Assembly (NCBI RefSeq): GCF_009649075.1
Contig: NZ_CP045737.1
Span: forward strand, 372,001-436,000
Direction of reading: 5' to 3'
Source: Aeromicrobium yanjiei
GTDB taxonomy: Bacteria > Actinomycetota > Actinomycetes > Propionibacteriales > Nocardioidaceae
Length of the DNA stretch: 64,000 bases
The translations under genes and the position numbers were made by a program. The notes beneath the pieces were generated by a model. That model searched no databases, was not told where the DNA came from, and was given only the letters and a program-made list of their open reading frames with translations. This document shows positions 1 to 64,000 of the stretch, piece after piece (within the stretch, counting starts at the first letter, position 1; every line of letters starts with the position of its first letter).

Positions 1-446
1 AGGGTCATGAGCTCGGCGACGCCCTCCTCGGCCAGCGCGCCGATGCGATCGGTGTAGACCGCGATCGACGCGGCGATCGGGCCCTCGGTCGGGGCCGTGC
101 TGTCGAAGAACAGCCGCCAGAGGTGCCGCTGGCCCTCCAGGAGCGTGAACATCCCGGCGAGGGTGTCGATGCCCCGCTGGATGCCCACGGCCTCGCCACG
201 GGCGATCCGCTCGATCTCGTCGGCGACCAACGTGCCGCCGCGGACGAGGCAGGCCTCGTAGAGCCCTTCCTTGGACCCGAAGTAGTTGTAGATCAGCGGC
301 TTGGAGATGCCCGCGAGGTCGGCGACGGTGCCGACCGACGTGCCCGCGAACCCGTACGTGGCGAACTGCTCGGACGCGATCGACAGGATCTGCGTCTCCC
401 GATCGAGGCGGGGGACGCCCTTCGTGCCGGCATTGGGTCTGGCCAC
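1..446 (-). CDS. TetR/AcrR-family transcriptional regulator (3' end cut by window)
   Basis: The reverse-strand frame opens with GTG at 446 and runs off the left edge, so only about 148 N-terminal residues are visible. Residues about 15-60 form a TetR helix-turn-helix: a helix ending in FATYGFAGTSV, then VADLAGISKPLIYNYFGSKEGLYEAC, which is split here as VADLAGISKPLIYNYF and GSKEGLYEAC and is diagnostic of the family. The ligand-binding C-terminal half is partly missing. It lies 26 bp downstream of an SDR gene on the same strand, so it may be co-transcribed with it and control it or a neighbour outside the window. The ligand cannot be told. Confidence 0.88.
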   Translation of the reverse strand, partial: MARPNAGTKGVPRLDRETQILSIASEQFATYGFAGTSVGTVADLAGISKPLIYNYFGSKEGLYEACLVRGGTLVADEIERIARGEAVGIQRGIDTLAGMFTLLEGQRHLWRLFFDSTAPTEGPIAASIAVYTDRIGALAEEGVAELMT

Positions 447-472
447 GTGCGCAGTGTAGGCCCGGGGGGCCG

Positions 473-1228
473 TCAGAGGCTGCGGGTCAGGCCGCCGTCG
501 ACGGGCAGCATCACGCCGGTGAGGAAGCTCGCGGCGGGGGAGAGGAGGAACGCGGCCGCGCGGCCGAACTCCTCGGGCCGCCCGTAACGGCGCAGCGGGA
601 TCGTCCGCTCGTTCGCGGTGCGGGCCGCGTCGGCGTCGCCGGTCGCGGCGTCGAGCGTACGCACCCGATCCGTGGAGAGCCGGCCCGGCAGCAGGGCGTT
701 CACCCGGATGCCCCGCGGCCCCAGCTCGTCGGCGAGATTCTTGGCGGCCATGGCCAGCCCGGGGCGCAGGGCGTTGGAGATGCCGAGACCCGGGATCGGC
801 GACTTGACCGACGTCGACAGGACGAAGGCGATCGAGCCCCCGTCGCCGAGCTCCTCCGCGATCGTCGTGGCGAGCCGGAGAGCCCCGAGGAAGACCGACT
901 CGAAGGAGGAGCGCCACTCCTCCTCGGTGCGGTCGAGGATCGGCCCGGCCGGCGGGCCGCCGACACTGATGAGTGCGCCGTCGAGCCGGCCGAACGCGCT
1001 GTCGGCGGCGGCCACGAGCTGGGCGGGGGCCGTGGCGTCCGCATTGTCGACGGCGACGCCGACAGCGCGGGGGCCGAGTGCGGCGACCGCCCGGTCGACG
1101 GACTCCTTGGTGCGCCCGGAGATCACGACGTTCGCGCCCTCCGCGACGAGCTGCTCCGCCGTCGCGCGGCCCAGCCCTCCGGAGGCGCCGGTGAGGATGT
1201 ACGTGCGATCGCTGAGCCCCAGGTCCAT
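473..1228 (-). CDS. Short-chain dehydrogenase/reductase with atypical catalytic motif
   Basis: A 251-residue classical-length SDR starting at ATG 1228. The N-terminal Rossmann dinucleotide motif TGASGGLGRA begins near residue 13, and the C-terminal VDGG segment is typical of FabG-like proteins. The usual YxxxK active site appears to be replaced by SNALR (SISNALRPG), which loses the catalytic Tyr and turns Lys into Arg. The alignment of this segment was done by eye. The protein may be a divergent reductase or a nucleotide-binding non-catalytic member. The TetR gene follows 26 bp downstream. Substrate unknown. Confidence 0.85.
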   Translation of the reverse strand: MDLGLSDRTYILTGASGGLGRATAEQLVAEGANVVISGRTKESVDRAVAALGPRAVGVAVDNADATAPAQLVAAADSAFGRLDGALISVGGPPAGPILDRTEEEWRSSFESVFLGALRLATTIAEELGDGGSIAFVLSTSVKSPIPGLGISNALRPGLAMAAKNLADELGPRGIRVNALLPGRLSTDRVRTLDAATGDADAARTANERTIPLRRYGRPEEFGRAAAFLLSPAASFLTGVMLPVDGGLTRSL

Positions 1229-1261
1229 GCCGTCACCCTACGACCGCCCGGGCCTGCACAG

Positions 1262-1472
1262 CGGACCGACGATGAGGGTTTGCGGTCGTCCCTGCTGCCC
1301 GAAACCCTCATCGCGCGTCCCCGCCGGGCGGGCGCCGGACCGAGCATGAGGGTTTGTGGTTGCTGGTGCTGCCCGAAACCCTCATCGCGCGTCCCCGCCG
1401 GGCGGGCGCCGGACCGAGCATGAGGGTTGTCGGTCGCTGGAGCTGCCGGAAACCCTCATCCTCGGTCCGCCC
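1262..1472. repeat. Three tandem copies of a 74-bp palindromic repeat
   Basis: Three units of 74-bp period. Each contains ATGAGGGTTT and its inverted copy AAACCCTCAT about 20 nt apart: 1272-1281/1302-1311, 1346-1355/1376-1385 and, slightly diverged, 1420-1428/1451-1459. The linker between units (GC-rich, containing CCCGCCGGGCGGGCGCCGGA) is nearly identical between copies one and two. Each unit can fold into a 9-10 bp stem with a loop of about 20 nt. It lies in the gap between the divergent SDR start and tRNA-Phe and together with the following terminator fills it. It looks like a REP/BIME-type interspersed palindrome. Confidence 0.85.
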
Positions 1473-1501
1473 GCAGGGCTGGACGCGGGGGGAGAACGAG
1501 G

Positions 1502-1530
1502 AAGAGCCCCGCGAGATTCGCGGGGCTCTT
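1502..1530 (-). terminator. Rho-independent terminator after tRNA-Phe
   Basis: AAGAGCCCCGCG and CGCGGGGCTCTT form a 12-bp GC-rich stem with a 5-nt loop, 13 bp beyond the tRNA-Phe 3' end. The T-tract is short (TTCCTCGTTC on the minus strand). It could also act on the plus strand. Confidence 0.8.
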
Positions 1531-1543
1531 CGTCTTTCTGCTG

Positions 1544-1617
1544 TGGCCAGGGCCGGGGTCGAACCGGCGACCCTCCGCTTTTCAGGCGGATGCTCGTACC
1601 AACTGAGCTACCTGGCC
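1544..1617 (-). tRNA. tRNA-Phe (GAA)
   Basis: The reverse strand reads as a 74-nt cloverleaf: acceptor GGCCAGG/CCTGGCC, D arm AGCTCAGTTGGTA, anticodon stem TCCGC/GCGGA with loop CTGAAAA giving anticodon GAA, and T loop GGTTCGACCCC. CCA is not encoded. A strong hairpin follows at 1502-1530. Confidence 0.96.
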
Positions 1618-1664
1618 ACCGCTCGCGAACGAGCGACGACCACCTTATCGCACGTGCTCCGGGC

Positions 1665-3005
1665 TCAACGACCCCTGTCCGCCAACCGCTCCAGCAGAAG
1701 CGCCTCAGCGACGCACACGCGCGTGAACTCACCGAGATGCAGACCCTCGTCGATCCCGTGGGCGCGGGTGTCCGGATCCTCGACGCCCGTGACGAGGACC
1801 GCCGCGTCGGGGAAGATCCGGGCGAACTCGGCGATGAACGGGATCGAGCCGCCCATGCCCATGTCGATCGGCTCGGTGCCGTCCCACGCGTCGCGGAACG
1901 CCGACCGGGCGGCGTCGTAGGCGGGACCTTCGGCATCGACCGTGAACGGCTCGCCGACCTCCCCGCGCTCGACCGTGACGCGGGCGCCGAACGGGGCATG
2001 GCGCAGAAGGTGCGCCTCGAGAGCGTCGAGGTGCGCGGTGGCGTCGCCGCCGGGCGCGACCCGCATGCTGATCATCGCGCGGGCGCTCGGCGCCAGCGTG
2101 TTGGACGCAGTCGCGACCGGGGTGGCGTCGAGGCCCACGACGCTCACGGCCGGCTCGGCCCACAGTCGCTGCACGATCGAGCCGCGGCCGATCTGCTCGA
2201 CGCCGGGCAGGACGGACGACTCCTCGCGGAAGCGGTCCTCTGGATACTCGACGTCGGCGGCGGTGCCGTGGTGCAGGCCCTCGACCGCGACGGAGCCCGC
2301 GTCGTCGTGCAGCGTCGCGAGCAGCCGGCACATCGTGGTCAGCGCGTCCGGGACGACGCCGCCCCAGATGCCCGAGTGGACCGCATGACCCAGGGTCTCG
2401 ACGGTCACGACGCAGTCGGCCAGCCCACGCAGCGTCACCGTCAGCGCCGGTACGCCCACGGCCCAGTTGGCCGAGTCAGCGATGACGATCGCGTCCGCGG
2501 TCAGCTCGTCGCGGTGCTGCTCGAGCAGGGCCACGAGACTCGGTGAGCCGGACTCCTCCTCGCCCTCGACGAAGACGGTGACGCCGACCGGCGGGTTGCC
2601 GTCATGTGCGCGGAACGCAGCGAGGTGCGCGGCCAGACCGGCCTTGTCGTCGGCCGCGCCTCGGGCGTGGAGCCGGTCACCGCGCCTCGTGGGCTCGAAC
2701 GGAGGGGACGTCCACAGGGCGGGGTCCCCCGTCGGCTGGACGTCGTGGTGCGCGTACAGCAGCACCGTGGGGGCGCCGGGCGGGGCCGGGTGGTGCGCGA
2801 TGACGGCGGGGGCGCCGCCGGCCTCGACGATCTGCGTCCGGGCGAACCCGGCCTCCCGCAGCAGCCGTTCGACCTCGGCGGCGGAGCGACGCACGTCGTC
2901 GTGGTGCTCGGGCTGCGCCCAGATCGAGGGGATGCGCACCAAGGTCTCGAGATCGTCGAGCACCGAGGGGAGGACGTCGTGGACGCGCGAGGTGAGATCG
3001 GTCAT
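1665..3005 (-). CDS. M20-family dipeptidase / metallopeptidase
   Basis: A 446-residue cytosolic zinc peptidase of the M20/M25/M40 family (PepV or carnosinase-like), starting at ATG 3005. Visible motifs in order: LLYAHHDVQPTGD with the first metal-binding His and Asp, RGAADDKAGL with the bridging Asp, and EGEEESGSPS with the catalytic Glu pair. A dimerisation-domain insert sits in the middle, and a C-terminal metal His is expected near THRAHGIDE (here DTRAHG). It hydrolyses dipeptides or related amides; the specificity is not evident. The product ends 47 bp from tRNA-Phe. The upstream nitroreductase gene is on the same strand but separated by a hairpin at 3016-3046, so this gene probably has its own promoter. 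Confidence 0.93.
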   Translation of the reverse strand: MTDLTSRVHDVLPSVLDDLETLVRIPSIWAQPEHHDDVRRSAAEVERLLREAGFARTQIVEAGGAPAVIAHHPAPPGAPTVLLYAHHDVQPTGDPALWTSPPFEPTRRGDRLHARGAADDKAGLAAHLAAFRAHDGNPPVGVTVFVEGEEESGSPSLVALLEQHRDELTADAIVIADSANWAVGVPALTVTLRGLADCVVTVETLGHAVHSGIWGGVVPDALTTMCRLLATLHDDAGSVAVEGLHHGTAADVEYPEDRFREESSVLPGVEQIGRGSIVQRLWAEPAVSVVGLDATPVATASNTLAPSARAMISMRVAPGGDATAHLDALEAHLLRHAPFGARVTVERGEVGEPFTVDAEGPAYDAARSAFRDAWDGTEPIDMGMGGSIPFIAEFARIFPDAAVLVTGVEDPDTRAHGIDEGLHLGEFTRVCVAEALLLERLADRGR

Positions 3006-3015
3006 ACGTCCAGCG

Positions 3016-3046
3016 TGCCACGCGACCCCGCGGGGGTCGCGTGGCA
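3016..3046 (-). terminator. Perfect 14-bp hairpin between nitroreductase and dipeptidase genes
   Basis: TGCCACGCGACCCC (3016-3029) pairs fully with GGGGTCGCGTGGCA (3033-3046) around a 3-nt loop, 9 bp past the nitroreductase stop. No T-run follows, so it is either an actinobacterial I-shaped terminator or an attenuating hairpin in the dipeptidase leader. Confidence 0.6.
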
Positions 3047-3054
3047 GAGCGGGA

Positions 3055-3669
3055 TCAGGCCGTCATGACCGCGTCGTCGGCCGAGATGCGCGGCAGGCGG
3101 TCGAACCAGGGGGTCTCGCCCGGGTGACCGATGTTGATGACGAGCTGCGTGCGCCACGAGGTGCCGGGGAAGAACTCGGCGTCGATGCCGGCGGCGTCGA
3201 AGCCGCCCATCGGGCCCGCATGAAGGCCCGCGGCGCGGATCCCGACGATGAAGTAGCCGGTCTGCAGGGCGGTGTTGTAGCGAGCGATGTCGGCGCGGCT
3301 CGTCGCATCGCCTGCGAACATGTCGCCGGCGGTCGGGTTGTGCGGGAAGTGGGCGGCCATCGAGGTGTGGAAGTCGACGTCCGCGGCGACGACCGCCACG
3401 ACGGGGGCGCTCGCGGTCTTGGCGCGGTTGCCCTCGGCCATCAGCGGCAGCAGGCGGTCGCGGCCGGCGCCCTGCTCGACCAGGAGCAGACGCATCGGCT
3501 GGATGTTCATCATGGTCGGGCCGTACTTGACCAGCTCGAAGACCTCGCGGACCTGATCGATCTTCACCGGCTCGTCACTGAAGGTGTTGACGGAGCGGGC
3601 CTCGCGGAACAGCAGGTCCAGCGTCTCGTCGGGCACGGAGAAGGGGAGTGTGGGGTCAAAAGAAGTCAT
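3055..3669 (-). CDS. RutE/HadB-like nitroreductase (malonic semialdehyde reductase family)
   Basis: A 204-residue FMN-dependent nitroreductase-fold protein. It resembles the actinobacterial malonic semialdehyde reductase/RutE group: LLFREARSVNTFSDEPV near the start, LVKYGPTMMN, AEGNRAKTASAP, and the C-terminal AGLHAGPMGGFDAAG with VINIGHPGE. These enzymes reduce small aldehydes or nitro groups with NAD(P)H. No other rut pyrimidine-degradation gene is nearby, so the substrate is open. I chose ATG 3669 (MTSFDPTL) because it matches the family N-terminus; the frame stays open upstream but enters a terminator. No clear Shine-Dalgarno is seen. Confidence 0.85.
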   Translation of the reverse strand: MTSFDPTLPFSVPDETLDLLFREARSVNTFSDEPVKIDQVREVFELVKYGPTMMNIQPMRLLLVEQGAGRDRLLPLMAEGNRAKTASAPVVAVVAADVDFHTSMAAHFPHNPTAGDMFAGDATSRADIARYNTALQTGYFIVGIRAAGLHAGPMGGFDAAGIDAEFFPGTSWRTQLVINIGHPGETPWFDRLPRISADDAVMTA

Positions 3670-3702
3670 AGAACATTCAACCACTTCGGAGGAAAGAAAA
3701 AT

Positions 3703-3729
3703 CCCACGCTCCCCGAAGGGAGTCGTGGG
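3703..3729 (-). terminator. Terminator downstream of tRNA-Asp
   Basis: CCCACG (3703-3708) and CGTGGG (3724-3729) form a stem extended by CTCCC/GGGAG around a short loop. On the reverse strand it is followed by ATTTTTCTTT, a good U-tract. It sits 18 bp past the CCA end of tRNA-Asp. Confidence 0.85.
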
Positions 3730-3746
3730 CTTTCTCACTTCTCACA

Positions 3747-3823
3747 TGGCGACCCCGACCGGACTCGAACCGGCGACCTCCGCCGTGACAGGGCGGCGCG
3801 CTAACCAACTGCGCCACGGGGCC
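3747..3823 (-). tRNA. tRNA-Asp (GTC)
   Basis: Reverse-strand cloverleaf with acceptor GGCCCCG/CGGGGTC, anticodon stem CCGCC/GGCGG, loop CTGTCAC (anticodon GTC), T arm GGTTCGAGTCC, discriminator G and an encoded CCA at 3747-3749. GluQ, encoded at 13.6-14.5 kb, modifies the wobble queuosine of exactly this tRNA in organisms that make Q. Confidence 0.96.
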
Positions 3824-3887
3824 ATGTGTTGTGCGGTTAACCGCGAACGCAACTGTAACGCACGCCCCCCGCGAGGAACAAAACGGG

Positions 3888-4097
3888 TCAGGTGTGATCT
3901 GTCCCGCCGGCGTCCGCGCCCTGCGGTCCCGCGGCATTCGGGTCGTCGGGGGCGGGCGCCTCGCCGGTCTCGCGCGTCGTCATCGAGTCGTCGAGACGGT
4001 GCGGCCGCTGAGAATCGCCAGGACCTTGACGGGCCGCGCGCACCCACAGGGCGCCTCCGACGGCCAGCACGACGATGCCGAGCAGCATCCACTTCAT
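3888..4097 (-). CDS. Small single-pass membrane protein, unknown function
   Basis: 69 residues. Residues 3-22 (WMLLGIVVLAVGGALWV) form one hydrophobic segment. The rest is a polar, low-complexity tail rich in Pro, Asp, Gly and Ala, predicted to be disordered and cytoplasmic. ATG 4097 is preceded by AGAGGA at good spacing. It stands alone between tRNA-Asp and cysteine dioxygenase. I do not recognise a family. Confidence 0.6.
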   Translation of the reverse strand: MKWMLLGIVVLAVGGALWVRAARQGPGDSQRPHRLDDSMTTRETGEAPAPDDPNAAGPQGADAGGTDHT

Positions 4098-4222
4098 GGA
4101 CGGGGTCCTCTCGTTGCACGGAGTCCGTGACGGTGATCACACGGCGTACAGCATCTTCGGTGGTCGCGGGTCAGATGTCCAGAGTGTGAACGACGGCATC
4201 GTGCGACGCCCGGCGCGCTTCG

Positions 4223-4744
4223 ATGGCGGGCATGACCGCTCGTCGCACCACCGTCGCGCCCCTGTCGCTCGCCGACCTCGCCGCCCTGACCCAGACCGTC
4301 GCCGACGACGTCCGCGCCGGGCTCCACGAGGTCCGCGCGGACGCCGATGACCGCTGGCACGTGCGACTGCGATGCGACGACCGCGTGGACGTGTGGCTGA
4401 TCAGCTGGACCGAGGACCAAGGCACACAGCTCCACGACCACGGTGGCTCCTCCGGCGCGTTCACGGTCGTCAGCGGGGAGCTCAGCGAGACCGTGTGGAC
4501 GCCCGGGGCGCAGGTGCTGACAGAGGCCGCTCGCCGGGCCGGCGACTCGGTCGTCTTCGGCGGGCGCTACGTGCACGACGTGCGCAACGTCCGGCAGCAG
4601 ACCGCCGTGAGCGTGCACGCGTACTCGCCCCCACTCGCGCTCATGAGCTACTACGACGTGGACGGCGGCGGGCTCACCCGCCTCGCCTCCGCCTGGACCG
4701 ACGACCCCGAGGCGCCGCCGTCCGGCCTGAGGGCCGCGTCATGA
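4223..4744 (+). CDS. Cysteine dioxygenase type I family protein
   Basis: A 173-residue cupin of the cysteine dioxygenase family, which oxidises cysteine (or a related thiol such as 3-mercaptopropionate) to the sulfinate using a 3-His iron site. The pair H71-x-H73 lies in QLHDHGGSSGAF and the third ligand H118 in GRYVHDV; SPPLALMSYYD near the C-terminus is also typical. The start may be ATG 4223 or the internal ATG 4232; no strong ribosome site decides. Its stop overlaps the start of the rhodanese gene (ATGA), which fits a joint role in sulfur amino acid catabolism. Confidence 0.92.
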   Translation: MAGMTARRTTVAPLSLADLAALTQTVADDVRAGLHEVRADADDRWHVRLRCDDRVDVWLISWTEDQGTQLHDHGGSSGAFTVVSGELSETVWTPGAQVLTEAARRAGDSVVFGGRYVHDVRNVRQQTAVSVHAYSPPLALMSYYDVDGGGLTRLASAWTDDPEAPPSGLRAAS

Positions 4745-5172
4745 CGCCACGGTTCGGGTCGGTCGACGAGCTCCTGGCCGCGGCGCGGGCTGATCTGACC
4801 CGGCTGGACCCTCACCAGGCGGTGGCACGGGTCGCCGCCGGAGCACTCATCGTGGACATCCGGCCGGCATGGCAGCGCGAGGCGGACGGGGAGATTCCCG
4901 GTTCTGTCATCGTCGAGCGCAATCATCTGGAGTGGCGCCTTCATCCTGCGTCGGGCGCGAGCCTGGCCGTGGCGACGAAGGGGCAGGAGTGGATCGTCGT
5001 GTGCACCGAGGGCTACACCTCGTCGCTCGCGGCGTCCGCCCTGGTGTCGCTGGGCCTGTCCGCCAGCGACATCGCCGGAGGCATCCACGCGTGGCGTGCA
5101 GCCGGACTGCCCGTGGTGCCGGGGCCGACCGCGGTGGAGTGCCGGGTCGGCAACGGCGCCGCGACGCCGTGA
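4741..5172 (+). CDS. Rhodanese-like sulfurtransferase
   Basis: 143 residues, translationally coupled to cysteine dioxygenase through a 4-bp overlap. A single rhodanese domain covers about residues 20-125: LIVDIRPAWQREADGEIPGS (the CH2A-type start), WRLHPAS, the active-site loop VCTEGYTSS with the catalytic Cys, then AGGIHAWRAAGLPV. It likely transfers sulfane sulfur from products of cysteine oxidation to a cellular acceptor. The C-terminal 20 residues have no clear homology. Confidence 0.92.
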   Translation: MTPRFGSVDELLAAARADLTRLDPHQAVARVAAGALIVDIRPAWQREADGEIPGSVIVERNHLEWRLHPASGASLAVATKGQEWIVVCTEGYTSSLAASALVSLGLSASDIAGGIHAWRAAGLPVVPGPTAVECRVGNGAATP

Positions 5173-5228
5173 TCGTCTCGCAGCCTGTGATTGCCGCTCG
5201 AGGGTGATCACGCCAGACTGGCTGCACC

Positions 5229-5257
5229 CCGTTCCTTGCACATCCACCGTTCCTTGC
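5229..5257 (+). repeat. Direct repeat CCGTTCCTTGC upstream of the opuC operon
   Basis: CCGTTCCTTGC occurs at 5229-5239 and again at 5247-5257, an 18-bp period that puts both copies on nearly the same helix face, 47 bp before the transporter start. Spacing and position suggest a regulator-binding site, but no protein is known to match. Confidence 0.4.
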
Positions 5258-5303
5258 CCCAACCCATTGTCCCGGCGTGCCCTCGTCGAGCGCGGAGGAC
5301 CGC

Positions 5304-6113
5304 ATGATCGAGTACCGCAACGTCGCCAAGACGTTCGCCGACGGGACCGAGGCCGTGGGCGACTTCAGCCTGGTGCTGCCGTCGAGGACCACGACCGCCC
5401 TGGTCGGCTCGTCCGGCTGCGGCAAGACGACCCTGCTGCGGATGGTCAACCGGATGGTCGATCCGAGCCGCGGGCAGGTGCTGATCGACGACGTCGACAT
5501 CGCGACCCGCAACAAGGTCGAGCTGCGCCGCGGCATCGGGTACGTCATGCAGGAAGCGGGTCTGCTGCCGCACCGCAAGGTCATCGACAACGTCGCGACC
5601 GTGCTCCGCCTCAACGGCGTGAGCCGTCGCGAGGCCCGCGAACGTTCCTACGCCGTGATGGAGACGGTCGGGCTCGACACGTCGCTGGCCACGAAGTATC
5701 CCGCCCAGCTGTCCGGCGGCCAGCAGCAGCGCGTCGGTGTCGCCCGTGCCCTGGTCACCGATCCCAACATCCTGCTGATGGACGAGCCGTTCGGTGCAGT
5801 CGACCCGATCGTCCGTGAGGAGCTGCAGGCCGAGCTGCTGCGTCTGCAGCGCGAGCTCGACAAGACGATCGTGTTCGTCACCCACGACATCGACGAGGCG
5901 TTCCTGCTGGGTGACCAGGTCGTGATCCTCAAGAAGGGGGGCGCGGTCGCGCAGGCGGGGTCGCCGGCCGACATCGTCGCCGCCCCGGCCGACGACTTCG
6001 TCCGCAGCTTCGTCGGGCTGGACAAGGGACACCGCCGGCTGCACGTCGAGGAACGCGACGGCGTCAGCATCGTCGTCGACGGCGCCGGCCGGCCCGCCGG
6101 GGTGCTCGACTGA
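5304..6113 (+). CDS. opuCA: Glycine betaine/carnitine/choline-type ABC importer, ATP-binding subunit
   Basis: 269 residues counted from ATG 5304, chosen because GGAGG lies 7 nt upstream; an in-frame GTG at 5277 lacks one. Cytosolic ATPase with Walker A GSSGCGKT (about residue 35), LSGGQQQR signature (about 136), Walker B ILLMDEPFG and the H-loop VTHDIDEA. The MRPFG-type OpuCA/ProV family often has C-terminal CBS domains; this one ends shortly after the ATPase (VDGAGRPAGVLD), so a full CBS pair is absent. First gene of a four-gene operon with overlapping stops and starts. It powers uptake of quaternary amine osmolytes. Confidence 0.93.
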   Translation: MIEYRNVAKTFADGTEAVGDFSLVLPSRTTTALVGSSGCGKTTLLRMVNRMVDPSRGQVLIDDVDIATRNKVELRRGIGYVMQEAGLLPHRKVIDNVATVLRLNGVSRREARERSYAVMETVGLDTSLATKYPAQLSGGQQQRVGVARALVTDPNILLMDEPFGAVDPIVREELQAELLRLQRELDKTIVFVTHDIDEAFLLGDQVVILKKGGAVAQAGSPADIVAAPADDFVRSFVGLDKGHRRLHVEERDGVSIVVDGAGRPAGVLD

Positions 6114-6814
6114 TGGACTGGGTCCGCAACAACACCGACCGGATCGGCGACCTGATGCTGAGCCACCTGTGGCTCAGCGTGGTGCCGATCGTGATCGGCT
6201 TCGCGATCGCTCTTCCCATCGGCTGGTTCGGCAACCGGAGCCCGCGCCTCAGAGGCGTCCTGCTGGCGGCCGCGGGGGTGCTCTACACGATCCCGTCGCT
6301 GGCTTTCTTCCTGATCCTGCCCGGCATCATCGGAACGGGCTTCCTGTCACCGCTGAACGTCGTCGTCGCTCTGACGGTCTACGCCGTGGCGATCATGGTG
6401 CGATCGGCCACGGACGCCTTCGAGTCCGTCTCGCCCTCGGTTCTCGATGCCGCGACGGCGACGGGTTTCGCCCCTGCCGGTCGGGCCTTCCTGGTGGAGC
6501 TGCCGCTGGCCGGACCGGTCCTGGTGGCCGGGCTGCGGGTCGTGGCGGTCAGCACCGTCAGCCTCGTCAGCGTGGGGGCACTGATCGGCGTCGACAACCT
6601 CGGCTCGCTCTTCACGGAGGGATACCGCACCGACAACCAGGCCGAGATCCTGACCGGTGTCGTGGGGATCGTCGCGATCGCGCTCCTGCTCGATGCGCTG
6701 ATCGTGCTGGCCGGACGCGTCCTGCTGCCGTGGAACCGGGGCGCGCGCACCCGCGCCCGCACCTCGGTCTCGCCGATGGCCCTGGTGCAGCACCTGCGAG
6801 GTGGGCACGCATGA
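6113..6814 (+). CDS. opuCB: OpuC-type ABC importer permease subunit 1
   Basis: 233-residue integral membrane permease; ATG 6113 overlaps the preceding TGA by one base. Several hydrophobic segments are visible, with the BPD transporter coupling motif in the region DAATATGFAPAGRAF, where the EAA-loop Gly is conserved. It belongs to the OpuCB/OpuBB group. The C-terminus ends in a basic cytoplasmic tail. It pairs with the second permease to form the membrane channel. Confidence 0.92.
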   Translation: MDWVRNNTDRIGDLMLSHLWLSVVPIVIGFAIALPIGWFGNRSPRLRGVLLAAAGVLYTIPSLAFFLILPGIIGTGFLSPLNVVVALTVYAVAIMVRSATDAFESVSPSVLDAATATGFAPAGRAFLVELPLAGPVLVAGLRVVAVSTVSLVSVGALIGVDNLGSLFTEGYRTDNQAEILTGVVGIVAIALLLDALIVLAGRVLLPWNRGARTRARTSVSPMALVQHLRGGHA

Positions 6815-7491
6815 GCGTCGTCGCCGACACGATCGACTGGTTGGCCGACCCGGCGCACTGGTCGGGCGACGACGGCGTGCCGCACCGGTTGGTGCAGCAC
6901 CTGGGTTACACCTGCCTGACCGTGGCGATCGCCGCGGCCATCGCGGTCCCGATCGGCCTGTGGATCGGCCACACCGGACGGCTGCGCGGCGTGGCCGTCG
7001 TGAGCTCGGGCGCGCTGCGGGCGCTGCCGACGCTCGGGGTGCTGACGTACGCGTCGCTGTTCACCGGCATCGGCATCAAGGCGGCGATCTTCACGCTCGT
7101 GCTGCTGGCGATCCCGCCGCTGCTGGCCGGCGCCTACGCGGGCCTGGAGTCGGTCGACCGCCAGACCATCGACGCCGCCAGGGCGATGGGCATGACCGAG
7201 CTGCAGATCCTGACCCGGGCCGAGATCCCGTTGGCGCTGCCGATCATCGTCGGTGGCCTGCGGTCGGCGACCCTGCAGGTCGTCGCCACGACCACTGTCG
7301 CGGCGTACATCCCCGGTCCCGGCGGCCTGGGCCGCTACCTGATCGACGGCCTCGCGCTCAACGACTACCCCCAGGTCGTCGCGGGCTCGATCGTGGTGAT
7401 CGCGCTCGCGCTCGCCCTCGACGGAATCTTCGTCCTGCTCCAGCGGTTGGCACTTCGCAACCGTCCTGCCACCGTCCGCATCGCAGCCTGA
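6811..7491 (+). CDS. opuCD: OpuC-type ABC importer permease subunit 2
   Basis: 226 residues, with the ATG overlapping the previous stop by four bases (ATGA). The EAA-type coupling loop reads DAARAMGMTELQILTRAEIPLALP, shown here as DAARAMGMTE and ILTRAEIPLALP, and is closer to consensus than in the first permease. About five transmembrane segments. Together with OpuCB it forms the heteromeric permease for compatible solutes. Confidence 0.93.
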   Translation: MSVVADTIDWLADPAHWSGDDGVPHRLVQHLGYTCLTVAIAAAIAVPIGLWIGHTGRLRGVAVVSSGALRALPTLGVLTYASLFTGIGIKAAIFTLVLLAIPPLLAGAYAGLESVDRQTIDAARAMGMTELQILTRAEIPLALPIIVGGLRSATLQVVATTTVAAYIPGPGGLGRYLIDGLALNDYPQVVAGSIVVIALALALDGIFVLLQRLALRNRPATVRIAA

Positions 7492-7510
7492 CCCCACCCC
7501 AAGGAGAACC

Positions 7511-8422
7511 ATGTCCATCACCAAGCTCACCGCGGGACTCGCGGCCGCCGCGCTCGGCCTCACGCTGTCCGCCTGCGGCGGCGACCCCACGTCCGACGAC
7601 TCCAAGAAGTCGGCAGGCGACACGATCACGGTCGGCTCGGCGGCCTTCCCCGAGAACGAGATCATCGCCGAGATCTACGCCCAGGCCCTCGAGGCCAAGG
7701 GCGTCAAGGTCGAGAAGAAGCTCAACATCGGCGCCCGCGAGGTCTACATCCCGGCGCTGGAGAAGGGCGAGATCGACCTGCTCCCCGAGTACACCGGCAA
7801 CCTGCTGGCCTACTTCGACAAGGACGCCACCGCGACGTCGCCCGAGCAGGTCGACGACGCTCTCGAGGACGTCCTGCCCAAGACCCTGGAGGTGCTGGAC
7901 CCGGCCCCTGCCGAGGACAAGGACTCGCTCAACGTCACCGCCCAGTACGCGGCCGAGAACAACCTCAAGAGCATCGGTGACCTGAAGACCGTGGGCAGCT
8001 TCAAGCTGGGCGCGAACCCGGAGTTCAAGGAGCGCAAGTACGGCATCCCGGGGCTCGAGTCGGTCTACGGTCTCACCGACATCGAGTTCGTCCCGATCAG
8101 CGACGGGGGTGGCCCGAAGACGCTGAAGTCGCTGCTGGACGACGACATCCAGGTCGCCGACATCTACTCCACGACGCCGTCGATCCTGGCCAACAAGCTG
8201 GTGACCCTGGAGGACCCCGAGAACCTGATCGCCGCGCAGAACGTCATCCCGCTGATCAACGAGAAGAAGGCCAGCGACAAGGTCGAGGACGTGCTCGACG
8301 ACATCTCCGCGGTGCTCACGACCGAGGACCTGCTCGAGCTCAACAGCAAGAACCAGGGCGCCGACAAGACCGCCCCGGACGTGCTGGCCAAGCAGTGGCT
8401 CACCGAGAAGGGCCTCATCTAG
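7511..8422 (+). CDS. opuCC: OpuC-type substrate-binding lipoprotein (osmoprotectant binding)
   Basis: 303 residues, preceded by AAGGAG. A lipoprotein signal peptide ends in the lipobox LSAC (Cys about residue 22), so it is anchored outside the membrane. The OpuAC-type binding fold follows: ITVGSAAFPENEIIAEIYAQ, GAREVYIPALEKGEIDLLPEYTG (the hinge with the LPEYTG signature) and DIYSTTPSI. The family binds glycine betaine, carnitine, choline or proline betaine in an aromatic cage. Last gene of the operon; a large hairpin follows. Confidence 0.94.
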   Translation: MSITKLTAGLAAAALGLTLSACGGDPTSDDSKKSAGDTITVGSAAFPENEIIAEIYAQALEAKGVKVEKKLNIGAREVYIPALEKGEIDLLPEYTGNLLAYFDKDATATSPEQVDDALEDVLPKTLEVLDPAPAEDKDSLNVTAQYAAENNLKSIGDLKTVGSFKLGANPEFKERKYGIPGLESVYGLTDIEFVPISDGGGPKTLKSLLDDDIQVADIYSTTPSILANKLVTLEDPENLIAAQNVIPLINEKKASDKVEDVLDDISAVLTTEDLLELNSKNQGADKTAPDVLAKQWLTEKGLI

Positions 8423-8431
8423 CACCACCAC

Positions 8432-8494
8432 GCCGGCCCTGACGTCTGTGCGGACACGCCGAGGGCGTGTGTCCGCCCGGACGTCAGGGCCGGC
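8432..8494. terminator. Bidirectional nested hairpin between convergent opuC and mmpL
   Basis: The outer arms GCCGGCCCTGACGTC (8432-8446) and GACGTCAGGGCCGGC (8480-8494) are perfect 15-mers. Inside them GCGGACACGCC (8450-8460) pairs with GGCGTGTGTCCGC (8464-8476). It occupies the whole gap between the two convergent stops and should block read-through from both sides. Confidence 0.88.
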
Positions 8495-8496
8495 GG

Positions 8497-10647
8497 TCAG
8501 GCGGGGGCCAGCTCGGCGGCGGGCTCGTCCTCAGGGCTCGCGACCCGGCCGAGGCCCTGCAGCCGGCTTTTGAAGCCCAGCAGCAGCGCGGGCAGGAGCA
8601 CGAGCCGCACCAGGGTCGCGTCGAGCAGGATCGCGACCGAGAGGCCGACCCCCATCTGCTTCATCTCCATCATGTCGAGCGTCGCGAAGACTGCGAAGAC
8701 CGACACCATGACCGCCGCGGCACTCGTGACGACACCGGCCGTGTCGCGGATGCCGAGCTCGACGGCCTCCTCGAAGGGAAGCCCCCTGCGCAGGCCCTCG
8801 CGGACCCGGGTCATCACGAACACGTGGTAGTCCATCGACAGCCCGATCAGCACCACGAAGCAGAACAGCGGGATCCAGTCCACGACGGACCCCGACGAGG
8901 TGAAGTCGAGCAGTCCGTCGAACCAGCTGTGCTGGAAGACCAGGGTCAGCACCCCGAACGCGGCCCCGACCGACAGCAGGTTGAGCACGGTCGTCAGCAG
9001 TGCGAGGGTCACGTTGCGGAACGTCCAGATCATCATCGCCATGGTCAGGAGCAGCACGAACCCGACGACCAGCGGCAGGCGCGAGGTCTGGTGCTCGTAG
9101 TCGTACGACTCCGCGACGCTGTCGCCGACCGCGGTCGTCGCACCGTCGAGGTCGCTCACCGCACGCGGCACGATCGTGTCGCGCAGCTGCTCGATGGTGG
9201 GGTCGTTGCGCTGATCGCCCACGGGGTGCGGTGCGTACATCGAGAGCACCGACGTCCGCCCGTCCTTGGACACCCGCGGCGCCTCACCGCTCGCGAGGGC
9301 GAGGTCGGCCCGCACCGCTTCGCCCTCGATCTCGCGGAGGGCCGAAGCGGCGCCGCTGTCGTCGGACCTCAGGACGACGTCGATGGTGGGGTGCTCCGAG
9401 GGGAAGCTCGCCTGAGCGCGCTGGAACGCCTGCACCGCCGGGATGTCCTGCGGCAAGGTCTCGACCGTGGACTCCCGGGTCGACATGCCGAGGGCCGGGA
9501 TCGCGAGCCCGATCAGCGTCCCTCCCGCAACGAGGGCGGAGACGAAGGGCCTGCGGATGACCGGACGGATCAGGCGCCCGCTGATCCCCCCGCTGCCGAT
9601 GCGCCGGTTGAGCCGCCACAGCAGCGGGATGCGGGGACGGTCGACGAAGCGCCCGAACGCCGCCAGCATGGCCGGCAGGACGGTCAGCGAGCCGATCACG
9701 GCGACGAGCACGACCAGGATCGCTCCCGCGGCCAGCGCGTCGAAGACCGGTTCGCCCGACAGGAAGAGTCCCGACATCGCCACCATCACCGCGAGCCCCG
9801 AGACGACCACGGCGCGGCCGGACGTCGCAGCGGCGATCTCGATCGCATCGATCGTCGAGCGTCCGCGGGCGCGTTCCTCCCGTTCGCGCTTGAGGTAGAA
9901 CAACGAGTAGTCGACGCCCACCGCCATGCCGATCAGCAGCACCACGTTCGCGACCGTGCCGGCGTCCGGCGCCAGGTACGAGATCGGCGCGTACAGGCCG
10001 AGTGCCGTCACGACGGAGGTGATCGCGAGCAGCACAGGGATGCCGGCCGCGACGAAGGCACCGAAGGCGATCAGCAGGATCGCGAACGTGACGGGCAGGC
10101 TCAACATCTCCGCGGACGCGAGGTCCTCGGAGACCTTGTCGTTGATGCCGTGGTCGAGCGAAGCCTCGCCGGCCTGCTGGATCGTGAGATCGGGGTGCGC
10201 CTTCTGGGCCTGTGCGGTGGCGGCGATGAGGGCGCCCACGTGGTCCGCGGCGTCATCCTCGTCACCGGTCATGGTGACGGGAACGAGCACCGCGTCGCGC
10301 CGTTCCGACACGATGGGCGCTCCGACGTCGGCGACGCCGTCCAGGTTCGCGGTCGTGGCCTTCACCTGCTCGGCGACGCCGGTGGCGCGCTCGACGTCCA
10401 GCGCTCCCCGAGGGGCGGTGATGAGGACTGACTCGGAGGGGCTGTCGTGGAGGGAGGCGGCGTCGATCATCGCCGAGGCCCGCCCGGAATCGCCGATCCG
10501 GAAGTCCTCGTCTCCGAGCTCCTTGCTCTGGACCGACGACGTGAGGGCGATCGCGGAGGCCACGAACGCGACCCACAGGCCGATCGCTCTCCAGGGGTGC
10601 AGAGCGCTCCAGCGAGCGACTCTCACGGTGGGCGAGGTACGAGACAT
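8497..10647 (-). CDS. MmpL/RND-superfamily transporter
   Basis: 716 residues from ATG 10647, with AGGAG 10 nt upstream. Architecture of an MMPL/HAE2 exporter: one N-terminal membrane helix (ALHPWRAIGLWVAFV), a large periplasmic domain, a block of five to six helices with GMAVGVDYSLFYLKRERE, then the second extracellular domain and second helix block with LIGLSMDYHVFVMTRVREG. The duplicated GVDYS and SMDYH motifs carry the proton-relay Asp-Tyr pairs. It exports lipids or hydrophobic compounds using the proton gradient. It is divergent from a two-component system 171 bp away, which probably controls it. The frame stays open upstream, but that is chance GC-rich read-through. Confidence 0.92.
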   Translation of the reverse strand: MSRTSPTVRVARWSALHPWRAIGLWVAFVASAIALTSSVQSKELGDEDFRIGDSGRASAMIDAASLHDSPSESVLITAPRGALDVERATGVAEQVKATTANLDGVADVGAPIVSERRDAVLVPVTMTGDEDDAADHVGALIAATAQAQKAHPDLTIQQAGEASLDHGINDKVSEDLASAEMLSLPVTFAILLIAFGAFVAAGIPVLLAITSVVTALGLYAPISYLAPDAGTVANVVLLIGMAVGVDYSLFYLKREREERARGRSTIDAIEIAAATSGRAVVVSGLAVMVAMSGLFLSGEPVFDALAAGAILVVLVAVIGSLTVLPAMLAAFGRFVDRPRIPLLWRLNRRIGSGGISGRLIRPVIRRPFVSALVAGGTLIGLAIPALGMSTRESTVETLPQDIPAVQAFQRAQASFPSEHPTIDVVLRSDDSGAASALREIEGEAVRADLALASGEAPRVSKDGRTSVLSMYAPHPVGDQRNDPTIEQLRDTIVPRAVSDLDGATTAVGDSVAESYDYEHQTSRLPLVVGFVLLLTMAMMIWTFRNVTLALLTTVLNLLSVGAAFGVLTLVFQHSWFDGLLDFTSSGSVVDWIPLFCFVVLIGLSMDYHVFVMTRVREGLRRGLPFEEAVELGIRDTAGVVTSAAAVMVSVFAVFATLDMMEMKQMGVGLSVAILLDATLVRLVLLPALLLGFKSRLQGLGRVASPEDEPAAELAPA

Positions 10648-10818
10648 GATGGCGTGGCTCCTGTGCGATAGAGGTTGGGCTCCCAGCCTCGCGAGGCGGG
10701 GCCGTGCGCACGATGGGCCCAGATCCCGTGGCAGGAGTGGGTCTGAGCCCCCTGACGGCGCTCTCCGGATGCGGCAGGATCGATCGAGCAGCGCACCCTC
10801 CCGAAAGGCATCTCCTCC

Positions 10819-12135
10819 GTGACCCCGACCCCCGGCCTGACCTCGTCGCCGCCCGACGAGTCGGTCCTGCAAGGGCTGCGTCGCAGGGGTGCGCTGACCG
10901 GCATCGCGCTGGCGTACGTCCTGCTGACCGTCCCGGCGGTTGTCCTGATGGCGCTGCTGACGGCTTCCCTGGGCGTCGCGGTCGTCGGCGTGGGGCTGGT
11001 CCTGCTGCTGGTGCTCGTGCCGGTGACCCAGCAGTACGCGAATTTGTTCCGCGGCCTGTCGGGACGGGTCCTCGGGCGCATGATCGACAAGCCGTACCGC
11101 CCGCGGCGCCGGGGCGGCCCGTTCGCGCTTTTGGCGGGCTGGGCCGAGGACCCGGCCAGGTGGCGTGACCTGCTGTGGCTGTACGTCGTGGTGCTGTTCC
11201 GCTGGGCGCTGGCCTGGATCGCGCTCCTGCTGGCTCTGGCCGTGATCTACTACGCGGTCTTCCCGTATCTCTTCGCCGTCACGCCGAAGGGCACGTTCGA
11301 CACCGACTACGGGGTCATCAGGGTCGACACGCAGGCGGAGTCGTTCCTGCACTGGGCCTGGCTGCTGGTCGCCCTCGCGCTCTGGTGGTGGCTCGAGCCT
11401 CTCCTGGTCAAGTGGTGCGCCCAGATCGACGCGGCGCTGCTGTCGCCCTCGCGAGGGGCGCTCGAGCGCCGGGTCGCCGAGGTGTCGCAGTCGCGCGCCG
11501 AGACCATCGACCACTCCGCGGCGGAGCTGCGCCGCATCGAGCGCGACCTGCACGACGGGGCGCAGGCGCGGCTCGTCGCGCTCGGGATGAACCTCGGCCT
11601 GGCCGAGGAGCTCCTCGCGAAGGACCCCGATGCGGCCGCCCAGCTGCTCGCGGAGGCGCGGACCGTCACGACCAGCGCGCTGGGTGACCTGCGCTCGGTC
11701 GTGCGGGGCATCCATCCGCCCGTGCTCGCCGACCGGGGACTGGCCGGCGCGGTCCAGGCCCTCGCCCTCGACATGTCCCTGCCCGTGGCCGTGACGATCG
11801 TCCTGGCCGGGCGGCCGCCGGCGCCGGTCGAGTCGGCGGCCTACTTCGCCACCAGCGAGCTGCTCGCCAACATCGGCAAGCACTCGGGTGCGCGACGCGC
11901 GTCGATCGACGTCTCGCACGACGGTCGCGTCCTGCGGATCGTCGTCGCGGACGACGGGTCAGGGGGCGCCTCGGTCGACCGCGGATCGGGACTGGCCGGG
12001 GTCGCTCGCCGACTGGCGGCATTTGACGGCACGATGGACCTCGTCAGTCCCGACGGGGGGCCGACCGTGGTCACCCTGGAGGTTCCGTGCGTGCTGTCAT
12101 CGCCGAAGATCTCGCCCTCCTCCGGGACGGCCTGA
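10819..12135 (+). CDS. NarL-type sensor histidine kinase with N-terminal membrane sensor domain
   Basis: 438 residues from GTG 10819. Residues about 25-200 form a multi-helix membrane region of the actinobacterial putative-sensor type (helices near LLTVPAVVLMALL, LLLVLVPV, WALAWIALLLAL and WLLVALALWWW). The HisKA_3 motif ERDLHDGAQARL carries phospho-acceptor H245, and an HATPase domain (ELLANIGKHSGA, DDGSGG, GLAGV) completes the kinase. It phosphorylates the response regulator whose start lies inside its 3' end. The stimulus is unknown; position suggests envelope stress sensed for the divergent MmpL exporter. Confidence 0.92.
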   Translation: MTPTPGLTSSPPDESVLQGLRRRGALTGIALAYVLLTVPAVVLMALLTASLGVAVVGVGLVLLLVLVPVTQQYANLFRGLSGRVLGRMIDKPYRPRRRGGPFALLAGWAEDPARWRDLLWLYVVVLFRWALAWIALLLALAVIYYAVFPYLFAVTPKGTFDTDYGVIRVDTQAESFLHWAWLLVALALWWWLEPLLVKWCAQIDAALLSPSRGALERRVAEVSQSRAETIDHSAAELRRIERDLHDGAQARLVALGMNLGLAEELLAKDPDAAAQLLAEARTVTTSALGDLRSVVRGIHPPVLADRGLAGAVQALALDMSLPVAVTIVLAGRPPAPVESAAYFATSELLANIGKHSGARRASIDVSHDGRVLRIVVADDGSGGASVDRGSGLAGVARRLAAFDGTMDLVSPDGGPTVVTLEVPCVLSSPKISPSSGTA

Positions 12136-12734
12136 CGCGGTTGCTGCAGGCGTACGACATCGAGGTCGTGGCCGCGGTCGACGACGCCGCCGCGCTCGGC
12201 GAGGCCCTGCGGACGTACGAGCCGGACATCGCTGTCGTCGACGTCCGCATGCCGCCCACGTTCACCGACGAGGGTCTGCGTGCGGCGATCACGGCCCGGG
12301 CCGAGCGACCGGGACTCCCGGTGCTGGTGCTGTCGCAGTACGTCGAGCAGCTCTACGCGCGCGAGCTGCTCCTCAGCGGGGACGGGGCGGTGGGCTACCT
12401 GCTCAAGGACCGCGTCGCCGACGTGTCCACGTTCGTCGAGGCCGTGCGGACCGTGGCCGCAGGGGGGACGGTCCTGGATCCCGAGGTCGTGGCGACGCTC
12501 ATCGCGCGGGCATCGACCGACAGCCCGGTGTCCCGGTTGACCGGCCGGGAGCGCGAGGTCCTCGGCCTCATGGCGGAGGGGCGGTCCAACGCCGCGATCG
12601 CCCGCGCTCTGTTCGTCACCGAGAAGGCCATCAGCAAGCACACCAGCAACATCTTCATGAAGCTCGACCTCGACCCCGACGACGACAGCGCCAACCGCCG
12701 GGTCATGGCCGTCATCGCGTACCTCCAGTCCTGA
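12087..12734 (+). CDS. NarL/FixJ-family response regulator
   Basis: 215 residues from GTG 12087, preceded by GGAGG; it overlaps the kinase gene by 49 bp. The receiver domain (1-120) has the acidic pair ED at residues 7-8, phospho-acceptor D52 in VVDVRMPP, and the late Lys in LLKDRV. The C-terminal LuxR-type helix-turn-helix reads LTGREREVLGLMAEGRSN then ALFVTEKAISKHTSNIF. It is the transcriptional output of the adjacent kinase; the likely targets are the mmpL gene and its own operon. Confidence 0.94.
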   Translation: MRAVIAEDLALLRDGLTRLLQAYDIEVVAAVDDAAALGEALRTYEPDIAVVDVRMPPTFTDEGLRAAITARAERPGLPVLVLSQYVEQLYARELLLSGDGAVGYLLKDRVADVSTFVEAVRTVAAGGTVLDPEVVATLIARASTDSPVSRLTGREREVLGLMAEGRSNAAIARALFVTEKAISKHTSNIFMKLDLDPDDDSANRRVMAVIAYLQS

Positions 12735-12804
12735 CCGCCGCCGGGTGGCGGCGGGGTCTGGGTGCTGGCATGCTCGGCGGACCCAGCTCCCACGGAGGTA
12801 GAAC

Positions 12805-13620
12805 ATGCCCGTCACCGAGGCCAACGGCGCCCGCATCCACGTCGAGGACACCGGTGCGCCCGCCGGGCGTCCCGACGCCCCGGCGATCGTCTTCGGCCAC
12901 GGCCTGCTCTTCAGCGGCCGGATGTTCGCGGCCCAGGTCGCGCGCCTGCGCGACCGCTACCGCTGCGTGACGATCGACTGGCGCGGGCAGGGCAAGTCGC
13001 CGGCGGCCGACGACGGCTACGACATGGACTCCCTCGCGGACGACGCCGCGGCGGTCATCGAGGGGCTGGGGGCCGGGCCCGTGCACTTCGTCGGGCTCTC
13101 GATGGGCGGCTTCGTGGGCATGCGCCTCGCCGCCCGCCGGCCCGAGCTCATCCGCTCCCTGGTGCTGCTCGACACCAGCGCCGGGCCGGAGGACCCCGAC
13201 AAGGTGTCCCAGTACCGGCTGCTCGCGAAGGTCTACGGCGTCCTCGGTCTGTCCCCGGTGCGCGGCCGCGTCGAGCCCCTCATGTTCGGGCCGACGTTCC
13301 TCGCCTCCCCGGCCGCGAAGCGGGACACCGACGCGTGGGTCGCGGAGGTCAAGGCCTGCCGCCGCTCGGGGATGAAGAAGGCGATCTTCGGGGTCACCGA
13401 CCGCGAGCCCGTCCTCGACGAGCTGGGCCGGATCACCGCGCCCACCCTCGTGGCAGTGGGGGACGAGGACGTCGCCACCCCGCCGGCCAAGGCCGAGGTC
13501 ATCGCGGCGGCGATCCCCGGCGCCCGTCTGGAGATCGTCCGGGGCGCGGGACACTCCAGCACGATCGAGCAGCCCACCCGCCTCGCCGACCTCATCGAGG
13601 AGCACGTCGAGGCGCACTAG
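12805..13620 (+). CDS. Alpha/beta-fold hydrolase
   Basis: 271 residues, ATG preceded by GGAGG. An alpha/beta hydrolase with oxyanion-hole motif FGHGLLFSG, nucleophile elbow GLSMGG (Ser about residue 98), acid in VAVGDEDVATPP and catalytic His in GAGHSS. No cofactor motifs and no signal peptide, so a cytosolic esterase, lactonase or C-C hydrolase; the substrate cannot be told. Its TAG stop shares the palindrome CTAG with the stop of the convergent gluQ gene. Confidence 0.9.
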   Translation: MPVTEANGARIHVEDTGAPAGRPDAPAIVFGHGLLFSGRMFAAQVARLRDRYRCVTIDWRGQGKSPAADDGYDMDSLADDAAAVIEGLGAGPVHFVGLSMGGFVGMRLAARRPELIRSLVLLDTSAGPEDPDKVSQYRLLAKVYGVLGLSPVRGRVEPLMFGPTFLASPAAKRDTDAWVAEVKACRRSGMKKAIFGVTDREPVLDELGRITAPTLVAVGDEDVATPPAKAEVIAAAIPGARLEIVRGAGHSSTIEQPTRLADLIEEHVEAH

Positions 13621-14495
13621 ACCACCGGCGCCTCCTCGGGCGGGACGAAGACCCAGGGCTCGCGCGGGATCCGCTCGATCGAGAACCCGTCCAGCAGCTC
13701 GCCCGCGGTGGTGCCGGTCAGGCCGAGCGAGGCCGTGACGAGAGCGAAGGCGCTCGGGCCCAGCTCGCGCAGGGTCACCGCACCGTCGCGCTTGGCGAGG
13801 CGTTGTCCGGCGGAGTTGAGTGCGAGGGGCACGTGGACGTACGTCGGCGGCGTCGCGCCCAGCAGGGTGGCGAGGTACGCCTGCCGGGGCGCCGAGCTCA
13901 GCAGGTCGTCCCCGCGGACGACCTGGTCGACGCCCTGCTGCGCGTCGTCGACGACGACCGCGAGGTTGTACGCGATCGCACCGTCGCCGCGCCGCAGCAC
14001 GAAGTCGTCCACGACCCCCTCGTACGAGCCGTGCAGCTCGTCGTGGATCGTGAAGCTCGCGGTGCCGGCCCGCAGGCGCACGGCGGCCGGACGGACTGCC
14101 CGCCGTTCGTCCCGCTCGGCCTCGGTGAGGTCTCGGCAGGTCCCGGGGTACGCACCCGGCGGGGCGTGGGGGGCGGAGGGCGCCTCGAGGATCTCCCGCC
14201 GCGTGCAGAAGCACTCGAACAGCAGGCCCCGGCCGCCGAGCGAGGCGAGCGCCGCGTCGTACAGCCGGGCGCGCTCGGACTGGTGCACGACCGGGCCGTC
14301 CCAGTCGATGCCCATCGAGCGGAGGTCCGCGAGCTGCCGCTCCTCGGCCCCGGGTCGCACCCGGTCCAGGTCCTCGACGCGCATGAGGAAGCTGCGGCCC
14401 GTCGACCGCGCGCACAGCCACGCCAGCAGGGCGGTCCGCAGGTTCCCGACGTGCAGGTCACCTGAGGGCGAGGGGGCGAATCGACCGGCTCCCAT
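13617..14495 (-). CDS. gluQ: Glutamyl-queuosine tRNA(Asp) synthetase
   Basis: 292 residues, the length of GluQ proteins rather than full GluRS. HIGH-like motif SPSGDLHVGNLRTA at the start, the zinc-binding ECFCTRREI ... YPGTCRDL cysteines, the acceptor region FVLRRGDGAIAYNLAVVVDD, and a degenerate KMSKS written RLAKRDG. The anticodon-binding domain of GluRS is absent. It attaches glutamate to the queuosine base at the wobble position of tRNA-Asp(GUC). No queuosine synthesis genes are in the window. The stop is shared head-on with the alpha/beta hydrolase. Confidence 0.93.
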   Translation of the reverse strand: MGAGRFAPSPSGDLHVGNLRTALLAWLCARSTGRSFLMRVEDLDRVRPGAEERQLADLRSMGIDWDGPVVHQSERARLYDAALASLGGRGLLFECFCTRREILEAPSAPHAPPGAYPGTCRDLTEAERDERRAVRPAAVRLRAGTASFTIHDELHGSYEGVVDDFVLRRGDGAIAYNLAVVVDDAQQGVDQVVRGDDLLSSAPRQAYLATLLGATPPTYVHVPLALNSAGQRLAKRDGAVTLRELGPSAFALVTASLGLTGTTAGELLDGFSIERIPREPWVFVPPEEAPVV

Positions 14496-14557
14496 GCGTC
14501 AGCGACGCGGCTTCTCGTACACGCGGCTCACGGTCACCCGCCCAGCCTGCCACTGCC

Positions 14558-15307
14558 TCATCGTGCGGCGAGCAGGGCCTTCTTCATGGCCCCGGCGAGA
14601 TATTCGCTGCCCGCCCGGTTGGGGTGCTTGTTGTCGATCGTCTTGTTCGTGGGCAGCGTCTTGGTCGTCACGAACGTGAAGCCCTCCCGCTGCGCGTAGC
14701 GCTGGACGTAGGACTGCATCTCGGTGCCGAGGCTGCGCTGCGACTTGCCCCACGGCGTCATGACCAGCACGTGGCTGCGCGGGATGCCCTCCTTGCGGAC
14801 GTGGGTGTCGAGGCGCTCCATGTACTTCTTGATGCCGGCGCGCCGCTTGGCCTTGCTGAGCGACTTCTTGCGGTTCCTGGAGTCGCACGTGTTGTAGTCG
14901 TTGCGGCCGCCCTCGATGATCAGGAAGTCGACGTCGGCCTTCTTGATCGACTTGTTGCGGCTGCCGAACGTGGTGCCGCCGCACTTGTTGCCGCGGGTGT
15001 TCATGCCCGAGCCGCCCTCGGCGTACGTCGTGATGCGCGAGGCGTTGACCGCGGGGTCGCGGGCCAGGATCGACCACCAGCCCTGCGACGCGCTGCCGGG
15101 CTCGTCGCGGTACCAGGACGTGATCGAGTCGCCGATGACCAGGATCTTGGGGCCCACGGGGGCCGGGTCGACGGCCTGCACGCCGTTGAGCGACGAGGCC
15201 TCGGCCGTCCCGCCCGCCGTGGGGGCGTCCGCGGCGCCGGCCGACGAGCCGAGTGCGACGGTCGACAGCAAGGCTGCGGTCGTGGACAGGACAAGGGTGC
15301 GCAACAT
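14558..15307 (-). CDS. Secreted SGNH/GDSL-family hydrolase
   Basis: 249 residues with an N-terminal signal peptide (LVLSTTAALLSTVALG, cleavage near SAGAA). The mature part has SGNH blocks: ILVIGDSITSWY (nucleophile Ser), AEGGSGM (Gly), IIEGGRNDY (Asn) and DNKHPNRAG (Asp/His). An extracellular esterase or lipase, possibly acting on acylated wall polymers. The basic middle (RNRKKSLSKAKRR) is unusual. The 3' end of the gene overlaps a 20-codon frame of no clear meaning. Confidence 0.88.
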   Translation of the reverse strand: MLRTLVLSTTAALLSTVALGSSAGAADAPTAGGTAEASSLNGVQAVDPAPVGPKILVIGDSITSWYRDEPGSASQGWWSILARDPAVNASRITTYAEGGSGMNTRGNKCGGTTFGSRNKSIKKADVDFLIIEGGRNDYNTCDSRNRKKSLSKAKRRAGIKKYMERLDTHVRKEGIPRSHVLVMTPWGKSQRSLGTEMQSYVQRYAQREGFTFVTTKTLPTNKTIDNKHPNRAGSEYLAGAMKKALLAAR

Positions 15308-15403
15308 GGGATTCCTCGAGGGCGTGACGGCGGATCCTCGACAGCGTACGGCGATCCGGTCGGTCAGATGGTCGTTCGGCGCCCACGTGACGTGATGTCG
15401 CTC

Positions 15404-15429
15404 GCATGATCCACCGCACCGGGGGGTAC
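15404..15429 (+). promoter_or_regulatory. Possible stress-sigma promoter (weak -35)
   Basis: GGGTAC at 15424-15429 matches the sigma-B/sigma-F -10 element; the -35 place 16 bp upstream holds only GCAT. It lies 30 bp before an acidic mini-protein, as seen for related genes further on. Confidence 0.4.
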
Positions 15430-15459
15430 GTCATGGTCCTGACCACCAGGAGGATCGCC

Positions 15460-15609
15460 ATGACCGTGCTTCCCGACGAACCCTTCGAGCCTGACGACGT
15501 GGACCCCGAGGACCCCTTCGCGGTCGAGCCGGACGCGGAGCCGGAGCTCCCACCGGACCCGGACCGGATCGTCCCGATCCCGGGAGAGGACCCGGCCGAC
15601 CTCACCTAG
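15460..15609 (+). CDS. Acidic Asp/Glu/Pro-rich mini-protein A
   Basis: 49 residues from ATG 15460, chosen for the AGGAGG 7 nt upstream; an upstream in-frame ATG at 15406 lies before the GGGTAC box and is rejected. Almost half the residues are Asp, Glu or Pro (for example PFEPDDVDPEDPF), with no Cys and no hydrophobic segment, so it should be disordered and very soluble. Three similar mini-proteins lie at 21.2, 26.5 and 34.3 kb. No known family recognised. Confidence 0.65.
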   Translation: MTVLPDEPFEPDDVDPEDPFAVEPDAEPELPPDPDRIVPIPGEDPADLT

Positions 15610-15745
15610 ATCCGTCACGGGCCGCGACCCCGCAGCCTGCGCCGAGACACCGAATTGGGCATAATTGAGCCTGCGAGCGTGTACGAGCGGCGCGGGCCGG
15701 GTGGCTGCGCACGATGAGGCGGACCCCGAGGGGAGCAGGCGGCGG

Positions 15746-18700
15746 ATGCAACACACGTTCACGACGACCGAGGTCGGTCGCGACCTGGCCGAGGTCGACT
15801 GGAACGCCACCCCGCTGGGACCGCCCGACGACTGGCCGCAGAGCCTCAAGACGACCGCCCGCATGCTGCTCACCACCAAGTTCTCGATGTGGATGGCGTG
15901 GGGACCCGATCTCACCTTCCTGTGCAACGACTCCTACCGGCGGCAGACGCTCGGCACCAAGTACCCCTGGGCGCTGGGCCGCCCCGCGTCCGAGGTGTGG
16001 TCGGAGATCTGGGACGACATCGGTCCGCGGATCGAGGCGGTGATGAGCACCGGCGTCGCGAGCTGGGACGAGTCGCTGCTCCTGCTGCTCGAGCGCAGCG
16101 GATTCGTCGAGGAGACCTACCACACGTTCTCGTACAGCCCGCTCGCCGCGGACGACGGCCACATCGAGGGCATGCTGTGCGTGGTCAGCGAGGTCACCGA
16201 GCAGACCATCTCCTCGCGCCGGATGACCACGCTGCGCAATCTCGCGGCACGCACGGCCGGACAGCTCACCGAGAGCGAGGCGATCGCCGCGGCCGGCGAG
16301 CAGGTTCTCGCCGATCCGCTCTCGCTGCCCTTCGGCCTGGTGTACGTCCGCGACCCCGAGCTGGGCCGGTTCGTCCGTGCCGAGGTCGCCGGGGCCGATG
16401 ACGACCACCCGCTGGCCCCGCGGGTGATCGATGTCGACGATCCCGCGCCGCTGTGGCCCGTCGAGGACGTCCTGGCGGGCCGACAGGTCCTGGTGGACCT
16501 CACGTCGCTGCCGCACGCCGCCCCCCGTGGCCCGTGGGACGATCCTCCGACGCGGGCGCTCGTGGTCCCTCTTGCGGGTGCCGCGTCGTCCCAGCCGTAC
16601 GGCTTCTTCGTCGCGGGCCTGAGCCCCTACCGCCCGGTGGACGCCGCGTACACCGGGTTCGTCGAGCTGTTCGCCGGACAGCTCGCTGCCTCGATCACGG
16701 CGGCGCGGACCTTCGCGGGCGAGAAGCGCCGGGCGGAGGCGCTGGCCCGTCTCGACGAGGCCAAGACCGACTTCTTCACCAATGTCAGCCATGAGTTCCG
16801 CACCCCGTTGACCCTGCTCCTGGGGCCCGCGGCGGACGCCTTGGCCGATCCGGCGCTGCCGCCTGACGATCCGCAGCGCGTCCGCTTCGACATCGTCCAC
16901 CGCAACGGCCAGCGCCTGCTGCAGCTGGTCAACAACCTGCTCGACTTCGCGCGGCTCGAGGCGGACGGGATCGCCTCGCACTTCGAGCCGGTCGACCTCA
17001 CGCGCCTGACCGAGCCGCTCGTGACGATGTTCGAGTCGGCGGCGGCGCAGGCCGGCCTGACGTTGACGTACCGGGGCGCCGAGCTCTCGACCCAGAGCTA
17101 CGTCGACATCGAGCACTGGTCCAAGATCGTGCTCAACCTGATGTCGAACGCCTTCAAGTTCACCTTCCACGGCGGCATCACGGTCACGCTCGTCGAGCAG
17201 GACGGTGACGCGGTGCTGACCGTCGCCGACACCGGGGGCGGCATCCCGGCAGCCGAGCTGCCGCACCTGTTCGACAGGTTCCACCGTGTGCGTGGGGCTG
17301 AGTCGAGGACGCACGAGGGTTCAGGCGTCGGGCTCGCCCTGGTGTCCGAGCTCGTGCAGCTGCACGGCGGCGAGGTCGACGTCGCCAGCACCGAGGGCGT
17401 CGGCACCACGATGACCGTGCGGATCCCGCTCGGCCGCGCCCACTTGCCGCAGGACGAGGTGGTCGAGTCGGCGGGCACCCGCGAGCCGGTGCCGGGGGCC
17501 GGGGCGGACCTGCTGTCCGATGCGTGGCGTTGGCTCGAGTCCGCCCGGAACGAGACGAGCGAGCCCACGGCGCCTCCGCAGGACGGTCTCGCCCGCGTCC
17601 TCGTGGTGGACGACAACATCGACATGCGGCGATACGTCGCGGGCCTGCTCGCCCGCGAGTACGACGTCATGACCGCGGCAGACGGGGTCGAGGCGCTGGA
17701 GCGCATCGCGGACACGGTCCCCGACCTGATCATCACCGACGTGATGATGCCGCGCCTCGACGGCTTCGGGCTGCTGGCCCGGCTCCAGGCCGATCCGAGG
17801 ACCACCGGCGTCCCCGTCATCATGCTCAGCGCGCGTGCCGGCGAGGAGGGGACGGTCGAGGGCCTCGAGGCAGGAGCGGCGGACTATCTCGTCAAGCCGT
17901 TCGCGGCCCGCGAGCTGCTCGCGCGGGTGCGGGTCAACCTCGAGCTCGACCGGGTCCGGCGCGTGCGGGCCACGCTGGAGCGGAGCGAGGCGCTGCTCGA
18001 CCAGGCGCAACGGCTCGCGAAGGTGGGCAGCTGGGAGGCCGACCTCTCGACGAGGACCGTGACCGCGTCCGACGAGCTCCTGCGGCTGACCGGCCTGACC
18101 CGTCAGGAGTTCGAGGAGATGGGCTGGCCCGGAGTGGTCTCCGGCGTCGTGCACCCTGACGACGCCGAACGGGTCATCGGGACGCTCGGCGATCTCGAGA
18201 TCGGCGACGTCATGACGTACGACATGCGCATCCTGACTCCCCAGGGCGTCGAGCGTCTCGTCACCGTCCGGGCGGCTCTCCTCGGGGACGAGGACGGGCA
18301 GCCGCGGACGCTGCAAGGATCGATGCAGGACGTCACCGAGCAGCGCGCGGCCGAGCAGGCGATGTCGGCGGCCCGTGCGCGCGAGGAGGCCGGCCGCCGC
18401 GAGCACGCGATCGCGGAGGAGCTGCAGCGCAGCCTGCTGCCGGCCGAGTCGTTCGACCTGGAGCACCTCGACGTCGCGACGTACTACCGGGCCGGCATCG
18501 AGGGCACGTACGTCGGCGGTGACTGGTACGACATCATCGAGCTCGGCAGCGGCCGCACGGCGTTCGTCATGGGCGACGTCATGGGACGGGGCGTGCGTGC
18601 CGCGTCGGTGATGGGTCAGCTGCGCTCCGCGGTCCGCGCGTTCGCGACGCTGGACCTGGCCCCCGACGAGGTGATGCGTCACCTGGACGTGCTGGTGCAG

Positions 18701-19510
18701 GATCTGCCGGGCGATCAGATCGTGACGTGCGTCTACGGCGTCTTCGACCCCCGGGACGAGACGCTTCGCTACGCGAACGCCGGTCACCTCCCCCCGCTGG
18801 TGTCGAGCCGGGACGGTGAGCTGCGGCGCCTGACGGCAGGCGGCCCCCCGCTGGGCGCGGGGTACGGCGACGAGGCGACCGACGAGATCCCCCTCGCGGC
18901 GGGCGCGACGATCGTCTTCTACACCGACGGCCTGGTCGAGCACCGCGGCCGCGACATCGACGACGGGATCTGGGCGCTCGAGCGCCAGGTCGTCTGGCGT
19001 GCGGGCACCCCCCTCCCGGGGATGCCCGAGGCCATCGTCGGTGCGCTGCTCCCGGACGGTCCCGACGACGACGTCGCGATCCTGGTCGCACGCGTCACCT
19101 CGGTAGCCGAGACCGCGGGCCTGTCCATGCACCGCGACACGGGACGTGCGACGGTCGCCGAGGCGCGGCAGTTCGTCGTCGAGCGGCTCAACCGGTGGCA
19201 CGTCCCCGAGCCGGTGACCCGGGACATGGCCCTCATCACGAGTGAGCTGGTGACCAACGCGATGGTGCACGGGGGCGCGCCGGTCGAGCTGCGGCTGCGC
19301 TGCGCGGGCACGCAGGTGCTCGTCGAGGTGCAGGACGATGCGGCCGGTGAGATGCCGCGGCCGCGCGATCCCGCGCAGACCGACGAGCACGGCCGGGGCC
19401 TGCACATCGTGGACGCGCTGTCCGACGAGTGGGGAACCCGCGGCACCGAACGCGGCAAGACCGTGTGGAGCGTCCGGGCCTGGCGGCCCGGCAACCGAGG
19501 AGGATCATGA
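15746..19510 (+). CDS. Multidomain stress controller: PAS-GAF-histidine kinase-REC-PAS-PP2C (SpoIIE)-HATPase
   Basis: 1254 residues from ATG 15746; the start fits homologous N-termini (VGRDLAEVDWNATPLGPP). In order: PAS-like fold (about 1-150), GAF (about 175-330), HisKA with H349 in SHEFRTPL, HATPase_c (GGGIPAAEL, GSGVGLALV), receiver domain (about 615-735, phospho-Asp in IITDVMMPRLDG), second PAS (about 750-865), SpoIIE/RsbU PP2C phosphatase (VGGDWYD, MGDVMGRG, NAGHLPPL, YTDGLVE), and a C-terminal RsbW-like HATPase (ELVTNAMVHGG, GRGLHIVDAL). It joins phosphatase and anti-sigma kinase activities in one chain and is coupled to a STAS protein by a 4-bp overlap. It should sense stress and switch a sigma-B/F-type factor. 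Confidence 0.93.
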   Translation: MQHTFTTTEVGRDLAEVDWNATPLGPPDDWPQSLKTTARMLLTTKFSMWMAWGPDLTFLCNDSYRRQTLGTKYPWALGRPASEVWSEIWDDIGPRIEAVMSTGVASWDESLLLLLERSGFVEETYHTFSYSPLAADDGHIEGMLCVVSEVTEQTISSRRMTTLRNLAARTAGQLTESEAIAAAGEQVLADPLSLPFGLVYVRDPELGRFVRAEVAGADDDHPLAPRVIDVDDPAPLWPVEDVLAGRQVLVDLTSLPHAAPRGPWDDPPTRALVVPLAGAASSQPYGFFVAGLSPYRPVDAAYTGFVELFAGQLAASITAARTFAGEKRRAEALARLDEAKTDFFTNVSHEFRTPLTLLLGPAADALADPALPPDDPQRVRFDIVHRNGQRLLQLVNNLLDFARLEADGIASHFEPVDLTRLTEPLVTMFESAAAQAGLTLTYRGAELSTQSYVDIEHWSKIVLNLMSNAFKFTFHGGITVTLVEQDGDAVLTVADTGGGIPAAELPHLFDRFHRVRGAESRTHEGSGVGLALVSELVQLHGGEVDVASTEGVGTTMTVRIPLGRAHLPQDEVVESAGTREPVPGAGADLLSDAWRWLESARNETSEPTAPPQDGLARVLVVDDNIDMRRYVAGLLAREYDVMTAADGVEALERIADTVPDLIITDVMMPRLDGFGLLARLQADPRTTGVPVIMLSARAGEEGTVEGLEAGAADYLVKPFAARELLARVRVNLELDRVRRVRATLERSEALLDQAQRLAKVGSWEADLSTRTVTASDELLRLTGLTRQEFEEMGWPGVVSGVVHPDDAERVIGTLGDLEIGDVMTYDMRILTPQGVERLVTVRAALLGDEDGQPRTLQGSMQDVTEQRAAEQAMSAARAREEAGRREHAIAEELQRSLLPAESFDLEHLDVATYYRAGIEGTYVGGDWYDIIELGSGRTAFVMGDVMGRGVRAASVMGQLRSAVRAFATLDLAPDEVMRHLDVLVQDLPGDQIVTCVYGVFDPRDETLRYANAGHLPPLVSSRDGELRRLTAGGPPLGAGYGDEATDEIPLAAGATIVFYTDGLVEHRGRDIDDGIWALERQVVWRAGTPLPGMPEAIVGALLPDGPDDDVAILVARVTSVAETAGLSMHRDTGRATVAEARQFVVERLNRWHVPEPVTRDMALITSELVTNAMVHGGAPVELRLRCAGTQVLVEVQDDAAGEMPRPRDPAQTDEHGRGLHIVDALSDEWGTRGTERGKTVWSVRAWRPGNRGGS

Positions 19511-19821
19511 CCGAGCTGACGTTCACGACCGAGGACCGGCAGGACGGGGCCGTGCTGTCGGTCGCGGGGGACATCGACATGCAGACGTCGGCGGACCTGC
19601 GCGCCCAGGTCGACACCATGGACGTCGCGCACCGCACGCTGGTGCTGGACCTGGGCGGGGTGACGTTCGTGGACTCCAGCGGACTCGGCTCGCTGCTCGG
19701 GGTCAAGAAGCAGCAGGAGCGGGCCGGCGGTCGGCTGCTGCTGTCGAACGTGTCGCCACCGGTCGCCCGCATCATCGAGATCACCAGGATGGACCGGGTG
19801 TTCGAGAACGCCGAGGACTGA
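19507..19821 (+). CDS. STAS-domain anti-anti-sigma factor (RsbV/SpoIIAA type)
   Basis: 104 residues from ATG 19507, with GAGGA upstream and a 4-bp overlap with the preceding controller gene. The whole protein is a STAS domain: AVLSVAGDIDMQTSADL, VLDLGGVTFVDSSGLGSLLG, where the Ser of DSSGLG is the regulatory phosphorylation site, and a conserved C-terminal helix. Dephosphorylated by the PP2C domain, it should bind the RsbW-like kinase and free the sigma factor. Longer upstream frames are artefacts of overlap. Confidence 0.94.
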   Translation: MTELTFTTEDRQDGAVLSVAGDIDMQTSADLRAQVDTMDVAHRTLVLDLGGVTFVDSSGLGSLLGVKKQQERAGGRLLLSNVSPPVARIIEITRMDRVFENAED

Positions 19822-19834
19822 CCCCCGGCCGCCG

Positions 19835-21064
19835 TCAGTGCCGCACGCGCACCGAGAGCGTGGGCTTGGGCGGCATGCGCCGCAGCGTGGCGCGGGGGCC
19901 CTGGACCGTCGCGTGCAGCTCGGCGACGCGGCGCACGAGCGTGACCAGGACGGCCAGTGTGAGGTCCTCGCCCGGGCACCGGTGCCCCGTCACCGCGGAC
20001 CCGCCCCCCTGCGGGACGAGGTTGTAGGGCGTCACGGGGCGGCGCTCGAAGCGCTCCGGGTCGAACGACTCCGGGTCGCGCCAGATGCGGGGGTCGTGGT
20101 TGGTGCCCCACACGTCCAGGACGATGAGCGTCCCCTGCGCGATGGTGGCCCCCTCCCACTCCAGGTCGCGGGTCGCGCGGGTCGCCAGGAACGGGACGAA
20201 GGGATAGGTGCGCCGCACTTCCTGGGCGACGTTCATGGTGGACGCGCTCCGGGACAGCACGGCCTCACGCTGCTCGGGGAAGACGTCGAACACCTCGAAG
20301 ATCCCCGCCACGAGCCAGCTGACCGCGACCAGCGGACGGATCAGGTTGATGACCTCGACCGCAGCGGTGTGGACGGGCAGCAGCTCGCCTGACTCGTCAC
20401 GGTGACGGGCCCAGACGTCCAGGGGGGACACGGCGGGTGCGCCTGATCCGCGGGACTCCTCCACCAGGCCCTGGAGCCAGGTTTCGGTGCGCCGGCGTGC
20501 GCGTCGCGCCTTGAGCTGGCGCACGTTGGGTCCGCCGAAGCCGTCGACCATGGCCAGCATGTCGTGGGTCCGGTCCGCCGTCTCCTCGGGCTCCGGGGCG
20601 ATGCCCACCCACTCGCAGACCGACTCGAACAGGATCGAGCCCACCTCGTCGAACACGTCGATGTGCCGGGGCCAGGCGGGCGCCCGCTCGTCCCACCGGC
20701 GGGCCACGCCGTCCGCGACGTCGCGCACGGCCACGGGCCCGATCACCTCGTTGAACGTGGCCTTGCGATGCAGGTGGGCGCTGCCGTCGAGCAGGTGGAC
20801 CGCGCCTTTGCCGAACAGCGGACCGACCAGCGGGACGGGCAGTGCGGACGAGCGCTCGGTGTCGGGGTTCTCGTAGAAGAACTGGGCGGCGGACGCACCG
20901 CGGATCGCGGTGACCCTCTCGTGCAGGAGCCGGGTCTGCACGGTCTCCGACCCGGTCTGCCGGCGCATCGTGTCCCAGAAGCGGTAGCCGTTCCTCAGCA
21001 GCATCAGCGAGTGGTCACGCCCGTACGAGACCGGGGCCGGACGGGGATGGCGGTCGGCACTCAT
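19835..21064 (-). CDS. Cytochrome P450, CYP152-like fatty acid peroxygenase
   Basis: 409 residues from ATG 21064. Heme-binding loop PQGGG ... GHRCPGE with Cys about residue 363. The I-helix lacks the acid-alcohol pair and instead reads NLIRPLVAVSW with R243-P244, the Arg-Pro pair that binds the fatty acid carboxylate in CYP152 enzymes; DVWGTNHDPRIWRDP and FDPERF are also characteristic. CYP152 members use H2O2 to alpha- or beta-hydroxylate, or decarboxylate, long-chain fatty acids without a reductase partner, which fits the absence of ferredoxin genes here. Convergent with the STAS gene, 13 bp apart. Confidence 0.9.
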   Translation of the reverse strand: MSADRHPRPAPVSYGRDHSLMLLRNGYRFWDTMRRQTGSETVQTRLLHERVTAIRGASAAQFFYENPDTERSSALPVPLVGPLFGKGAVHLLDGSAHLHRKATFNEVIGPVAVRDVADGVARRWDERAPAWPRHIDVFDEVGSILFESVCEWVGIAPEPEETADRTHDMLAMVDGFGGPNVRQLKARRARRRTETWLQGLVEESRGSGAPAVSPLDVWARHRDESGELLPVHTAAVEVINLIRPLVAVSWLVAGIFEVFDVFPEQREAVLSRSASTMNVAQEVRRTYPFVPFLATRATRDLEWEGATIAQGTLIVLDVWGTNHDPRIWRDPESFDPERFERRPVTPYNLVPQGGGSAVTGHRCPGEDLTLAVLVTLVRRVAELHATVQGPRATLRRMPPKPTLSVRVRH

Positions 21065-21124
21065 GGTTGTTCGATGCCCTTTTCCCGTTCGTTCATGCGC
21101 GGGCGCCCGAATGGGACCGGGGCC

Positions 21125-21150
21125 GCTTGAGCCCGACCGGTGGCGGGTAC
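21125..21150 (+). promoter_or_regulatory. Stress-sigma-type promoter for mini-protein B
   Basis: GCTT (21125-21128), a 16-bp spacer, then GGGTAC (21145-21150), one mismatch from the GTTT-N15/17-GGGTAT/C consensus of actinobacterial sigma-F/sigma-B. It is 50 bp before an ATG. Confidence 0.6.
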
Positions 21151-21200
21151 GGGAGGTGCGCAGCGGGCGACGGCCGCCCGGCGTACGACCAGGAGGACCC

Positions 21201-21335
21201 ATGAGCCAGATGTCACCGGACTTTCCGGATCCGAACACCGGAGCCATGCCCGATCCGGACCCGGGAGCGCCCGAGCCCCCCGAGGAGCCGCCGCTCGAGG
21301 ACGACGCGGGCGACGTCGTCCCCGACACCGACTGA
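21201..21335 (+). CDS. Acidic Asp/Glu/Pro-rich mini-protein B
   Basis: 44 residues, ATG preceded by AGGAGG. Composition is dominated by Pro, Asp and Glu (PDPDPGAPEPPEEPP), no positive residue is apparent, and no Cys or membrane segment. Same composition and promoter type as mini-protein C and similar to A and D. It lies between the divergent P450 and the glycosyltransferase operon. Confidence 0.65.
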   Translation: MSQMSPDFPDPNTGAMPDPDPGAPEPPEEPPLEDDAGDVVPDTD

Positions 21336-21363
21336 CGGCCCGCCGGACTGCTCGACCGCAACG

Positions 21364-21388
21364 GATTGATCCCCTCGCAGGGGGGTAC
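21364..21388 (+). promoter_or_regulatory. Stress-sigma-type promoter for the glycosyltransferase operon
   Basis: GATT (21364-21367), 15-bp spacer, GGGTAC (21383-21388), 55 bp before the first glycosyltransferase start. Confidence 0.55.
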
Positions 21389-21442
21389 ACCGTCCGCCGA
21401 GTGCAGAAGGTCGCTCCGCCCCTTGTCATGGGAAAGGACACC

Positions 21443-22552
21443 ATGCTGCACTCGGCCACCCGAGCCCCACGACCCGCCGAGCTGCGGCCCGTCCGCGTCG
21501 CCTCGATCCCCGCCTCCCACGTCTATGTGCGGCACCTGGCGCCCGCGCAGCCCGAGGATGCGGCGGTCGAGCGGCTGCCCGACCCGCGGCCCCCGGGGAG
21601 CAGCCCTGAGGCGTCCCAGTGGTGGCCCCCGGTGATGCTCGACGCCGACTGGATCGCGGCGCACGGCGACGACTTCGACCTGATGCACCTGCACTTCGGA
21701 TTCGACGCGTTCTCGGTCGACGACCTGCGTGCCGTCGTCGCCGCTCTCCGGACGGCCGGCAAGCCGTTGGTGTTCACGGTCCACGACCTGCGCAACCCCC
21801 ACCACACGGACAGGCGCGCCCACGACGAGCAGCTCGACGTCCTGGTGCCCGCGGCCGACGAGCTCATCACCCTCACCCCTGGTGCGGCGGCCGAGATCGC
21901 TCGTCGCTGGGGACGCACGGCCACCGTCATCGGTCATCCGCACGTCGTCGAGCTCGACGTCGCCGCCCGGCTCCGGGATCGTCGCGCGCGGCGCACCGAC
22001 CCCTTCCGGATCGGTGTGCACCTCAAGAGCCTCCGGGCGTGCATGGACGCCGAGGCAGTCGTCCCCGTGCTCGTCCGGGCCGCGCGCGAGCTCCCGGGCG
22101 CGGTGCTGCAGGTCAACGGCCATCGCGACGTGCTGGAGCCGGGCGGCGCCCAGTTCGATGCGCGGCTCGCGGCGATGCTCGGCGACCTGGGCGACGAGAT
22201 CGACCTGCGGGTGCACGACTTCTTCTCGGACGCCGAGCTGTGGGACTACCTCGGCAGCCTCGACGTCTCGGTGCTGCCCTACCGCCACGGGACGCACTCG
22301 GGCTGGCTCGAGGCCTGCCGCGACCTCGGCACGGACGTGGTCGCGCCCAGCTGCGGCTACTACGCCGACCAGGCGCCCGTGCACACGTACCGCCTGGACG
22401 AGACGACGTTCGACGAGGAGAGTCTCGTGCGCGCGATCCACCGCGCCCACGACGCACCCACCCCGCTCCTGGACCTCGATGACCGCGCCCGCCAGCGCGA
22501 TGCGGTCTCCGAGGCCCACCGGGCCGTCTTCACCCGGCTCGTCCGGTCATGA
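21443..22552 (+). CDS. Glycosyltransferase (GT-B, GT4-like), operon gene 1
   Basis: 369 residues from ATG 21443, with AAAGGA upstream. GT-B fold signs: an N-terminal half with DLMHLHFGFDAFS and LVFTVHDLRNPHH, a linker, then a C-terminal half with FRIGVHLKSLRA, AVLQVNGHRD and the nucleotide-sugar region DVSVLPYRHGTHSGWLEACRDLG, where the usual Glu-rich motif is GWLEAC. No membrane segment. First of four overlapping glycosyltransferase genes; the sugar and acceptor are unknown. Likely under the GGGTAC promoter 55 bp upstream, so stress-induced. Confidence 0.85.
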   Translation: MLHSATRAPRPAELRPVRVASIPASHVYVRHLAPAQPEDAAVERLPDPRPPGSSPEASQWWPPVMLDADWIAAHGDDFDLMHLHFGFDAFSVDDLRAVVAALRTAGKPLVFTVHDLRNPHHTDRRAHDEQLDVLVPAADELITLTPGAAAEIARRWGRTATVIGHPHVVELDVAARLRDRRARRTDPFRIGVHLKSLRACMDAEAVVPVLVRAARELPGAVLQVNGHRDVLEPGGAQFDARLAAMLGDLGDEIDLRVHDFFSDAELWDYLGSLDVSVLPYRHGTHSGWLEACRDLGTDVVAPSCGYYADQAPVHTYRLDETTFDEESLVRAIHRAHDAPTPLLDLDDRARQRDAVSEAHRAVFTRLVRS

Positions 22553-23613
22553 GGATCTGCCTGATCGCGTCCAGCCGATTCCCGGTGGGTGAGCCGTTCC
22601 ATGGCGGCATGGAGGCGCACACCGCGCTGCTGGCCGAGCACCTCATGGCTCGCGGCCACAGGGTCAGCGTCTTCGCCGCGCCCGGCTCCGACCCTCGCCT
22701 GCACGTCGAGGAGCTGGCGACCGTGCCGTTCGAGCCGAGCCCCGCGGCCCGCCGCGACGTGGGCGCGATGCCCGAGGTGTGGATGGCCGAGCACCACGCG
22801 TACCTGGGCCTCATGATGGAGCTCGCGCGGACGGGCAAGGACCGCTTCGACGTGATCCACAACAACTCGCTGCACCACCTCCCGATCGCGATGGCCGAGC
22901 TGGTCGACCTGCCGATGGTCTCGACCCTGCACACACCGCCCGTCCCGTGGCTGGAGTCGGCCCTCATGGTCGCGCGGGTCCCCACGACGTTCGTCGCGGT
23001 GAGTCGCCACACCGCAACCGCGTGGGAGCACGCAGTCGCGGCCGAGGTCGTGCTCAACGGGATCGACACGACGCGCTGGAGCGCGGGACCCGGGGGCGCC
23101 CGCGCGGTCTGGACCGGCCGGATCGTCCCGGAGAAGGCGCCCCACCTCGCGGTGCTGGCCGCGCTCGAGGCCGGGATGGAGATCGACCTCGCGGGTCCTC
23201 GCCAGGACGAGGACTACTTCGTGCGTGAGATCCAGCCGCTCCTCGGCGATCGGGTCCACTACGCGGGCCACCTCGACACGGCCGCGCTGGTCGACCTGGT
23301 CGGCGCAGCGGCCGTCGCGGTCGTCTCGCCCGTCTGGGACGAGCCCTACGGCCTGGTGGCCGCGGAGGCGATGGCCTGCGGCACCCCGGTGGCCGCCTTC
23401 CGCCGTGGCGCGCTCCCCGAGATCGTCACGGCGCGCACGGGCGCCCTGGCAGCGCCCGGCGACGTGAGCGCCCTGGCGGTGGCGATCGAGGAGGCCAGCA
23501 GGCTGGACCGCTCGCACGTGCGCGAGCACGCGACGAGGCACCTGGGGGTCGCGCGCATGGTGTCGGCCTACGAGGACGTGTACCGGCGAGCGGCTGCCGG
23601 ACGAGCCGCATGA
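22549..23613 (+). CDS. Glycosyltransferase family 4, operon gene 2
   Basis: 354 residues, overlapping gene 1 by ATGA. A typical GT4: MRICLIASSRFPVGEPFHGGMEAHT with the GG donor loop, VSTLHTPPVPWL, FVAVSRHTA, VVLNGIDTTRW, AVWTGRIVPEKAP, and the retaining E-x7-E motif in SPVWDEPYGLVAAEAMACGTPV. Cytosolic or peripheral. Transfers a sugar from an activated donor with retention. Coupled translation with neighbours suggests a single glycan or glycolipid product. Confidence 0.92.
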   Translation: MRICLIASSRFPVGEPFHGGMEAHTALLAEHLMARGHRVSVFAAPGSDPRLHVEELATVPFEPSPAARRDVGAMPEVWMAEHHAYLGLMMELARTGKDRFDVIHNNSLHHLPIAMAELVDLPMVSTLHTPPVPWLESALMVARVPTTFVAVSRHTATAWEHAVAAEVVLNGIDTTRWSAGPGGARAVWTGRIVPEKAPHLAVLAALEAGMEIDLAGPRQDEDYFVREIQPLLGDRVHYAGHLDTAALVDLVGAAAVAVVSPVWDEPYGLVAAEAMACGTPVAAFRRGALPEIVTARTGALAAPGDVSALAVAIEEASRLDRSHVREHATRHLGVARMVSAYEDVYRRAAAGRAA

Positions 23614-24623
23614 TCGGCTACTACGTGCACCACCACGGTCGCGGTCACCTGCACCGCGCCATCGCCGTCGCGGCAGCGACCGGCACGGTCGTGGTCGGCA
23701 TGAGCTCTTTGCCGCGCCCTGCTGAGTGGATCGGCCCCTGGCTCGAGCTCCCTCGCGACGACGAGGGCGCGGAGCCCGTCGACGCCAGCGCGCGCGGCCG
23801 TCTGCACTGGGTGCCGGAGATGGACCGCGGTCTCACCGCCCGCATGTCCGAGATCTCGTCGTGGATCGCTAACGTCGAGCCGACGCTCATGGTGGTGGAC
23901 ATCTCGGTCGAGGTGTCGCTGCTGGCCCGCCTGCACGGCACGCCGGTCATCACCCTGGTCCTGCCGGGGGAGCGCCTCGACTCCGCGCACGACCTCGTCC
24001 ACTCGGTCGCACGGCGCATCGTGGGCGCATGGCCACCCGAGGCGACGGGCATGGTCACCGGACTCGACCCGCACCTGGACCGGCTGACCTGCGTGGGAGG
24101 TCTGTCCCGGTTCGACGGACGTGAGATCGTCGCGCCCGCCAGGGATGACGGGGAGCGACGGGTGCTCGTGCTCGCCGGCGCCGGCGACCAGGGGGCGGAG
24201 GAGTGGGACCTCCTCGCGGCGCAGGCCGGGACGCCGGGCTGGACGTGGGACGTCATGGGTCCCGGCGCGGCCTGGGTCGAGGACCCGTGGGAGCGGCTGT
24301 GCGCGGCCGACGTCGTGGTCACCCACGCGGGCCAGAACGCGATCGCGGAGGTGGCAGCGGCGAGGCGGCCCGCGGTCGTCGTGCCGCGCCCGCGCCCGTT
24401 CGGCGAGCAGGACGCGATGGCGGCGGTCCTCGGTGCCGACGGACGCCTCCCGGTCACGGTGTGCCCCGAGGGCCTGCCGACCTCCGGATGGTCGCAGCTG
24501 CTCGACCGGACCGCGGCCCTCGACGGCACGGGCTGGACGTGCTGGAACGACGGTGGCGGCGCGCAGCGACTCGCCGCCGTGATCGCCGAGGAGATCGCTC
24601 GTACGCCGGCGGGGCCGTCCTGA
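23610..24623 (+). CDS. Glycosyltransferase, MurG/GT28-like, operon gene 3
   Basis: 337 residues, ATGA overlap with gene 2. The start MIGYYVHHHGRGHLHRA has the GxGH-like loop of GT28 enzymes. The C-terminal half has RRVLVLAGAGDQG, AADVVVTHAGQNAIAEVAAARRP (the UDP-binding HAG motif) and PRPRPFGEQDAMA. Resembles MurG and UDP-glucuronosyltransferase-like enzymes. Works with the other three glycosyltransferases. Confidence 0.87.
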   Translation: MIGYYVHHHGRGHLHRAIAVAAATGTVVVGMSSLPRPAEWIGPWLELPRDDEGAEPVDASARGRLHWVPEMDRGLTARMSEISSWIANVEPTLMVVDISVEVSLLARLHGTPVITLVLPGERLDSAHDLVHSVARRIVGAWPPEATGMVTGLDPHLDRLTCVGGLSRFDGREIVAPARDDGERRVLVLAGAGDQGAEEWDLLAAQAGTPGWTWDVMGPGAAWVEDPWERLCAADVVVTHAGQNAIAEVAAARRPAVVVPRPRPFGEQDAMAAVLGADGRLPVTVCPEGLPTSGWSQLLDRTAALDGTGWTCWNDGGGAQRLAAVIAEEIARTPAGPS

Positions 24624-25450
24624 TGCTCGCCGTCGTCACGATCGCGCACGGCCGCCACGACCACCTCGCGCTGCAGCAGGCGGGTCTTCGCCGCTCACAC
24701 CGCCCACCCGATCTCCACGTCGTGGTCGCGATGGACGACGGAGGGCTCGAGCAGGCGCTCGAGCCCGTCCCCTGGCGTCGCCGGGTCGTCCACCTCGCGC
24801 GCTCCGGTCCGCACCTGCCGCTCGCCCGTGCCCGCAACGTCGGCGCCCGCACCGCGATCACCGCGGGAGCCGGGACGCTCGTGTTCCTCGACGTCGACTG
24901 TGTCCCGTCCCCGACCCTGCTGGGTGCGTACGACGAGGCGGCGACGGATCCGGTGACGTCCCGTGACCTGCTCTGCGGCCCGGTCAGCTATCTCCCACCC
25001 CCGCCCCCGGACGGCTACGACCTCGCGACCCTCGACTCGCTCGCGGAGCCGCATGCCGCTCGGCCGGCGCCGCCCGCCGGGACGGTCGATCGGACCCGCC
25101 GCGGCTACGAGCTGTTCTGGTCGCTGTCCTTTGCACTGGGTCGCGGGACCTGGTCCGAGATCGGCGGCTTCCACGAGGGCTACCTCGGCTACGGCGGGGA
25201 GGACACCGACTTCGCCAAGAGTGCCGAGAGCCTCGACCTGGCCCTGACGTGGGTCGGCGCCGCCACCGCGTTCCACCAGCACCACCCGGTCAGCTCGCCT
25301 CCCGTCGAGCACGTGGAGGACGTGGTCCGCAACGCGACCCTCTTCCACGCGCGCTGGGGGCAGTGGCCGATGACGGGCTGGCTGAGCGCGTTCGAGGAGC
25401 GCGGCCTCGTGGAGCGACGGGGTGACGGGACGTACCGGGTCGTGCGGTGA
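24623..25450 (+). CDS. Glycosyltransferase GT2/GT-A with galactosyltransferase-type C-terminal domain, operon gene 4
   Basis: 275 residues; ATG 24623 overlaps the previous TGA by one base. GT-A fold: an N-terminal MLAVVTIAHGRHDHL, ARARNVGARTAI, the metal-binding FLDVDCVP (D-x-D), then the C-terminal domain SLSFALGRGTWSEIGGFHEGYLGYGGEDTDF, quoted here in parts (GFHEGYLGYGGEDTDF carries the catalytic ED), and FHQHHPVS. Similar to the galactosyltransferase-associated domain found beside mycobacterial mycofactocin and arabinogalactan enzymes. Last of the operon; ligase gene follows after 49 bp. Confidence 0.88.
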   Translation: MLAVVTIAHGRHDHLALQQAGLRRSHRPPDLHVVVAMDDGGLEQALEPVPWRRRVVHLARSGPHLPLARARNVGARTAITAGAGTLVFLDVDCVPSPTLLGAYDEAATDPVTSRDLLCGPVSYLPPPPPDGYDLATLDSLAEPHAARPAPPAGTVDRTRRGYELFWSLSFALGRGTWSEIGGFHEGYLGYGGEDTDFAKSAESLDLALTWVGAATAFHQHHPVSSPPVEHVEDVVRNATLFHARWGQWPMTGWLSAFEERGLVERRGDGTYRVVR

Positions 25451-25499
25451 CGCCGCGATCGGTAGGCTCGGGGCGCTCATCGACGGAGGGCTGGAGTCC

Positions 25500-26471
25500 A
25501 TGCTCGCGTTCCCGCAGGACCCCATGCTGGCGCGCCACGTCACGGCGCTGCCGGAGCCGGGCGCGCTGGCCGGCGGCTGCGCGTACGAGCCCAAGTTCGA
25601 CGGCTACCGGGCGCTGCTGTTCGTCGACGAGGACGGCTGTCGGGTCCAGTCGCGGCGAGGTCACGACATCACCGATGCGTTCGACGACGTGGCCGCGGCG
25701 GCCGCCGAGCAGCTTCCGGCCGGTCTGGTCGTCGACGGTGAGCTCGTCGTGTGGGCCGACGGCTCGCTCGACTTCGCCGAGCTGCAGCGGCGTCTGGGCA
25801 GGGGGAGCAATCACGGCTTCCGGCGGCGCCCGGCCTCGTTCATCGCATTCGACGTGCTCGCAGTCGCCGGCATCGACATCCGGTCGCGCCCGCTCGAGGT
25901 GCGCCGAGAGCTCCTGGAGACCGTGATCGACGAGCCGGAGGGAGCGATCCAGCTCTCGCCCCAGACCACCGACGTGGCCGAGGCCCGCGAGTGGCTGGAC
26001 GACTACAGCGCCGCGGACGTCGGCATCGAGGGCCTGGTGGTCAAGGGGCTCGGCACGGCCTACCGCAACGGGGCGCGGGACTGGTTGAAGTACCGCGTGC
26101 GTGACACCGCCGAGGCGATCGTGGGTGCAGTCGCCGGGGATCCCGAGGCGCCCGAGCACCTGGTGCTCGGACGCCTGGACGGCTCCGGGGACCTGCAGAT
26201 GGTCGGGACGACGACCCAGCTCGCACCGCAGCTGCGCAAGGGCCTCTCCGGGCTGCTGGTGCCCGCGGACGAGGAGCACCCGTGGCAGGACGGCGGGGCG
26301 ACGGGAACGCGCTGGGGAAGGCGGGACCAGCGGCCCGTGACCCTGGTCGAGCCGACGCTCGTGGTGGAAGTCTCGGTCGACAGCTCGACCGATCGGGGCA
26401 GGTGGCGCCACCCGGCGCGGCTGGTGCGGGCGCGGCCCGACCTGAGCGTCGCCGAGGTGCCGTCCGTCTGA
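25500..26471 (+). CDS. ATP-dependent DNA ligase, LigC-like
   Basis: 323 residues from ATG 25500. Nucleotidyltransferase motif I EPKFDGYRA with adenylated K32, motif III-like ASFIAFDVLA, motif IV EGLVVKG, motif V WLKYR, and an OB-fold C-terminal domain. There is no polymerase or nuclease module of LigD and no N-terminal DNA-binding domain of LigB, so it matches the small LigC type that seals nicks in alternative end-joining or excision repair. GGAG sits close before the ATG; a TAGGCT hexamer at 25463-25468 could be its own -10. Located in the stress region. Confidence 0.92.
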   Translation: MLAFPQDPMLARHVTALPEPGALAGGCAYEPKFDGYRALLFVDEDGCRVQSRRGHDITDAFDDVAAAAAEQLPAGLVVDGELVVWADGSLDFAELQRRLGRGSNHGFRRRPASFIAFDVLAVAGIDIRSRPLEVRRELLETVIDEPEGAIQLSPQTTDVAEAREWLDDYSAADVGIEGLVVKGLGTAYRNGARDWLKYRVRDTAEAIVGAVAGDPEAPEHLVLGRLDGSGDLQMVGTTTQLAPQLRKGLSGLLVPADEEHPWQDGGATGTRWGRRDQRPVTLVEPTLVVEVSVDSSTDRGRWRHPARLVRARPDLSVAEVPSV

Positions 26472-26479
26472 CCCGGCGC

Positions 26480-26504
26480 CGGGTTACACGGAGCCGCGGC
26501 GGGG
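26480..26504 (+). promoter_or_regulatory. Stress-sigma-type promoter for mini-protein C
   Basis: GTTA (26480-26483), 15-bp spacer, GGGTAC (26499-26504), 31 bp before ATG 26536. Confidence 0.65.
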
Positions 26505-26535
26505 TACGTGGAGGGCCCCGACGAGAGGAATCACC

Positions 26536-26691
26536 ATGAGCGAGTCACCCATCGAGCCCGACACCGAGCGTGGAGCCGACGAGGGACAGGGCGAGGACTT
26601 CGACCCCGTCCAGACCGGAGAGCCCGCGACCGGGCCCGAGGCGCCCGTCCCGCCCGGCGGCCAGGACCTCGCCGACCAGCCCGGCAGCTGA
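26536..26691 (+). CDS. Acidic Asp/Glu/Pro/Gly-rich mini-protein C
   Basis: 51 residues, ATG preceded by GAGAGGAA. Rich in Glu, Asp, Pro, Gly and Gln (DEGQGEDFDPVQTG), no Cys, no hydrophobic stretch, predicted to be disordered. Monocistronic: own GGGTAC promoter upstream and hairpin downstream, which argues that this is a real, strongly transcribed gene. No family recognised. Confidence 0.68.
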   Translation: MSESPIEPDTERGADEGQGEDFDPVQTGEPATGPEAPVPPGGQDLADQPGS

Positions 26692-26714
26692 TCTGCCGGA
26701 CCGGCACGCCTGAT

Positions 26715-26769
26715 CGAACCGCCGTCGCGCCCCTCGCAGCTGATGCGTCCGAGGGGCCACGGCGGTTCG
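26715..26769 (+). terminator. Hairpin after mini-protein C
   Basis: CGAACCGCCGT (26715-26725) pairs with ACGGCGGTTCG (26759-26769); inside, GCCCCTCG pairs with CGAGGGGC. It separates the mini-gene from the dehydrogenase. A GTTG-N14-GGGCAC sequence at 26785-26808 may be a weak stress promoter for the next gene. Confidence 0.75.
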
Positions 26770-26879
26770 TCGCGTCGGGCGATGGTTGAAAGCTCCTCAG
26801 TCGGGCACTTGTGTGTGCAGAGGCGCGAGGCCGGCGAGCCGCCCGCGCCCACCGAATCCGCAATCGCGAGAGGCAACAC

Positions 26880-28058
26880 ATGAAGGCACTGACCTGGCAG
26901 GGCAAGCAGAACGTGAGCGTCGAGACCGTCCCGGACCCCCAGATCCAGGAGGCTGACGACATCATCATCGAGGTGACGACGTCCGGCCTGTGCGGATCCG
27001 ACCTTCACCTGTACGACCCGCTCGGACCGTTCCTCCACCCCGGCGACGTGCTCGGCCACGAGCCCATGGGGCGTGTCGTGGAGCGTGGATCGGCCATCAC
27101 CGACCTGCAGGTCGGCGACCGGGTCGTCATCCCGTTCCAGATCGCGTGCGGATCGTGCTTCATGTGCCAGCGCGGGCTGCAGACCCAGTGCGAGACCACG
27201 CAGGTGCGTGAGTACGGCATGGGTGCCGCACTGTACGGCTACACCGATCTCTACGGAGCGGTTCCCGGTGGCCAGGCGGAGTTCCTGCGGGTGCCGCACG
27301 GCAACTACAACCCGATCAAGGTCGAGGAGGGGCCGAGCGACGACCGCTTCGTCTATCTCTCCGACGTGGCGCCGACGGCATGGCAGGGCATCGAGTACTC
27401 GGGCATCAAGTCCGGCGAGACCCTGGTCATCGTGGGCCTCGGCCCCATCGGCGAGATGGCCGCCCGCATGGCGCTGCTGCGCGACGTGCGAGTCATCGGC
27501 GTCGACCTCGTCCCCGAGCGTCTTGCGCGTTCGGCCGCACTGGGCGTCGAGACGATCAACCTGGAGGACGGCGACCCGGTCGCCGCGATCCTGGACAAGA
27601 CCGCAGGGCGCGGCGCTGACGCCGTCATGGAGGCCGTCGGGATGGAGGCGCACGGATCGGGCGTCGCCGAGACTGCGCAGAAGGTCGTCGGCCTGCTGCC
27701 GAAGGCGCTGTCGCGACCGATCATGACCAATGCGAGCACCGACCGGTTGGCCGCCCTGGACCTGGCGTTCCAGGCAGTGCGTCGCGGCGGCACCGTGTCG
27801 ATCAGCGGCGTCTACGCGGGCGCTGCGGATCCCCTGTCGATGCAGATGATCTTCGACAAGCAGCTCACGCTGCGCATGGGCCAGGCCAACGTGAAGCGCT
27901 GGGCGGACGACCTCCTGCCGCTGGCCCAGGACGACGCGGACCCGCTGGGGCTCGAGACGTTCGCGACCCACCACGTGCCGCTCGACCAGGCACCCGCGGC
28001 CTACGAGATGTTCCAGAAGAAGCAGGACGGTGCGATCAAGGTGCTCTTCCAGCCCTGA
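26880..28058 (+). CDS. Zinc-dependent alcohol dehydrogenase (formaldehyde dehydrogenase-like MDR)
   Basis: 392 residues from ATG 26880, GAGAGG upstream. Medium-chain dehydrogenase with catalytic zinc ligands in TSGLCGSDLHLY and GHEPMGRV, structural zinc cysteines in CGSCFMCQRGLQTQC, and the NAD-binding motif GLGPIGEMAA. The insert around DLYGAVPGGQAEF and the length match the glutathione-independent formaldehyde dehydrogenase/threonine dehydrogenase-like subgroup. Probably detoxifies aldehydes. It is monocistronic between two hairpins. Confidence 0.9.
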   Translation: MKALTWQGKQNVSVETVPDPQIQEADDIIIEVTTSGLCGSDLHLYDPLGPFLHPGDVLGHEPMGRVVERGSAITDLQVGDRVVIPFQIACGSCFMCQRGLQTQCETTQVREYGMGAALYGYTDLYGAVPGGQAEFLRVPHGNYNPIKVEEGPSDDRFVYLSDVAPTAWQGIEYSGIKSGETLVIVGLGPIGEMAARMALLRDVRVIGVDLVPERLARSAALGVETINLEDGDPVAAILDKTAGRGADAVMEAVGMEAHGSGVAETAQKVVGLLPKALSRPIMTNASTDRLAALDLAFQAVRRGGTVSISGVYAGAADPLSMQMIFDKQLTLRMGQANVKRWADDLLPLAQDDADPLGLETFATHHVPLDQAPAAYEMFQKKQDGAIKVLFQP

Positions 28059-28068
28059 GACCGCACGC

Positions 28069-28113
28069 CACAGCTGCCTCTCGTCGCGTCAGTCGCGGTG
28101 GGAGGCAGCTGTG
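28069..28113. terminator. Hairpin between convergent dehydrogenase and YbdK-like genes
   Basis: CACAGCTGCCTC (28069-28080) pairs with GAGGCAGCTGTG (28102-28113). The right arm lies inside the last codons of the reverse-strand ligase gene, so it probably serves the plus-strand gene. Confidence 0.7.
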
Positions 28114-29183
28114 CTTTCGAGCACGTCGTCGACGACCGCCCGGAGGTCCAGGTCCGGTCCGGCCGCTGCGCGTTGGCGGTCCGCGCCGGTGCCCTCGGCC
28201 AGGACGCGGGCAATGCCGTCCTCGACCAGCTCGCGGTCGCCCGCCCGCTCCAGGGCCGGACCGATCGCGTCGACCAGCGCGCCGAGGGCGTCGGCGGCGG
28301 GCACGAGGGCTCCGTCCAGCGGGTGGAGCAGCGACGCCGATACGCCGTGGCGTCGCGCCTGCCATCGAGCAGCACGCAGCAGGTCGACCCGCCACGGTGT
28401 CAGGGGGGTGCGGGCGTGCCAGGCCTCGGCGCACGTCTCGACGAGCCCGCGGGAGAGGGCTGCGACCAAGGCCGTGTCCGCGAGGTCGGTGCAGATGTCG
28501 GCGACCCTGATCTCGACCGTGGGGTAGTCCCGTGCGAGCCGGGCGTCGAAGTAGAGCATGCCGTGGTCGAGCGCAGCCCCGCTCGCGACGATCGCCTCGA
28601 CGGCCTTCTCGTAGCCCGCCGCGTCGCCGAACGGCTCGACGGGCCCCGCGGACGGCCACGAGTCCCAGATCTCCGCGCGCCAGCTCGCATACGACGTGTC
28701 GATGCCGAGGTCGAACGGTGAGCCCGTCGAGACGGCCTGGACGAGCGGGAGCCACGGCCGGATCCGGTCCAGGACGGCGACGCCCTCCTCGTCGTCCGCG
28801 ATGTCGACATGCACGTGCATGCCGCACGCGAGCGCCTCGCGCCCGACGCGGCCGAACCGCGCCATCATCTGCTCGTACCGTCTCTTGGGGGTGAGCCGGC
28901 CCTCGTCGTCGGGCATGACCGGCGTCGGCATCGCGGCCAGCCGCGCGCCGGCGCCGTCGGCGGCCTTGGCCGCGCCGCGGCGCGCCTCCTTCAGGTCGGC
29001 GATGACGTCGCCCAGCGCGTGGTGAGGATCGGACTGGGTCTCGACCTGCTGCAGGAACAGCTCCTGCTCGACCTCGTCCCCAGGAGCCTGCTCCACGGCG
29101 CGGTGCGACGAGGCGACCAGCTGTCGGGTCCCCGGGTCGACCAGGAACATCTCTTCCTCGACCGCCACCTTGCGCACTGTCAC
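28089..29183 (-). CDS. Carboxylate-amine ligase, YbdK/GCS2 family (glutamate-cysteine ligase-like)
   Basis: 364 residues; GTG 29183 chosen, with GTG 29177 as an alternative. Glutamine-synthetase-fold GCS2 family: KVAVEEEMFLVDPGTRQLV with the metal-binding Glu cluster, ACGMHVHVDI, and the C-terminal TVEIRVADICTD. Members form a gamma-glutamyl or other carboxylate-amine bond with ATP; the true substrate of YbdK proteins is usually unproven. Divergent from the DUF72 gene. No mycothiol or ergothioneine gene lies beside it. Confidence 0.88.
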   Translation of the reverse strand: MTVRKVAVEEEMFLVDPGTRQLVASSHRAVEQAPGDEVEQELFLQQVETQSDPHHALGDVIADLKEARRGAAKAADGAGARLAAMPTPVMPDDEGRLTPKRRYEQMMARFGRVGREALACGMHVHVDIADDEEGVAVLDRIRPWLPLVQAVSTGSPFDLGIDTSYASWRAEIWDSWPSAGPVEPFGDAAGYEKAVEAIVASGAALDHGMLYFDARLARDYPTVEIRVADICTDLADTALVAALSRGLVETCAEAWHARTPLTPWRVDLLRAARWQARRHGVSASLLHPLDGALVPAADALGALVDAIGPALERAGDRELVEDGIARVLAEGTGADRQRAAAGPDLDLRAVVDDVLESTAASHRD

Positions 29184-29325
29184 GGCACCATCGTGGCGGT
29201 GCTGTGCCGGGACGGCAAACCGGCCGGGTCGGCTGCAGCAGCCCTGAGGCCGATCCCGATTCAGCCGCGCCGATAGGGGCACCTGGACGATGGCGTCGAG
29301 AGAGAGTCGAGAGAAAGGACCCCGC

Positions 29326-30219
29326 GTGCCGAGGACGACCGCAGGAACGGTCCGGATCGGCATCTCCGGGTGGACCTACCCGCCGTGGCGCGGGGTGTTC
29401 TACCCGCCCGGCCTGCGCCAGAAGGATGAGCTGGAGCACGTCGCCGAGCGGCTCCCCAGCGTCGAGATCAATGGCTCGTTCTACTCGCTGCAGCGTCCCG
29501 ACAGCTATCGCGGCTGGCGCGAGCGCACGCCGGAGGGATTCGTCTTCTCCGTGAAGGGCGGACGCTTCATCACCCACATGAAGAAGCTGAACGATGTCGA
29601 GCAGCCGCTGGCCAACTTCTTCGCGTCCGGTCCGCTCGCCCTCGGGGACAAGCTGGGGCCCGTGCTGTGGCAGCTGCCGCCCAATCTGGGCTTCGACCCC
29701 GATCGGCTGCGTCACTTCTTCGACCTGCTCCCACGGACGACGACGGCGGCCGCGCGGCTGGCCGGGCAGCACGACGAGCGCGTGGAGGGTCGGTCCTGGA
29801 CCGAGACGGACGCGGATCGCGAGATCCGCCACGCCCTCGAGGTGCGGCACGACTCCTATCTGGCTCCGGCGTTCCTCGAGCTGCTGCGGGAGCACTCGAT
29901 CGCGGTCGTCGTGGCGGACACGGCGGGGCGCTGGCCGCTGCTGCGGGAGGTGACGACGGACTTCGCGTACGTCCGCCTGCACGGCGACACCGAGCTCTAT
30001 GCGAGCGGCTACGGCCCCCAGGCCCTCGACGAATGGGCCACGCTGATGAGGGGATGGGCCGACCGGGGCAAGGACGTCTACGCGTACTTCGACAACGACA
30101 TGAAGGTGCGCGCCCCGTTCGACGCGCTCGCGCTCGCGGAGCGACTCGCTGACCTCCTGCCGGAGTCCCCGCCGGACGTCACGTGGGGGAGTTCATCTTC
30201 CCGTGCAGCTTCGCCTTGA
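29326..30219 (+). CDS. DUF72 (YecE-like) TIM-barrel protein
   Basis: About 297 residues if started at GTG 29326, which has AAAGGA 7 nt upstream; an in-frame ATG 29290 would add 12 residues. DUF72 hallmarks: IGISGWTYPPWRGVFYPPGL, VEINGSFYSLQ, FVFSVKGGRFITH, LGPVLWQLPPNLGFD, YVRLHGD and YAYFDNDM. A widespread cytosolic family of unknown biochemical role. Its last 41 bp overlap the 3' end of the SDR gene on the other strand. Confidence 0.9.
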   Translation: MPRTTAGTVRIGISGWTYPPWRGVFYPPGLRQKDELEHVAERLPSVEINGSFYSLQRPDSYRGWRERTPEGFVFSVKGGRFITHMKKLNDVEQPLANFFASGPLALGDKLGPVLWQLPPNLGFDPDRLRHFFDLLPRTTTAAARLAGQHDERVEGRSWTETDADREIRHALEVRHDSYLAPAFLELLREHSIAVVVADTAGRWPLLREVTTDFAYVRLHGDTELYASGYGPQALDEWATLMRGWADRGKDVYAYFDNDMKVRAPFDALALAERLADLLPESPPDVTWGSSSSRAASP

Positions 30220-30973
30220 GGGGATCGGGCAGCAAGGAGGAGAGCGCGGCCTGGATCGCGTTCAGGCGCGTGCCGGTCACCACGTGGTCTCGGCCCTCGA
30301 GCATCGCGTCGACACCCTGACGGGCGACCTGCTCGGCGCCGTCCTTGTGGCCCTCGTCCAGGTGGGTGCCCTCCAGGTCCGCACGGTCGAAGAAGTCCGT
30401 GTCGGTCGGGCCGGGCATCAGGGCCGTCACCGTGACACCGGAGTCCCGGAGCTCTTGGCGGAGGCCCTCCGCGAAGGACTGCACGAACGACTTGGAGGCC
30501 GCGTAGGTCGTGTTGAGGGGGCCGGGCATCTGCGAGGCGATCGACGAGGTGAACAGCAGGCGTCCGTCCCCCTCGGCGACCATCCGCTCGGCGACGGCCT
30601 TGCCCAGGTGCACGGTGGAGGTCACGTTGACCGCGACGAGCCGCAGGTGGTCGTCCAGATCGGTGTCGACGAGCGGCCCCCCGACGCCGACGCCGGCGTT
30701 GATCGCGGCCGCGGCCGGGCGACGCGGGTCGTCGTCGAGCGCCGCGAGCGTCGCGAGATTGCCCGCGGTCGTCGCCAGGTCGGCCTGCACGGCCCGGGCC
30801 GCCGTGATCGCGTCGAGCTCGCGCGCCACCTCGTGGATCGCATCGTCCTCGGCCACCACGATCAGGTCGTAGCCGCGCTCGGCGAGCTCACGGGCGAGCT
30901 CGCGACCGATGCCCGACGACGCCCCCGTGACGAGCGCGAGAGGGCGCGCGAGCGAGCGGGTCGTGTCGTCCAT
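30179..30973 (-). CDS. Short-chain dehydrogenase/reductase
   Basis: 264 residues from ATG 30973 with AGGAG upstream. Classical SDR with TGASSGIGREL, NAGVG and a proper catalytic YAASK (Ser in FTSSIAS). C-terminal features (ARQGVDAMLEGRDHVV) resemble DltE/YqjQ-like SDRs. Preceded by a GTAT-N16-GGGTAT element 33 bp before the start. Substrate unknown. Tail-to-tail overlap of 41 bp with the DUF72 gene. Confidence 0.9.
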   Translation of the reverse strand: MDDTTRSLARPLALVTGASSGIGRELARELAERGYDLIVVAEDDAIHEVARELDAITAARAVQADLATTAGNLATLAALDDDPRRPAAAAINAGVGVGGPLVDTDLDDHLRLVAVNVTSTVHLGKAVAERMVAEGDGRLLFTSSIASQMPGPLNTTYAASKSFVQSFAEGLRQELRDSGVTVTALMPGPTDTDFFDRADLEGTHLDEGHKDGAEQVARQGVDAMLEGRDHVVTGTRLNAIQAALSSLLPDPLKAKLHGKMNSPT

Positions 30974-31005
30974 GTGGTCAGCTCCTGTGTCGGTGTGCGA
31001 AGGAC

Positions 31006-31031
31006 ATACCCGTGCCCGGTGCGGGTGATAC
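31006..31031 (-). promoter_or_regulatory. Stress-sigma-type promoter for the SDR gene
   Basis: On the reverse strand GTAT (31031-31028), 16-bp spacer, GGGTAT (31011-31006). A second GGGTAT overlaps the -35 (31033-31028). Confidence 0.55.
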
Positions 31032-31081
31032 CCGCGCTGCCGTGAGCCGGCCGGATCCTCGCTGGGCACTACGATCGCCGT

Positions 31082-31261
31082 GTGCCTGACCTGTCCTACC
31101 GCCAGATGCGAGCGCTGGAGGTCGGGGTGACCCAGATGCTGCAGACGATCACCCGACTGCAGGACGACGGCTGGGTGCTCCTGCAGGACTGCGTCTCGAT
31201 GCGGGGCAAGAAGGTTCGCCTGGTGTTCGGCAAGGCGGAGAGGCACGAGCGGGAGCACTAG
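31082..31261 (+). CDS. Small hypothetical protein
   Basis: 59 residues from GTG 31082, or shorter from ATG 31106. Contains QTITRLQDDGWVLLQDC and GKKVRLVFGKAERHERE; the pattern of a helix followed by GW-x-LL and a strand recalls small DUF4177/DUF5703-type proteins, but this is only a resemblance. Third-position GC is high as in neighbouring genes, and a hairpin with TCTT follows at 31298-31336, which supports expression. Confidence 0.5.
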   Translation: MPDLSYRQMRALEVGVTQMLQTITRLQDDGWVLLQDCVSMRGKKVRLVFGKAERHEREH

Positions 31262-31297
31262 CTCCGCGGGCGCACGGTGGGTGGCGCACACCTGAAG

Positions 31298-31336
31298 GGG
31301 CGGACCGTGCGGTCTGCGTAAGCCCGTGGTCCGCCC
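31298..31336 (+). terminator. Hairpin after small hypothetical gene
   Basis: GGGCGGACC (31298-31306) pairs with GGTCCGCCC (31328-31336) followed by TCTT, 37 bp past the stop codon. Confidence 0.6.
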
Positions 31337-31493
31337 TCTTCGCGGTGCGTCGTCCGATCCCGTCGCCTGGGCTGTGTGCCCCGGTTCGGGTCTCTCGGAC
31401 ACCATGTCTGTACCCCCGCCCGAGCCGTCTCAAACCACGTGGCGCCCGCGGGGGGCGTGACCGTGGTCACCCACGAGTTGCCGAGGGCTGGAT

Positions 31494-31519
31494 GTTTCCG
31501 GGACGTCGTGCCGGGGTAT
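31494..31519 (+). promoter_or_regulatory. Consensus stress-sigma promoter (GTTT-N16-GGGTAT)
   Basis: GTTT (31494-31497), 16-bp spacer, GGGTAT (31514-31519): an exact match to the mycobacterial sigma-F consensus. The start of the BrkB-like gene is 72 bp downstream. Confidence 0.8.
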
Positions 31520-31591
31520 TCGCACCCACGCAGGACTTTTGCCTGTGCACCAGCCAGCGGCCACGACGTCGCCCGAGCCCCAGGGGGACCC

Positions 31592-32653
31592 ATGAGTGCA
31601 GCCGACGCCCGCGATCGGACCGAGATCGACCCGGACGACGACCGCAAGCCCGACTCGCCGGCAGACCTGCACAAGCGGTCGTGGCTGTACGTCGTCAAGA
31701 AGACCGTGCGCGAGTTCTCGAAGGACCAGTGCACCGACCTGGCCGCAGCTCTCACGTACTACGCGGTGCTGGCGCTGTTCCCGGCCCTCGTCGCCCTGGT
31801 CTCGCTCCTCGGCGTCTTCAGCCAGGGCCCGAGCACCGTCGACTCGCTGCTGAAGATCGTGGACCAGATCGGCCCGTCGTCCGCGGTGGACACGCTCCGA
31901 CCCACGATCGAGCGACTGAGCACCTCCCAGGGCGCGGGGCTCGCGCTGGTCCTCGGTGTCCTCGGTGCGCTGTGGTCCGCGTCCGGGTACGTCGGGGCCT
32001 TCGGCCGGGCGATGAACCGGGTCTACGAGATCGGCGAGGGACGGCCGATCTGGAAGCTGCGTCCTCTTCAGCTGCTCGTGACGGTGTTCGCCATCGTCCT
32101 GGTCGCGATCGCCGCACTCGCGCTGGTCCTGACCGGTCCGGTCGCCGAGGCAGTGGGCGACCAGATCGGGTTGGGGTCGACCGCGATCCTCGTGTGGGAC
32201 ATCGCGAAGTGGCCCGTGGTGCTGCTGATCGTCGTGGTCATCGTCGCGGTGCTTTACTACGCGACCCCCAACGTCAAGCAGCCCAAGTTCCGCTGGATCA
32301 GCGTCGGAGCGCTCGTCGCGATCGTCGTGTGGATCCTCGCCTCGGCCGCCTTCGGTCTCTACGTGGCGACGTTCGCGAGCTACGACAAGACCTACGGGTC
32401 GCTCGCGGGCGTGATCGTGTTCCTGCTGTGGCTGTGGATCACCAACCTGGCCCTGCTCTTCGGCGCCGAGCTCGACGCCGAGCTGGAGCGGGGTCGCCAG
32501 CTCCAGGCCGGCATCGCTGCCGAGGAGACCATCCAGCTCCCGCCCCGCGACACCCGCAACATCGAGAAGGCCGAGAAGAAGCACCAGTCCGACGTGGCAG
32601 ACGCTCGCGAGATCCGGGCGGACGCCGGACGGGACGAGAACCACCGGGACTGA
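31592..32653 (+). CDS. YihY/BrkB-family inner membrane protein
   Basis: 353 residues from ATG 31592 (GGGGGA upstream). A polar N-terminus, then the YihY/virulence factor BrkB domain (about 30-300) with TDLAAALTYYAVLALFPALVALVS, LWSASGYVGAFGRAMNRVYE, YYATPN, and W-x-GALVA near the last helices; about six membrane segments. The C-terminal 55 residues are charged and cytoplasmic. The function of the family is unsettled (transporter-like). Directly downstream of the best stress promoter in the window, so probably part of the general stress response. Confidence 0.9.
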   Translation: MSAADARDRTEIDPDDDRKPDSPADLHKRSWLYVVKKTVREFSKDQCTDLAAALTYYAVLALFPALVALVSLLGVFSQGPSTVDSLLKIVDQIGPSSAVDTLRPTIERLSTSQGAGLALVLGVLGALWSASGYVGAFGRAMNRVYEIGEGRPIWKLRPLQLLVTVFAIVLVAIAALALVLTGPVAEAVGDQIGLGSTAILVWDIAKWPVVLLIVVVIVAVLYYATPNVKQPKFRWISVGALVAIVVWILASAAFGLYVATFASYDKTYGSLAGVIVFLLWLWITNLALLFGAELDAELERGRQLQAGIAAEETIQLPPRDTRNIEKAEKKHQSDVADAREIRADAGRDENHRD

Positions 32654-32679
32654 GCCCGACGAGAAGGTGGCGATCGGCG

Positions 32680-32704
32680 GTTGCCGCGCGTCCGACCGGG
32701 GTAC
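32680..32704 (+). promoter_or_regulatory. Stress-sigma-type promoter for the FAD/Rieske gene
   Basis: GTTG (32680-32683), 15-bp spacer, GGGTAC (32699-32704), 89 bp before GTG 32794. Confidence 0.65.
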
Positions 32705-32793
32705 TTGGCGGCCATGACCCATCCCAGGCCTCGGCAGTCAGCTCGTCACGCAGACGTGACGACCCGCCCTCGATCGTCCGACGGGGGACTGCG

Positions 32794-34320
32794 GTGAAGC
32801 CCGCGACCAGCTCGACGACCTCGTTGTGGCTCGACCGCCCCGAGCCGATCGCCGGCCAGCCGCTGCCCGCCGGTGACCACCTCGACGACATCGTGGTCGG
32901 CGCCGGGATCACGGGCCTGACGACGGCCCTGCTGCTCGCTCGGGCCGGCCGCCGGGTCGCGGTGCTCGAGGCCGGGGTGGTCGGCTCGCTCGCGTCGGGC
33001 AACACCACGGCCAAGGTCTCCCTGCTGCAGGGCACCAAGATGTCGACGATGCTGCGCTACCAGTCGCAGGAGGTCGTGCGCGCATACGTCGACGGCAACC
33101 TCGAGGGCCAGCAGTGGATGCTGCGGTTCTGCGACGACCACGGCGTGCCCTACCAGCTGCGCGACGCCGTGACCTACGCGTCGGCGCCCGAGCAGGCAGC
33201 CATGGTCGACCAGGAGCTGGAGGCCACCCAGGCGCTCGGCCTGCCGACGTTCCCCACCAGCCACCTCGACGTCCCGTTCCCCCAGTTCGGCGCGGTGGTG
33301 CTGCGCGACCAGGCCCAGATCGACCCCATGGACCTGTTGACCGCCCTGGTCGAGCAGATCCGCTCGCACGGCGGCTCGGTCCACCAGGGCGTGCGGGTCG
33401 TGGACGTGTCCTGGTCCGGGCGACGCACAGTGACGCTCGAGGACGGGGCCACGCTGCAGGCCGATCACGTGGTGCTGGCGACGGGCTTCCCGATCCTCGA
33501 TCGCGGCCTGTACTTCTCCAAGCTCGAGCCGATGCGCTCGTACGCCCTGGCGTACGACGCCCCCGCGGAGTCCGTGCCCGACGGCATGTACCTGTCGGCC
33601 GGGCCACCGAGCCGGTCGGTGCGCGACGTCCCGACCGCCGACGGCCGACGCAAGCTGCTGATCGGAGGCAGCGGGCACGAGGTGGGACGCACGCCGTCCG
33701 AGCGGGCCAAGGTCGACGCGCTGCGCGAGTGGACCGCCGAGCACTTCCCCGGCGCCGTGGAGACGCACGCGTGGTCCGCCCAGGACTACCAGTCGCACGA
33801 CGCCGTGCCCTACATCGGACCGCTGCCCCGAGGTGGTGGACGCATCCACGTCGCCACGGGCTTCGACAAGTGGGGGATGGCGTCCGGCGTGATGGCCGGG
33901 CGCAGCATCTCCGCGCAGATCCTCGACGAGGCCCCGAGCTGGCAGAAGACCATGAGCACGCGCGTGACGCGTCCGTCGGGCATCGGCCACGTCGGCCTGA
34001 TCAACGCCAAGGTCGCGGTCGCCGCCGCGAAGTCCCTGGCATCGGCGGAGATGCGGCCCGCGCCGGCCGAGCCCGCCGAGGGTGAAGGCGTCGTCGGCCG
34101 GCGGGGGATCGTCCCGGTCGGCACCTCGACAGTGGACGGGACGACCTGTGCGGTCCGGGCGATCTGCACGCACGTGGGCGGCGTCCTCAGCTGGAACGAC
34201 AACGACAAGACGTACGACTGCCCGCTGCACGGATCGCGCTTCGCTGCAGACGGCACGGTGATCGAGGGCCCCGCCGTCCGCCCGCTGAAGCGGCTGGAGC
34301 CCGAGGAGGAGCCCTCATGA
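32794..34320 (+). CDS. FAD-dependent oxidoreductase with C-terminal Rieske domain
   Basis: 508 residues from GTG 32794 (GGGGGA upstream). A DadA/glycine-oxidase-like FAD fold: IVVGAGITGLTTALLLARAG dinucleotide motif, GNTTAKVSLLQG, and near the end of the domain YIGPLPRGGGRIHVATGFDKWGM, cited here as YIGPLP and ATGFDKWGM. The last 90 residues are a Rieske [2Fe-2S] domain with ligands in CTHVGG and CPLHGSRF. The family is common next to stress promoters in actinobacteria; substrate unknown, likely an amine or a small reductant. The 4-bp overlap puts mini-protein D in the same operon. Confidence 0.92.
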   Translation: MKPATSSTTSLWLDRPEPIAGQPLPAGDHLDDIVVGAGITGLTTALLLARAGRRVAVLEAGVVGSLASGNTTAKVSLLQGTKMSTMLRYQSQEVVRAYVDGNLEGQQWMLRFCDDHGVPYQLRDAVTYASAPEQAAMVDQELEATQALGLPTFPTSHLDVPFPQFGAVVLRDQAQIDPMDLLTALVEQIRSHGGSVHQGVRVVDVSWSGRRTVTLEDGATLQADHVVLATGFPILDRGLYFSKLEPMRSYALAYDAPAESVPDGMYLSAGPPSRSVRDVPTADGRRKLLIGGSGHEVGRTPSERAKVDALREWTAEHFPGAVETHAWSAQDYQSHDAVPYIGPLPRGGGRIHVATGFDKWGMASGVMAGRSISAQILDEAPSWQKTMSTRVTRPSGIGHVGLINAKVAVAAAKSLASAEMRPAPAEPAEGEGVVGRRGIVPVGTSTVDGTTCAVRAICTHVGGVLSWNDNDKTYDCPLHGSRFAADGTVIEGPAVRPLKRLEPEEEPS

Positions 34321-34463
34321 CGACCACGCCGCAGGACCCGCGCGACGACGTCGAGCCCTCTGACCCGATCGAGCGGCATGAACCCGACCTCGATCCCGGG
34401 CTCGCTCCCGATCCGCAGCACGAGGTGCGCCAGAGCCCTCCCGAGGACGCTCCGGGGTCCTGA
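34317..34463 (+). CDS. Acidic Asp/Glu/Pro-rich mini-protein D
   Basis: 48 residues; ATG 34317 overlaps the FAD/Rieske stop (ATGA), so it is translated from the same stress-type transcript. Composition Pro, Asp, Glu with a few Arg and His (DPRDDVEPSDPIERHEPD), disordered, no Cys. Very like mini-proteins A-C in composition. A perfect terminator follows 2 bp after the stop. Confidence 0.68.
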   Translation: MTTTPQDPRDDVEPSDPIERHEPDLDPGLAPDPQHEVRQSPPEDAPGS

Positions 34464-34465
34464 AC

Positions 34466-34505
34466 CGCCGGTGCCCGCCCGAGCGCGTCGGGCGGGCACC
34501 GGCGG
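34466..34505. terminator. Bidirectional terminator between mini-protein D and hsp20
   Basis: CCGCCGGTGCCCGCCCGA pairs with TCGGGCGGGCACCGGCGG (18 bp, short loop). It fills the gap between the convergent genes. Confidence 0.9.
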
Positions 34506-34513
34506 GTCGGCGA

Positions 34514-34942
34514 CTAGGCCGAGATCGACGCCTGGTCCTCGCTGGAACCGATCTGGATCTTGCGCGGCTTGGCCCGTTCCACGAGCGGGATGACCAGCGA
34601 GAGCACGCCGTTGTCGTAGGCCGCCGAGATCCGCTCGGTGTCGACGCCCTCGCCCAGCGTGAACTGGCGGACGTAGCTGCCCGGTCGACGCTCACGGGTC
34701 AGCCACTGGGCGCCCTCGTGGATCGCGGCCGTGCGCTCGGCGCGAATCGTCAGCAGGTGGCCGTCGAGGTCGATGTCGATCGAGCCGGGATCGACACCGG
34801 GCAGATCTGCACTGAGGACGTAGCGGTCGCCCTCCTTGAACAGGTCGACGGGCACGGTCCTGGGGCCCGTGCGCAGCTGTGTCGTCAGGTCCTGAGCCAG
34901 ACGGTCCAGGCCACTGAAAGGATCGAAGGTCATCGAGTTCAT
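34514..34942 (-). CDS. hsp20: Hsp20/alpha-crystallin small heat shock protein
   Basis: 142 residues from ATG 34942, with AAAGGAG 9 nt upstream; an ATG 9 nt further in (34933) is less well placed. Alpha-crystallin domain about residues 35-125: VDLFKEGDRYVLSADLPGVDPGSIDIDLD, cited as DLFKEGDRYVLSADLPGVDP, then LTIRAER, RRPGSYVRQFTLGEGVD and the A-x-x-x-NGVLSLVIP signature. ATP-independent holdase chaperone, usually oligomeric. Its promoter and an HspR-type operator are visible upstream, so heat induction is expected. Confidence 0.95.
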   Translation of the reverse strand: MNSMTFDPFSGLDRLAQDLTTQLRTGPRTVPVDLFKEGDRYVLSADLPGVDPGSIDIDLDGHLLTIRAERTAAIHEGAQWLTRERRPGSYVRQFTLGEGVDTERISAAYDNGVLSLVIPLVERAKPRKIQIGSSEDQASISA

Positions 34943-34965
34943 GGCAACGCTCTCCTTTCGGTGAA

Positions 34966-34986
34966 GTTGAGTCGATCCGACTCAAC
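34966..34986. promoter_or_regulatory. HAIR operator (HspR binding site)
   Basis: GTTGAGT-N7-ACTCAAC, a perfect 7-bp inverted repeat that matches the HspR-associated inverted repeat CTTGAGT-N7-ACTCAAG at 12 of 14 positions. It sits about 15-35 bp downstream of the predicted transcription start of hsp20. Confidence 0.88.
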
Positions 34987-35005
34987 TCAGTCTCGACTTG
35001 GCACA

Positions 35006-35034
35006 GTTATAGGACAGCGACGCGGCGGTCGCAA
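35006..35034 (-). promoter_or_regulatory. hsp20 promoter
   Basis: Reverse strand: TTGCGA (35034-35029), 17-bp spacer, TATAAC (35011-35006), a near-consensus housekeeping promoter, followed by the HAIR operator. Confidence 0.8.
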
Positions 35035-35095
35035 GCGCGATTTCCTGAAGAGATCCTGAGAAATCTGGAGGTCCACGAGGGCTCCTCGGACGGTG

Positions 35096-35121
35096 GTCTG
35101 GGACGGGCCGCTACGGGGTAG
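35096..35121 (+). promoter_or_regulatory. Stress-sigma-type promoter for SDR
   Basis: GTCT (35096-35099), 16-bp spacer, GGGTAG (35116-35121), 32 bp before ATG 35153. Confidence 0.65.
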
Positions 35122-35152
35122 TGAGCACCAGACACCGACCCGTGGAGGAACC

Positions 35153-35989
35153 ATGACCGACTCACCCGCCCAGGACCTGCCCGGCCACGAGAGCGACCTG
35201 CAGCCGGCCGCCGACCACGGCGAGCACTCCTACCGGGGCACCGGCCGCCTGCTCGGCAAGGTCGCGATCATCACCGGTGCGGACAGCGGCATCGGCAAGG
35301 CCGTCGCGATCGCGTACGCCCGTGAGGGCGCGGACGTCGTGATCGGCTACCTCAGCGAGGACGACGACGCCGCCGACACCCAGCAGTGGGTCGAGCGGGC
35401 CGGACGCACCGCGCTGCTGGTCAAGGGCGACCTGGCCGATCCGGCGCACTGCCGCGCGATGGTGAGCCAGACCGTCGAGCACTTCGGCCGGGTCGACGTG
35501 CTGGTCAACAATGCCGCGGTCCAGATGTACCGCAAGACGTTCGAGGAGATCCCGGACGAGGAGTGGGACCGCATCATCGCGACGAACCTGAGCGCGATGT
35601 TCCACCTCGTGAAGGCGTCGTTGCCGCACATGCCGCACGGCTCGTCCATCATCGGGACCTCGTCCATCAACTCCGACATGCCGATGCCCGAGCTGATCCC
35701 GTACGACGTCACGAAGGCCGGCATCGCCAACATGACGGCCGGCCTGGCGCAGCTGCTCGCGGACCGGGGGATCCGCGCCAACAGCGTCGCGCCGGGCCCC
35801 ATCTGGACGCCGCTGATCCCCACCACGATGCCGCCGGACGTCGTGGACGAGTTCGGCGACATGTCCCCGATCGGCCGGGCGGGTCAGCCCGCCGAGCTCG
35901 CCCCGGTCTACGTGATGCTGGCCTCCGACGAGGCGTCGTACGTCTCGGGTGCCCGCGTCGCCGTGACGGGAGGCATGCCTATCCTGTGA
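35153..35989 (+). CDS. SDR oxidoreductase, general stress protein 39/YghA-like
   Basis: 278 residues from ATG 35153 with GGAGG upstream. The 40-residue N-terminal extension (AQDLPGHESDLQPAADHG) is typical of the GSP39/YhdF/YghA group. SDR core with ITGADSGIGKAVAIAYAREG, VKGDLAD, NNAAVQ, SSINSD and catalytic YDVTK. Homologues reduce small aldehydes or glyoxals and are stress-induced, which agrees with the GGGTAG promoter just upstream. Confidence 0.92.
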   Translation: MTDSPAQDLPGHESDLQPAADHGEHSYRGTGRLLGKVAIITGADSGIGKAVAIAYAREGADVVIGYLSEDDDAADTQQWVERAGRTALLVKGDLADPAHCRAMVSQTVEHFGRVDVLVNNAAVQMYRKTFEEIPDEEWDRIIATNLSAMFHLVKASLPHMPHGSSIIGTSSINSDMPMPELIPYDVTKAGIANMTAGLAQLLADRGIRANSVAPGPIWTPLIPTTMPPDVVDEFGDMSPIGRAGQPAELAPVYVMLASDEASYVSGARVAVTGGMPIL

Positions 35990-36020
35990 CGGCGCGTGTC
36001 GCCGACCACCCCGGCGGCAC

Positions 36021-36046
36021 GTTTGCCAGATCCACCCGCCGGGTAG
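36021..36046 (+). promoter_or_regulatory. Stress-sigma promoter for methyltransferase (GTTT-N16-GGGTAG)
   Basis: GTTT (36021-36024), 16-bp spacer, GGGTAG (36041-36046), 49 bp before ATG 36095. Confidence 0.75.
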
Positions 36047-36094
36047 AACCCGGGGGTGACAGCGCCGCGCGTCACAGCAGGAGGAGCCCACCAC

Positions 36095-36754
36095 ATGCCC
36101 CAGAACGACTCGACCAGCGCCGTGACGGCCCCGATGCCGACGGAGACGATCGAGTTCGGCGGTCTGCAGATCGCCTTCGACGACCGGGTGCTGCGGCCGC
36201 GGGCGTGGACGATCGCCCAGTCGCAGTGGGCGGCCGACCTGGTGCAGGAGGCCGCGCCCGGACCGGTCCTGGAGCTCTTCGCGGGCGTCGGGCACATCGG
36301 CCTCGCCGCGGTGGTGGACTCCGACCGGCAGCTCGTGCTGGTCGATCTCAACCCCGTGGCCTGCGAGCTCGCGCGGCACAACGTCGAGTCCGCGGGCCTC
36401 GCGGGCCGGGTCGAGGTGCGCGAGGGGCGGATCGACGAGGTGGTCGGGGACGCCGAGACCTATCCGGTGATCATCGCGGACCCGCCGTGGGTGCCGTCCG
36501 CCGGCATCCACGAGTTCCCCGAGGACCCGCACATCGCGATCGACGGCGGTTCCGACGGCCTGGACCTGGCCCGCACCGCGTGCGAGGTGATCGACCGTCA
36601 CCTCCAGCCGGGGGGCTCGGCCATCGTCCAGCTGGGCACGGTCGAGCAGGCCGAGGCGATCGGCGAGCACCTCACGGACGCACTGGGGTCGGACATCACG
36701 CTGGTCGAGACCCGCCGGCACGACCGGGGCGTGCTGGCGCGGCTCGCCCGCTGA
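36095..36754 (+). CDS. Class I SAM-dependent methyltransferase (HemK/RsmC-like)
   Basis: 219 residues from ATG 36095; GAGGAG upstream. SAM-binding motif LELFAGVGHIGLAAV, acidic loop LVDLNP and the catalytic-site motif ADPPWVPS, of the N/D-PPY/W type found in N-methyltransferases acting on amide or base nitrogens (HemK/PrmC, RsmC, RlmA relatives). Target unknown. Its promoter is the second exact GTTT stress promoter in the window. Confidence 0.85.
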   Translation: MPQNDSTSAVTAPMPTETIEFGGLQIAFDDRVLRPRAWTIAQSQWAADLVQEAAPGPVLELFAGVGHIGLAAVVDSDRQLVLVDLNPVACELARHNVESAGLAGRVEVREGRIDEVVGDAETYPVIIADPPWVPSAGIHEFPEDPHIAIDGGSDGLDLARTACEVIDRHLQPGGSAIVQLGTVEQAEAIGEHLTDALGSDITLVETRRHDRGVLARLAR

Positions 36755-36772
36755 CCCCGGCCGGGCGGCCGG

Positions 36773-36967
36773 TCAGCGCTTCGGGATCACCTTGTGGGTG
36801 CCGTCGCACCACGGCTGGGAGGCCGACTTGCCGCACCGGCACACCGCGCTGATGGGTCGGGTCGTGCGGTGGTTCACGCCGTCGGCGTCCTGGATCACGT
36901 GGTCGCCCCGCACGAGCATCGGCCCGTCCGGGCAGAGGATCACGTCGGGGTGCTCGGGCTCTGTCAT
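36773..36967 (-). CDS. CDGSH iron-sulfur domain protein
   Basis: 64 residues from ATG 36967. Single CDGSH motif: CRCGKSASQPWCDGTH provides the 3-Cys, 1-His ligands of a [2Fe-2S] cluster. Start overlaps the stop of the heme-oxygenase-like gene by 4 bp (ATGA), a pairing that recurs in actinobacteria. Probably an electron carrier or cluster donor for that protein. Confidence 0.92.
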   Translation of the reverse strand: MTEPEHPDVILCPDGPMLVRGDHVIQDADGVNHRTTRPISAVCRCGKSASQPWCDGTHKVIPKR

Positions 36968-37908
36968 GCGGCCCACTCCTGGAGCATGCGGTGGGCGAAC
37001 CGGTCCTCGAGGTCCAGGCACGTGAAGGCGCCGAAGAAGACGTCGTCGCGCAGGGCCGGCTCGTCCTGCAGCAAGGCGCCGCAGATCGTCCGCACGGCCA
37101 GCTGCTCGTGGACCGCGTCCGCCTCGACGTGCTCGGTGTAGTAGCCGATCATCGACTCCGGCAGCCCGAGCCGGTCGAAGCCCTGGGCGATCCGTCGCGA
37201 CGGGATGCTGCTGGTGACCTCGAAGGCCGCGAGGTGTCCGAGCGAGGCGCCGCGGAGGCGACGGTTGAGGCCGAACAGCGACATCGCGTTGTTCTCCTCG
37301 AGCACCTCCAGCGGGACGTCGTCGATGTACGCGCCGTACTCGTTGCGCAGGCCGCAGTCGTCCATGCCGCGGGCGAACAGTGCAGCGTGCAGCTTGGTGG
37401 GGTCGCCGCAGCCGTACTCGTCGAACTGCAGCTCCATCAGTGCTGCCTTGGCGGTGTAACCGAGGCGGGGCACGAGCCACGCGCTCGGATCGGACTCCTT
37501 GAGGTGGTAGATCGACCGGAGGCGCAGGAGCTCGAGTGCCTGGTCGTAGGTCGCATCCTTGTGGACGAACTTGGCGAGCGACGGACCGTCGTGCTCGGCC
37601 ACGAACGAGAAGAAGGTCTCGGCGAACTCCCCGTCCGGTGACGTGTCGGGCGCGCGGTCGCGAAGCTCCTGCTCGAACGACGACTCGAGCGAGCGTCGCA
37701 GCTCGACCAGCTCGGGCTGCCACTCGCGGGCGTCGTCGACGTCCTCGAAGCCGCGGTAGTGCAGCTCGTACAGAGCCCAGAGCGTGATCTGGAGGTCCTC
37801 GTCGTCGTCGGGGAGCGTGCGCAACGCCGCATCCCATGAGGGCGAAGGGGCTCGCATGGACTCGAACACGATCTCGCTGAGGGATCCGCGCCCCTTGGGC
37901 GTCAGCAC
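36964..37908 (-). CDS. Iron-containing redox enzyme family protein (heme-oxygenase-like diiron fold)
   Basis: 314 residues from GTG 37908 (GGAG 7 nt upstream). All-helical; resembles the heme-oxygenase-like diiron oxidase (HDO) group: LWALYELHYRGFEDVDD, LRSIYHLKESDPSAW, LQFDEYGCGD, GYYTEHVEADAVHE and a C-terminal D/E-rich helix supply candidate iron ligands (Glu, His, Asp). Known members oxidise amino-acid-derived or fatty acid substrates; this one has no assigned substrate. It is coupled to a CDGSH protein and preceded on its strand by a stress-type promoter. Confidence 0.85.
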   Translation of the reverse strand: MLTPKGRGSLSEIVFESMRAPSPSWDAALRTLPDDDEDLQITLWALYELHYRGFEDVDDAREWQPELVELRRSLESSFEQELRDRAPDTSPDGEFAETFFSFVAEHDGPSLAKFVHKDATYDQALELLRLRSIYHLKESDPSAWLVPRLGYTAKAALMELQFDEYGCGDPTKLHAALFARGMDDCGLRNEYGAYIDDVPLEVLEENNAMSLFGLNRRLRGASLGHLAAFEVTSSIPSRRIAQGFDRLGLPESMIGYYTEHVEADAVHEQLAVRTICGALLQDEPALRDDVFFGAFTCLDLEDRFAHRMLQEWAA

Positions 37909-38257
37909 GTGGGCTCCGAGGCGGAGTCGGGTGTGGGTGTCAGTTCTGGCGGCATGTTCTTCCTCGCGATGTGCACAGCTCCCGCCGGTTGCTCGACAGG
38001 CGCGTCAGGAGTACCCCGCGGGCCATGTCCCAAGCGCTCCGGGACGGTCGCCCCGGGGTGGGCAGGATCACCTCGCGGCCGTGATGTGGCTGTTGCTGTC
38101 GGCCCCTAGGAGGAGCCCGGGTCGCTACCTTACCCGCGCACGGGCAGGGGTCGAAGGACCCTGCTCTCCCGGGGCGATCCGGGCACATGGTGGAGCATCG
38201 TGCCTCGTCCGGTCAGTGGATGCGGAGACAGAGGCACTGGTTCCTGAGGAGGACGCC
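37909..38257. other. 349-bp divergent intergenic region
   Basis: It separates the divergent heme-oxygenase-like and sortase-fusion genes. It contains the reverse-strand stress-type promoter at 38011-38035, an AGGAGG at 38109 with no convincing gene after it, and the leader of the sortase fusion gene. I see no further gene or RNA. Confidence 0.5.
38011..38035 (-). promoter_or_regulatory. Stress-sigma-type promoter for the heme-oxygenase-like gene
   Basis: Reverse strand: GCTT (38035-38032), 15-bp spacer, GGGTAC (38016-38011), about 100 bp before GTG 37908. Confidence 0.55.
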
Positions 38258-41218
38258 ATGCCGAACCTACGACGAGTGGTCAGCGGGACAACGGCCTGCC
38301 TGATTGCGGCGACGGCACTGGCGGTCGTGCCAGACGTGAGCAGGGCGCCGGCCTCCGCAGATCCCCCGACCGGGGGCAGCACCATCGTCTCGGAGACCTT
38401 CACCGGTGCGACGGTGCCCGACCCGGCCTGGACCGTGCAGGGCAGGACCTGCCTGACCGGCGCCACCGCCGCCCCCCCGGCCGGCGCAGCGAACATCCCC
38501 ACCTGTGCGAACGCCCGGGTGGGCGACGTGCCGGCGATCGGGACTCCGGGATACCTCCAGCTGACCGACGAACAGCTGCAGACCGCCGGGAGCGTGCTCT
38601 ACAACCGACCGGTCCCCGCCAGTGCCGGTGTCTCCATCACGTTCGACCAGTTCCAGTACGGCGGCACCGGCGCGGACGGCATCGGGTTCTTCCTGGTCGA
38701 CGGCGCCACCGACCTGACGGCGACCGGAGCGCCGGGAGGCAGCCTCGGATATGCCCAGCGGCGGGCCGGGCAGGGCGAGTTCGAGCCCGGGGTGGTCGGC
38801 GGACTGCTCGGCGTCGGGCTCGACGCGTTCGGCAACTACTACAACGACGGCGAGGCCCGGGGCACCGGTTGCCCCGCCGACCAGCGTTCCCCGTCCACCG
38901 CCAATGGGCCGATAGCGCCCAACGTGATCACCCTGCGCGGCCCGGGTCAGGGGACCGTGGGGTACTGCTACCTGGCTTCGACCACGCCTCCGGCGCCGGC
39001 GGACCCGGACAACCCCGGGTCGACCCTGAACGGGGGCACCGGGACGCTGCGTGCCACCACCCGGGCCGGCTCCTGGCGCCAGGTGAACATCCAGGTGACG
39101 CCCGCGCCCGAGCCTCGGGTGATCGTCCAGGTCCGGTACAACCCGGCCGACGCGGACGACCCCTGGATCACCGAGCTGGACGTGCCGGCTCCCGCGGACC
39201 TGCCGAGCACCTACAAGTTCGGCCTCTCCGCCGCCACCGGAGGGCAGAACGACGTGCACCTGATCCGCAACGCCGTGGTGCAGTCGGTCGTACGGCTCTC
39301 CCAGCTGCAGCTGGAGAAGCAGGTGGACAGGTCCGGCGAGCCGCTGCCAGCGGTGATCACCGCCGGCACCGTGATCCCGTACCAGTACACGGTGACCAAT
39401 GCCGGCCAGGAGACCCTGTCGACCCTCGACATCACCGATGACCGGATCACCGGAGCGATCACTTGTGACAGCACGACGCTGCCGCCGGCCCCCGCTCCAG
39501 GCTCCACGACCGTGTGTCGCGGCACGTACACCGTCACGGCGGCGGATGCGGCGGCTGGTTCGGTCGTGAACATCGCCACCGCCACGGCGGTGAGTCCCGG
39601 GGGCGACGACATCACCTCGCCGGAGGCGACCGTCACGGTCCCGCTGGTCTCACGGCTCGCGCTCACCAAGACGGTGCAGACACCCGGGCCCTACGTGGAC
39701 GGGACGGAGGTCGAATACGGGTACACGGTGACGAACACCGGCGGCTCGACGGTGACCAACGTCGACGTCACCGATGACCGCGTCAGCACGGACGCACTGG
39801 TCTGCGAGGACAACGTGTTGGATCCGGGGGCCTCCACCACCTGCACCGGCACCTACGTCGTCGACACCGAGCAGGCGGACGCGTCGGGGCGGATCGTCAA
39901 CACCGCCGTGGCCAGGGGTGAGACCCCGATCGGTCAGGCGGTCGAGTCACCCCAGGCGCAGGCGGCGATCAGGGTCGGCCCCGACGACCCGGCTCTGAGC
40001 CTGGAGAAGACCGCGAGCCCCACCACCGTCACGGCGGTCGGCCAACGGGTGACGTACTCGTTCCGGGTCACCAACACCGGCAACGTACCGATCGGGGACG
40101 TGGCAGCCGTCGAGGACAGCTTCACCGGTTCCGGGACCTTGCCGGCCGCGACGTGCCCCGCTGAGCCGGCTCAGCTGGCACCCGGCGCCAGCGTGGTCTG
40201 TACCAGCGTCTACACGGTGACGGCGGCAGACCTGAACGGTGCGGGGCTGCGCAACACGGCCCGAGGGACCGGCACGGACCCCGCCGGGGAGGACATCTCG
40301 TCGTCGCCCGACTCCGCCGTCGTGCAGGTGGACGCGCCCGTCGCCGCCCAGCCGCGGATCCGCACCCGCACCTCGCAGCAGCGGGTCAAGCCGGGGCAGT
40401 CCTTCCACGACCGCGTCCAGGTCACCGGCCTCGCCCGGGGAACCTCGGTGCCCGCCACCGCGCGGCTCTACGGCCCGTTCAGGTCGCTCTCGCGAGCGTC
40501 CTGCCGCCCGGCGCACCTGGCGCGCACCGTGACGTGGCGTGCCACGAGCGGCTGGTCCAGGACCCCGGGGGTGAAGCTCTACGAGCCGGGCGTCTACACC
40601 TGGCAGGTGGCGACCAGGAGGACGGACGCCAACCGGGCGGCCTCGTCGCGGTGTGGCCTCGCGTCCGAGACCACGACCGTGGCCAAGCCGACGTACCCCG
40701 TGCCGGTGGTCGACGGCGGGTTCTCCGGCATCCTCGGTGGACCGAAGGCCTCCCGGGCCGCTCGGTTCGAGATCAGGGCGAAGGGATTCGGCTTGCGCGC
40801 CCGGGTCACGCCGACGACGACCTCCCATGGTCGGATGAACCTGCCCGACAACGTGGCCGTGACCGCCTGGCTGCGGAAGTCGGCAGGATTCGGCGACAAG
40901 ATCGGCACTGCGGTGGTCGCCGGGCACGTCTCCGACCGGCGCGACCGCCACGGAGCCATGTGGGGACTGCGGCGGGCCCACCCTGGTCAGACGGTGACGG
41001 TGCGCAGCGCCGGCAAGACGTACCGGTACAAGGTGACCGAGACCAAGAAGTACGACCGGACCCGGAAGCTGCCAGCGCGGTTCTTCAGGACCGTCGGGGC
41101 CCACCGGCTGGTGCTGATCAGCTGCACTGACCGGGTCGTCTACCGCAACGGGCGCTTCCACTACACGAAGTTCCGGGTGGTCGTGGCCAAGCAGGTGGGT
41201 CAGCCGTCGGGTCGTTAG
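38258..41218 (+). CDS. Secreted lectin-like / DUF11 repeat / sortase-domain fusion protein
   Basis: 986 residues from ATG 38258 (GAGGAGG upstream). A signal peptide (about 1-35), then an L-type lectin-like beta domain (about 45-345: FDQFQYGGTGADGIGFFLVDG). Three DUF11/CnaB-like repeats follow near 350-465, 465-575 and 580-695, each with a VTNTG or VTNAG motif. A Cys-containing Ig-like spacer (about 700-820) leads to a C-terminal class E/F-type sortase domain with H890 in VVAGHVSD, C956 in LISCTD and R973 in KFRVVV. No LPXTG motif or C-terminal membrane helix is seen, so it is probably secreted. A fusion of repeats and transpeptidase; it may attach itself or cap a surface polymer. Confidence 0.88.
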   Translation: MPNLRRVVSGTTACLIAATALAVVPDVSRAPASADPPTGGSTIVSETFTGATVPDPAWTVQGRTCLTGATAAPPAGAANIPTCANARVGDVPAIGTPGYLQLTDEQLQTAGSVLYNRPVPASAGVSITFDQFQYGGTGADGIGFFLVDGATDLTATGAPGGSLGYAQRRAGQGEFEPGVVGGLLGVGLDAFGNYYNDGEARGTGCPADQRSPSTANGPIAPNVITLRGPGQGTVGYCYLASTTPPAPADPDNPGSTLNGGTGTLRATTRAGSWRQVNIQVTPAPEPRVIVQVRYNPADADDPWITELDVPAPADLPSTYKFGLSAATGGQNDVHLIRNAVVQSVVRLSQLQLEKQVDRSGEPLPAVITAGTVIPYQYTVTNAGQETLSTLDITDDRITGAITCDSTTLPPAPAPGSTTVCRGTYTVTAADAAAGSVVNIATATAVSPGGDDITSPEATVTVPLVSRLALTKTVQTPGPYVDGTEVEYGYTVTNTGGSTVTNVDVTDDRVSTDALVCEDNVLDPGASTTCTGTYVVDTEQADASGRIVNTAVARGETPIGQAVESPQAQAAIRVGPDDPALSLEKTASPTTVTAVGQRVTYSFRVTNTGNVPIGDVAAVEDSFTGSGTLPAATCPAEPAQLAPGASVVCTSVYTVTAADLNGAGLRNTARGTGTDPAGEDISSSPDSAVVQVDAPVAAQPRIRTRTSQQRVKPGQSFHDRVQVTGLARGTSVPATARLYGPFRSLSRASCRPAHLARTVTWRATSGWSRTPGVKLYEPGVYTWQVATRRTDANRAASSRCGLASETTTVAKPTYPVPVVDGGFSGILGGPKASRAARFEIRAKGFGLRARVTPTTTSHGRMNLPDNVAVTAWLRKSAGFGDKIGTAVVAGHVSDRRDRHGAMWGLRRAHPGQTVTVRSAGKTYRYKVTETKKYDRTRKLPARFFRTVGAHRLVLISCTDRVVYRNGRFHYTKFRVVVAKQVGQPSGR

Positions 41219-41235
41219 GAGCGCCAGCACGACAA

Positions 41236-41262
41236 GGGATGATCACCCTGCGTGATCATCCC
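41236..41262 (+). terminator. Terminator after the sortase fusion gene
   Basis: GGGATGATCAC pairs with GTGATCATCCC around a 5-nt loop, followed by TTTC. Confidence 0.8.
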
Positions 41263-41375
41263 TTTCGTGCAGTCCAGATCGACGTCGAGGATCGTCGCGG
41301 TATGTGCCCCGAGCAGCCCGCGTGATCCAGCTGCGACGGCCACGGGGTGCTCTTGGGTGGCGTAAGGTCGAAGGG

Positions 41376-42065
41376 GTGAGCGATCAACGCGACCAATTCT
41401 CCGACGTGGTGCGAGCCATGCGGGCCAGCGACGCCGTCGACCGCAGCATGGAGGCCGCGGTCGCGGGCGCCGTCGACCTGATCCCGAACGTCCGGCACGC
41501 CGCCGTGTCGATGGTCCGCCGCGGCAAGAAGGTCGAGACCGTCGCGGCCACCGACGATCTCGTGCGGCGGGGCGACGCCCTGCAGTACGAGCTCGAGGAC
41601 GGCCCGTGCCTGCAGTCGATCTGGGAGGAGGAGACCGTCCAGAGCGACGACCTCGGCCAGGAGCACCGCTGGCCGCTCTGGTCGCCGCGGGCAGCGCAGG
41701 AGCTCGGGGTGCGCAGCATGCTGTGCCTGCAGCTGTTCGTCTCCGGCGACACGATCGGCTGCCTCAACCTGTACTCCCGGGAGCCTGACGCCTTCGACAG
41801 CCACGACCGGACGGCGGCCCACGCGCTGGCGGCGCACATCGCGGTCGCGCTCTCGGCGGCGCGCAAGATCGAGAATCTCGAGAGCGCAGTCGTCAACCGC
41901 ACGCTCATCGGCCAGGCCCAGGGCATGTTGATGCAGCGCTACGAGATGGATGCCGCGGCGGCCTTCGCGGTGCTCAAGCGGGTCTCGCAGACCGAGAATC
42001 GCCGGCTGCACGAGGTCGCGAAGGAGCTCGTCAAGCGCGGGGTCGGGAGCGACTCGCTCGGCTAG
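41376..42065 (+). CDS. GAF and ANTAR domain RNA-binding antiterminator
   Basis: 229 residues from GTG 41376. GAF domain about 20-160 (VRHAAVSMVRRGKKVETVAATDD, cited as AAVSMVRRGKKVETVAATDD; LEDGPCLQSI; RSMLCLQLF). ANTAR domain about 170-225: NRTLIGQAQGMLMQRYEMDAAAAF and LKRVSQTENRRLHEVA. Binds RNA hairpins to prevent termination when its sensor domain permits. TAAGGT ends 7 nt before the GTG, so the mRNA may be leaderless. Confidence 0.92.
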   Translation: MSDQRDQFSDVVRAMRASDAVDRSMEAAVAGAVDLIPNVRHAAVSMVRRGKKVETVAATDDLVRRGDALQYELEDGPCLQSIWEEETVQSDDLGQEHRWPLWSPRAAQELGVRSMLCLQLFVSGDTIGCLNLYSREPDAFDSHDRTAAHALAAHIAVALSAARKIENLESAVVNRTLIGQAQGMLMQRYEMDAAAAFAVLKRVSQTENRRLHEVAKELVKRGVGSDSLG

Positions 42066-42077
42066 AGCGCGGTGCCG

Positions 42078-42356
42078 TCAGCCTTGGCGCGAGCGCAGCC
42101 GGGCGGCGTCGGTGGTGTACGTCAGGACCGCGAGCGGGTCCATCGTCATGACGACCCGTTCGGCCTGCACCTGCAGCGAGTGCGACGAGCACTCCACGAC
42201 GATGAACCAGCTCGAGTCGGCCTGGGTGCCCAGCGCCGTGACGCCGTCCCATCCCAGCTCGAGGAAGGTCGACAGGACGCGTTGCTGGTGGAGGCCGCCC
42301 TGGACCCGATAGATCTGCAGGGTCCAGTCGGCGGAGTGCGGCGAGTGCAGGCGCAT
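42078..42356 (-). CDS. Hypothetical protein, possibly ACT-like
   Basis: 92 residues from ATG 42356, GGGAG 5 nt upstream; an in-frame ATG at 42407 is a less supported alternative. Alternating strand and helix pattern with LQIYRVQGGLHQQRVLSTFLELGWDG and FIVVECSSHSLQVQAERVV (quoted in part: IYRVQGGLHQQRVLSTFLEL) suggests an ACT-type fold, as a sensor or regulator. Convergent with the ANTAR gene, 12 bp apart. Function unknown. Confidence 0.65.
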   Translation of the reverse strand: MRLHSPHSADWTLQIYRVQGGLHQQRVLSTFLELGWDGVTALGTQADSSWFIVVECSSHSLQVQAERVVMTMDPLAVLTYTTDAARLRSRQG

Positions 42357-42473
42357 GATGCTCCCTAGGAGGGGAATCACCGACTGCTGTCTAACCGGTT
42401 GGTCCATGGTGGCGTCCAGGCTGACTGCTCGCAACCCAAATGGGAAAGCAGCACCGCACGACGCCGTGTCGAG

Positions 42474-42549
42474 TGGCACCCCCAACGGGATTCGAACCCG
42501 TGCTACCGCCGTGAAAGGGCGGCGTCCTAGGCCGCTAGACGATGGGGGC
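42474..42549 (-). tRNA. tRNA-Glu (TTC)
   Basis: Reverse-strand cloverleaf: acceptor GCCCCCA/TGGGGGT, D arm TCTAGCGGCCTAGGA, anticodon stem CCGCC/GGCGG with loop CTTTCAC (TTC), T arm GGGTTCGAATCCC, and CCA encoded at 42474-42476. Confidence 0.96.
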
Positions 42550-42615
42550 CGGAAACGCGTTCAGCATAGAGGGTGAGCTGGCGCGACGCGAAACCGCATC
42601 AGGCAGGATGGGGCC

Positions 42616-42966
42616 ATGATCGAGCTGAGCGAGGACCGGTTCGCCGAGCTGGTCGAGGACGCCTTCGCTGCGGTGCCCGAGGAGCTCGCGTCGCTGCTCG
42701 ACAACGTCGTGCTGTTCATCGAGGACGACGCACCCGCCGACGACCCGACCCTGCTGGGCCTCTACGACGGCATCCCGCTGACCGAGCGCGACAGCACGTA
42801 CGCCGGCGCGATGCCGGACCGCATCTTCGTCTATCGCAACCCCACGCTGGCGATCTGTGACACCGAGGAGGACGTGATCGAGGAGGTCGGCATCACCGTC
42901 GTCCACGAGATCGCCCACCACTTCGGCATCGAGGACGACCGCCTGCACGAGCTCGGCTATGCCTGA
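42616..42966 (+). CDS. Minimal zincin-type metallopeptidase family protein (DUF1025)
   Basis: 116 residues from ATG 42616. The minimal metallopeptidase family: an N-terminal FAELVEDAFAAVPEEL helix, LGLYDGIPLTER, then the zinc motif TVVHEIAHHFGIEDDRL (HExxH with a downstream acidic ligand). Short for a protease; the substrate is unknown. Its end overlaps the pirin gene by 8 bp. Confidence 0.92.
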   Translation: MIELSEDRFAELVEDAFAAVPEELASLLDNVVLFIEDDAPADDPTLLGLYDGIPLTERDSTYAGAMPDRIFVYRNPTLAICDTEEDVIEEVGITVVHEIAHHFGIEDDRLHELGYA

Positions 42967-43633
42967 GCCGTCGACGCTGCTGGTGCGCCGGGCTGCCGAG
43001 CGGTTCCACACCGTCGGCGACGGCGTCGAGACGTGGCACAGCTTCTCGTACGGCGTGCACTACGACCCCGAGCAGATCGCCTTCGGACCGGTCATGGCGA
43101 TCAACACCGAGCACGTGGCCCCCGGCCGCGGCTACGACCTGCACACCCACGCCGACGTCGAGATCGTCACCTGGGTGCTTCACGGCGTGCTCCGCCACGA
43201 GGACTCAACCGGGCACAGCGGCGAGATCCGCCCCGGGACGGCCCAGCGGCTCAGTGCGGGCACGGGGGTCCAGCACTCCGAGCGCAACGCCTCGGACGTC
43301 GAGCCGCTCGTCTTCGTGCAGATGATGCTGCGGTCCGATCACGACGGCCCGCCGGCGTACGCCCAGCAGGGCGTGGCGCCGATCCCCGGCAAGCTCATGC
43401 CCACCGTCGAGGTCCACGCCCGGGCCGAGCTGCTCGCGGTCAGCGTCGAGGCCGGGCAGTCCGTCACGGTGCCGGCCGCCCCGCGGAGCCTGGTCGTCGT
43501 CACGGGCGGCACGATCCACTGCGGCGACACCGATCTCGCTCCCGGCGACGAGGCGCGGCTGACGGCCGTCGGTGAGTACGATCTGAGGGCGTCCAGCGCC
43601 GCGACCGCGCTGATCTGGCAACTGCAGAGGTGA
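42959..43633 (+). CDS. Pirin-family bicupin protein
   Basis: 224 residues. Pirin N-terminal cupin with metal ligands in [18 protein letters not shown] and [12 protein letters not shown], followed by a less conserved C-terminal cupin. Members are iron-dependent regulators or quercetinases. Start overlaps the zincin stop. Followed 4 bp later by aroQ. Confidence 0.9.
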
Positions 43634-43637
43634 CCCG

Positions 43638-44066
43638 ATGACCGTCCTCGTCCTCAACGGCCCCAACCTGGGCCGTCTCGGCGTGCGCGAGCCGGCCGTC
43701 TACGGCACCGCGACGTACGCCGACCTGGTCGCTCGCTGTGAGCAGGTCGCCGGGGAGGTCGGCGTCGACGTCGACGTCCGCCAGACCGACTCCGAGGCCG
43801 AGATGATCGGCTGGCTGCACGAGGCGGCCGACGCTGGCTCGCCGGTCGTCCTCAACGCGGGCGCCTGGACGCACACGTCGATCGCGGTGCGTGACGCCGC
43901 GACGCAGCTCGCGGCTCCGTTGGTCGAGGTGCACCTCAGCAACGTCCACGCCCGCGAGTCGTTCCGCCATCGGTCGTACCTCAGCGACATCGCCGCGGCG
44001 GTCGTGGTGGGCATGGGGATCGAGGGCTACGCAGCCGCAGTTCGTTTCGTCGCGCAACCGCTTTAG
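43638..44066 (+). CDS. aroQ: Type II 3-dehydroquinate dehydratase
   Basis: 142 residues, the usual size. [19 protein letters not shown] carries the N-terminal active-site segment with catalytic Tyr; [32 protein letters not shown] and [18 protein letters not shown] provide the remaining substrate-binding residues. Dehydrates 3-dehydroquinate in the shikimate pathway. Not next to other aro genes. Last in the zincin-pirin-aroQ operon. Confidence 0.95.
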
Positions 44067-44138
44067 GGACCACCCGCCCTGTTCGGCGCGTAGCGATCGG
44101 CAATAGCCTGTGCTGGGCAACTAGAGCTGGGAGCGCAC

Positions 44139-45512
44139 GTGAGAGGTTGGCACGCACACCGCGAAGCCGTCGACACCCTGGTGGAGTCCTATCGAAGGAT
44201 CCCGCCGGGTTCTCGGATTCGACTGGCGAAGAAGACGTCGAACCTGTTCCGCCCCCGCGCCGGCAACGACGTCCCGGGCCTCGACGTGAGCGGTCTCGAC
44301 GGCGTCATCGCGATCGACACCGCGGCGCAGACCGCCGATGTGCAGGGGGTCTGCACGTACGAGGACCTCGTCGCCGCGACCCTGCTGCTGGGGTTCATCC
44401 CCTACGTCGTCCCCCAGCTGCGCACGATCACCCTCGGCGGCGCGGTCACGGGCCTGGGCATCGAGTCGACCTCGTTCCGCAACGGGCTGCCGCACGAGTC
44501 GGTGCTGGAGATGGATATCCTCACCGGCTCCGGCGAGATCGTCACGGCGACGCCGGACAATGAGAACAGCGAGCTGTTCGAGGCGTTCCCCAACTCGTAC
44601 GGGAGCCTCGGCTACGCGACGCGGCTCAAGATCAAGCTCGAGCAGGTGCCGCCCTACGTGACCCTGCGGCACGTCCGCATGGCGGACGCGGCCCAGGCGA
44701 TCAAGACGATCGAGTCGATCGCCGAGACGGGGGAGTGGCACGGTGAGCGGGTCGACGGCATGGACGGCACGGCGTTCTCGCCCGACGAGATCTACCTGAC
44801 GCTGGCCCACTTCACCGACACGTTGCCGTCGGGCGGTCCCGGCTCCCTGAGCGACTACACGGGCCAGCAGGTCTACTACCGCTCGATCCAGCAGCGCGAG
44901 ACCGACGCCCTGTCGATCAACGACTACCTCTGGCGCTGGGACACCGACTGGTTCTGGTGCTCAGGCGCCTTCGGCGCCCAGAACCGGTGGATCCGGCGCA
45001 TCTGGCCCGCGCGGTACCGCCGCAGCGACGTCTTCCACAAGATCGTCGGCCTCGACGAGAAGCTCGGGATCATCAAGACCCTCGACAGGATCAAGAAGAT
45101 CCCCGGCCGCGAGCGCGTCATCCAGGACGTCGAGGTGCCGCTGGAGAGATTGCCCGAGTTCCTCGAGTGGTTCGACGCCGAGATCGGCATGCGCCCGGTG
45201 TGGCTGTGCCCCCTGCGCACCACCCGCAGCTGGCCGGCGTACCCGCTCGAGCCGGCCACGACCTACGTCAACGTGGGCTTCTGGGGCACCGTCGAGGTGC
45301 CCGCGGACGCACCGGCGGGCTTCGTGAACCGCAAGGTCGAGGAGGCCGTGCACGCGCTGGGTGGCCACAAGTCGTTGTACTCGGAGGCCTTCTACGACCA
45401 GGAGACGTTCGACCGGATGTACGGCGGCGAGGTGCTGGCCGCCGCTCGCAGGAGATATGACCCGGAGAGCAGACTCAGCACCCTGTTCGAGAAAGCGGTG
45501 AGGAATTCATGA
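44139..45512 (+). CDS. FAD-binding oxidoreductase of 10-methyl fatty acid synthesis (TmsA/BfaA-like)
   Basis: 457 residues from GTG 44139, preceded by GGGAG. FAD-linked oxidase of the DHCR24/VAO type: LFRPRAGNDVPGLDVSGL, ADVQGVCTYEDLV and the FAD loop PQLRTITLGGAVTGLGIES (cited in part). Directly coupled by ATGA to a cyclopropane-synthase-like methyltransferase. This pair matches the characterised tmsA-tmsB / bfaA-bfaB genes in which the flavoprotein reduces the 10-methylene intermediate to 10-methylstearic (tuberculostearic) acid. The assignment rests on family and gene order. Confidence 0.87.
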   Translation: MRGWHAHREAVDTLVESYRRIPPGSRIRLAKKTSNLFRPRAGNDVPGLDVSGLDGVIAIDTAAQTADVQGVCTYEDLVAATLLLGFIPYVVPQLRTITLGGAVTGLGIESTSFRNGLPHESVLEMDILTGSGEIVTATPDNENSELFEAFPNSYGSLGYATRLKIKLEQVPPYVTLRHVRMADAAQAIKTIESIAETGEWHGERVDGMDGTAFSPDEIYLTLAHFTDTLPSGGPGSLSDYTGQQVYYRSIQQRETDALSINDYLWRWDTDWFWCSGAFGAQNRWIRRIWPARYRRSDVFHKIVGLDEKLGIIKTLDRIKKIPGRERVIQDVEVPLERLPEFLEWFDAEIGMRPVWLCPLRTTRSWPAYPLEPATTYVNVGFWGTVEVPADAPAGFVNRKVEEAVHALGGHKSLYSEAFYDQETFDRMYGGEVLAAARRRYDPESRLSTLFEKAVRNS

Positions 45513-46801
45513 CCACCACGGATGTCGCAGTGCGGCTGTCCATCGCGGACGCCCTCGGCAAGCTCATGAAGGACGGGCTGCCCTTCAGGTTCGAGGCCTT
45601 CGACGGCAGCTCGGGCGGCCCCATCGACGCGCCCTTCACGCTGCGGCTGCTCAACGAGCGTGGCCTGTCCTACCTGATGACCGCGCCGGGCGACCTCGGG
45701 TTCGCTCGCGCGTACGTAGCGGGGGACCTCGAGCTCGACGGGATCCACCCCGGTGACCCGTACGACGCGATGGTCCTGCTCATGAGCCAGCTGCGCTTCA
45801 AGGTGCCCTCGGCGTCCGAGATGGTGCAGATCGTGCGCGGTCTCGGCTTCGGCAACCTCAAGCCCCCGCCGCCGCCTGCGGAGGAGCACCTGCCCAAGTG
45901 GCGACGTGCGCTGGAGGGCATGCGGCACAACAAGAGGCGCGACGCCGAGGCGATCCAGCACCACTACGACGTCTCCAACCGCTTCTACGAGCTGGTCCTG
46001 GGCCCGTCCATGACGTACACGTGCGCGGTGTTCCCGACGCTCGACTCGACGCTGGAGCAGGCGCAGCACGAGAAGTACGACCTCGTCGCGCGCAAGCTGG
46101 ACCTCAAGCCCGGCCAGCGGCTGCTCGACGTCGGCTGCGGCTGGGGCGGCATGGTCCGCCACGCGGCGAAGCACTACGGCGTCAAGGTCCTCGGCGTGAC
46201 GCTGTCGCGCGAGCAGGCGGCCTGGGCGCAGGAGCAGATCAGGCGCGAGGGTCTCGAAGATCTCGCGGAGGTCCGCTTCCAGGACTACCGCGACGTCACC
46301 GAGACCGGCTTCGACGCGATCAGCTCGATCGGCATGACCGAGCACATCGGGGTCAAGCAGTACGACGACTACTTCGGCTTCCTGCACAGCCGGCTCAAGG
46401 TCGGCGGGCGGCTGCTCAACCACTGCATCACCCGGCCGAACAACAAGATCACGACGACGGGTGCCTTCATCGACCGCTACGTGTTCCCCGACGGTGAGCT
46501 CACGGGCGTCGGGCGCATCACGATGGCGGCGCAGGACGCGGGCCTGGAAGTGCGCCACGTGGAGAACCTGCGCGAGCACTACGCCATGACGCTGAAGGGC
46601 TGGACCGACAACCTGGTGGCCAACTGGGACGAGGCGCTCGAGGAGGTCTCGGTCGGCCGGGCCAAGGTGTGGGGCCTCTACATGGCCGGCTCGCGTCTGG
46701 CCTTCGAGCGCAACGAGATCGAGCTGCACCACGTCCTCGCGGTCAAGACCGACGAGCGCGGCAACGCCGACTGGCCGCTGCGCCCGACCTGGCTCAGCTG
46801 A
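45509..46801 (+). CDS. SAM-dependent fatty acid methyltransferase, CFA-synthase family (TmsB/BfaB-like)
   Basis: 430 residues, ATG overlapping the previous stop. N-terminal lipid-binding part (GDLGFARAYVAGDLELDG) and the CFA-synthase core: HHYDVSNRFYELVLGPSMTYTCA, SAM motif LLDVGCGWGGM, GVTLSREQ, SIGMTEHIG with the catalytic-site Glu/His, and YVFPDGEL. Adds a methylene to the double bond of oleoyl chains in membrane phospholipid; with the upstream flavoprotein the product is a 10-methyl saturated chain. Confidence 0.92.
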   Translation: MTTTDVAVRLSIADALGKLMKDGLPFRFEAFDGSSGGPIDAPFTLRLLNERGLSYLMTAPGDLGFARAYVAGDLELDGIHPGDPYDAMVLLMSQLRFKVPSASEMVQIVRGLGFGNLKPPPPPAEEHLPKWRRALEGMRHNKRRDAEAIQHHYDVSNRFYELVLGPSMTYTCAVFPTLDSTLEQAQHEKYDLVARKLDLKPGQRLLDVGCGWGGMVRHAAKHYGVKVLGVTLSREQAAWAQEQIRREGLEDLAEVRFQDYRDVTETGFDAISSIGMTEHIGVKQYDDYFGFLHSRLKVGGRLLNHCITRPNNKITTTGAFIDRYVFPDGELTGVGRITMAAQDAGLEVRHVENLREHYAMTLKGWTDNLVANWDEALEEVSVGRAKVWGLYMAGSRLAFERNEIELHHVLAVKTDERGNADWPLRPTWLS

Positions 46802-46910
46802 GCGACTCCGCTCCCGCGGGGCAGGACGCCGGTGCACCGGTCGCCTGCCTCGCGGCATCGGCGCGGTCGATAGTCTTCGATCGACGACGACCCAACCGAT
46901 CGGGAGAGCC

Positions 46911-49376
46911 GTGAGCGACCACCTCGACGTCCTGCGCGAGCAGATGCGCTACATCGACGTCGACCCGTACTCGGTCGCGTCGACCGCGATCCGGTTCGGC
47001 TTCCCGGGGGCGCTCGACCTGCTGTCGCTGATGGCGACCGACGGGCGCGAGGACTACGCGTCGCTGACCGCGACTGCCGAGCGGTTCGCGGCGTCGGGCG
47101 CCCTGCGTGCCCCCGACGAGCTGCGCGAGCGGTACGCCGCACGCCCCGTCGGCGCGCTCGCGCAGGCGCTGGTCGGACGCGCGTACCGCGACCCCGACTA
47201 CGCGTCCTCCGCACGGATGCACCGTCTGGCCCACGCCCTCGGACCCGTCGACGACCAGCCCACGGGCTTTCCGCGGCTGCTGCTGCAGACCCAGCTCGCA
47301 GCGGGTCAGCACGCCTTCCTCGACGCCCTGCTGGCCGACGACCCCACGCTCGCGGACGACCACCTGGCCTGGGTGATCCGCACCGACCGGCTCGGCCCCG
47401 CCGTGACCGGCGCGGCGTTCGACGCCCGCCGGTGGAGCGAGTCGTTCACCGAGATCTTCGCTCCGCACGGGGTGACGCCCGTGCGCCTCGGCGACTCGGA
47501 CCGTCCGGTGTTCGATCGTCTCGAGACGGCCGCCGTCCCGCCGGCCGTCGACCCGGGGGACGGGCCGCTGGTCACGGTCGTGATGTCCGTCTACGCCCCC
47601 GACGAGAGCCTCGAGACCGCGGTGCGCTCGATCCTGGCGCAGACCTGGACCGCGTTCGAGCTGCTGGTCGTCGACGACTGCTCCCCGGCGGAGTTCACCG
47701 CCCGCATCGACGCGGTGGCCGACTGGGACCCCCGCGTCCGGGTCCTGCGCATGGCCGAGAACGGCGGGACGTACCCGATCCGCAACCGGGCCCTTGCCGA
47801 GGCCCGCGGCGAGCTCATGACGTTCCAGGACTCCGATGACTGGTCCCATCCCGAGCGGCTGGCCCGCCAGGTGGCGGTGCTGGTCGACCGTCCCGAGGTC
47901 GTGGCCACGCTGAGCTCGTGGGTGCGCCTCACGCCCGATCTCGTGCTCAACCGGGTCGGCTACGGCGCGACCCGCGTGAACGCCTCGTCCATGATGTTCC
48001 GCATCGCGCCGGTGCGTGAGCGGCTCGGCGGCTTCGACCCCGTGCGCAAGGACGCGGACTCGGAGTTCCGCAACCGGCTCGAGACGGTCTTCGGCGAGGA
48101 GGCCGTCGTCCCGCTGCCCGACATGTGCGCGGTCGCCCAGCTGACTGCCGACTCGCTGTCCCGCGACGACTTCTCCTTCGGCTGGCGGGCGGCGACCCGT
48201 GACGCGTACGGGGTCGACGCGGGCCACTGGCACCACCGCATCGCCGCGGGCCGGGTCTCGCCGTTCCTCGACCCGCAAGGGCCGCGCCGGTTCCCCGCGC
48301 CGGCCTCGTTCCTGACCCGCACTCCGGCGCCCGTGACGTGCGACGTCGCGTACGTCAGCGACTGGCGCACCCGCATTAACCGCTACGACGCGGCACCACG
48401 TCGCGTGCGCGCGCTGACCGAGGCCGGGCTCGACGTCCACCTCGGCCAGGCGATGAGCCTGCGCCATGCCTTCCGCATCCGGCGCAACACGTTGCCCGAC
48501 GTCCTGGACATGCGCGCGTCCGGTGAGGTCGGCTGGCTGGTCTGGACGGAGCCCGTCCACGCCGGGGTCACCTTCGTCGACTCCCCGGAGCTGCTGATGT
48601 TCCCGCGCAGCACCGAGGGGGTGCGGCTGACCACGGGGCGGCTCGTCGTGGCGGCCGGCACGCCGACGCGGGTGCCCCAGCGGGACTGGACGCTGTACGA
48701 CCCGGCCACGGTCGAGCGGGCGGGCCGCGAGCTGTTCGGCGTGGACGTCGAGTGGTTGCCGGCACACGACGGCGTCGCGGCCGATCTGCGCAGCCATGGT
48801 GCAACGGCGACGATCCTGCCGCCGCGCAGCATCGGCGTGGTCGACCCGGGGGCGCGGCGGGGCAGTGGGGCCCGCCCGCGGCCGGTCGTCGCGACCGCGC
48901 AGCTCGAGCGGATGAGCAAGAACCGCCTGAAGGGCACGCAGATCGTGCAGTGCCTGCCCCCCGACGCGGGCTACGACGTGCGGATCCTCGACGATGACGA
49001 CGTCGTGCCCGGCCTGTTCCGCAAGAATCCCGTCCCCGAGACCTGGACCCTCGTCCATGGCGTCCCCCTCGCGGACTTCCTGTCCGAGGTCGACTTCTAC
49101 GTCGGCTACGCACCTGACGCGTGGGGCACGGCTCCGACGTGGCCCATGCTGCAGGCACTCGCGGCGGGCGCGGTCCTGGTCGTCGACCCCCGGCACCGCC
49201 CGGCGCTCGGTGACGCCGCGGTCTACGCCGACCCGGCCGGCGTCCGCGGCGTCGTGGACGCGCTGGCCGCCGACGCGACGGCGTACGCGGCGCAGCGGGC
49301 GAGGGGCGACGCCTTCGTCCGCTCCGAGCTGGACCCCGCCCGGTTCGCCGCGTTCGTGGCCGGTCTGCGCGGCTGA
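46911..49376 (+). CDS. Large GT2 glycosyltransferase with N- and C-terminal flanking domains, copy 1
   Basis: 821 residues from GTG 46911 (CGGGAGAG upstream). N-terminal helical domain (about 1-210) of unknown role, GT2 domain (about 219-440: VMSVYAPDESLETAVRSILA, VVDDCSPAEFT, FQDSDDWSHPERLARQ with the DxDD metal site, GGFDPVRKDAD), and a C-terminal region (about 470-821) that looks like a second, GT-B-like half (GYAPDAWGTAPTWPMLQALAAGAVLVVDP, quoted in part). No membrane helices. Likely builds a surface polysaccharide. The next gene is a full-length paralogue. Confidence 0.87.
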   Translation: MSDHLDVLREQMRYIDVDPYSVASTAIRFGFPGALDLLSLMATDGREDYASLTATAERFAASGALRAPDELRERYAARPVGALAQALVGRAYRDPDYASSARMHRLAHALGPVDDQPTGFPRLLLQTQLAAGQHAFLDALLADDPTLADDHLAWVIRTDRLGPAVTGAAFDARRWSESFTEIFAPHGVTPVRLGDSDRPVFDRLETAAVPPAVDPGDGPLVTVVMSVYAPDESLETAVRSILAQTWTAFELLVVDDCSPAEFTARIDAVADWDPRVRVLRMAENGGTYPIRNRALAEARGELMTFQDSDDWSHPERLARQVAVLVDRPEVVATLSSWVRLTPDLVLNRVGYGATRVNASSMMFRIAPVRERLGGFDPVRKDADSEFRNRLETVFGEEAVVPLPDMCAVAQLTADSLSRDDFSFGWRAATRDAYGVDAGHWHHRIAAGRVSPFLDPQGPRRFPAPASFLTRTPAPVTCDVAYVSDWRTRINRYDAAPRRVRALTEAGLDVHLGQAMSLRHAFRIRRNTLPDVLDMRASGEVGWLVWTEPVHAGVTFVDSPELLMFPRSTEGVRLTTGRLVVAAGTPTRVPQRDWTLYDPATVERAGRELFGVDVEWLPAHDGVAADLRSHGATATILPPRSIGVVDPGARRGSGARPRPVVATAQLERMSKNRLKGTQIVQCLPPDAGYDVRILDDDDVVPGLFRKNPVPETWTLVHGVPLADFLSEVDFYVGYAPDAWGTAPTWPMLQALAAGAVLVVDPRHRPALGDAAVYADPAGVRGVVDALAADATAYAAQRARGDAFVRSELDPARFAAFVAGLRG

Positions 49377-49406
49377 CTGGACGGCGCGAGTGACTAGGCT
49401 GCACGA

Positions 49407-51908
49407 GTGATCGGACGAGCGAAGACGACCGAAGCCCTGCCCGACCGGCTGGAGGTCCTGCGGAGGCAGGCTCGCTACATCGGGGTCGGCCCCTACGCGG
49501 TCGCGGCGATCGCACTGCGGTTCGGCTTCGCCGACGCGCTGGACCTCGTCTCGCTGATGGCCACCGACGGGCGGCTGGACCACGCGGGCGTCACGAAGGC
49601 CTGCGACGACTTCATCGCGACCGGGCAGCTGCACGCCGACGACGAGCTGCGGGCCGCGTTCAGCGCCCGCGGCATCGGTGCGGTGGCCCGGGTCCTGGTC
49701 GGTCGGCAGTACCGCGATCCCGACTTCGGCTCCGCCGCGCGGATGCATCGCTTCGCTCATGCGCTGGGGCCGATCGCGGACCAGCCGTTCCACTTCCCGG
49801 GGCTGCTGGTGCAGACCAACCTCGCGGCGGGCCAGCACGACTACGTGGCCAGGATCCTGGCCGAGGACCCCGACATCGCCGACGAGCAGACGCACTGGGT
49901 CGTCCGCACCGACCGCCTCTCGCCGCGTGCCACCGGCGAGGCGTTCGATGCCGAGGCGTGGTGCGCATCGTTCAACGAGGTGTTCGCCCCGGAGTCGCTG
50001 GCCCCGGTCCGCATCGGGGCGGGACCCGGCCCGCTGTTCGACCGGCTCGAGGTCGCCGACCGCTCGGCCCTGCCGGCCGTGGACTCCTCGGCGGGCCCGC
50101 TGGTCACGGTGATCATGTCGGTCTACGCACCCGACCACAGCCTCGACACCGCGGTCCGCTCGATCCTGGACCAGACGTGGTCCCGCCTCGAGCTGCTCGT
50201 CGTCGACGACTGCTCCCCGGCCGAGCACACCGCCCGGATCGACGCGCTGGCCGAGCTGGACCCACGGATCCGGGTGCTGCACATGCCCGAGAACGGCGGC
50301 ACCTACCAGATCCGCAACGCCGCGCTCCGGCACGCCCGCGGGGAGCTGGTCACGTTCCAGGACTCTGACGACTGGTCCCACCCCGAGCGACTGGCCCGGC
50401 AGGTCGCGGTCCTGCAGCAGCGCCCCGAGGTCGTGGCGTCCCTGACCACCGCGGTCCGCATGCCCTCCGACCTGACGCTCAACCTGGTCGGTTACGCCCC
50501 GACCCGCGTCAACGTCTCGTCGCTCATGTTCCGCCGCACCGAGGTGCTCGAGCGTCTTGGCGGCTTCGACCCCGTGCGCAAGGGCGCGGACACCGAGTTC
50601 TGGCGCCGCCTCGAGATCGTCTTCGGCGAGGACGCCGTCGTGGCCCTGCCCGACGTCGCCGCCGTCACGCAGCTGACGACCGACTCGCTGTCCCGCGACG
50701 ACTACGCATTCGGCTGGCGTGCGGCCACCCGGCTCGCGTACACGACCGGCTACCGCCACTGGCACCAGCAGATCGCGGCCGGCGCCTCCCCGTTCCGCGA
50801 TCCCGATCCGGCCTCGCCGCGTCCGTTCGCGGCACCTCGGGCATTCCTCGGCCGACAGGTCGAGCCGGTGACCTGCGACGTCGCGTACATCAGCGACTGG
50901 CGGGTCGGCGTGCACCGCTACGACGGGGCCGTCCCGCGGGTGCGGTCCCTGATCGAGGCCGGGCTCGACGTGCAGCTCGGCGAGTCGATCGCCCTGCGCC
51001 ATGCGTTCCGCAATCCCCGTCAGCCGCTGCCCGAGGTGCTCGAGATGCGCGCTGCCGGCGACGTCGGCTGGCTGCTGTGGACCGAGCCGGTGGACGCCGC
51101 GGTGACCGTCGTGGATTCGCCCGAGCTGTTGATGTTCCCACGTGACGCGGCCGGCGTCCGGGTGACGACCCGCCGCCTCGTGGTGCTGGCCGGCTGCGGA
51201 CCCCGGCTGGACAACGGCGGCGAGCTGTACGACGCGCGGACGGTCGAGCGCCGCGGGCGTGACCTGCTCGGGGTCGACGTCGAGTGGTGGCCGGCGGACG
51301 CTGAGGTCGCGCAGGCGTTGCGGGCTGCCGGCGCCAACGGGACGATCCTGTCGCCGCGACCGTTCGGCGTCGCCAGCGCGGCCGACCGGCTCGAGCCCGG
51401 GATGCACTCGCCGCCCACCTTGGGCATGGCGTACATCGAGCGCGAGGCGAGGGACCGGCTCAAGGGAATGCGGATCGCCGCGGCCCTGCCGCCCGGCGGC
51501 CCCTACGACGTCCGCGTCCTCGACGAGGACGGCGTCGTGCCGCGGCTGTTCGTCAAGAATCCCGTGCCGGACAACTGGACCGCGGTCAAGGGCGTGTCCG
51601 TCGCGGAGTTCCTGCGCGACATCGACGTCTTCGTCGGCCACACGCCCGAGGCCTGGGGCGCCGTGGCGCTGCAGCCGATGCTCGAGGCCCTCGCCGTCGG
51701 GGCGGTGCTGGTCGTCGACGAGCGGCACCGTCGTGCGTTCGGGGACGCTGCGCTCTACGGTGCGCCCGAGGACGTCATCGGGCTCGTGGAGCCCATGGTC
51801 GCCGATCCGGCGCGCTGGCAGGCCCAGCGCGAGCGCGGTCTGCAGTTCGCCCGCACGGTGCTCGACCCGGCCGACTTCGCGGCGTACGTCGCGAGCCTTC
51901 GCCCCTGA
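49407..51908 (+). CDS. Large GT2 glycosyltransferase, copy 2 (tandem paralogue)
   Basis: 833 residues from GTG 49407. Colinear with copy 1 over its whole length (LRFGFADALDLVSLMATDGR; VIMSVYAPDHSLDTAVRSIL; FQDSDDWSHPERLARQ; GGFDPVRKGAD; TPEAWGAVALQPMLEA). TAGGCT ends 7 nt before the GTG and no Shine-Dalgarno is seen, so a leaderless transcript is possible. Same metal site and the same unusual flanking domains. Probably acts in the same polymer as copy 1 with another acceptor or donor. Confidence 0.87.
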   Translation: MIGRAKTTEALPDRLEVLRRQARYIGVGPYAVAAIALRFGFADALDLVSLMATDGRLDHAGVTKACDDFIATGQLHADDELRAAFSARGIGAVARVLVGRQYRDPDFGSAARMHRFAHALGPIADQPFHFPGLLVQTNLAAGQHDYVARILAEDPDIADEQTHWVVRTDRLSPRATGEAFDAEAWCASFNEVFAPESLAPVRIGAGPGPLFDRLEVADRSALPAVDSSAGPLVTVIMSVYAPDHSLDTAVRSILDQTWSRLELLVVDDCSPAEHTARIDALAELDPRIRVLHMPENGGTYQIRNAALRHARGELVTFQDSDDWSHPERLARQVAVLQQRPEVVASLTTAVRMPSDLTLNLVGYAPTRVNVSSLMFRRTEVLERLGGFDPVRKGADTEFWRRLEIVFGEDAVVALPDVAAVTQLTTDSLSRDDYAFGWRAATRLAYTTGYRHWHQQIAAGASPFRDPDPASPRPFAAPRAFLGRQVEPVTCDVAYISDWRVGVHRYDGAVPRVRSLIEAGLDVQLGESIALRHAFRNPRQPLPEVLEMRAAGDVGWLLWTEPVDAAVTVVDSPELLMFPRDAAGVRVTTRRLVVLAGCGPRLDNGGELYDARTVERRGRDLLGVDVEWWPADAEVAQALRAAGANGTILSPRPFGVASAADRLEPGMHSPPTLGMAYIEREARDRLKGMRIAAALPPGGPYDVRVLDEDGVVPRLFVKNPVPDNWTAVKGVSVAEFLRDIDVFVGHTPEAWGAVALQPMLEALAVGAVLVVDERHRRAFGDAALYGAPEDVIGLVEPMVADPARWQAQRERGLQFARTVLDPADFAAYVASLRP

Positions 51909-51914
51909 GGAGGG

Positions 51915-53174
51915 TTACAGGCGCTCGACGCCCGGCGCGTCGGTCGCACCCTTGGTGTCGAACAGGACCCGGGCCGTCGCGGCGATGTGCGCGAGGTCGT
52001 AGTCGCGGTGGTTCTGCAGCAGCACCGTCACGTCGGCCGTGCGCAGCGCCTCGTCGAGATCGTCCGCGCGGGTGACCGCGACCCCGCCGGGGGTCCAGGA
52101 GTCGACGTGGGGATCGTGGAAGAGCAGGTTCGCGGCCTTGTCGCGCAGCAGGCCGGCGAGCGGGGTCGCGGGCGACTCGCGCTGATCGGCGATGTTGGGC
52201 TTGTAGGTCACGCCGAGCAGCAGGATCGTCGAGCCGTTGAGCGCCCGGCCGGCGTCGTTGAGCAGGTCCGCGACGCGGTCCACGACGTACGCGGGCATCT
52301 GCAGGTTGATCGACTGGGCGAGCTCGACGAACTGGAACGGCCGTCCGAGCGTCGAGCGGACCTTGAACGACAGGTAGTTGGGGTCGATCGGGATGCAGTG
52401 GCCGCCGACGCCGGGCCCCGGGTAGAAGGCCTGGAAGCCGAAGGGCTTGGTCGCCGCGTTGCGGATGACCTCCCACAGGTCGATGTCCATCTCGTGGCAG
52501 AACTGCGCCATCTCGTTGACCAGGGCGATGTTGATGTGCCGGTACGTGTTCTCCAGCAGCTTGGTCATCTCGGCCTCGCGCGTGCCCTTGGACGGCACGA
52601 CGGTGTCGATGAACCGGCTGTAGAACGCGGTCGCGACCTTGGTGGACTCCGGGGTGTGGCCGCCGACGACCTTGGGGGTGTTGGCGATCCCGTACGTGGG
52701 GTTGCCCGGATCGACCCGCTCGGGGCTGAACGCGAGGTGGAAGTCCACGCCTGCGACGAGCCCGCCCTCCTCGAGGATCGGGCGGACGACCTCGTCCGTC
52801 GTGCCGGGGTACGTCGTGGACTCCAGGACCACGAGGTGCCCGGGGCGCAGCTGGCGCGCGATCGTCGTGGTCGCCGAGACGACCGCGCCGAGATCGGGCT
52901 CGCCGTCGATCGACAGGGGCGTCGGGACGCAGATGACGATCGCGTCGGCGTCCGCGAGGACGGACTCGTCGGTCGAGGCGGTGAACCCCAGCGAGAGCAT
53001 CTCGGCGATGTCGGCGTCCGACAGGTCGTCGATGTGGCTGCGCCCGTCGTTGAGCGTCTGGACCATCGCGGCGTTGACGTCGAAGCCGGTGACCGTGAGG
53101 CCCGATCGTGCGGCCTGCTGCGCGAGGGGGAGACCGACGTAGCCGAGTCCGATGATGGCCATGTCGACGGACAA
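51915..53174 (-). CDS. Nucleotide-sugar dehydrogenase (UDP-GlcNAc/UDP-ManNAc 6-dehydrogenase, WbpA-like)
   Basis: 419 residues from TTG 53174, chosen because AAGGAG lies 6 nt upstream; ATG 53162 would be 18 nt from it. NAD-binding GLGYVGLPLA, SPERVDPG, KLLENTYRHINIALVNE, and the active site GPGVGGHCIPIDPNYLS with the catalytic Cys, then VTYKPNIADQRESPA. The GHCIPxDPxYL form fits the WbpA/WecC group acting on UDP-HexNAc more than UDP-glucose dehydrogenase. Produces a uronic acid donor for the surrounding polysaccharide locus. Confidence 0.92.
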   Translation of the reverse strand: MSVDMAIIGLGYVGLPLAQQAARSGLTVTGFDVNAAMVQTLNDGRSHIDDLSDADIAEMLSLGFTASTDESVLADADAIVICVPTPLSIDGEPDLGAVVSATTTIARQLRPGHLVVLESTTYPGTTDEVVRPILEEGGLVAGVDFHLAFSPERVDPGNPTYGIANTPKVVGGHTPESTKVATAFYSRFIDTVVPSKGTREAEMTKLLENTYRHINIALVNEMAQFCHEMDIDLWEVIRNAATKPFGFQAFYPGPGVGGHCIPIDPNYLSFKVRSTLGRPFQFVELAQSINLQMPAYVVDRVADLLNDAGRALNGSTILLLGVTYKPNIADQRESPATPLAGLLRDKAANLLFHDPHVDSWTPGGVAVTRADDLDEALRTADVTVLLQNHRDYDLAHIAATARVLFDTKGATDAPGVERL

Positions 53175-53211
53175 GGCGTGCTCCTTCAGTGGTGGAACTG
53201 CTGCGTGCGGA

Positions 53212-53235
53212 AGGTTACCCCACCTCCGCTAGTCT
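53212..53235. promoter_or_regulatory. Divergent -10 elements for dehydrogenase and acyltransferase genes
   Basis: TAACCT on the reverse strand (53217-53212) faces the dehydrogenase; TAGTCT (53230-53235) faces the acyltransferase. Both resemble actinobacterial -10 hexamers; clear -35 boxes are not seen. Confidence 0.4.
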
Positions 53236-53297
53236 GACCGGGGCCCGGGCGCCCGGGACAGGTCGACAACCAGGCGCGAAAGACGGAGCCCCAGACG

Positions 53298-55409
53298 ATG
53301 GCAGCTGTGACCGGGCGGCATCGCGCCGAGCGGCCCACCCGACGACCTGACCACGGGCGCACCCTGCGGCTGGACATCGAGGGCATGCGGGCGATCGCCG
53401 TCGTCGCGGTGCTGCTGTTCCACGCGGGACTGCCGTGGGCGGCCGGCGGCTTCGTCGGGGTCGACGTGTTCTTCGTGCTGTCGGGCTTCTTGATCACCGG
53501 TCTGCTCGCGCGGGAGATCTCGCGCAGCGGACGGATCCGCATCGGCACCTTCTGGGCCCGCAGGGTCAAGCGGCTCCTGCCCGCAGGTGCGGTGGTGCTC
53601 GTGTTCTCGGCCGTCGTGGCGTACGTCTACCTGCCGATCACGCAGCGCGACGAGTTCGGCGGTGACATCGTCGCGGCCGCGCTGTACGTCGTGAACTGGC
53701 GGCTCGCGGAGCGTTCGGTGGACTACCTCGCCGAGGACGTCGGGGCGTCGCCCGTGCAGCACTACTGGTCGCTGTCGGTCGAGGAGCAGTTCTACGTCCT
53801 GTGGCCGCTGCTGATGCTCGCGGTCGCGGTGCTGGCCGCCCGCCGGTGGAGGGGCGTGGCGTTCGGGGTGCTGGGGCTCGTGACGGCCGCTTCCTTCGCG
53901 TGGTCCGTGGTCCAGTCCCACAGCCACCCGGGGACCGCATTCTTCGTCTCGACCACGCGCGTCTGGGAGCTCGGTGTCGGCGCGCTGCTGGCCCTGGCGG
54001 CCACACGGGTCGCGGCGCTTCCCGCGGCCGTGCGAGCCGCGGGGGGCTGGGTGGGCCTGGCCCTCATCGCGTACGCGGTGCTCGTCTTCGACGCCGGGAC
54101 GACCTGGCCCGGTGCCAACGCCCTGGTGCCGACCGTCGGCGCCGCCCTCATGATCGCGTCGGGCCTCGCCACCACGCCGGGATCGCCCCAACGGATGCTG
54201 AGCCTCGCGCCGATGGTGTGGATCGGCGGTCTGTCCTACTCGATCTATCTGTGGCACTGGCCGGTGCTCGTGGCCGCGCAGGCCCACGACCCCGATCTCG
54301 CGCAGGGCTGGGTCGTCGCCCTCGTGCTGGCGTCGATCGCGCCGGCGTGGCTGTGCCACCGCCTGATCGAGAACCCGGTCCGCTTCGGGGCGGCGTTCCG
54401 GTCCACCGGCCGGGCGCTCGGGTTAGGCGCGGCGCTCACCGCGGCGGGCGTCGCGGCGGGCCTCGTGCTCGCGACGAGCAGCGGCTCGACCGACCTCACC
54501 GAGGCGACGCTCCCGGACAGCCCGGGCGCAGCGATCCTGGAGACCGTGCAGGGACAGGTCACGCAGTGGAGCGATCTGCAGACGGCCGATCCCATCCGCC
54601 CGCTGCCGGGGGACGCCGAGCGGGACATGCCCCCGCCGGACGAGCAGCGCTCGTGCCAGACCCGGTTCGGCGACGCGACGGCGCGCACGTGCGTGTTCGG
54701 GGACCCGGACGGGGACCGGACGGTGGTGATCACGGGCGACTCCAAGATGCAGGTGTGGCTGACCGCGCTGGACGACATCGCGGCGGACGAGGGCTGGCGA
54801 CTCGTGCAGCTCACCAAGTCCGGCTGCGCGTTCGCCGACCACACGCGCGGCACGGACATCGACCGTGACTGTCTCGCCTGGGGCAGGGCGGCGCTCCGCA
54901 CGATCCTCGACCTCGAGCCCGACCTGGTGATCACCTCGCAGCGGCACGGCACGGCGTACGAGCCGGGCACCAAGAGACTCACGCAGGCAGCGATGGTCGA
55001 CGGACTGTCGACGTACTGGGGCGCGATCACCGCGCGGGACATCCCGCTCGTCACGATCCTGGACAACCCCAGCCCGGACCGGGAGGTGCACGAGTGCGTC
55101 GCGCAGCACCCGTTCGCACTCGACCAGTGCGCCTTCGACAAGGAGCGCGGCATCGCGGTGTCGGCGGCGGCTGCGCAGCGGGCCGCGGCCGACCGCGTCG
55201 GGGGAGTGGGCATCGTGGACCTGACCGACGTGATCTGCCCCGATGCCGGCCGGTGCGCACCGGTCATCGGCAACGTGCTGGCGTACCGGCAGGGGACCCA
55301 CCTCACCCGGTCGTACGTCGACTCGATGCGTCCGCAGCTGGCGGCGGCGCTGGCCCGGGCGACGGACGGTGCGCTGGGGGCCGGCGACGGGCGCCCCCGC
55401 TCGGGGTGA
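53298..55409 (+). CDS. OafA-type acyltransferase 3 with C-terminal SGNH domain, copy 1
   Basis: 703 residues from ATG 53298 with ACGGAG upstream. Acyltransferase_3 membrane domain (about 20-390, ten or so helices): RLDIEGMRAIAVVAVLLFHAG with the conserved R/E-x10-H motif, GGFVGVDVFFVLSGFLITGLL, HYWSLSVEEQFYVLWPLL, YSIYLWHWP and LIENPVR. After a linker, an SGNH domain (about 430-690) with VVITGDSKMQVW and later GTHLTRSYVDS. Transfers an acyl group, usually acetyl, across the membrane onto a surface glycan. Tandem paralogue follows. Confidence 0.93.
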   Translation: MAAVTGRHRAERPTRRPDHGRTLRLDIEGMRAIAVVAVLLFHAGLPWAAGGFVGVDVFFVLSGFLITGLLAREISRSGRIRIGTFWARRVKRLLPAGAVVLVFSAVVAYVYLPITQRDEFGGDIVAAALYVVNWRLAERSVDYLAEDVGASPVQHYWSLSVEEQFYVLWPLLMLAVAVLAARRWRGVAFGVLGLVTAASFAWSVVQSHSHPGTAFFVSTTRVWELGVGALLALAATRVAALPAAVRAAGGWVGLALIAYAVLVFDAGTTWPGANALVPTVGAALMIASGLATTPGSPQRMLSLAPMVWIGGLSYSIYLWHWPVLVAAQAHDPDLAQGWVVALVLASIAPAWLCHRLIENPVRFGAAFRSTGRALGLGAALTAAGVAAGLVLATSSGSTDLTEATLPDSPGAAILETVQGQVTQWSDLQTADPIRPLPGDAERDMPPPDEQRSCQTRFGDATARTCVFGDPDGDRTVVITGDSKMQVWLTALDDIAADEGWRLVQLTKSGCAFADHTRGTDIDRDCLAWGRAALRTILDLEPDLVITSQRHGTAYEPGTKRLTQAAMVDGLSTYWGAITARDIPLVTILDNPSPDREVHECVAQHPFALDQCAFDKERGIAVSAAAAQRAAADRVGGVGIVDLTDVICPDAGRCAPVIGNVLAYRQGTHLTRSYVDSMRPQLAAALARATDGALGAGDGRPRSG

Positions 55410-55509
55410 CGGTGGTCACCGCCGCCGCGCGCGGTCCCCGGTCGGCTTTCGCAGATCCGATAACCTGTCCGAGGCCCACGGCCCGTCCTGACCGATCGAC
55501 CCCGCCCAG

Positions 55510-57645
55510 ATGGGATCCGCGCGCATGACCACCGCACAGCACCTCTCAGGCGGCAGCAGCGCGACCCTGACGAAGCCCGACCACGGCCGCACCATCCGCC
55601 TCGACATCGAGGGCATGCGCACGATCGCGGTCGGCTCGGTCCTCATCGCCCACGCCGGCGTGCCGTTCATGGCCGGCGGCTTCGTGGGCGTCGACGTGTT
55701 CTTCGTGCTGTCCGGATTCCTCATCACGGGCCTGCTCGCGCGGGAGGTGTCCCGCACGGGCCGCGTCAGCCTCAGCACGTTCTGGGCCCGCCGCATGAAG
55801 CGGCTCCTGCCCGCGAGCGCGACCGTGCTCGTGTTCTCGGCCCTCGTGACGTACTTCTTCCTGCCGATCACGCAGCGCAAGGACTTCGGCGGCGACATCA
55901 TCTCCGCGGCCGCGTACGTCGTGAACTGGCGCCTCGCGGACCGTGGCGTCGACTACCTGGCCGAGGACATCGGTCAGTCCCCGGTCCAGCACTACTGGTC
56001 GCTGGCGGTCGAGGAGCAGTTCTACGTCGTCTGGCCGATCCTCATGCTCGTGATCGGCCTGGTCGCGGCCAAGCGCTGGAAGCGCGGGGCGTTCGTGGTC
56101 CTCGGCCTCGCGACGGTCGCTTCGTTCGCGTACTCGGTGCAGCAGACGGCCGACAGCCCCGCGACCGCGTACTTCGTCACGACGACGCGCATCTGGGAGC
56201 TCGGGATCGGTGCGCTGCTGGCGCTCGCCGCGAACCAGGTCGACCGGCTCCCGTCCGTGCTGCGCGCGATCGGCGGCTGGGTCGGCATCGCCCTGATCGC
56301 GTACGCGGTCTTCGTCTTCGACGAGTCGACGACGTGGCCGGGCGCCAACGCCCTCGTGCCGACAGTCGGCGCCGCGCTCATGATCGCGAGCGGCCTGTCA
56401 CCGACGCCGGGGTCGCCGCAGCGGCTGCTGAGCATCAAGCCGATGGTCTGGATCGGCGGCCTGTCGTACTCGATCTACCTGTGGCACTGGCCGATCCTGG
56501 TCGCGGCGCAGGCCGAGCGTCCGGACATGCGGCTGCGCTACCTCGTGCTGCTGATGGTCTTGTCGATCGTGCCGGCGTACCTCAGCAACCGGTTCATCGA
56601 GAACCCGGTCCGCTTCGGGTCGTTCTTCAAGCCCAACGGCCGGGCGATCGGCATGGGGCTCGCGCTCACCGCGGTCGGCGTGGGCGTCGGCCTCGCCCTC
56701 AATGCGTCGGTCAGCCTCGGCTCGAACGTCCGGGAGGCCAGCACGTCCGGCAGCCCGGGTGCCGCCGCCCTGCTCGACCCCGCCAACAAGGACGTCGTGT
56801 GGAGCGACATCAAGTCGGTCGACACCATGCGACCCCTGGCGACGGGAGCGGTCGACGACCGGCCGCCGTTCTACGACGACGACTCGGGGTGTCAGGTCCG
56901 TGGGGGCGACCCGAAGCCCAAGCTGTGCGAGTGGGGCGACACGTCCTCGGACCGCACGGTCGTCATCATCGGCGACTCCAAGATGGCGCAGTGGCAGACC
57001 GCGCTCGAGGAGATCGCGAAGGACGAGGGCTGGAAGCTCATCCAGATCACGAAGTCGGCCTGCCCCTTCACCGACGCCAGCATCGATCGCAGCAACAAGG
57101 TCGACTGCCGCCAGTGGGGCCGCACCGCCCTGCAGGACATCCTCGAGCTCAAGCCCGACCTGGTCATCGCGTCCCACCGCATGCAGGACGCGCTGCCCGA
57201 GGGCAAGACCGACGACAAGGACGCCACGGTCGACGCGATGGCCGACGGCATGGCCCGCTACTGGAAGACCCTCACCGACGCGGGCATCCCTGTCGTCGCG
57301 CTGCTCGACAACCCCGCGCCGACCAACCAGCCCGTGTACGAGTGCGTCGCGCAGAACCCCGAGGACCTCACGGCCTGCGCCTTCGACCGCGAGCGGGGTG
57401 AGTCCGGCTCCGGTGCGCCTGCGGCCCTGCGCGCGGCCAAGCAGGTCCCGGGCGTCAAGATCCTGGACATGTCCGACACGATCTGCCCCGACGGCGGCCG
57501 CTGCTCGGCCGTGATCGGCAACGTCCTGGTCTACCGCCAGGGCACCCACCTGACCAAGACCTTCGTCGACAGCACCAAGAAGCAGCTCGCCGACGCCCTC
57601 CACACCGCCTCCGACGGAGCCTTCGGCCGCAAGCTCCCGGATTGA
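55510..57645 (+). CDS. OafA-type acyltransferase 3 with C-terminal SGNH domain, copy 2
   Basis: 711 residues from ATG 55510; ATG 55525 (MTTAQHL) is equally possible and neither has a good ribosome site. Same order as copy 1: RLDIEGMRTIAVGSVLIAHAG, VGVDVFFVLSGFLITGLLARE, HYWSLAVEEQFYVVWP, YSIYLWHWPI, FIENPVR, then SGNH with VVIIGDSKMAQW and GTHLTKTFVDS. TAACCT at 55460 may be its -10. The SGNH part is more charged (Lys-rich) than in copy 1, hinting at another acceptor. Confidence 0.92.
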   Translation: MGSARMTTAQHLSGGSSATLTKPDHGRTIRLDIEGMRTIAVGSVLIAHAGVPFMAGGFVGVDVFFVLSGFLITGLLAREVSRTGRVSLSTFWARRMKRLLPASATVLVFSALVTYFFLPITQRKDFGGDIISAAAYVVNWRLADRGVDYLAEDIGQSPVQHYWSLAVEEQFYVVWPILMLVIGLVAAKRWKRGAFVVLGLATVASFAYSVQQTADSPATAYFVTTTRIWELGIGALLALAANQVDRLPSVLRAIGGWVGIALIAYAVFVFDESTTWPGANALVPTVGAALMIASGLSPTPGSPQRLLSIKPMVWIGGLSYSIYLWHWPILVAAQAERPDMRLRYLVLLMVLSIVPAYLSNRFIENPVRFGSFFKPNGRAIGMGLALTAVGVGVGLALNASVSLGSNVREASTSGSPGAAALLDPANKDVVWSDIKSVDTMRPLATGAVDDRPPFYDDDSGCQVRGGDPKPKLCEWGDTSSDRTVVIIGDSKMAQWQTALEEIAKDEGWKLIQITKSACPFTDASIDRSNKVDCRQWGRTALQDILELKPDLVIASHRMQDALPEGKTDDKDATVDAMADGMARYWKTLTDAGIPVVALLDNPAPTNQPVYECVAQNPEDLTACAFDRERGESGSGAPAALRAAKQVPGVKILDMSDTICPDGGRCSAVIGNVLVYRQGTHLTKTFVDSTKKQLADALHTASDGAFGRKLPD

Positions 57646-57646
57646 C

Positions 57647-57734
57647 GGTTTCCCACGGGACCGTGGTGTTTGGTCACTTACCTCGTGTTGAGACGCGAGG
57701 GGAGTGACCAATTCCCACGGGACCGTGGGAAACC
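57647..57734. repeat. 88-bp nested palindrome between convergent genes
   Basis: Outer arms GGTTTCCCACGG (57647-57658) and CCGTGGGAAACC (57723-57734) are perfect 12-mers. Inner arms TTGGTCACT (57670-57678) and AGTGACCAA (57703-57711) match, and a core CCTCG/CGAGG (57681-57685/57696-57700) closes the structure. The palindrome CCACGG-GA-CCGTGG also occurs twice as a direct repeat at the two ends. It sits 1 bp after one stop and 23 bp before the other, so it may terminate both genes or be a mobile palindromic element. Confidence 0.85.
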
Positions 57735-57757
57735 GGCAACGGCGCCGCGCCCGCGGG

Positions 57758-59443
57758 TCAGGTGATGCCGCGGGTACGGACGAGGTGCTCGATGGCCTCG
57801 ACGGCGCGGCGGGAGTTGTCGCGGTCGTGGAACGTGAAGGCGTCCTGGGCGCGCCGGTCGTACTCGGGCTCGCGGACGCAGTCCGCCACGAGATAGCGCT
57901 CGACCGCGTCGATCGTGGCGTCCAGGTCGTACGTCACGGGCCCGAAGCCGTCCCGCTCGTGGTCGAACCAGGACGGCTCGGCGTGCCCCGCGGAGAACTC
58001 CTCGCGGTCGAAGTGCGTGTAGACCATCGGGGTGCCGAGATAGGCCAGGTCGAAGTGCACCGACGAGTAGTCGGTCAGGAACAGGTCGCAGCGCCGCATG
58101 ACCTCCTGGATGTCGGAGGCACCCCCGTCGAGGATCGTGACCCGGTCACCGCCGACCGTCGGGTCCGCGTACTGCGCGCGCAGGTTGTAGTGGGGCATGA
58201 ACTCGAGCCGGTGGTCGTGCTGCTCCAGCAGGGCGTGCAGCCGCTCGCTGGTCAGGAAGCCGTCGACGAAGCGCTGGTAGGTCGAGCCCTCGAACGGGAT
58301 CTCCCCGCTCGACCCGTCGCTGAACAGGTCGGGCGCGAGATAGCGGCGCCACGTCGGCATGAACAGGATCGTCCGGCTGCGCGGCGTGGGCACGAGCGCG
58401 TCGAACCGGGGCAGCCCGGTCTCCGCGATCTGCTGGTCGTAGCCGGACGTCGCGCGCACCGCCTCGGTCTCGGCGTGGCTCGCGGTCAGGAACAGGTCGT
58501 AGCCGCCCGTGCGCCGCCGCACGTCCTTGGTCTTGTCGTTGACGCCGTGCTTGAGATAGACCCGGTACGCGCCGATCCGCCAGTTGAGCTGGCGCATGTA
58601 GTGCTGCTTCTTCCACCGGCTGGGGAGCATATGCTTGACCGAGTACGCATTCGCGAGCACCGTCGCGTGCACCATCAGGACGCGGTGCCGCCACGACGAG
58701 TGCTTCACGACCCGGCCGAGCGCGGACAGCTCCTCGAAGCGGTCGCTCGAGGGGTCGAGCACGTAGTACGCCCGGATGTCGGGGCGCTCGCGGCGCAGGT
58801 ACGTGAACAGGTGGAAGCCGTTGTCGCGAGCGGTGTCGGCGCGTTCACCGACGAGCCAGATCTCGCGGCCCACGAAGAACGGCAGGGTCAGCGCACGCAG
58901 CGGCTGGACGAAGGCGTACGGACGGCGGCGCACGATGTCCTTGAGCGCGCGGACCGCCCGGGCCGCGGTCCACCGCACGCCGGCGAGTGGGGCGGGGTAC
59001 GCCTGTGCGACCACCTCGGCGCGCTCGGACGGCGAGGGGTACAGCTGGAGCCGGCGACCCGAGGAGACGATCGGGCGGGACGTCGCGAGCGCGCCGGGGG
59101 CGGCGTGGACGACGACCCGCGACGGCTCGCCGCCCGGCGTCGTCAGCTCGATCTCGAGGCCGGTCGTGCCGACCGGGATCTGCTCGATCGGCACGTCGGC
59201 GACGAACCCGGTCCAGCGGTGGGCCCCGTCCTCGTAGCGCAGCCGCGGCTCCGCGACGGCCTGCACGACCTCAACCCCGTCCGGATCGCTCCAGTGCAGC
59301 GTGAGCGTCTGGTCGGCGGGCGGCTCAGCGCCGTCGGTGCCGGGACGCCGGCAGGTGCCGGTCAGGCGCAGCGTGCGGCCGCCGTCGACGACGTCGAGCC
59401 CGTGCAGGCTCGCCGCGATGATGCGGACGGGCTCGGCGGTCAC
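57758..59443 (-). CDS. CDP-glycerol glycerophosphotransferase family protein (TagB/TagF-like)
   Basis: 561 residues from GTG 59443. An N-terminal domain (about 1-170) of beta-rich unknown type, a helix near PYAFVQPLRALTLPFFVG, then the Glyphos_transf GT-B fold: EIWLVGERADTARDNGFHLF, YVLDPSSDRFEEL, the acceptor-site LKHGVNDK, ILFMPTWRRYL, MPHYNLRAQY, LFLTDYSSVHFDLAYLG with the donor-binding DYSS, and FSAGH. Adds glycerol- or polyol-phosphate units to an envelope polymer. Overlaps the small membrane gene by 4 bp. Confidence 0.92.
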   Translation of the reverse strand: MTAEPVRIIAASLHGLDVVDGGRTLRLTGTCRRPGTDGAEPPADQTLTLHWSDPDGVEVVQAVAEPRLRYEDGAHRWTGFVADVPIEQIPVGTTGLEIELTTPGGEPSRVVVHAAPGALATSRPIVSSGRRLQLYPSPSERAEVVAQAYPAPLAGVRWTAARAVRALKDIVRRRPYAFVQPLRALTLPFFVGREIWLVGERADTARDNGFHLFTYLRRERPDIRAYYVLDPSSDRFEELSALGRVVKHSSWRHRVLMVHATVLANAYSVKHMLPSRWKKQHYMRQLNWRIGAYRVYLKHGVNDKTKDVRRRTGGYDLFLTASHAETEAVRATSGYDQQIAETGLPRFDALVPTPRSRTILFMPTWRRYLAPDLFSDGSSGEIPFEGSTYQRFVDGFLTSERLHALLEQHDHRLEFMPHYNLRAQYADPTVGGDRVTILDGGASDIQEVMRRCDLFLTDYSSVHFDLAYLGTPMVYTHFDREEFSAGHAEPSWFDHERDGFGPVTYDLDATIDAVERYLVADCVREPEYDRRAQDAFTFHDRDNSRRAVEAIEHLVRTRGIT

Positions 59444-59772
59444 TTCGTGCGGGCGTCGAGCTCGGCGATCGCGTCCAGGATCGACTGCCGGGCCCGGGAG
59501 AGATCGGCCAGGGTGCGGGCGGACGACTGGTCGACCGCGGTACGTACCTCGGTCGTCACGCCGGGCTGCTGCGCCGGCGCGGTGACGAGGTAGCCGGCGA
59601 TGGCGCCCTGCAGCAGCAGGATCGCGAACAGCACGAGGTCGTACTCGTCGGCCAGCAGCCCGACGACCCCGACGACCAGCAGGATCGCGGTCGCGAGGGC
59701 CAGTGCCTTGGTGCGTTCGGCGACGAGGCGTCGCGCGTACGACTTCGCGGTGCCCTGCCAGGTGCTGCTCAT
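59440..59772 (-). CDS. Small two-helix membrane protein
   Basis: 110 residues. Two hydrophobic segments (ALATAILLVVGVVGLL and LVLFAILLLQGAIAGYL), with an amphipathic N-terminus and a charged C-terminal helix (RTLADLSRARQSILDAIAEL) that may form a coiled coil. Its ATG overlaps the upstream GT2 gene and its stop overlaps the CDP-glycerol transferase gene (4 bp each). Possibly a scaffold for the polymer-building enzymes. No known family. Confidence 0.75.
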   Translation of the reverse strand: MSSTWQGTAKSYARRLVAERTKALALATAILLVVGVVGLLADEYDLVLFAILLLQGAIAGYLVTAPAQQPGVTTEVRTAVDQSSARTLADLSRARQSILDAIAELDARTK

Positions 59773-62297
59773 CGGGATCCCCCTGTGGTGGTCAACGTGC
59801 GGATCGCCGCGACGTACGCCGCGGCGGACAGCTCAGTCTGGCAGAACGCCAGTGAGCGCCCCTGCTGCTCGGCGAGCAGCGCGGGGTCGGTGGTGAGCTT
59901 GTCGAGGAGCTGCTCGAGCGGACCGTCGTCGAGATAGAGCGCGGCCTCGCCGAGGACGCCGCGCAGGGCCGGGTCGGCGATCACGACGCAGCCGCGTGCC
60001 ATGGCCTCGACCGCGGGTCGCAGCAGTGCAGAGCCGGCCACGGCGGGCGCGGGCACGACCACGACGTCGCACTGGTCGTAGAACTCGCTCGCGGCGATGA
60101 TGTCGGTCGAGAAGGCCAGGACGCCGGGCACTGCCGGTGCAGGACGGGTGGGGTCCTGGAGCACGCGCACGTCGTGGTGCGCGACCGGCGGGAGCAGGCG
60201 GGCCAGCTCGGCCGGGGACGCCTGCTCGACGGGGTACGCCGAGGGGTCCGCGATGCCCAGGACCAGACGCTCGCCGATCCGCCGGCGCGGGAAGCGGGCG
60301 ACCGTGGTGATCTCCATCAACCGCGGAGGGTGGACCGTGCCGGTGACCCCACTGGCCCAGATCGCGCGACCGATCTCCTCGGTCGCCGGGATCCACTCGG
60401 CCGGCCGGTTGAACATGCGGCGCACCGCCGCCTCGATGTGGGGCGGTTCCCACGAGACGCGCGGCGCAGTGCCCTCGGAGGGCAGTCGGTCCGCGATGAC
60501 GACGACCCGCTGCGGGGTCATCGCGACGGCATCGGTCGAGCGAGGCAGCGCGAGGAGCTCGACGTCCCTGATCAGCAGCACGGTGGGGGACACCGGGGCG
60601 CCGAGGGTCATCCACGACGTCACGTCGTGCGCCATGAGGTCGAGCAGGTCGGCCCGCGGGTAGTGCCGCTTCTGGGACGCGAACCGCAAGGCGTCGGTGC
60701 GTGCGAGCCCGACGCGCAGCCCGTCGGCGTGCAGGGCGGCGATCTCGCCGGCCACGCCCGAGCCGGACTGCGGCCCGGGGCGCGGATCGGTCAGCACCAC
60801 GACGTCGGGGCTCGTGTCGGGGTACGTCGTGCCCTCGAGCTCGGGCGGGGCCGGGAACGGCCGGCGCCCCTCGGCGTCCGGCGAGCGCGGCTCGATCCCC
60901 TCGGTGCGGATGCGGTGGTGCCAGTGGCGGAACGCCGAGTGGTAGGACACCCGCGCGGGCCGGTGCCAGCTCGGACGGAAGTCCTCGCGTGACAGCGACC
61001 CGTCGGTGAGCTGGTAGAGCGAGAGCGGCTCCTTGAGCGTCGTGACCGCCTGCTGCCCGAAGACGGCCGCGATCCGCTCGATGTACTCGGTGTCGGCGGC
61101 CTTGCGCATCTGGTCGAACGGGCCGAGCCGGCCGAGGACCGCCTCACGCTTGAACAGCAGCGAGGGTGCGTTGTGCGCGAACGGCAACGAGCCGACCCGG
61201 GTCATGTAGAGGTCGGTGTGCAGCCGGATCGACTTCGACAGCGTCGCGACGAGGCGCTTGTCACGGGCGAACGCGGCCATCTGGCGCTCGAGGCGCTGCG
61301 GGTGCGACCAGTCGTCGCCGTCCTGGATGCCCGCGAGCTCTCCGCGGGCCAGCGACAGCCCCAGGTTGCGGGCCCGGTACGCCCCGCCGTTCTGCGGCAT
61401 CCGGTGGTACGAGACGCGGTCGCTGAGCGCCCGCACCTCCTCGAAGATGTCCTCGTGCCCTTCCGGGCTGTGGTCGTCGACGACGATGACCTCGACATTG
61501 CCCCAGGTCTGGTCGAGCACCGAGCGGGCCGCGGTGAGCAGGCTGCGGGTGGGCGCGTAGACCGGCATCACGATGCTGATGAGGGGTCCGTCGACGGACC
61601 CGGCGGCGGCATTCGTGCGCACGGTGTCGAACGGGGTCGCGGTCGCCTCGAACGTCATCGGGGCCAGCCCTCGGTCGATGAAGGGGGCGTTGAACGCCTG
61701 CTGCCAGGTCTCGAGGGACGCCGGCTCGACGCCGCGGAAGGGGTTGATGATGTCGGTGTTGGCGGCCCAGTGGTACCAGGACCGCGCGTCGTTGGTGACG
61801 ACGTCGGGATTCGCGTGCGAGGTGTGCTGTCGGACGTAGTCGACCCGGCCGACCGCGAGGTGCACCTGGACGTCCTGGCGGTCGTACTCGTACGGGACGC
61901 CGTCCCGGTCGGCGATCTTGCGGGCGAGCGCGAACAGGTCGGCGGCCGCGGTGAAGTCGCCGTGGGAGCCGAAGGCGAGCCCCAGCTCGAGGTACGCGAA
62001 GGCGTACGTGCCCGGGGCGTGCAGCGGGGTCAGGGCCCGGTCGACGACCGGACGCCCGTGGGTGAGGTCGGCCGCGATGCCGATGATCTGGTCAGCGGTG
62101 TAGGTGCCGCGCGAGGCCATGCGCGCCAGCAGCTCGATCGAGTCGGCGTACTCGTAGCGCAGCAGGGTCGCGGCGAGCCGCGCGGCCGAGACGACGCCGG
62201 AGTCCGCGAGGTCGACGAGGTGCGGAGGGAGGCCGGGTGTCTGGGGGCTCACCGGTGGGGGTGCTCGCTTCCGGGTCGACTGCAGGGCACGGGACAA
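59769..62297 (-). CDS. Large GT2 glycosyltransferase, copy 3 (distant paralogue)
   Basis: 842 residues if started at TTG 62297, with a weak GAGG 12 nt upstream; GTG 62252 is an alternative. The same three-part plan as the copies at 46.9 and 49.4 kb: helical N-terminus (about 1-235), GT2 core with VMPVYAPTRSLLTAARSVLD, VVDDHSPEGHED, GIQDGDDWSHPQRLERQ and PFDQMRKAADTEY, then a C-terminal GT-B-like part (VVVLTDPRPGPQ; RPAVEAMARGCVVIADPALR). Sequence is clearly more diverged. First gene of a three-gene operon with the membrane protein and the CDP-glycerol transferase. Confidence 0.86.
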   Translation of the reverse strand: MSRALQSTRKRAPPPVSPQTPGLPPHLVDLADSGVVSAARLAATLLRYEYADSIELLARMASRGTYTADQIIGIAADLTHGRPVVDRALTPLHAPGTYAFAYLELGLAFGSHGDFTAAADLFALARKIADRDGVPYEYDRQDVQVHLAVGRVDYVRQHTSHANPDVVTNDARSWYHWAANTDIINPFRGVEPASLETWQQAFNAPFIDRGLAPMTFEATATPFDTVRTNAAAGSVDGPLISIVMPVYAPTRSLLTAARSVLDQTWGNVEVIVVDDHSPEGHEDIFEEVRALSDRVSYHRMPQNGGAYRARNLGLSLARGELAGIQDGDDWSHPQRLERQMAAFARDKRLVATLSKSIRLHTDLYMTRVGSLPFAHNAPSLLFKREAVLGRLGPFDQMRKAADTEYIERIAAVFGQQAVTTLKEPLSLYQLTDGSLSREDFRPSWHRPARVSYHSAFRHWHHRIRTEGIEPRSPDAEGRRPFPAPPELEGTTYPDTSPDVVVLTDPRPGPQSGSGVAGEIAALHADGLRVGLARTDALRFASQKRHYPRADLLDLMAHDVTSWMTLGAPVSPTVLLIRDVELLALPRSTDAVAMTPQRVVVIADRLPSEGTAPRVSWEPPHIEAAVRRMFNRPAEWIPATEEIGRAIWASGVTGTVHPPRLMEITTVARFPRRRIGERLVLGIADPSAYPVEQASPAELARLLPPVAHHDVRVLQDPTRPAPAVPGVLAFSTDIIAASEFYDQCDVVVVPAPAVAGSALLRPAVEAMARGCVVIADPALRGVLGEAALYLDDGPLEQLLDKLTTDPALLAEQQGRSLAFCQTELSAAAYVAAIRTLTTTGGSR

Positions 62298-62379
62298 GGC
62301 GGTCGTGCCTCGTCAGAATACCGGGGACCCAGGCGGGGTCGCGCCGCCGTCGCGGCGCGCCGCCGTCGTCCCGCCCGGC

Positions 62380-63171
62380 TCAGCCGATCTCGATGACGAC
62401 GGGGGCGTGGTCGCTCGCGCCCTTGCCCTTGCGCTCCTCGCGGTCGATCCACGCCGAGTCGACCCGCGCGGCGAGCGCCTGCGAGGCCAGGATGAAGTCG
62501 ATGCGCAGACCGCGCTTCTTGGGGAAGGCGAGCTGCTGGTAGTCCCAGTACGTGTAGACGCCCGGGCCCGGGGTGTGGGGACGCACGACGTCGTCGTAGC
62601 CCGCGTCGAGGATGCCCTGGAACGCATCCCGCTCGGGCTGGGAGACGTGGGTGTGGCCCTCGAAGACCGACATGTCCCACACGTCGTCGTCCTGCGGCGC
62701 GACGTTCCAGTCGCCGGTCAGCGCGATCTGCGCGTCTGGGTTGTCGGCCAGCCAGTCGCCCGCGACCTGGCGCAGGCGCTCGAGCCAGGCGAGCTTGTAG
62801 ACGTAGTGCGGGTGGTCGACCTCGCGGCCGTTGGGCACGTAGAGGCTCCAGACCCGCACCCCGCCGCACGTCGCGCCGATCGAGCGGGCCTCGACGACCG
62901 CGGGATCGCCGAACGTCGGCTGGTCGTCGGCGAACTGGGTCGCGACGTCCTCCAGGCCGACGCGGGAGATCAGCGCGACACCGTTCCACTGGCTCAGGCC
63001 GAAGTGGGCGACCTCGTAGCCCATCGAGGACAGCTCGAGGCCGGGGAACTGGTCCTCGCGGCACTTCGTCTCCTGGATGGCCAGGACATCGATGTCATTG
63101 CGCTCGAGCCACCCCGTCACGCGGTCGATGCGGCTCCGGATGGAGTTGACGTTCCAGGTCGCGATACGCAC
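62380..63171 (-). CDS. xthA: Exodeoxyribonuclease III
   Basis: 263 residues from GTG 63171 with CAGGGG just upstream. EEP-fold AP endonuclease/3'-5' exonuclease: MRIATWNVNSIRSR, the catalytic Glu in IQETKC, YVPNGREV, GDWNVAP with catalytic Asp/Asn, WDYQ and the C-terminal SDHAPV Asp-His pair. Base excision repair in the cytoplasm. A GC hairpin (GCGCCGC/GCGGCGC, 62341-62358) may terminate it. Confidence 0.94.
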   Translation of the reverse strand: MRIATWNVNSIRSRIDRVTGWLERNDIDVLAIQETKCREDQFPGLELSSMGYEVAHFGLSQWNGVALISRVGLEDVATQFADDQPTFGDPAVVEARSIGATCGGVRVWSLYVPNGREVDHPHYVYKLAWLERLRQVAGDWLADNPDAQIALTGDWNVAPQDDDVWDMSVFEGHTHVSQPERDAFQGILDAGYDDVVRPHTPGPGVYTYWDYQQLAFPKKRGLRIDFILASQALAARVDSAWIDREERKGKGASDHAPVVIEIG

Positions 63172-63270
63172 CCCCTGAATCTATCTGGTGGGACCGACGC
63201 CGGGTGGAGGGGTGACAGATGAGGCTGCTGGGGCGCACCATGGGAGGTCTTGTCCCGGGAGGTGGTCGGC

Positions 63271-64000
63271 ATGCGCAGGATCCTGGTCGTCCTGGTGGTG
63301 CTCCTGATCGGCTCAGGGCTCCTCGCCGCCCCTGCCATGGCGGGCGATCCGCCGATCACGCTGCCGAAGAACCCGACCGGGCTGCCCGCGCCGGTAGAGC
63401 TGCCCGACGAGCTCGACCCCGCCGCCCCCTACCTGCCGCAGACGTCGTGCAGCCCGCTCGACATGCCCGGCGTGCTCAAGCTGCGCGACCTGGTGATGTC
63501 GACGTACGGACAGGGCAGGGCGGGCTCGATCTCGCGCAGCTGCACCGAGGGAGTCTCCGAGCACAGCGACGGCCGCGCATGGGACTGGATGGTGGATCCG
63601 AAGGACAAGCAGCAGAAGGCGGCGGCGGCCGACTTCCTGGCGTGGGTGACCCGCGACAACGGCCGCAACGCCCGACGCCTCGGCATCATGTACGTGATCT
63701 ACGACGAGAAGATCTGGGGCGTCTACGACACGCGGGCCGGCTGGCGGCCCAGCCGTGACCACCAGGACCACGTGCACGTGTCGCTCAGCTGGAACGGCGC
63801 CCGCGGCAACGTCTCGTTCTGGACCGGCAAGGTCAGCCCCACCGACTACGGTCCGTGCGTCAGGTTCAAGGGAACGTACGCCGCGCGGTCCGGCTCGCCG
63901 CGGACGGCCGCGTGCCCCGCGGTGTCGCCGCTGCTGGCCAGGACCACGCTGGGCGATCGTCAGTACGGCCGCACCGGCGGCACGGTCAAGAAGGCGCAGG
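63271..64000 (+). CDS. Secreted VanY/M15-like peptidase-fold protein (3' end cut by window)
   Basis: 243 residues are visible from ATG 63271 (GGGAGG upstream); the frame is open at the window end. A signal peptide ends near AMAG (about residue 24). The mature part has a Cys-containing N-terminus (YLPQTSCSPL) and the zinc-site pattern of the LAS/M15-like (ARB-07466-type) domain: EHSDGRAWDWMVDP with the His/Asp pair and DHQDHVHVS with the distal His. Probably cleaves or binds peptidoglycan peptides. The last visible residues (YGRTGGTVKKAQ) suggest a further repeat or binding domain. Confidence 0.85.
   Translation, partial: MRRILVVLVVLLIGSGLLAAPAMAGDPPITLPKNPTGLPAPVELPDELDPAAPYLPQTSCSPLDMPGVLKLRDLVMSTYGQGRAGSISRSCTEGVSEHSDGRAWDWMVDPKDKQQKAAAADFLAWVTRDNGRNARRLGIMYVIYDEKIWGVYDTRAGWRPSRDHQDHVHVSLSWNGARGNVSFWTGKVSPTDYGPCVRFKGTYAARSGSPRTAACPAVSPLLARTTLGDRQYGRTGGTVKKAQ

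Follow-up and report, generated by a model that had tools for sequence, protein, structure and literature searches.

What does a dense patch of promoter-like boxes in this actinobacterial DNA control, and is the large sensor-switch protein encoded beside it part of that control? In most descriptions, the genes of a SigB/SigF-family stress regulon are spread around the chromosome. The window, meaning the whole 64-kb stretch that was analysed, comes from a soil-type actinobacterium, and a sequence-only reading of it had claimed a co-located general stress regulon with its own partner-switch controller. That reading is partly supported as a whole; the part that is supported is that a SigB/SigF-type regulon is co-located here and has a partner-switch fusion and a STAS antagonist as neighbours. 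The preferred interpretation, held at a probability of about 0.75 and drawn from sequence comparison, is that this Aeromicrobium-like actinobacterium would have in the block a general stress island under a SigB/SigF-type sigma factor, with the fusion as its sensory input.

Searching the window for GTTT-N14-17-GGGTA returns three matches against 0.08 expected, and three or more occur in 0 of 100 shuffles. Two are the exact GTTT-N16-GGGTA sites proposed earlier (31494 and 36021), and the remaining one reads on the minus strand (31435-31411). Relaxing the first box to GNTT gives eight distinct sites (Table 1), all eight intergenic, all within 21.1-38.0 kb (17 kb) and all with N15 or N16 spacers; the strict GNTT-N14-17-GGGTA pattern has no match in the remaining 47 kb of the window, in agreement with the earlier remark that such pairs are absent from intergenic DNA outside the block. 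The eight sites occupy seven intergenic regions, and adding weaker sites found with a promoter matrix (26784, 29258 and, on the minus strand, 31031) brings the number to ten, close to the nine first proposed. A weak site proposed at 15.4 kb is not confirmed: on inspection of the sequence a -10-like stretch, GGGGGGTACG, is present with no GNTT at the right spacing, and at this position in the closest relative GGGTACGTC recurs, again with no GNTT at the right spacing. No strict site lies upstream of the fusion gene in the window, and the matrix scan finds no recognisable site for the P450, GCS2, Hsp20 and one short-chain dehydrogenase gene of the island. GGGTA -10 boxes paired with GNTT/GTTT -35 boxes at 15-17 bp, in promoter positions, are the mark of a SigB/SigF-type regulon, and the clustering of such motifs that the sequence-only reading observed is real. 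The likeness to known consensus sequences also holds: the mycobacterial SigF consensus is GGWWT-N16-17-GGGTAY in the excerpted source (PMC7693655), and promoters of Streptomyces SigB homologues have GNNT/GTTT and GGGTA boxes in excerpts of another (PMC8346170).

Table 1. Genes and promoter-like sites of the island and its flank (window positions).
Feature	Position	Strand	Remarks
50-aa acidic protein	15457..15609	+	GGGTACG -10-like stretch upstream, no -35 match; orthologue 83% in closest relative
1254-aa fusion	15746..19510	+	Pfam domains
STAS anti-sigma-factor antagonist	19507..19821	+	ATGA overlap with fusion; DSSGLG phospho-serine motif
Cytochrome P450	19835..21004	-	Pfam; no upstream site found; 77% orthologue, same place in closest relative
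SigB/F-type motif GCTT-N16-GGGTA	21125..21149	+	Precedes 44-aa acidic protein 21201-21335
Motif GATT-N15-GGGTA	21364..21387	+	Precedes four-glycosyltransferase run
Four consecutive glycosyltransferase-like genes	21428..25450	+	Pfam
ATP-dependent DNA ligase domain protein	25422..26471	+	Pfam
Motif GGTT-N16-GGGTA	26482..26506	+	Precedes 51-aa acidic protein 26536-26691
Weak site GGTT-N15-GGGCA	26784..26807	+	Precedes zinc alcohol/formaldehyde dehydrogenase-like gene 26880-28058
GCS2-family (glutamate-cysteine ligase-like) gene	28089..29177	-	No site found
Weak site GATT-N15-GGGCA	29258..29281	+	Precedes DUF72 gene 29326-30219
Near-consensus site GTAT-N16-GGGTA	31007..31031	-	34 bp before short-chain dehydrogenase 30179-30973
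Motif GTTT-N16-GGGTA	31411..31435	-	Divergent from 31494; recurs in closest relative
Motif GTTT-N16-GGGTA	31494..31518	+	Precedes YihY/BrkB-type membrane protein 31592-32653
Motif GGTT-N16-GGGTA	32679..32703	+	Precedes FAD oxidoreductase-Rieske fusion 32794-34320
Hsp20 small heat-shock protein	34514..34942	-	No site found
Short-chain dehydrogenase	35153..35989	+	No strong site
Motif GTTT-N16-GGGTA	36021..36045	+	Precedes methyltransferase-like gene 36095-36754
Iron-containing redox enzyme (Haem_oxygenas_2, island marker) and CDGSH iron-sulfur protein	36773..37908	-	Overlapping genes; Pfam
Motif GCTT-N15-GGGTA	38012..38035	-	Precedes iron-containing redox enzyme

A GC-rich genome often yields GGGTA boxes, and the block might be a dense patch picked from among them. 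Genome-wide, the strict pattern gives 42 rows, or 41 places once two overlapping readings at 2894616 are merged, and the reversed pattern used as a control is commoner, with 55 rows; the genome-wide count alone is therefore uninformative, and it is the clustering that informs. Eight of the 41 places lie within 17 kb, a packing reached in 0 of 200,000 uniform simulations at a width taken from the observed block itself. Most places (34 of 41) are intergenic and at most 300 bp from a start on the same strand; three clusters account for 16 of these promoter-placed sites. The other 18 are dispersed through the genome, and the regulon therefore extends beyond the block.

The promoter matrix, trained on other genomes only (L142, Aeromicrobium endophyticum, among them), was run against 14 other 20-kb stretches placed by hand roughly evenly and not at random, with genes called by a simple in-house caller whose starts may be off. 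It gives 8 of the 19 island genes a score of at least 11, whereas no gene reaches that score among the window's other 36 or the 253 called in the background; at a score of at least 9 the figures are 10 of 19 and 2 of 253. Equal motif density elsewhere, which the sequence-only reading had named as the outcome that would speak against it, does not appear in these stretches. Counted anywhere, with overlapping readings included, the island has 11 sites at score 11, and the 280 kb of background contain 10, or 0.6 for every stretch of the island's length.

The sites also recur in place. All eight strict sites are found again in the closest relative, in the same order and orientation, while only 55 of 123 spacer bases are alike (ungapped, aligned from the -10 box). 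Box identity (71/72) is mostly built in, the search pattern fixing 8 of 9 box positions, and the informative test is accordingly the recovery of eight sites while their spacers drift. Upstream of FAD-Rieske homologues the motif occurs at 59 of 80 related loci against 1 of 80 for the reversed control, with 55 of the 60 loci from mycobacteria or Nocardia carrying it and none of the 14 from further genera outside the mycobacteria (among them Marmoricola, Nocardioides, Janibacter and Naasia). The iron-containing redox enzyme has it upstream in 18 of 30 genus genomes examined, the present one included (reversed control 0/30). Clustering, promoter position compared with other genes, and in-place recurrence with diverged spacers contradict chance density, as do the motif footprints at related loci against their reversed controls, and the chance explanation is hardly credible.

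Which sigma factor would read these sites? A search for the sigma gene, suggested at the outset as a check, finds two SigB/F/G-type genes by family, SIG1 (C2:159 kb) and SIG2 (C2:3127 kb), both outside the window; a sigma gene within the window was accordingly rejected. Each is distant from the window and sits in a motif cluster of its own, which gives the genome a motif-linked sigma of the SigB/SigF/SigG family. A motif site stands 77 bp upstream of SIG2, and none of 11 sigma homologues labelled SIG1 has a strict site upstream. The best families for both are TIGR02980 and PRK07122 SigF, each under its curated cut-off (TIGR02980: 189.9 for SIG1 and 165.1 for SIG2, cut-off 234.35). In eight relatives' loci, sigma genes of this family are among the island genes, and in a sigma tree rebuilt with more genomes, after a first version with a long branch at SIG2, the in-island sigmas of sister species G072 and G081 fall in SIG2's clade (support 96/88). 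SIG1 and SIG2 are likely the cognate sigma genes for the block's motifs. Four other sigma genes match the family more weakly, and an ECF or primary-like sigma could conceivably read the motif, its SigB/F likeness being coincidental. This is quite improbable in view of the placement of both SigB/F/G-type genes inside motif clusters, the site before SIG2, the same-family sigma genes in relatives' islands and the resemblance to the published SigF consensus (PMC7693655, in excerpt).

Partner-switch parts are few in this genome: three RsbW-like domains exceed 50 bits and four STAS matches exceed 60 bits. No RsbW-like gene was found adjoining SIG1 or SIG2, and a stand-alone RsbW-like protein is encoded at C2:61 kb.

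The RsbU/RsbW-like fusion and STAS antagonist claimed for the block are present and supported by Pfam. The fusion runs PAS_4, a stretch that matches no Pfam family, HisKA, HATPase, receiver, PAS_3, PP2C (SpoIIE) and RsbW-like HATPase_c_2, with the conserved HisKA histidine and receiver aspartate both in the single chain. Hybrid histidine kinases in sigma-B modules were reportedly treated by de Been et al. in 2011. The PP2C domain is of the partner-switch phosphatase type (SpoIIE Pfam, 4.8e-48); the motif blocks holding its aspartates, which we take to be metal-binding, are kept in 15 of 15 orthologues, as are the key residues of the fusion. The C-terminal domain is of the SpoIIAB/RsbW GHKL type (HATPase_c_2, 1.5e-20), with a G1 box that is degenerate in most genus copies, so that its kinase activity is uncertain. 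A low-confidence single-sequence model of this domain (mean pLDDT 69.7, with three of the five models under 40) has SpoIIAB, UsfX, RsbW and a SigF-anti-sigma complex as its best 10 PDB matches, and the Rv1364c crystal structure 3ke6 at rank 21. Searched against solved structures as a single sequence, the domain returns nothing; a profile built with the genome's two other RsbW-like domains places SpoIIAB first, and one from nine orthologues alone places the histidine kinase VraS first and SpoIIAB fourth. Structural comparison, though from a low-confidence model, supports the RsbW-like identity better than the profile searches do. The STAS protein scores above the TIGR00377 cut-off, has DSSGLG in 9 of 9 copies and best matches SpoIIAA complexes in the PDB, as befits a partner-switch antagonist with a phosphorylatable serine.

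Whether this pair is the block's own controller is a claim that stands in part. The fusion-STAS pair lies beside the block here, and the fusion is absent from 32 genomes with the island marker. The fusion is present in 9 of 49 genus genomes, with the STAS gene coupled in 9 of 9, and lies within 20 kb of the marker in 6 of 7 genomes with both on one contig (the present genome included in each count), despite changed order and orientation; the seven are related and hence not seven independent cases. G072 and G081 each have an island with fusion-STAS and 10 distinct motif places, and two sister species have the motif some 240 bp before the fusion. (L142 and G072 are probably one genome, L142 entering the matrix training and not the per-gene table; further named loci may in the same way be duplicates of G-numbered genomes.) The marker is found in 40 of 49 genus genomes, including 32 of the 40 without the fusion, and the notion that the fusion always accompanies the island was rejected on this count. 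In G101 fusion and marker are 116 kb apart, and the 20 kb around the fusion contain no motif. Six family orthologues outside the genus have no such island beside them and at most one motif per 36-40 kb, and a window-type STAS profile finds nothing at E 1 in their regions. That distant orthologues lack nearby partner-switch genes was itself rejected: in a distant relative, G046, a cassette of stressosome type, made up of RsbRD_N-STAS, STAS and two RsbW-like genes, stands some 4 kb away from the orthologue. Because the marker occurs without the fusion in 32 genomes and the six family orthologues occur without the island, the fusion seems to be an input that the island can do without, not an obligatory regulator.

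These absences, together with the unlinked fusion and marker in G101, are also what one would expect if the regulon were real and the fusion and STAS mere neighbours, controlling another sigma, c-di-GMP or some other STAS-linked output. The linkage kept through rearrangement in six of the seven related genomes, the STAS coupling in 9 of 9 genomes, the small set of RsbW-like and STAS candidates available to two SigB/F-type sigmas and the motif that precedes the fusion in two sister species weigh against this, and we consider it unlikely.

With a general stress island and the fusion as its sensory input as the preferred reading, the large sensor-switch fusion probably helps decide the release of the sigma factor. 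The sequences themselves show the promoter family with its clustering and conservation, the sigma genes, and which domains and key residues the fusion has. From the parts present we infer both the sigma that reads the sites and a fusion that senses stress and acts on this sigma through a phosphorylation switch in the following direction. The GNTT-N15/16-GGGTA sites would be promoters for RNA polymerase with SIG1, SIG2 or both, and in resting cells the sigma would be held by an RsbW-type anti-sigma factor. The PAS/histidine-kinase part of the fusion would phosphorylate its own receiver domain, the receiver would tune the PP2C domain, and the latter would determine how far the coupled STAS protein is phosphorylated. 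Once dephosphorylated, STAS may then pull the anti-sigma domain, either the fusion's own or the C2:61 kb protein, off the sigma. Freed sigma would turn on the island's glycosyltransferases, redox/detoxification enzymes, DNA ligase-like protein, membrane protein and tiny acidic proteins, and also genes of end-joining and catalase clusters elsewhere.

The system is of a known kind, and its arrangement is new. The SigF partner switch of Mycobacterium includes UsfX/RsbW1, RsfA, RsfB and RsbW3, and RsfSR has a histidine kinase whose target, a receiver-PP2C phosphatase, dephosphorylates the STAS protein (PMC7693655, PMC10950880, both in excerpt). Promoter consensus and the SigF, RsbW and STAS parts are alike, but in the mycobacterial system, as these excerpts give it, kinase, receiver-PP2C and RsbW are separate proteins, whereas the present genome has kinase, receiver, PP2C and RsbW-like domains in one chain; sigF is also co-transcribed with its anti-sigma gene, whereas no RsbW-like gene was found beside SIG1 or SIG2. 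Rv1364c of Mycobacterium tuberculosis likewise joins sensor, PP2C and RsbW-like domains in one chain. Its PAS-PP2C-RsbW-STAS chain includes a fused STAS domain, and the excerpted descriptions of it include neither histidine kinase nor receiver, whereas the present fusion has both and its STAS is a separate, overlapping and coupled gene (PMC10950880, PMC12143880). In Bacillus cereus, RsbK/RsbY runs from a hybrid histidine kinase to a receiver-PP2C phosphatase acting on RsbV, a route proposed for the fusion as well, with two proteins in the excerpted account against one chain plus an RsbW-like domain here (PMC10950880). In Streptomyces, OsaC, with GAF and PAS domains, is named in an excerpt among phosphatases starting the general stress response (PMC12143880). 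Streptomyces coelicolor has nine SigB and 45 RsbW homologues according to excerpted text (PMC8346170); in the present genome only two SigB/F/G-type sigmas are clear, and three RsbW-like domains exceed 50 bits. Literature searches on Aeromicrobium stress sigma factors, SigF regulons or stress islands, and SigF in Nocardioides gave no title or abstract on this arrangement among the matches listed; it is likewise absent among the matches listed for phytochrome-PP2C/SpoIIE-STAS, NHEJ-SigF, and SigF with small acidic or disordered proteins, searches that covered few subscription papers.

A wider reading, possible but doubtful, sees a travelling stress island in which the one-chain fusion and coupled STAS would move with the dense SigF-type promoter block and, in some species, the sigma gene itself would travel along. 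A bacteriophytochrome-PP2C fusion, which has its own STAS and is encoded near the other sigma gene, might let red light feed the same sigma network as a second input, and the tiny acidic proteins directly behind promoters, a group whose "small acidic" cut-offs were fixed only after examples were known, might form an undescribed class of general stress effectors.

With promoters, targets and controller together, and in some sister species the sigma as well, much of the regulon can be read from the DNA itself. The locus is a small natural system for asking how one protein can connect a two-component phosphorelay to a partner switch, and the tiny acidic proteins that recur in it provide concrete candidates when looking for new stress effectors.

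Many of the genes between 21.1 and 38.0 kb (hereafter the island) stand behind a promoter signature that the sequence-only reading had described as confined, in intergenic DNA, to one block. This holds for the island. The exact GTTT/GGGTA pattern of that reading has three matches in the window against 0.08 expected; once the second -35 base is left free (GNTT-N15/16-GGGTA, the strict pattern of SigB/SigF type), there are eight distinct sites, 100% intergenic and all in the island, with none elsewhere in the 64 kb. The genome-wide scan proposed with that reading supports clustering and not abundance. Across the 3.68-Mb genome (two contigs; the window is C2:372001-436000), the strict pattern gives 42 rows at 41 places and the pattern read backwards 55 rows; because the reversed pattern is no rarer, the total is uninformative by itself. 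Eight of the 41 places nevertheless fall within 17 kb, a density that 0 of 200,000 uniform simulations reach at this width, itself set from the observed block. Clustering is also seen at 156.5-160.7 kb (four sites) and at 3108-3128 kb (five). Promoter positions account for 34 of the 41 places; 16 of these belong to the three clusters and the other 18 are dispersed, which means that the regulon extends beyond the clusters. The recurring strict minus-strand site at 31411-31435 lies 438 bp from the nearest same-strand gene, with a 59-aa gene facing it; its counterpart faces the gene of the proposed controller fusion in the relatives G072 and G081.

A weight matrix trained on 41 sites, exclusively from other Aeromicrobium loci and themselves chosen by the strict pattern, was scored over the 250 bp upstream of each called gene. 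The background was 14 hand-placed 20-kb stretches (253 genes, 280 kb). At a score of at least 11, a site precedes 8 of 19 island genes but 0 of 36 other genes of the window and 0 of 253 background genes (Fisher p 4e-11), so that equal density elsewhere is not seen in the 14 stretches. At a score of at least 9, the counts are 10/19, 0/36 and 2/253. Regardless of position, score 11 finds 11 sites in the island against 10 across the 280 kb of background, overlapping readings counted.

The sites persist in related genomes, where conservation fractions are only descriptive because the genomes are not independent. Among named relatives, the best match to an island protein comes from an Aeromicrobium MAG (74% identity), in line with an origin in or near that genus. 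In the closest relative, G069, the controller fusion is 85% identical, island gene order is unchanged, and the same eight sites recur in the same orientation, none gained or lost. Spacers agree with the window at 55 of 123 bases and boxes at 71 of 72; since the pattern fixes eight of nine box positions, the weight rests on refinding all eight sites in otherwise drifted DNA. Among 80 named loci of the FAD oxidoreductase-Rieske fusion, searched from -350 to +10 around the match start, the motif is found in 59 and the reversed pattern in one. Most of the 59 belong to mycobacteria or Nocardia, where 55 of 60 loci have it; Aeromicrobium contributes 4 of 6, and the 14 loci from other genera contribute none within that span. 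The iron-containing redox enzyme used as island marker has a match in 40 genus genomes; in the 30 examined, own genome included, the motif lies upstream in 18 (15/15 of the most similar) and reversed in none. Gene by gene, it lies upstream of catalase homologues (7/7), YihY (3/3) and FAD-Rieske (6/10), and of no CDGSH (0/13), Hsp20 (0/3) or STAS (0/6) gene.

A search with the SigB/F/G sigma family, whose curated cut-off exceeds both best scores, recovers two good candidates, SIG1 and SIG2, and four weaker matches. Both candidates, the only clear members in the genome, lie outside the window: SIG1 is 0.25 Mb from the island marker gene and SIG2 2.7 Mb, or 0.9 Mb should the contig be circular. 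Each of the two remaining motif clusters contains one of them. A strict site lies 77 bp ahead of the SIG2 start; upstream of SIG1 there is no strict site. The SIG1 cluster contains Ku, LigD-polymerase and ligase genes (by Pfam) and a phytochrome-PP2C gene; the SIG2 cluster contains a manganese catalase, with a KatE-type catalase ~15 kb away. A tree built from 35 sigma proteins places SIG1 in a genus-wide clade (support 100/99) and SIG2 with the sigma genes that G072 and G081 carry inside their fusion-bearing islands (96/88); members of a third clade (99/99) likewise sit among island genes, in other relatives. The sigma gene is thus part of the island in some sister species and apart from it here. 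In G067 and G101, a search with SIG2 at E 1e-25 gives one match each, of the SIG1 clade, yet the motif still precedes island genes, so SIG1 alone may serve the island promoters.

Two observations concern the surroundings of SIG1. The motif lies upstream of the LigD-polymerase gene here and in all seven relatives' loci where it was displayed (L283, L285, L287, L291, L295, L299, L300), and this suggests that the stress sigma controls end-joining repair. The phytochrome-PP2C gene encodes a bacteriophytochrome-like protein (PAS_2, GAF, PHY) fused to PP2C, overlaps a STAS gene and lies ~5 kb from SIG1; G067 has a 73% homologue in the corresponding place. This arrangement suggests red light as an input to the stress sigma network.

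Positions of the features discussed
Feature	Position	Remarks
Proposed controller fusion	window 15746-19510 (+)	1254 residues
STAS gene	window 19507-19821 (+)	
Tiny acidic proline-rich protein	window 15457-15609	upstream site not confirmed; no Pfam match
Tiny acidic proline-rich protein	window 21201-21335	directly behind SigF-type site; no Pfam match
Tiny acidic proline-rich protein	window 26536-26691	directly behind SigF-type site; no Pfam match
Recurring strict site	window 31411-31435 (-)	
960-aa protein	window 38336-41218	just outside island
GAF-ANTAR protein	window 41418-42065	
GAF-ANTAR protein	L031:12819-13532	named by likeness
GAF-ANTAR protein	L033:9528-10211	named by likeness
SIG1	159,160-159,957	189.9 bits, below curated cut-off
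SIG2	3,127,154-3,127,933	165.1 bits, below curated cut-off
Bacteriophytochrome-PP2C	L031:3331-5927 = G000:C2:151331-153927 (-)	
LigD-polymerase	L031:9553-10999	
Second PP2C-RsbW-like fusion	G000:C2:3146678-3147799 (L044)	~19 kb from SIG2
G046 cassette	L084/L085, C1:4538529 to about 4548339	downstream of fusion orthologue

The proposed controller fusion combines PAS, HisKA, HATPase, receiver, PAS, PP2C (SpoIIE) and HATPase_c_2 domains. In 15 of 15 orthologues the HisKA-box His, the receiver Asp and the PP2C motif blocks are kept; the HATPase_c_2 domain keeps its N and G2 boxes in all 15, and its G1 box is degenerate in most. A single-sequence structural model of this C-terminal domain has a mean pLDDT of 69.7 (three of the five models fall below 40). 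Its best ten PDB matches are SpoIIAB, UsfX-RsfB, RsbW and a SigF-anti-sigma complex, and rank 21 is the RsbW domain of Rv1364c. Sequence profiles give a less clear picture than these structural matches; a profile of the window domain and eight genus orthologues ranks the histidine kinase VraS before SpoIIAB. The STAS start overlaps the fusion stop codon (ATGA), its product carries DSSGLG in 9/9 genus genomes, and its best solved relatives are SpoIIAA-type antagonists.

According to PMC10950880, the receiver of the Mycobacterium smegmatis PP2C phosphatase RsfR is phosphorylated by RsfS, lowering its activity on RsfB, whereas Bacillus cereus RsbY is activated by RsbK. Such a pair and an RsbW-like domain form one chain in the window's fusion. 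Its kinase-receiver-PP2C part would set the switch, possibly with either sign. RsbW-like domains above 50 bits number three in the genome (one in the fusion, one in a 135-aa protein that stands alone at 61 kb and one in a second PP2C-RsbW fusion at 3147 kb), five more lie just above the cut-off, and none of these matches adjoins SIG1 or SIG2. Other parts are few as well, with five PP2C domains and four STAS matches above 60 bits. The 3147-kb fusion adjoins a proton-antiporter/complex-I-type membrane protein, with no motif in the 3.3 kb seen.

That the fusion is the island's own controller, as the sequence-only reading proposed, is supported only in part. Several findings favour a link. The fusion is present in 9 of 49 genus genomes, own included, with STAS next downstream in 9/9. 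Fusion and redox enzyme lie within 20 kb in six of seven genomes having both on one contig, with gaps of 3.5 to 20 kb and changed order. They occupy separate contigs in G063, where the fusion's stretch carries island genes and three motif rows. G072 and G081 have a motif ~240 bp ahead of the fusion gene itself, divergent from YihY. Other findings speak against a link. The redox enzyme is present in 40 of 49 genus genomes, including eight of the nine with the fusion. G101 has the two genes 116 kb apart, and the 20 kb surrounding its fusion contain no motif. Regions of six family orthologues outside the genus (36-40 kb each) hold at most one motif, no such island, only weak paralogues of SDR and ADH, and no window-type STAS. 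One of them, G046, has RsbRD_N-STAS, STAS and RsbW-like genes ~4 kb from the orthologue, in a stressosome-type cassette that also encodes a PP2C with an RsbW-like domain; this cassette speaks for partner switching in general.

Small proteins recur behind the sites. Strongly acidic proteins of at most 80 residues make up 5 of 26 first open frames behind a subset of the genome's strict sites (one, of 28 aa, doubtful), 7 of 59 in relatives and, among frames following background gene starts, 1 of 143 (own versus background, p 3e-4, by criteria fixed after examples had been seen). The 960-aa protein has a sortase domain at its C-terminus, along with DUF7507/DUF11 repeats and a weak lectin-like match. 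Proteins of GAF-ANTAR type, which may be RNA-binding antiterminators, recur beside stress clusters here and in relatives, one with a motif 29 bp upstream.

Partner switching is already known, as are this sigma family and this type of promoter. No published description of the one-chain fusion with STAS, or of island packing, was found among the literature matches listed, some of them the top of longer lists, in a collection with few subscription papers. Two features are variants: kinase, receiver, PP2C and RsbW united in one chain beside a coupled STAS gene, and a regulon packed into islands with or without a sigma gene. In our interpretation, the fusion is an optional input that has become tied to the island in some members of the genus.
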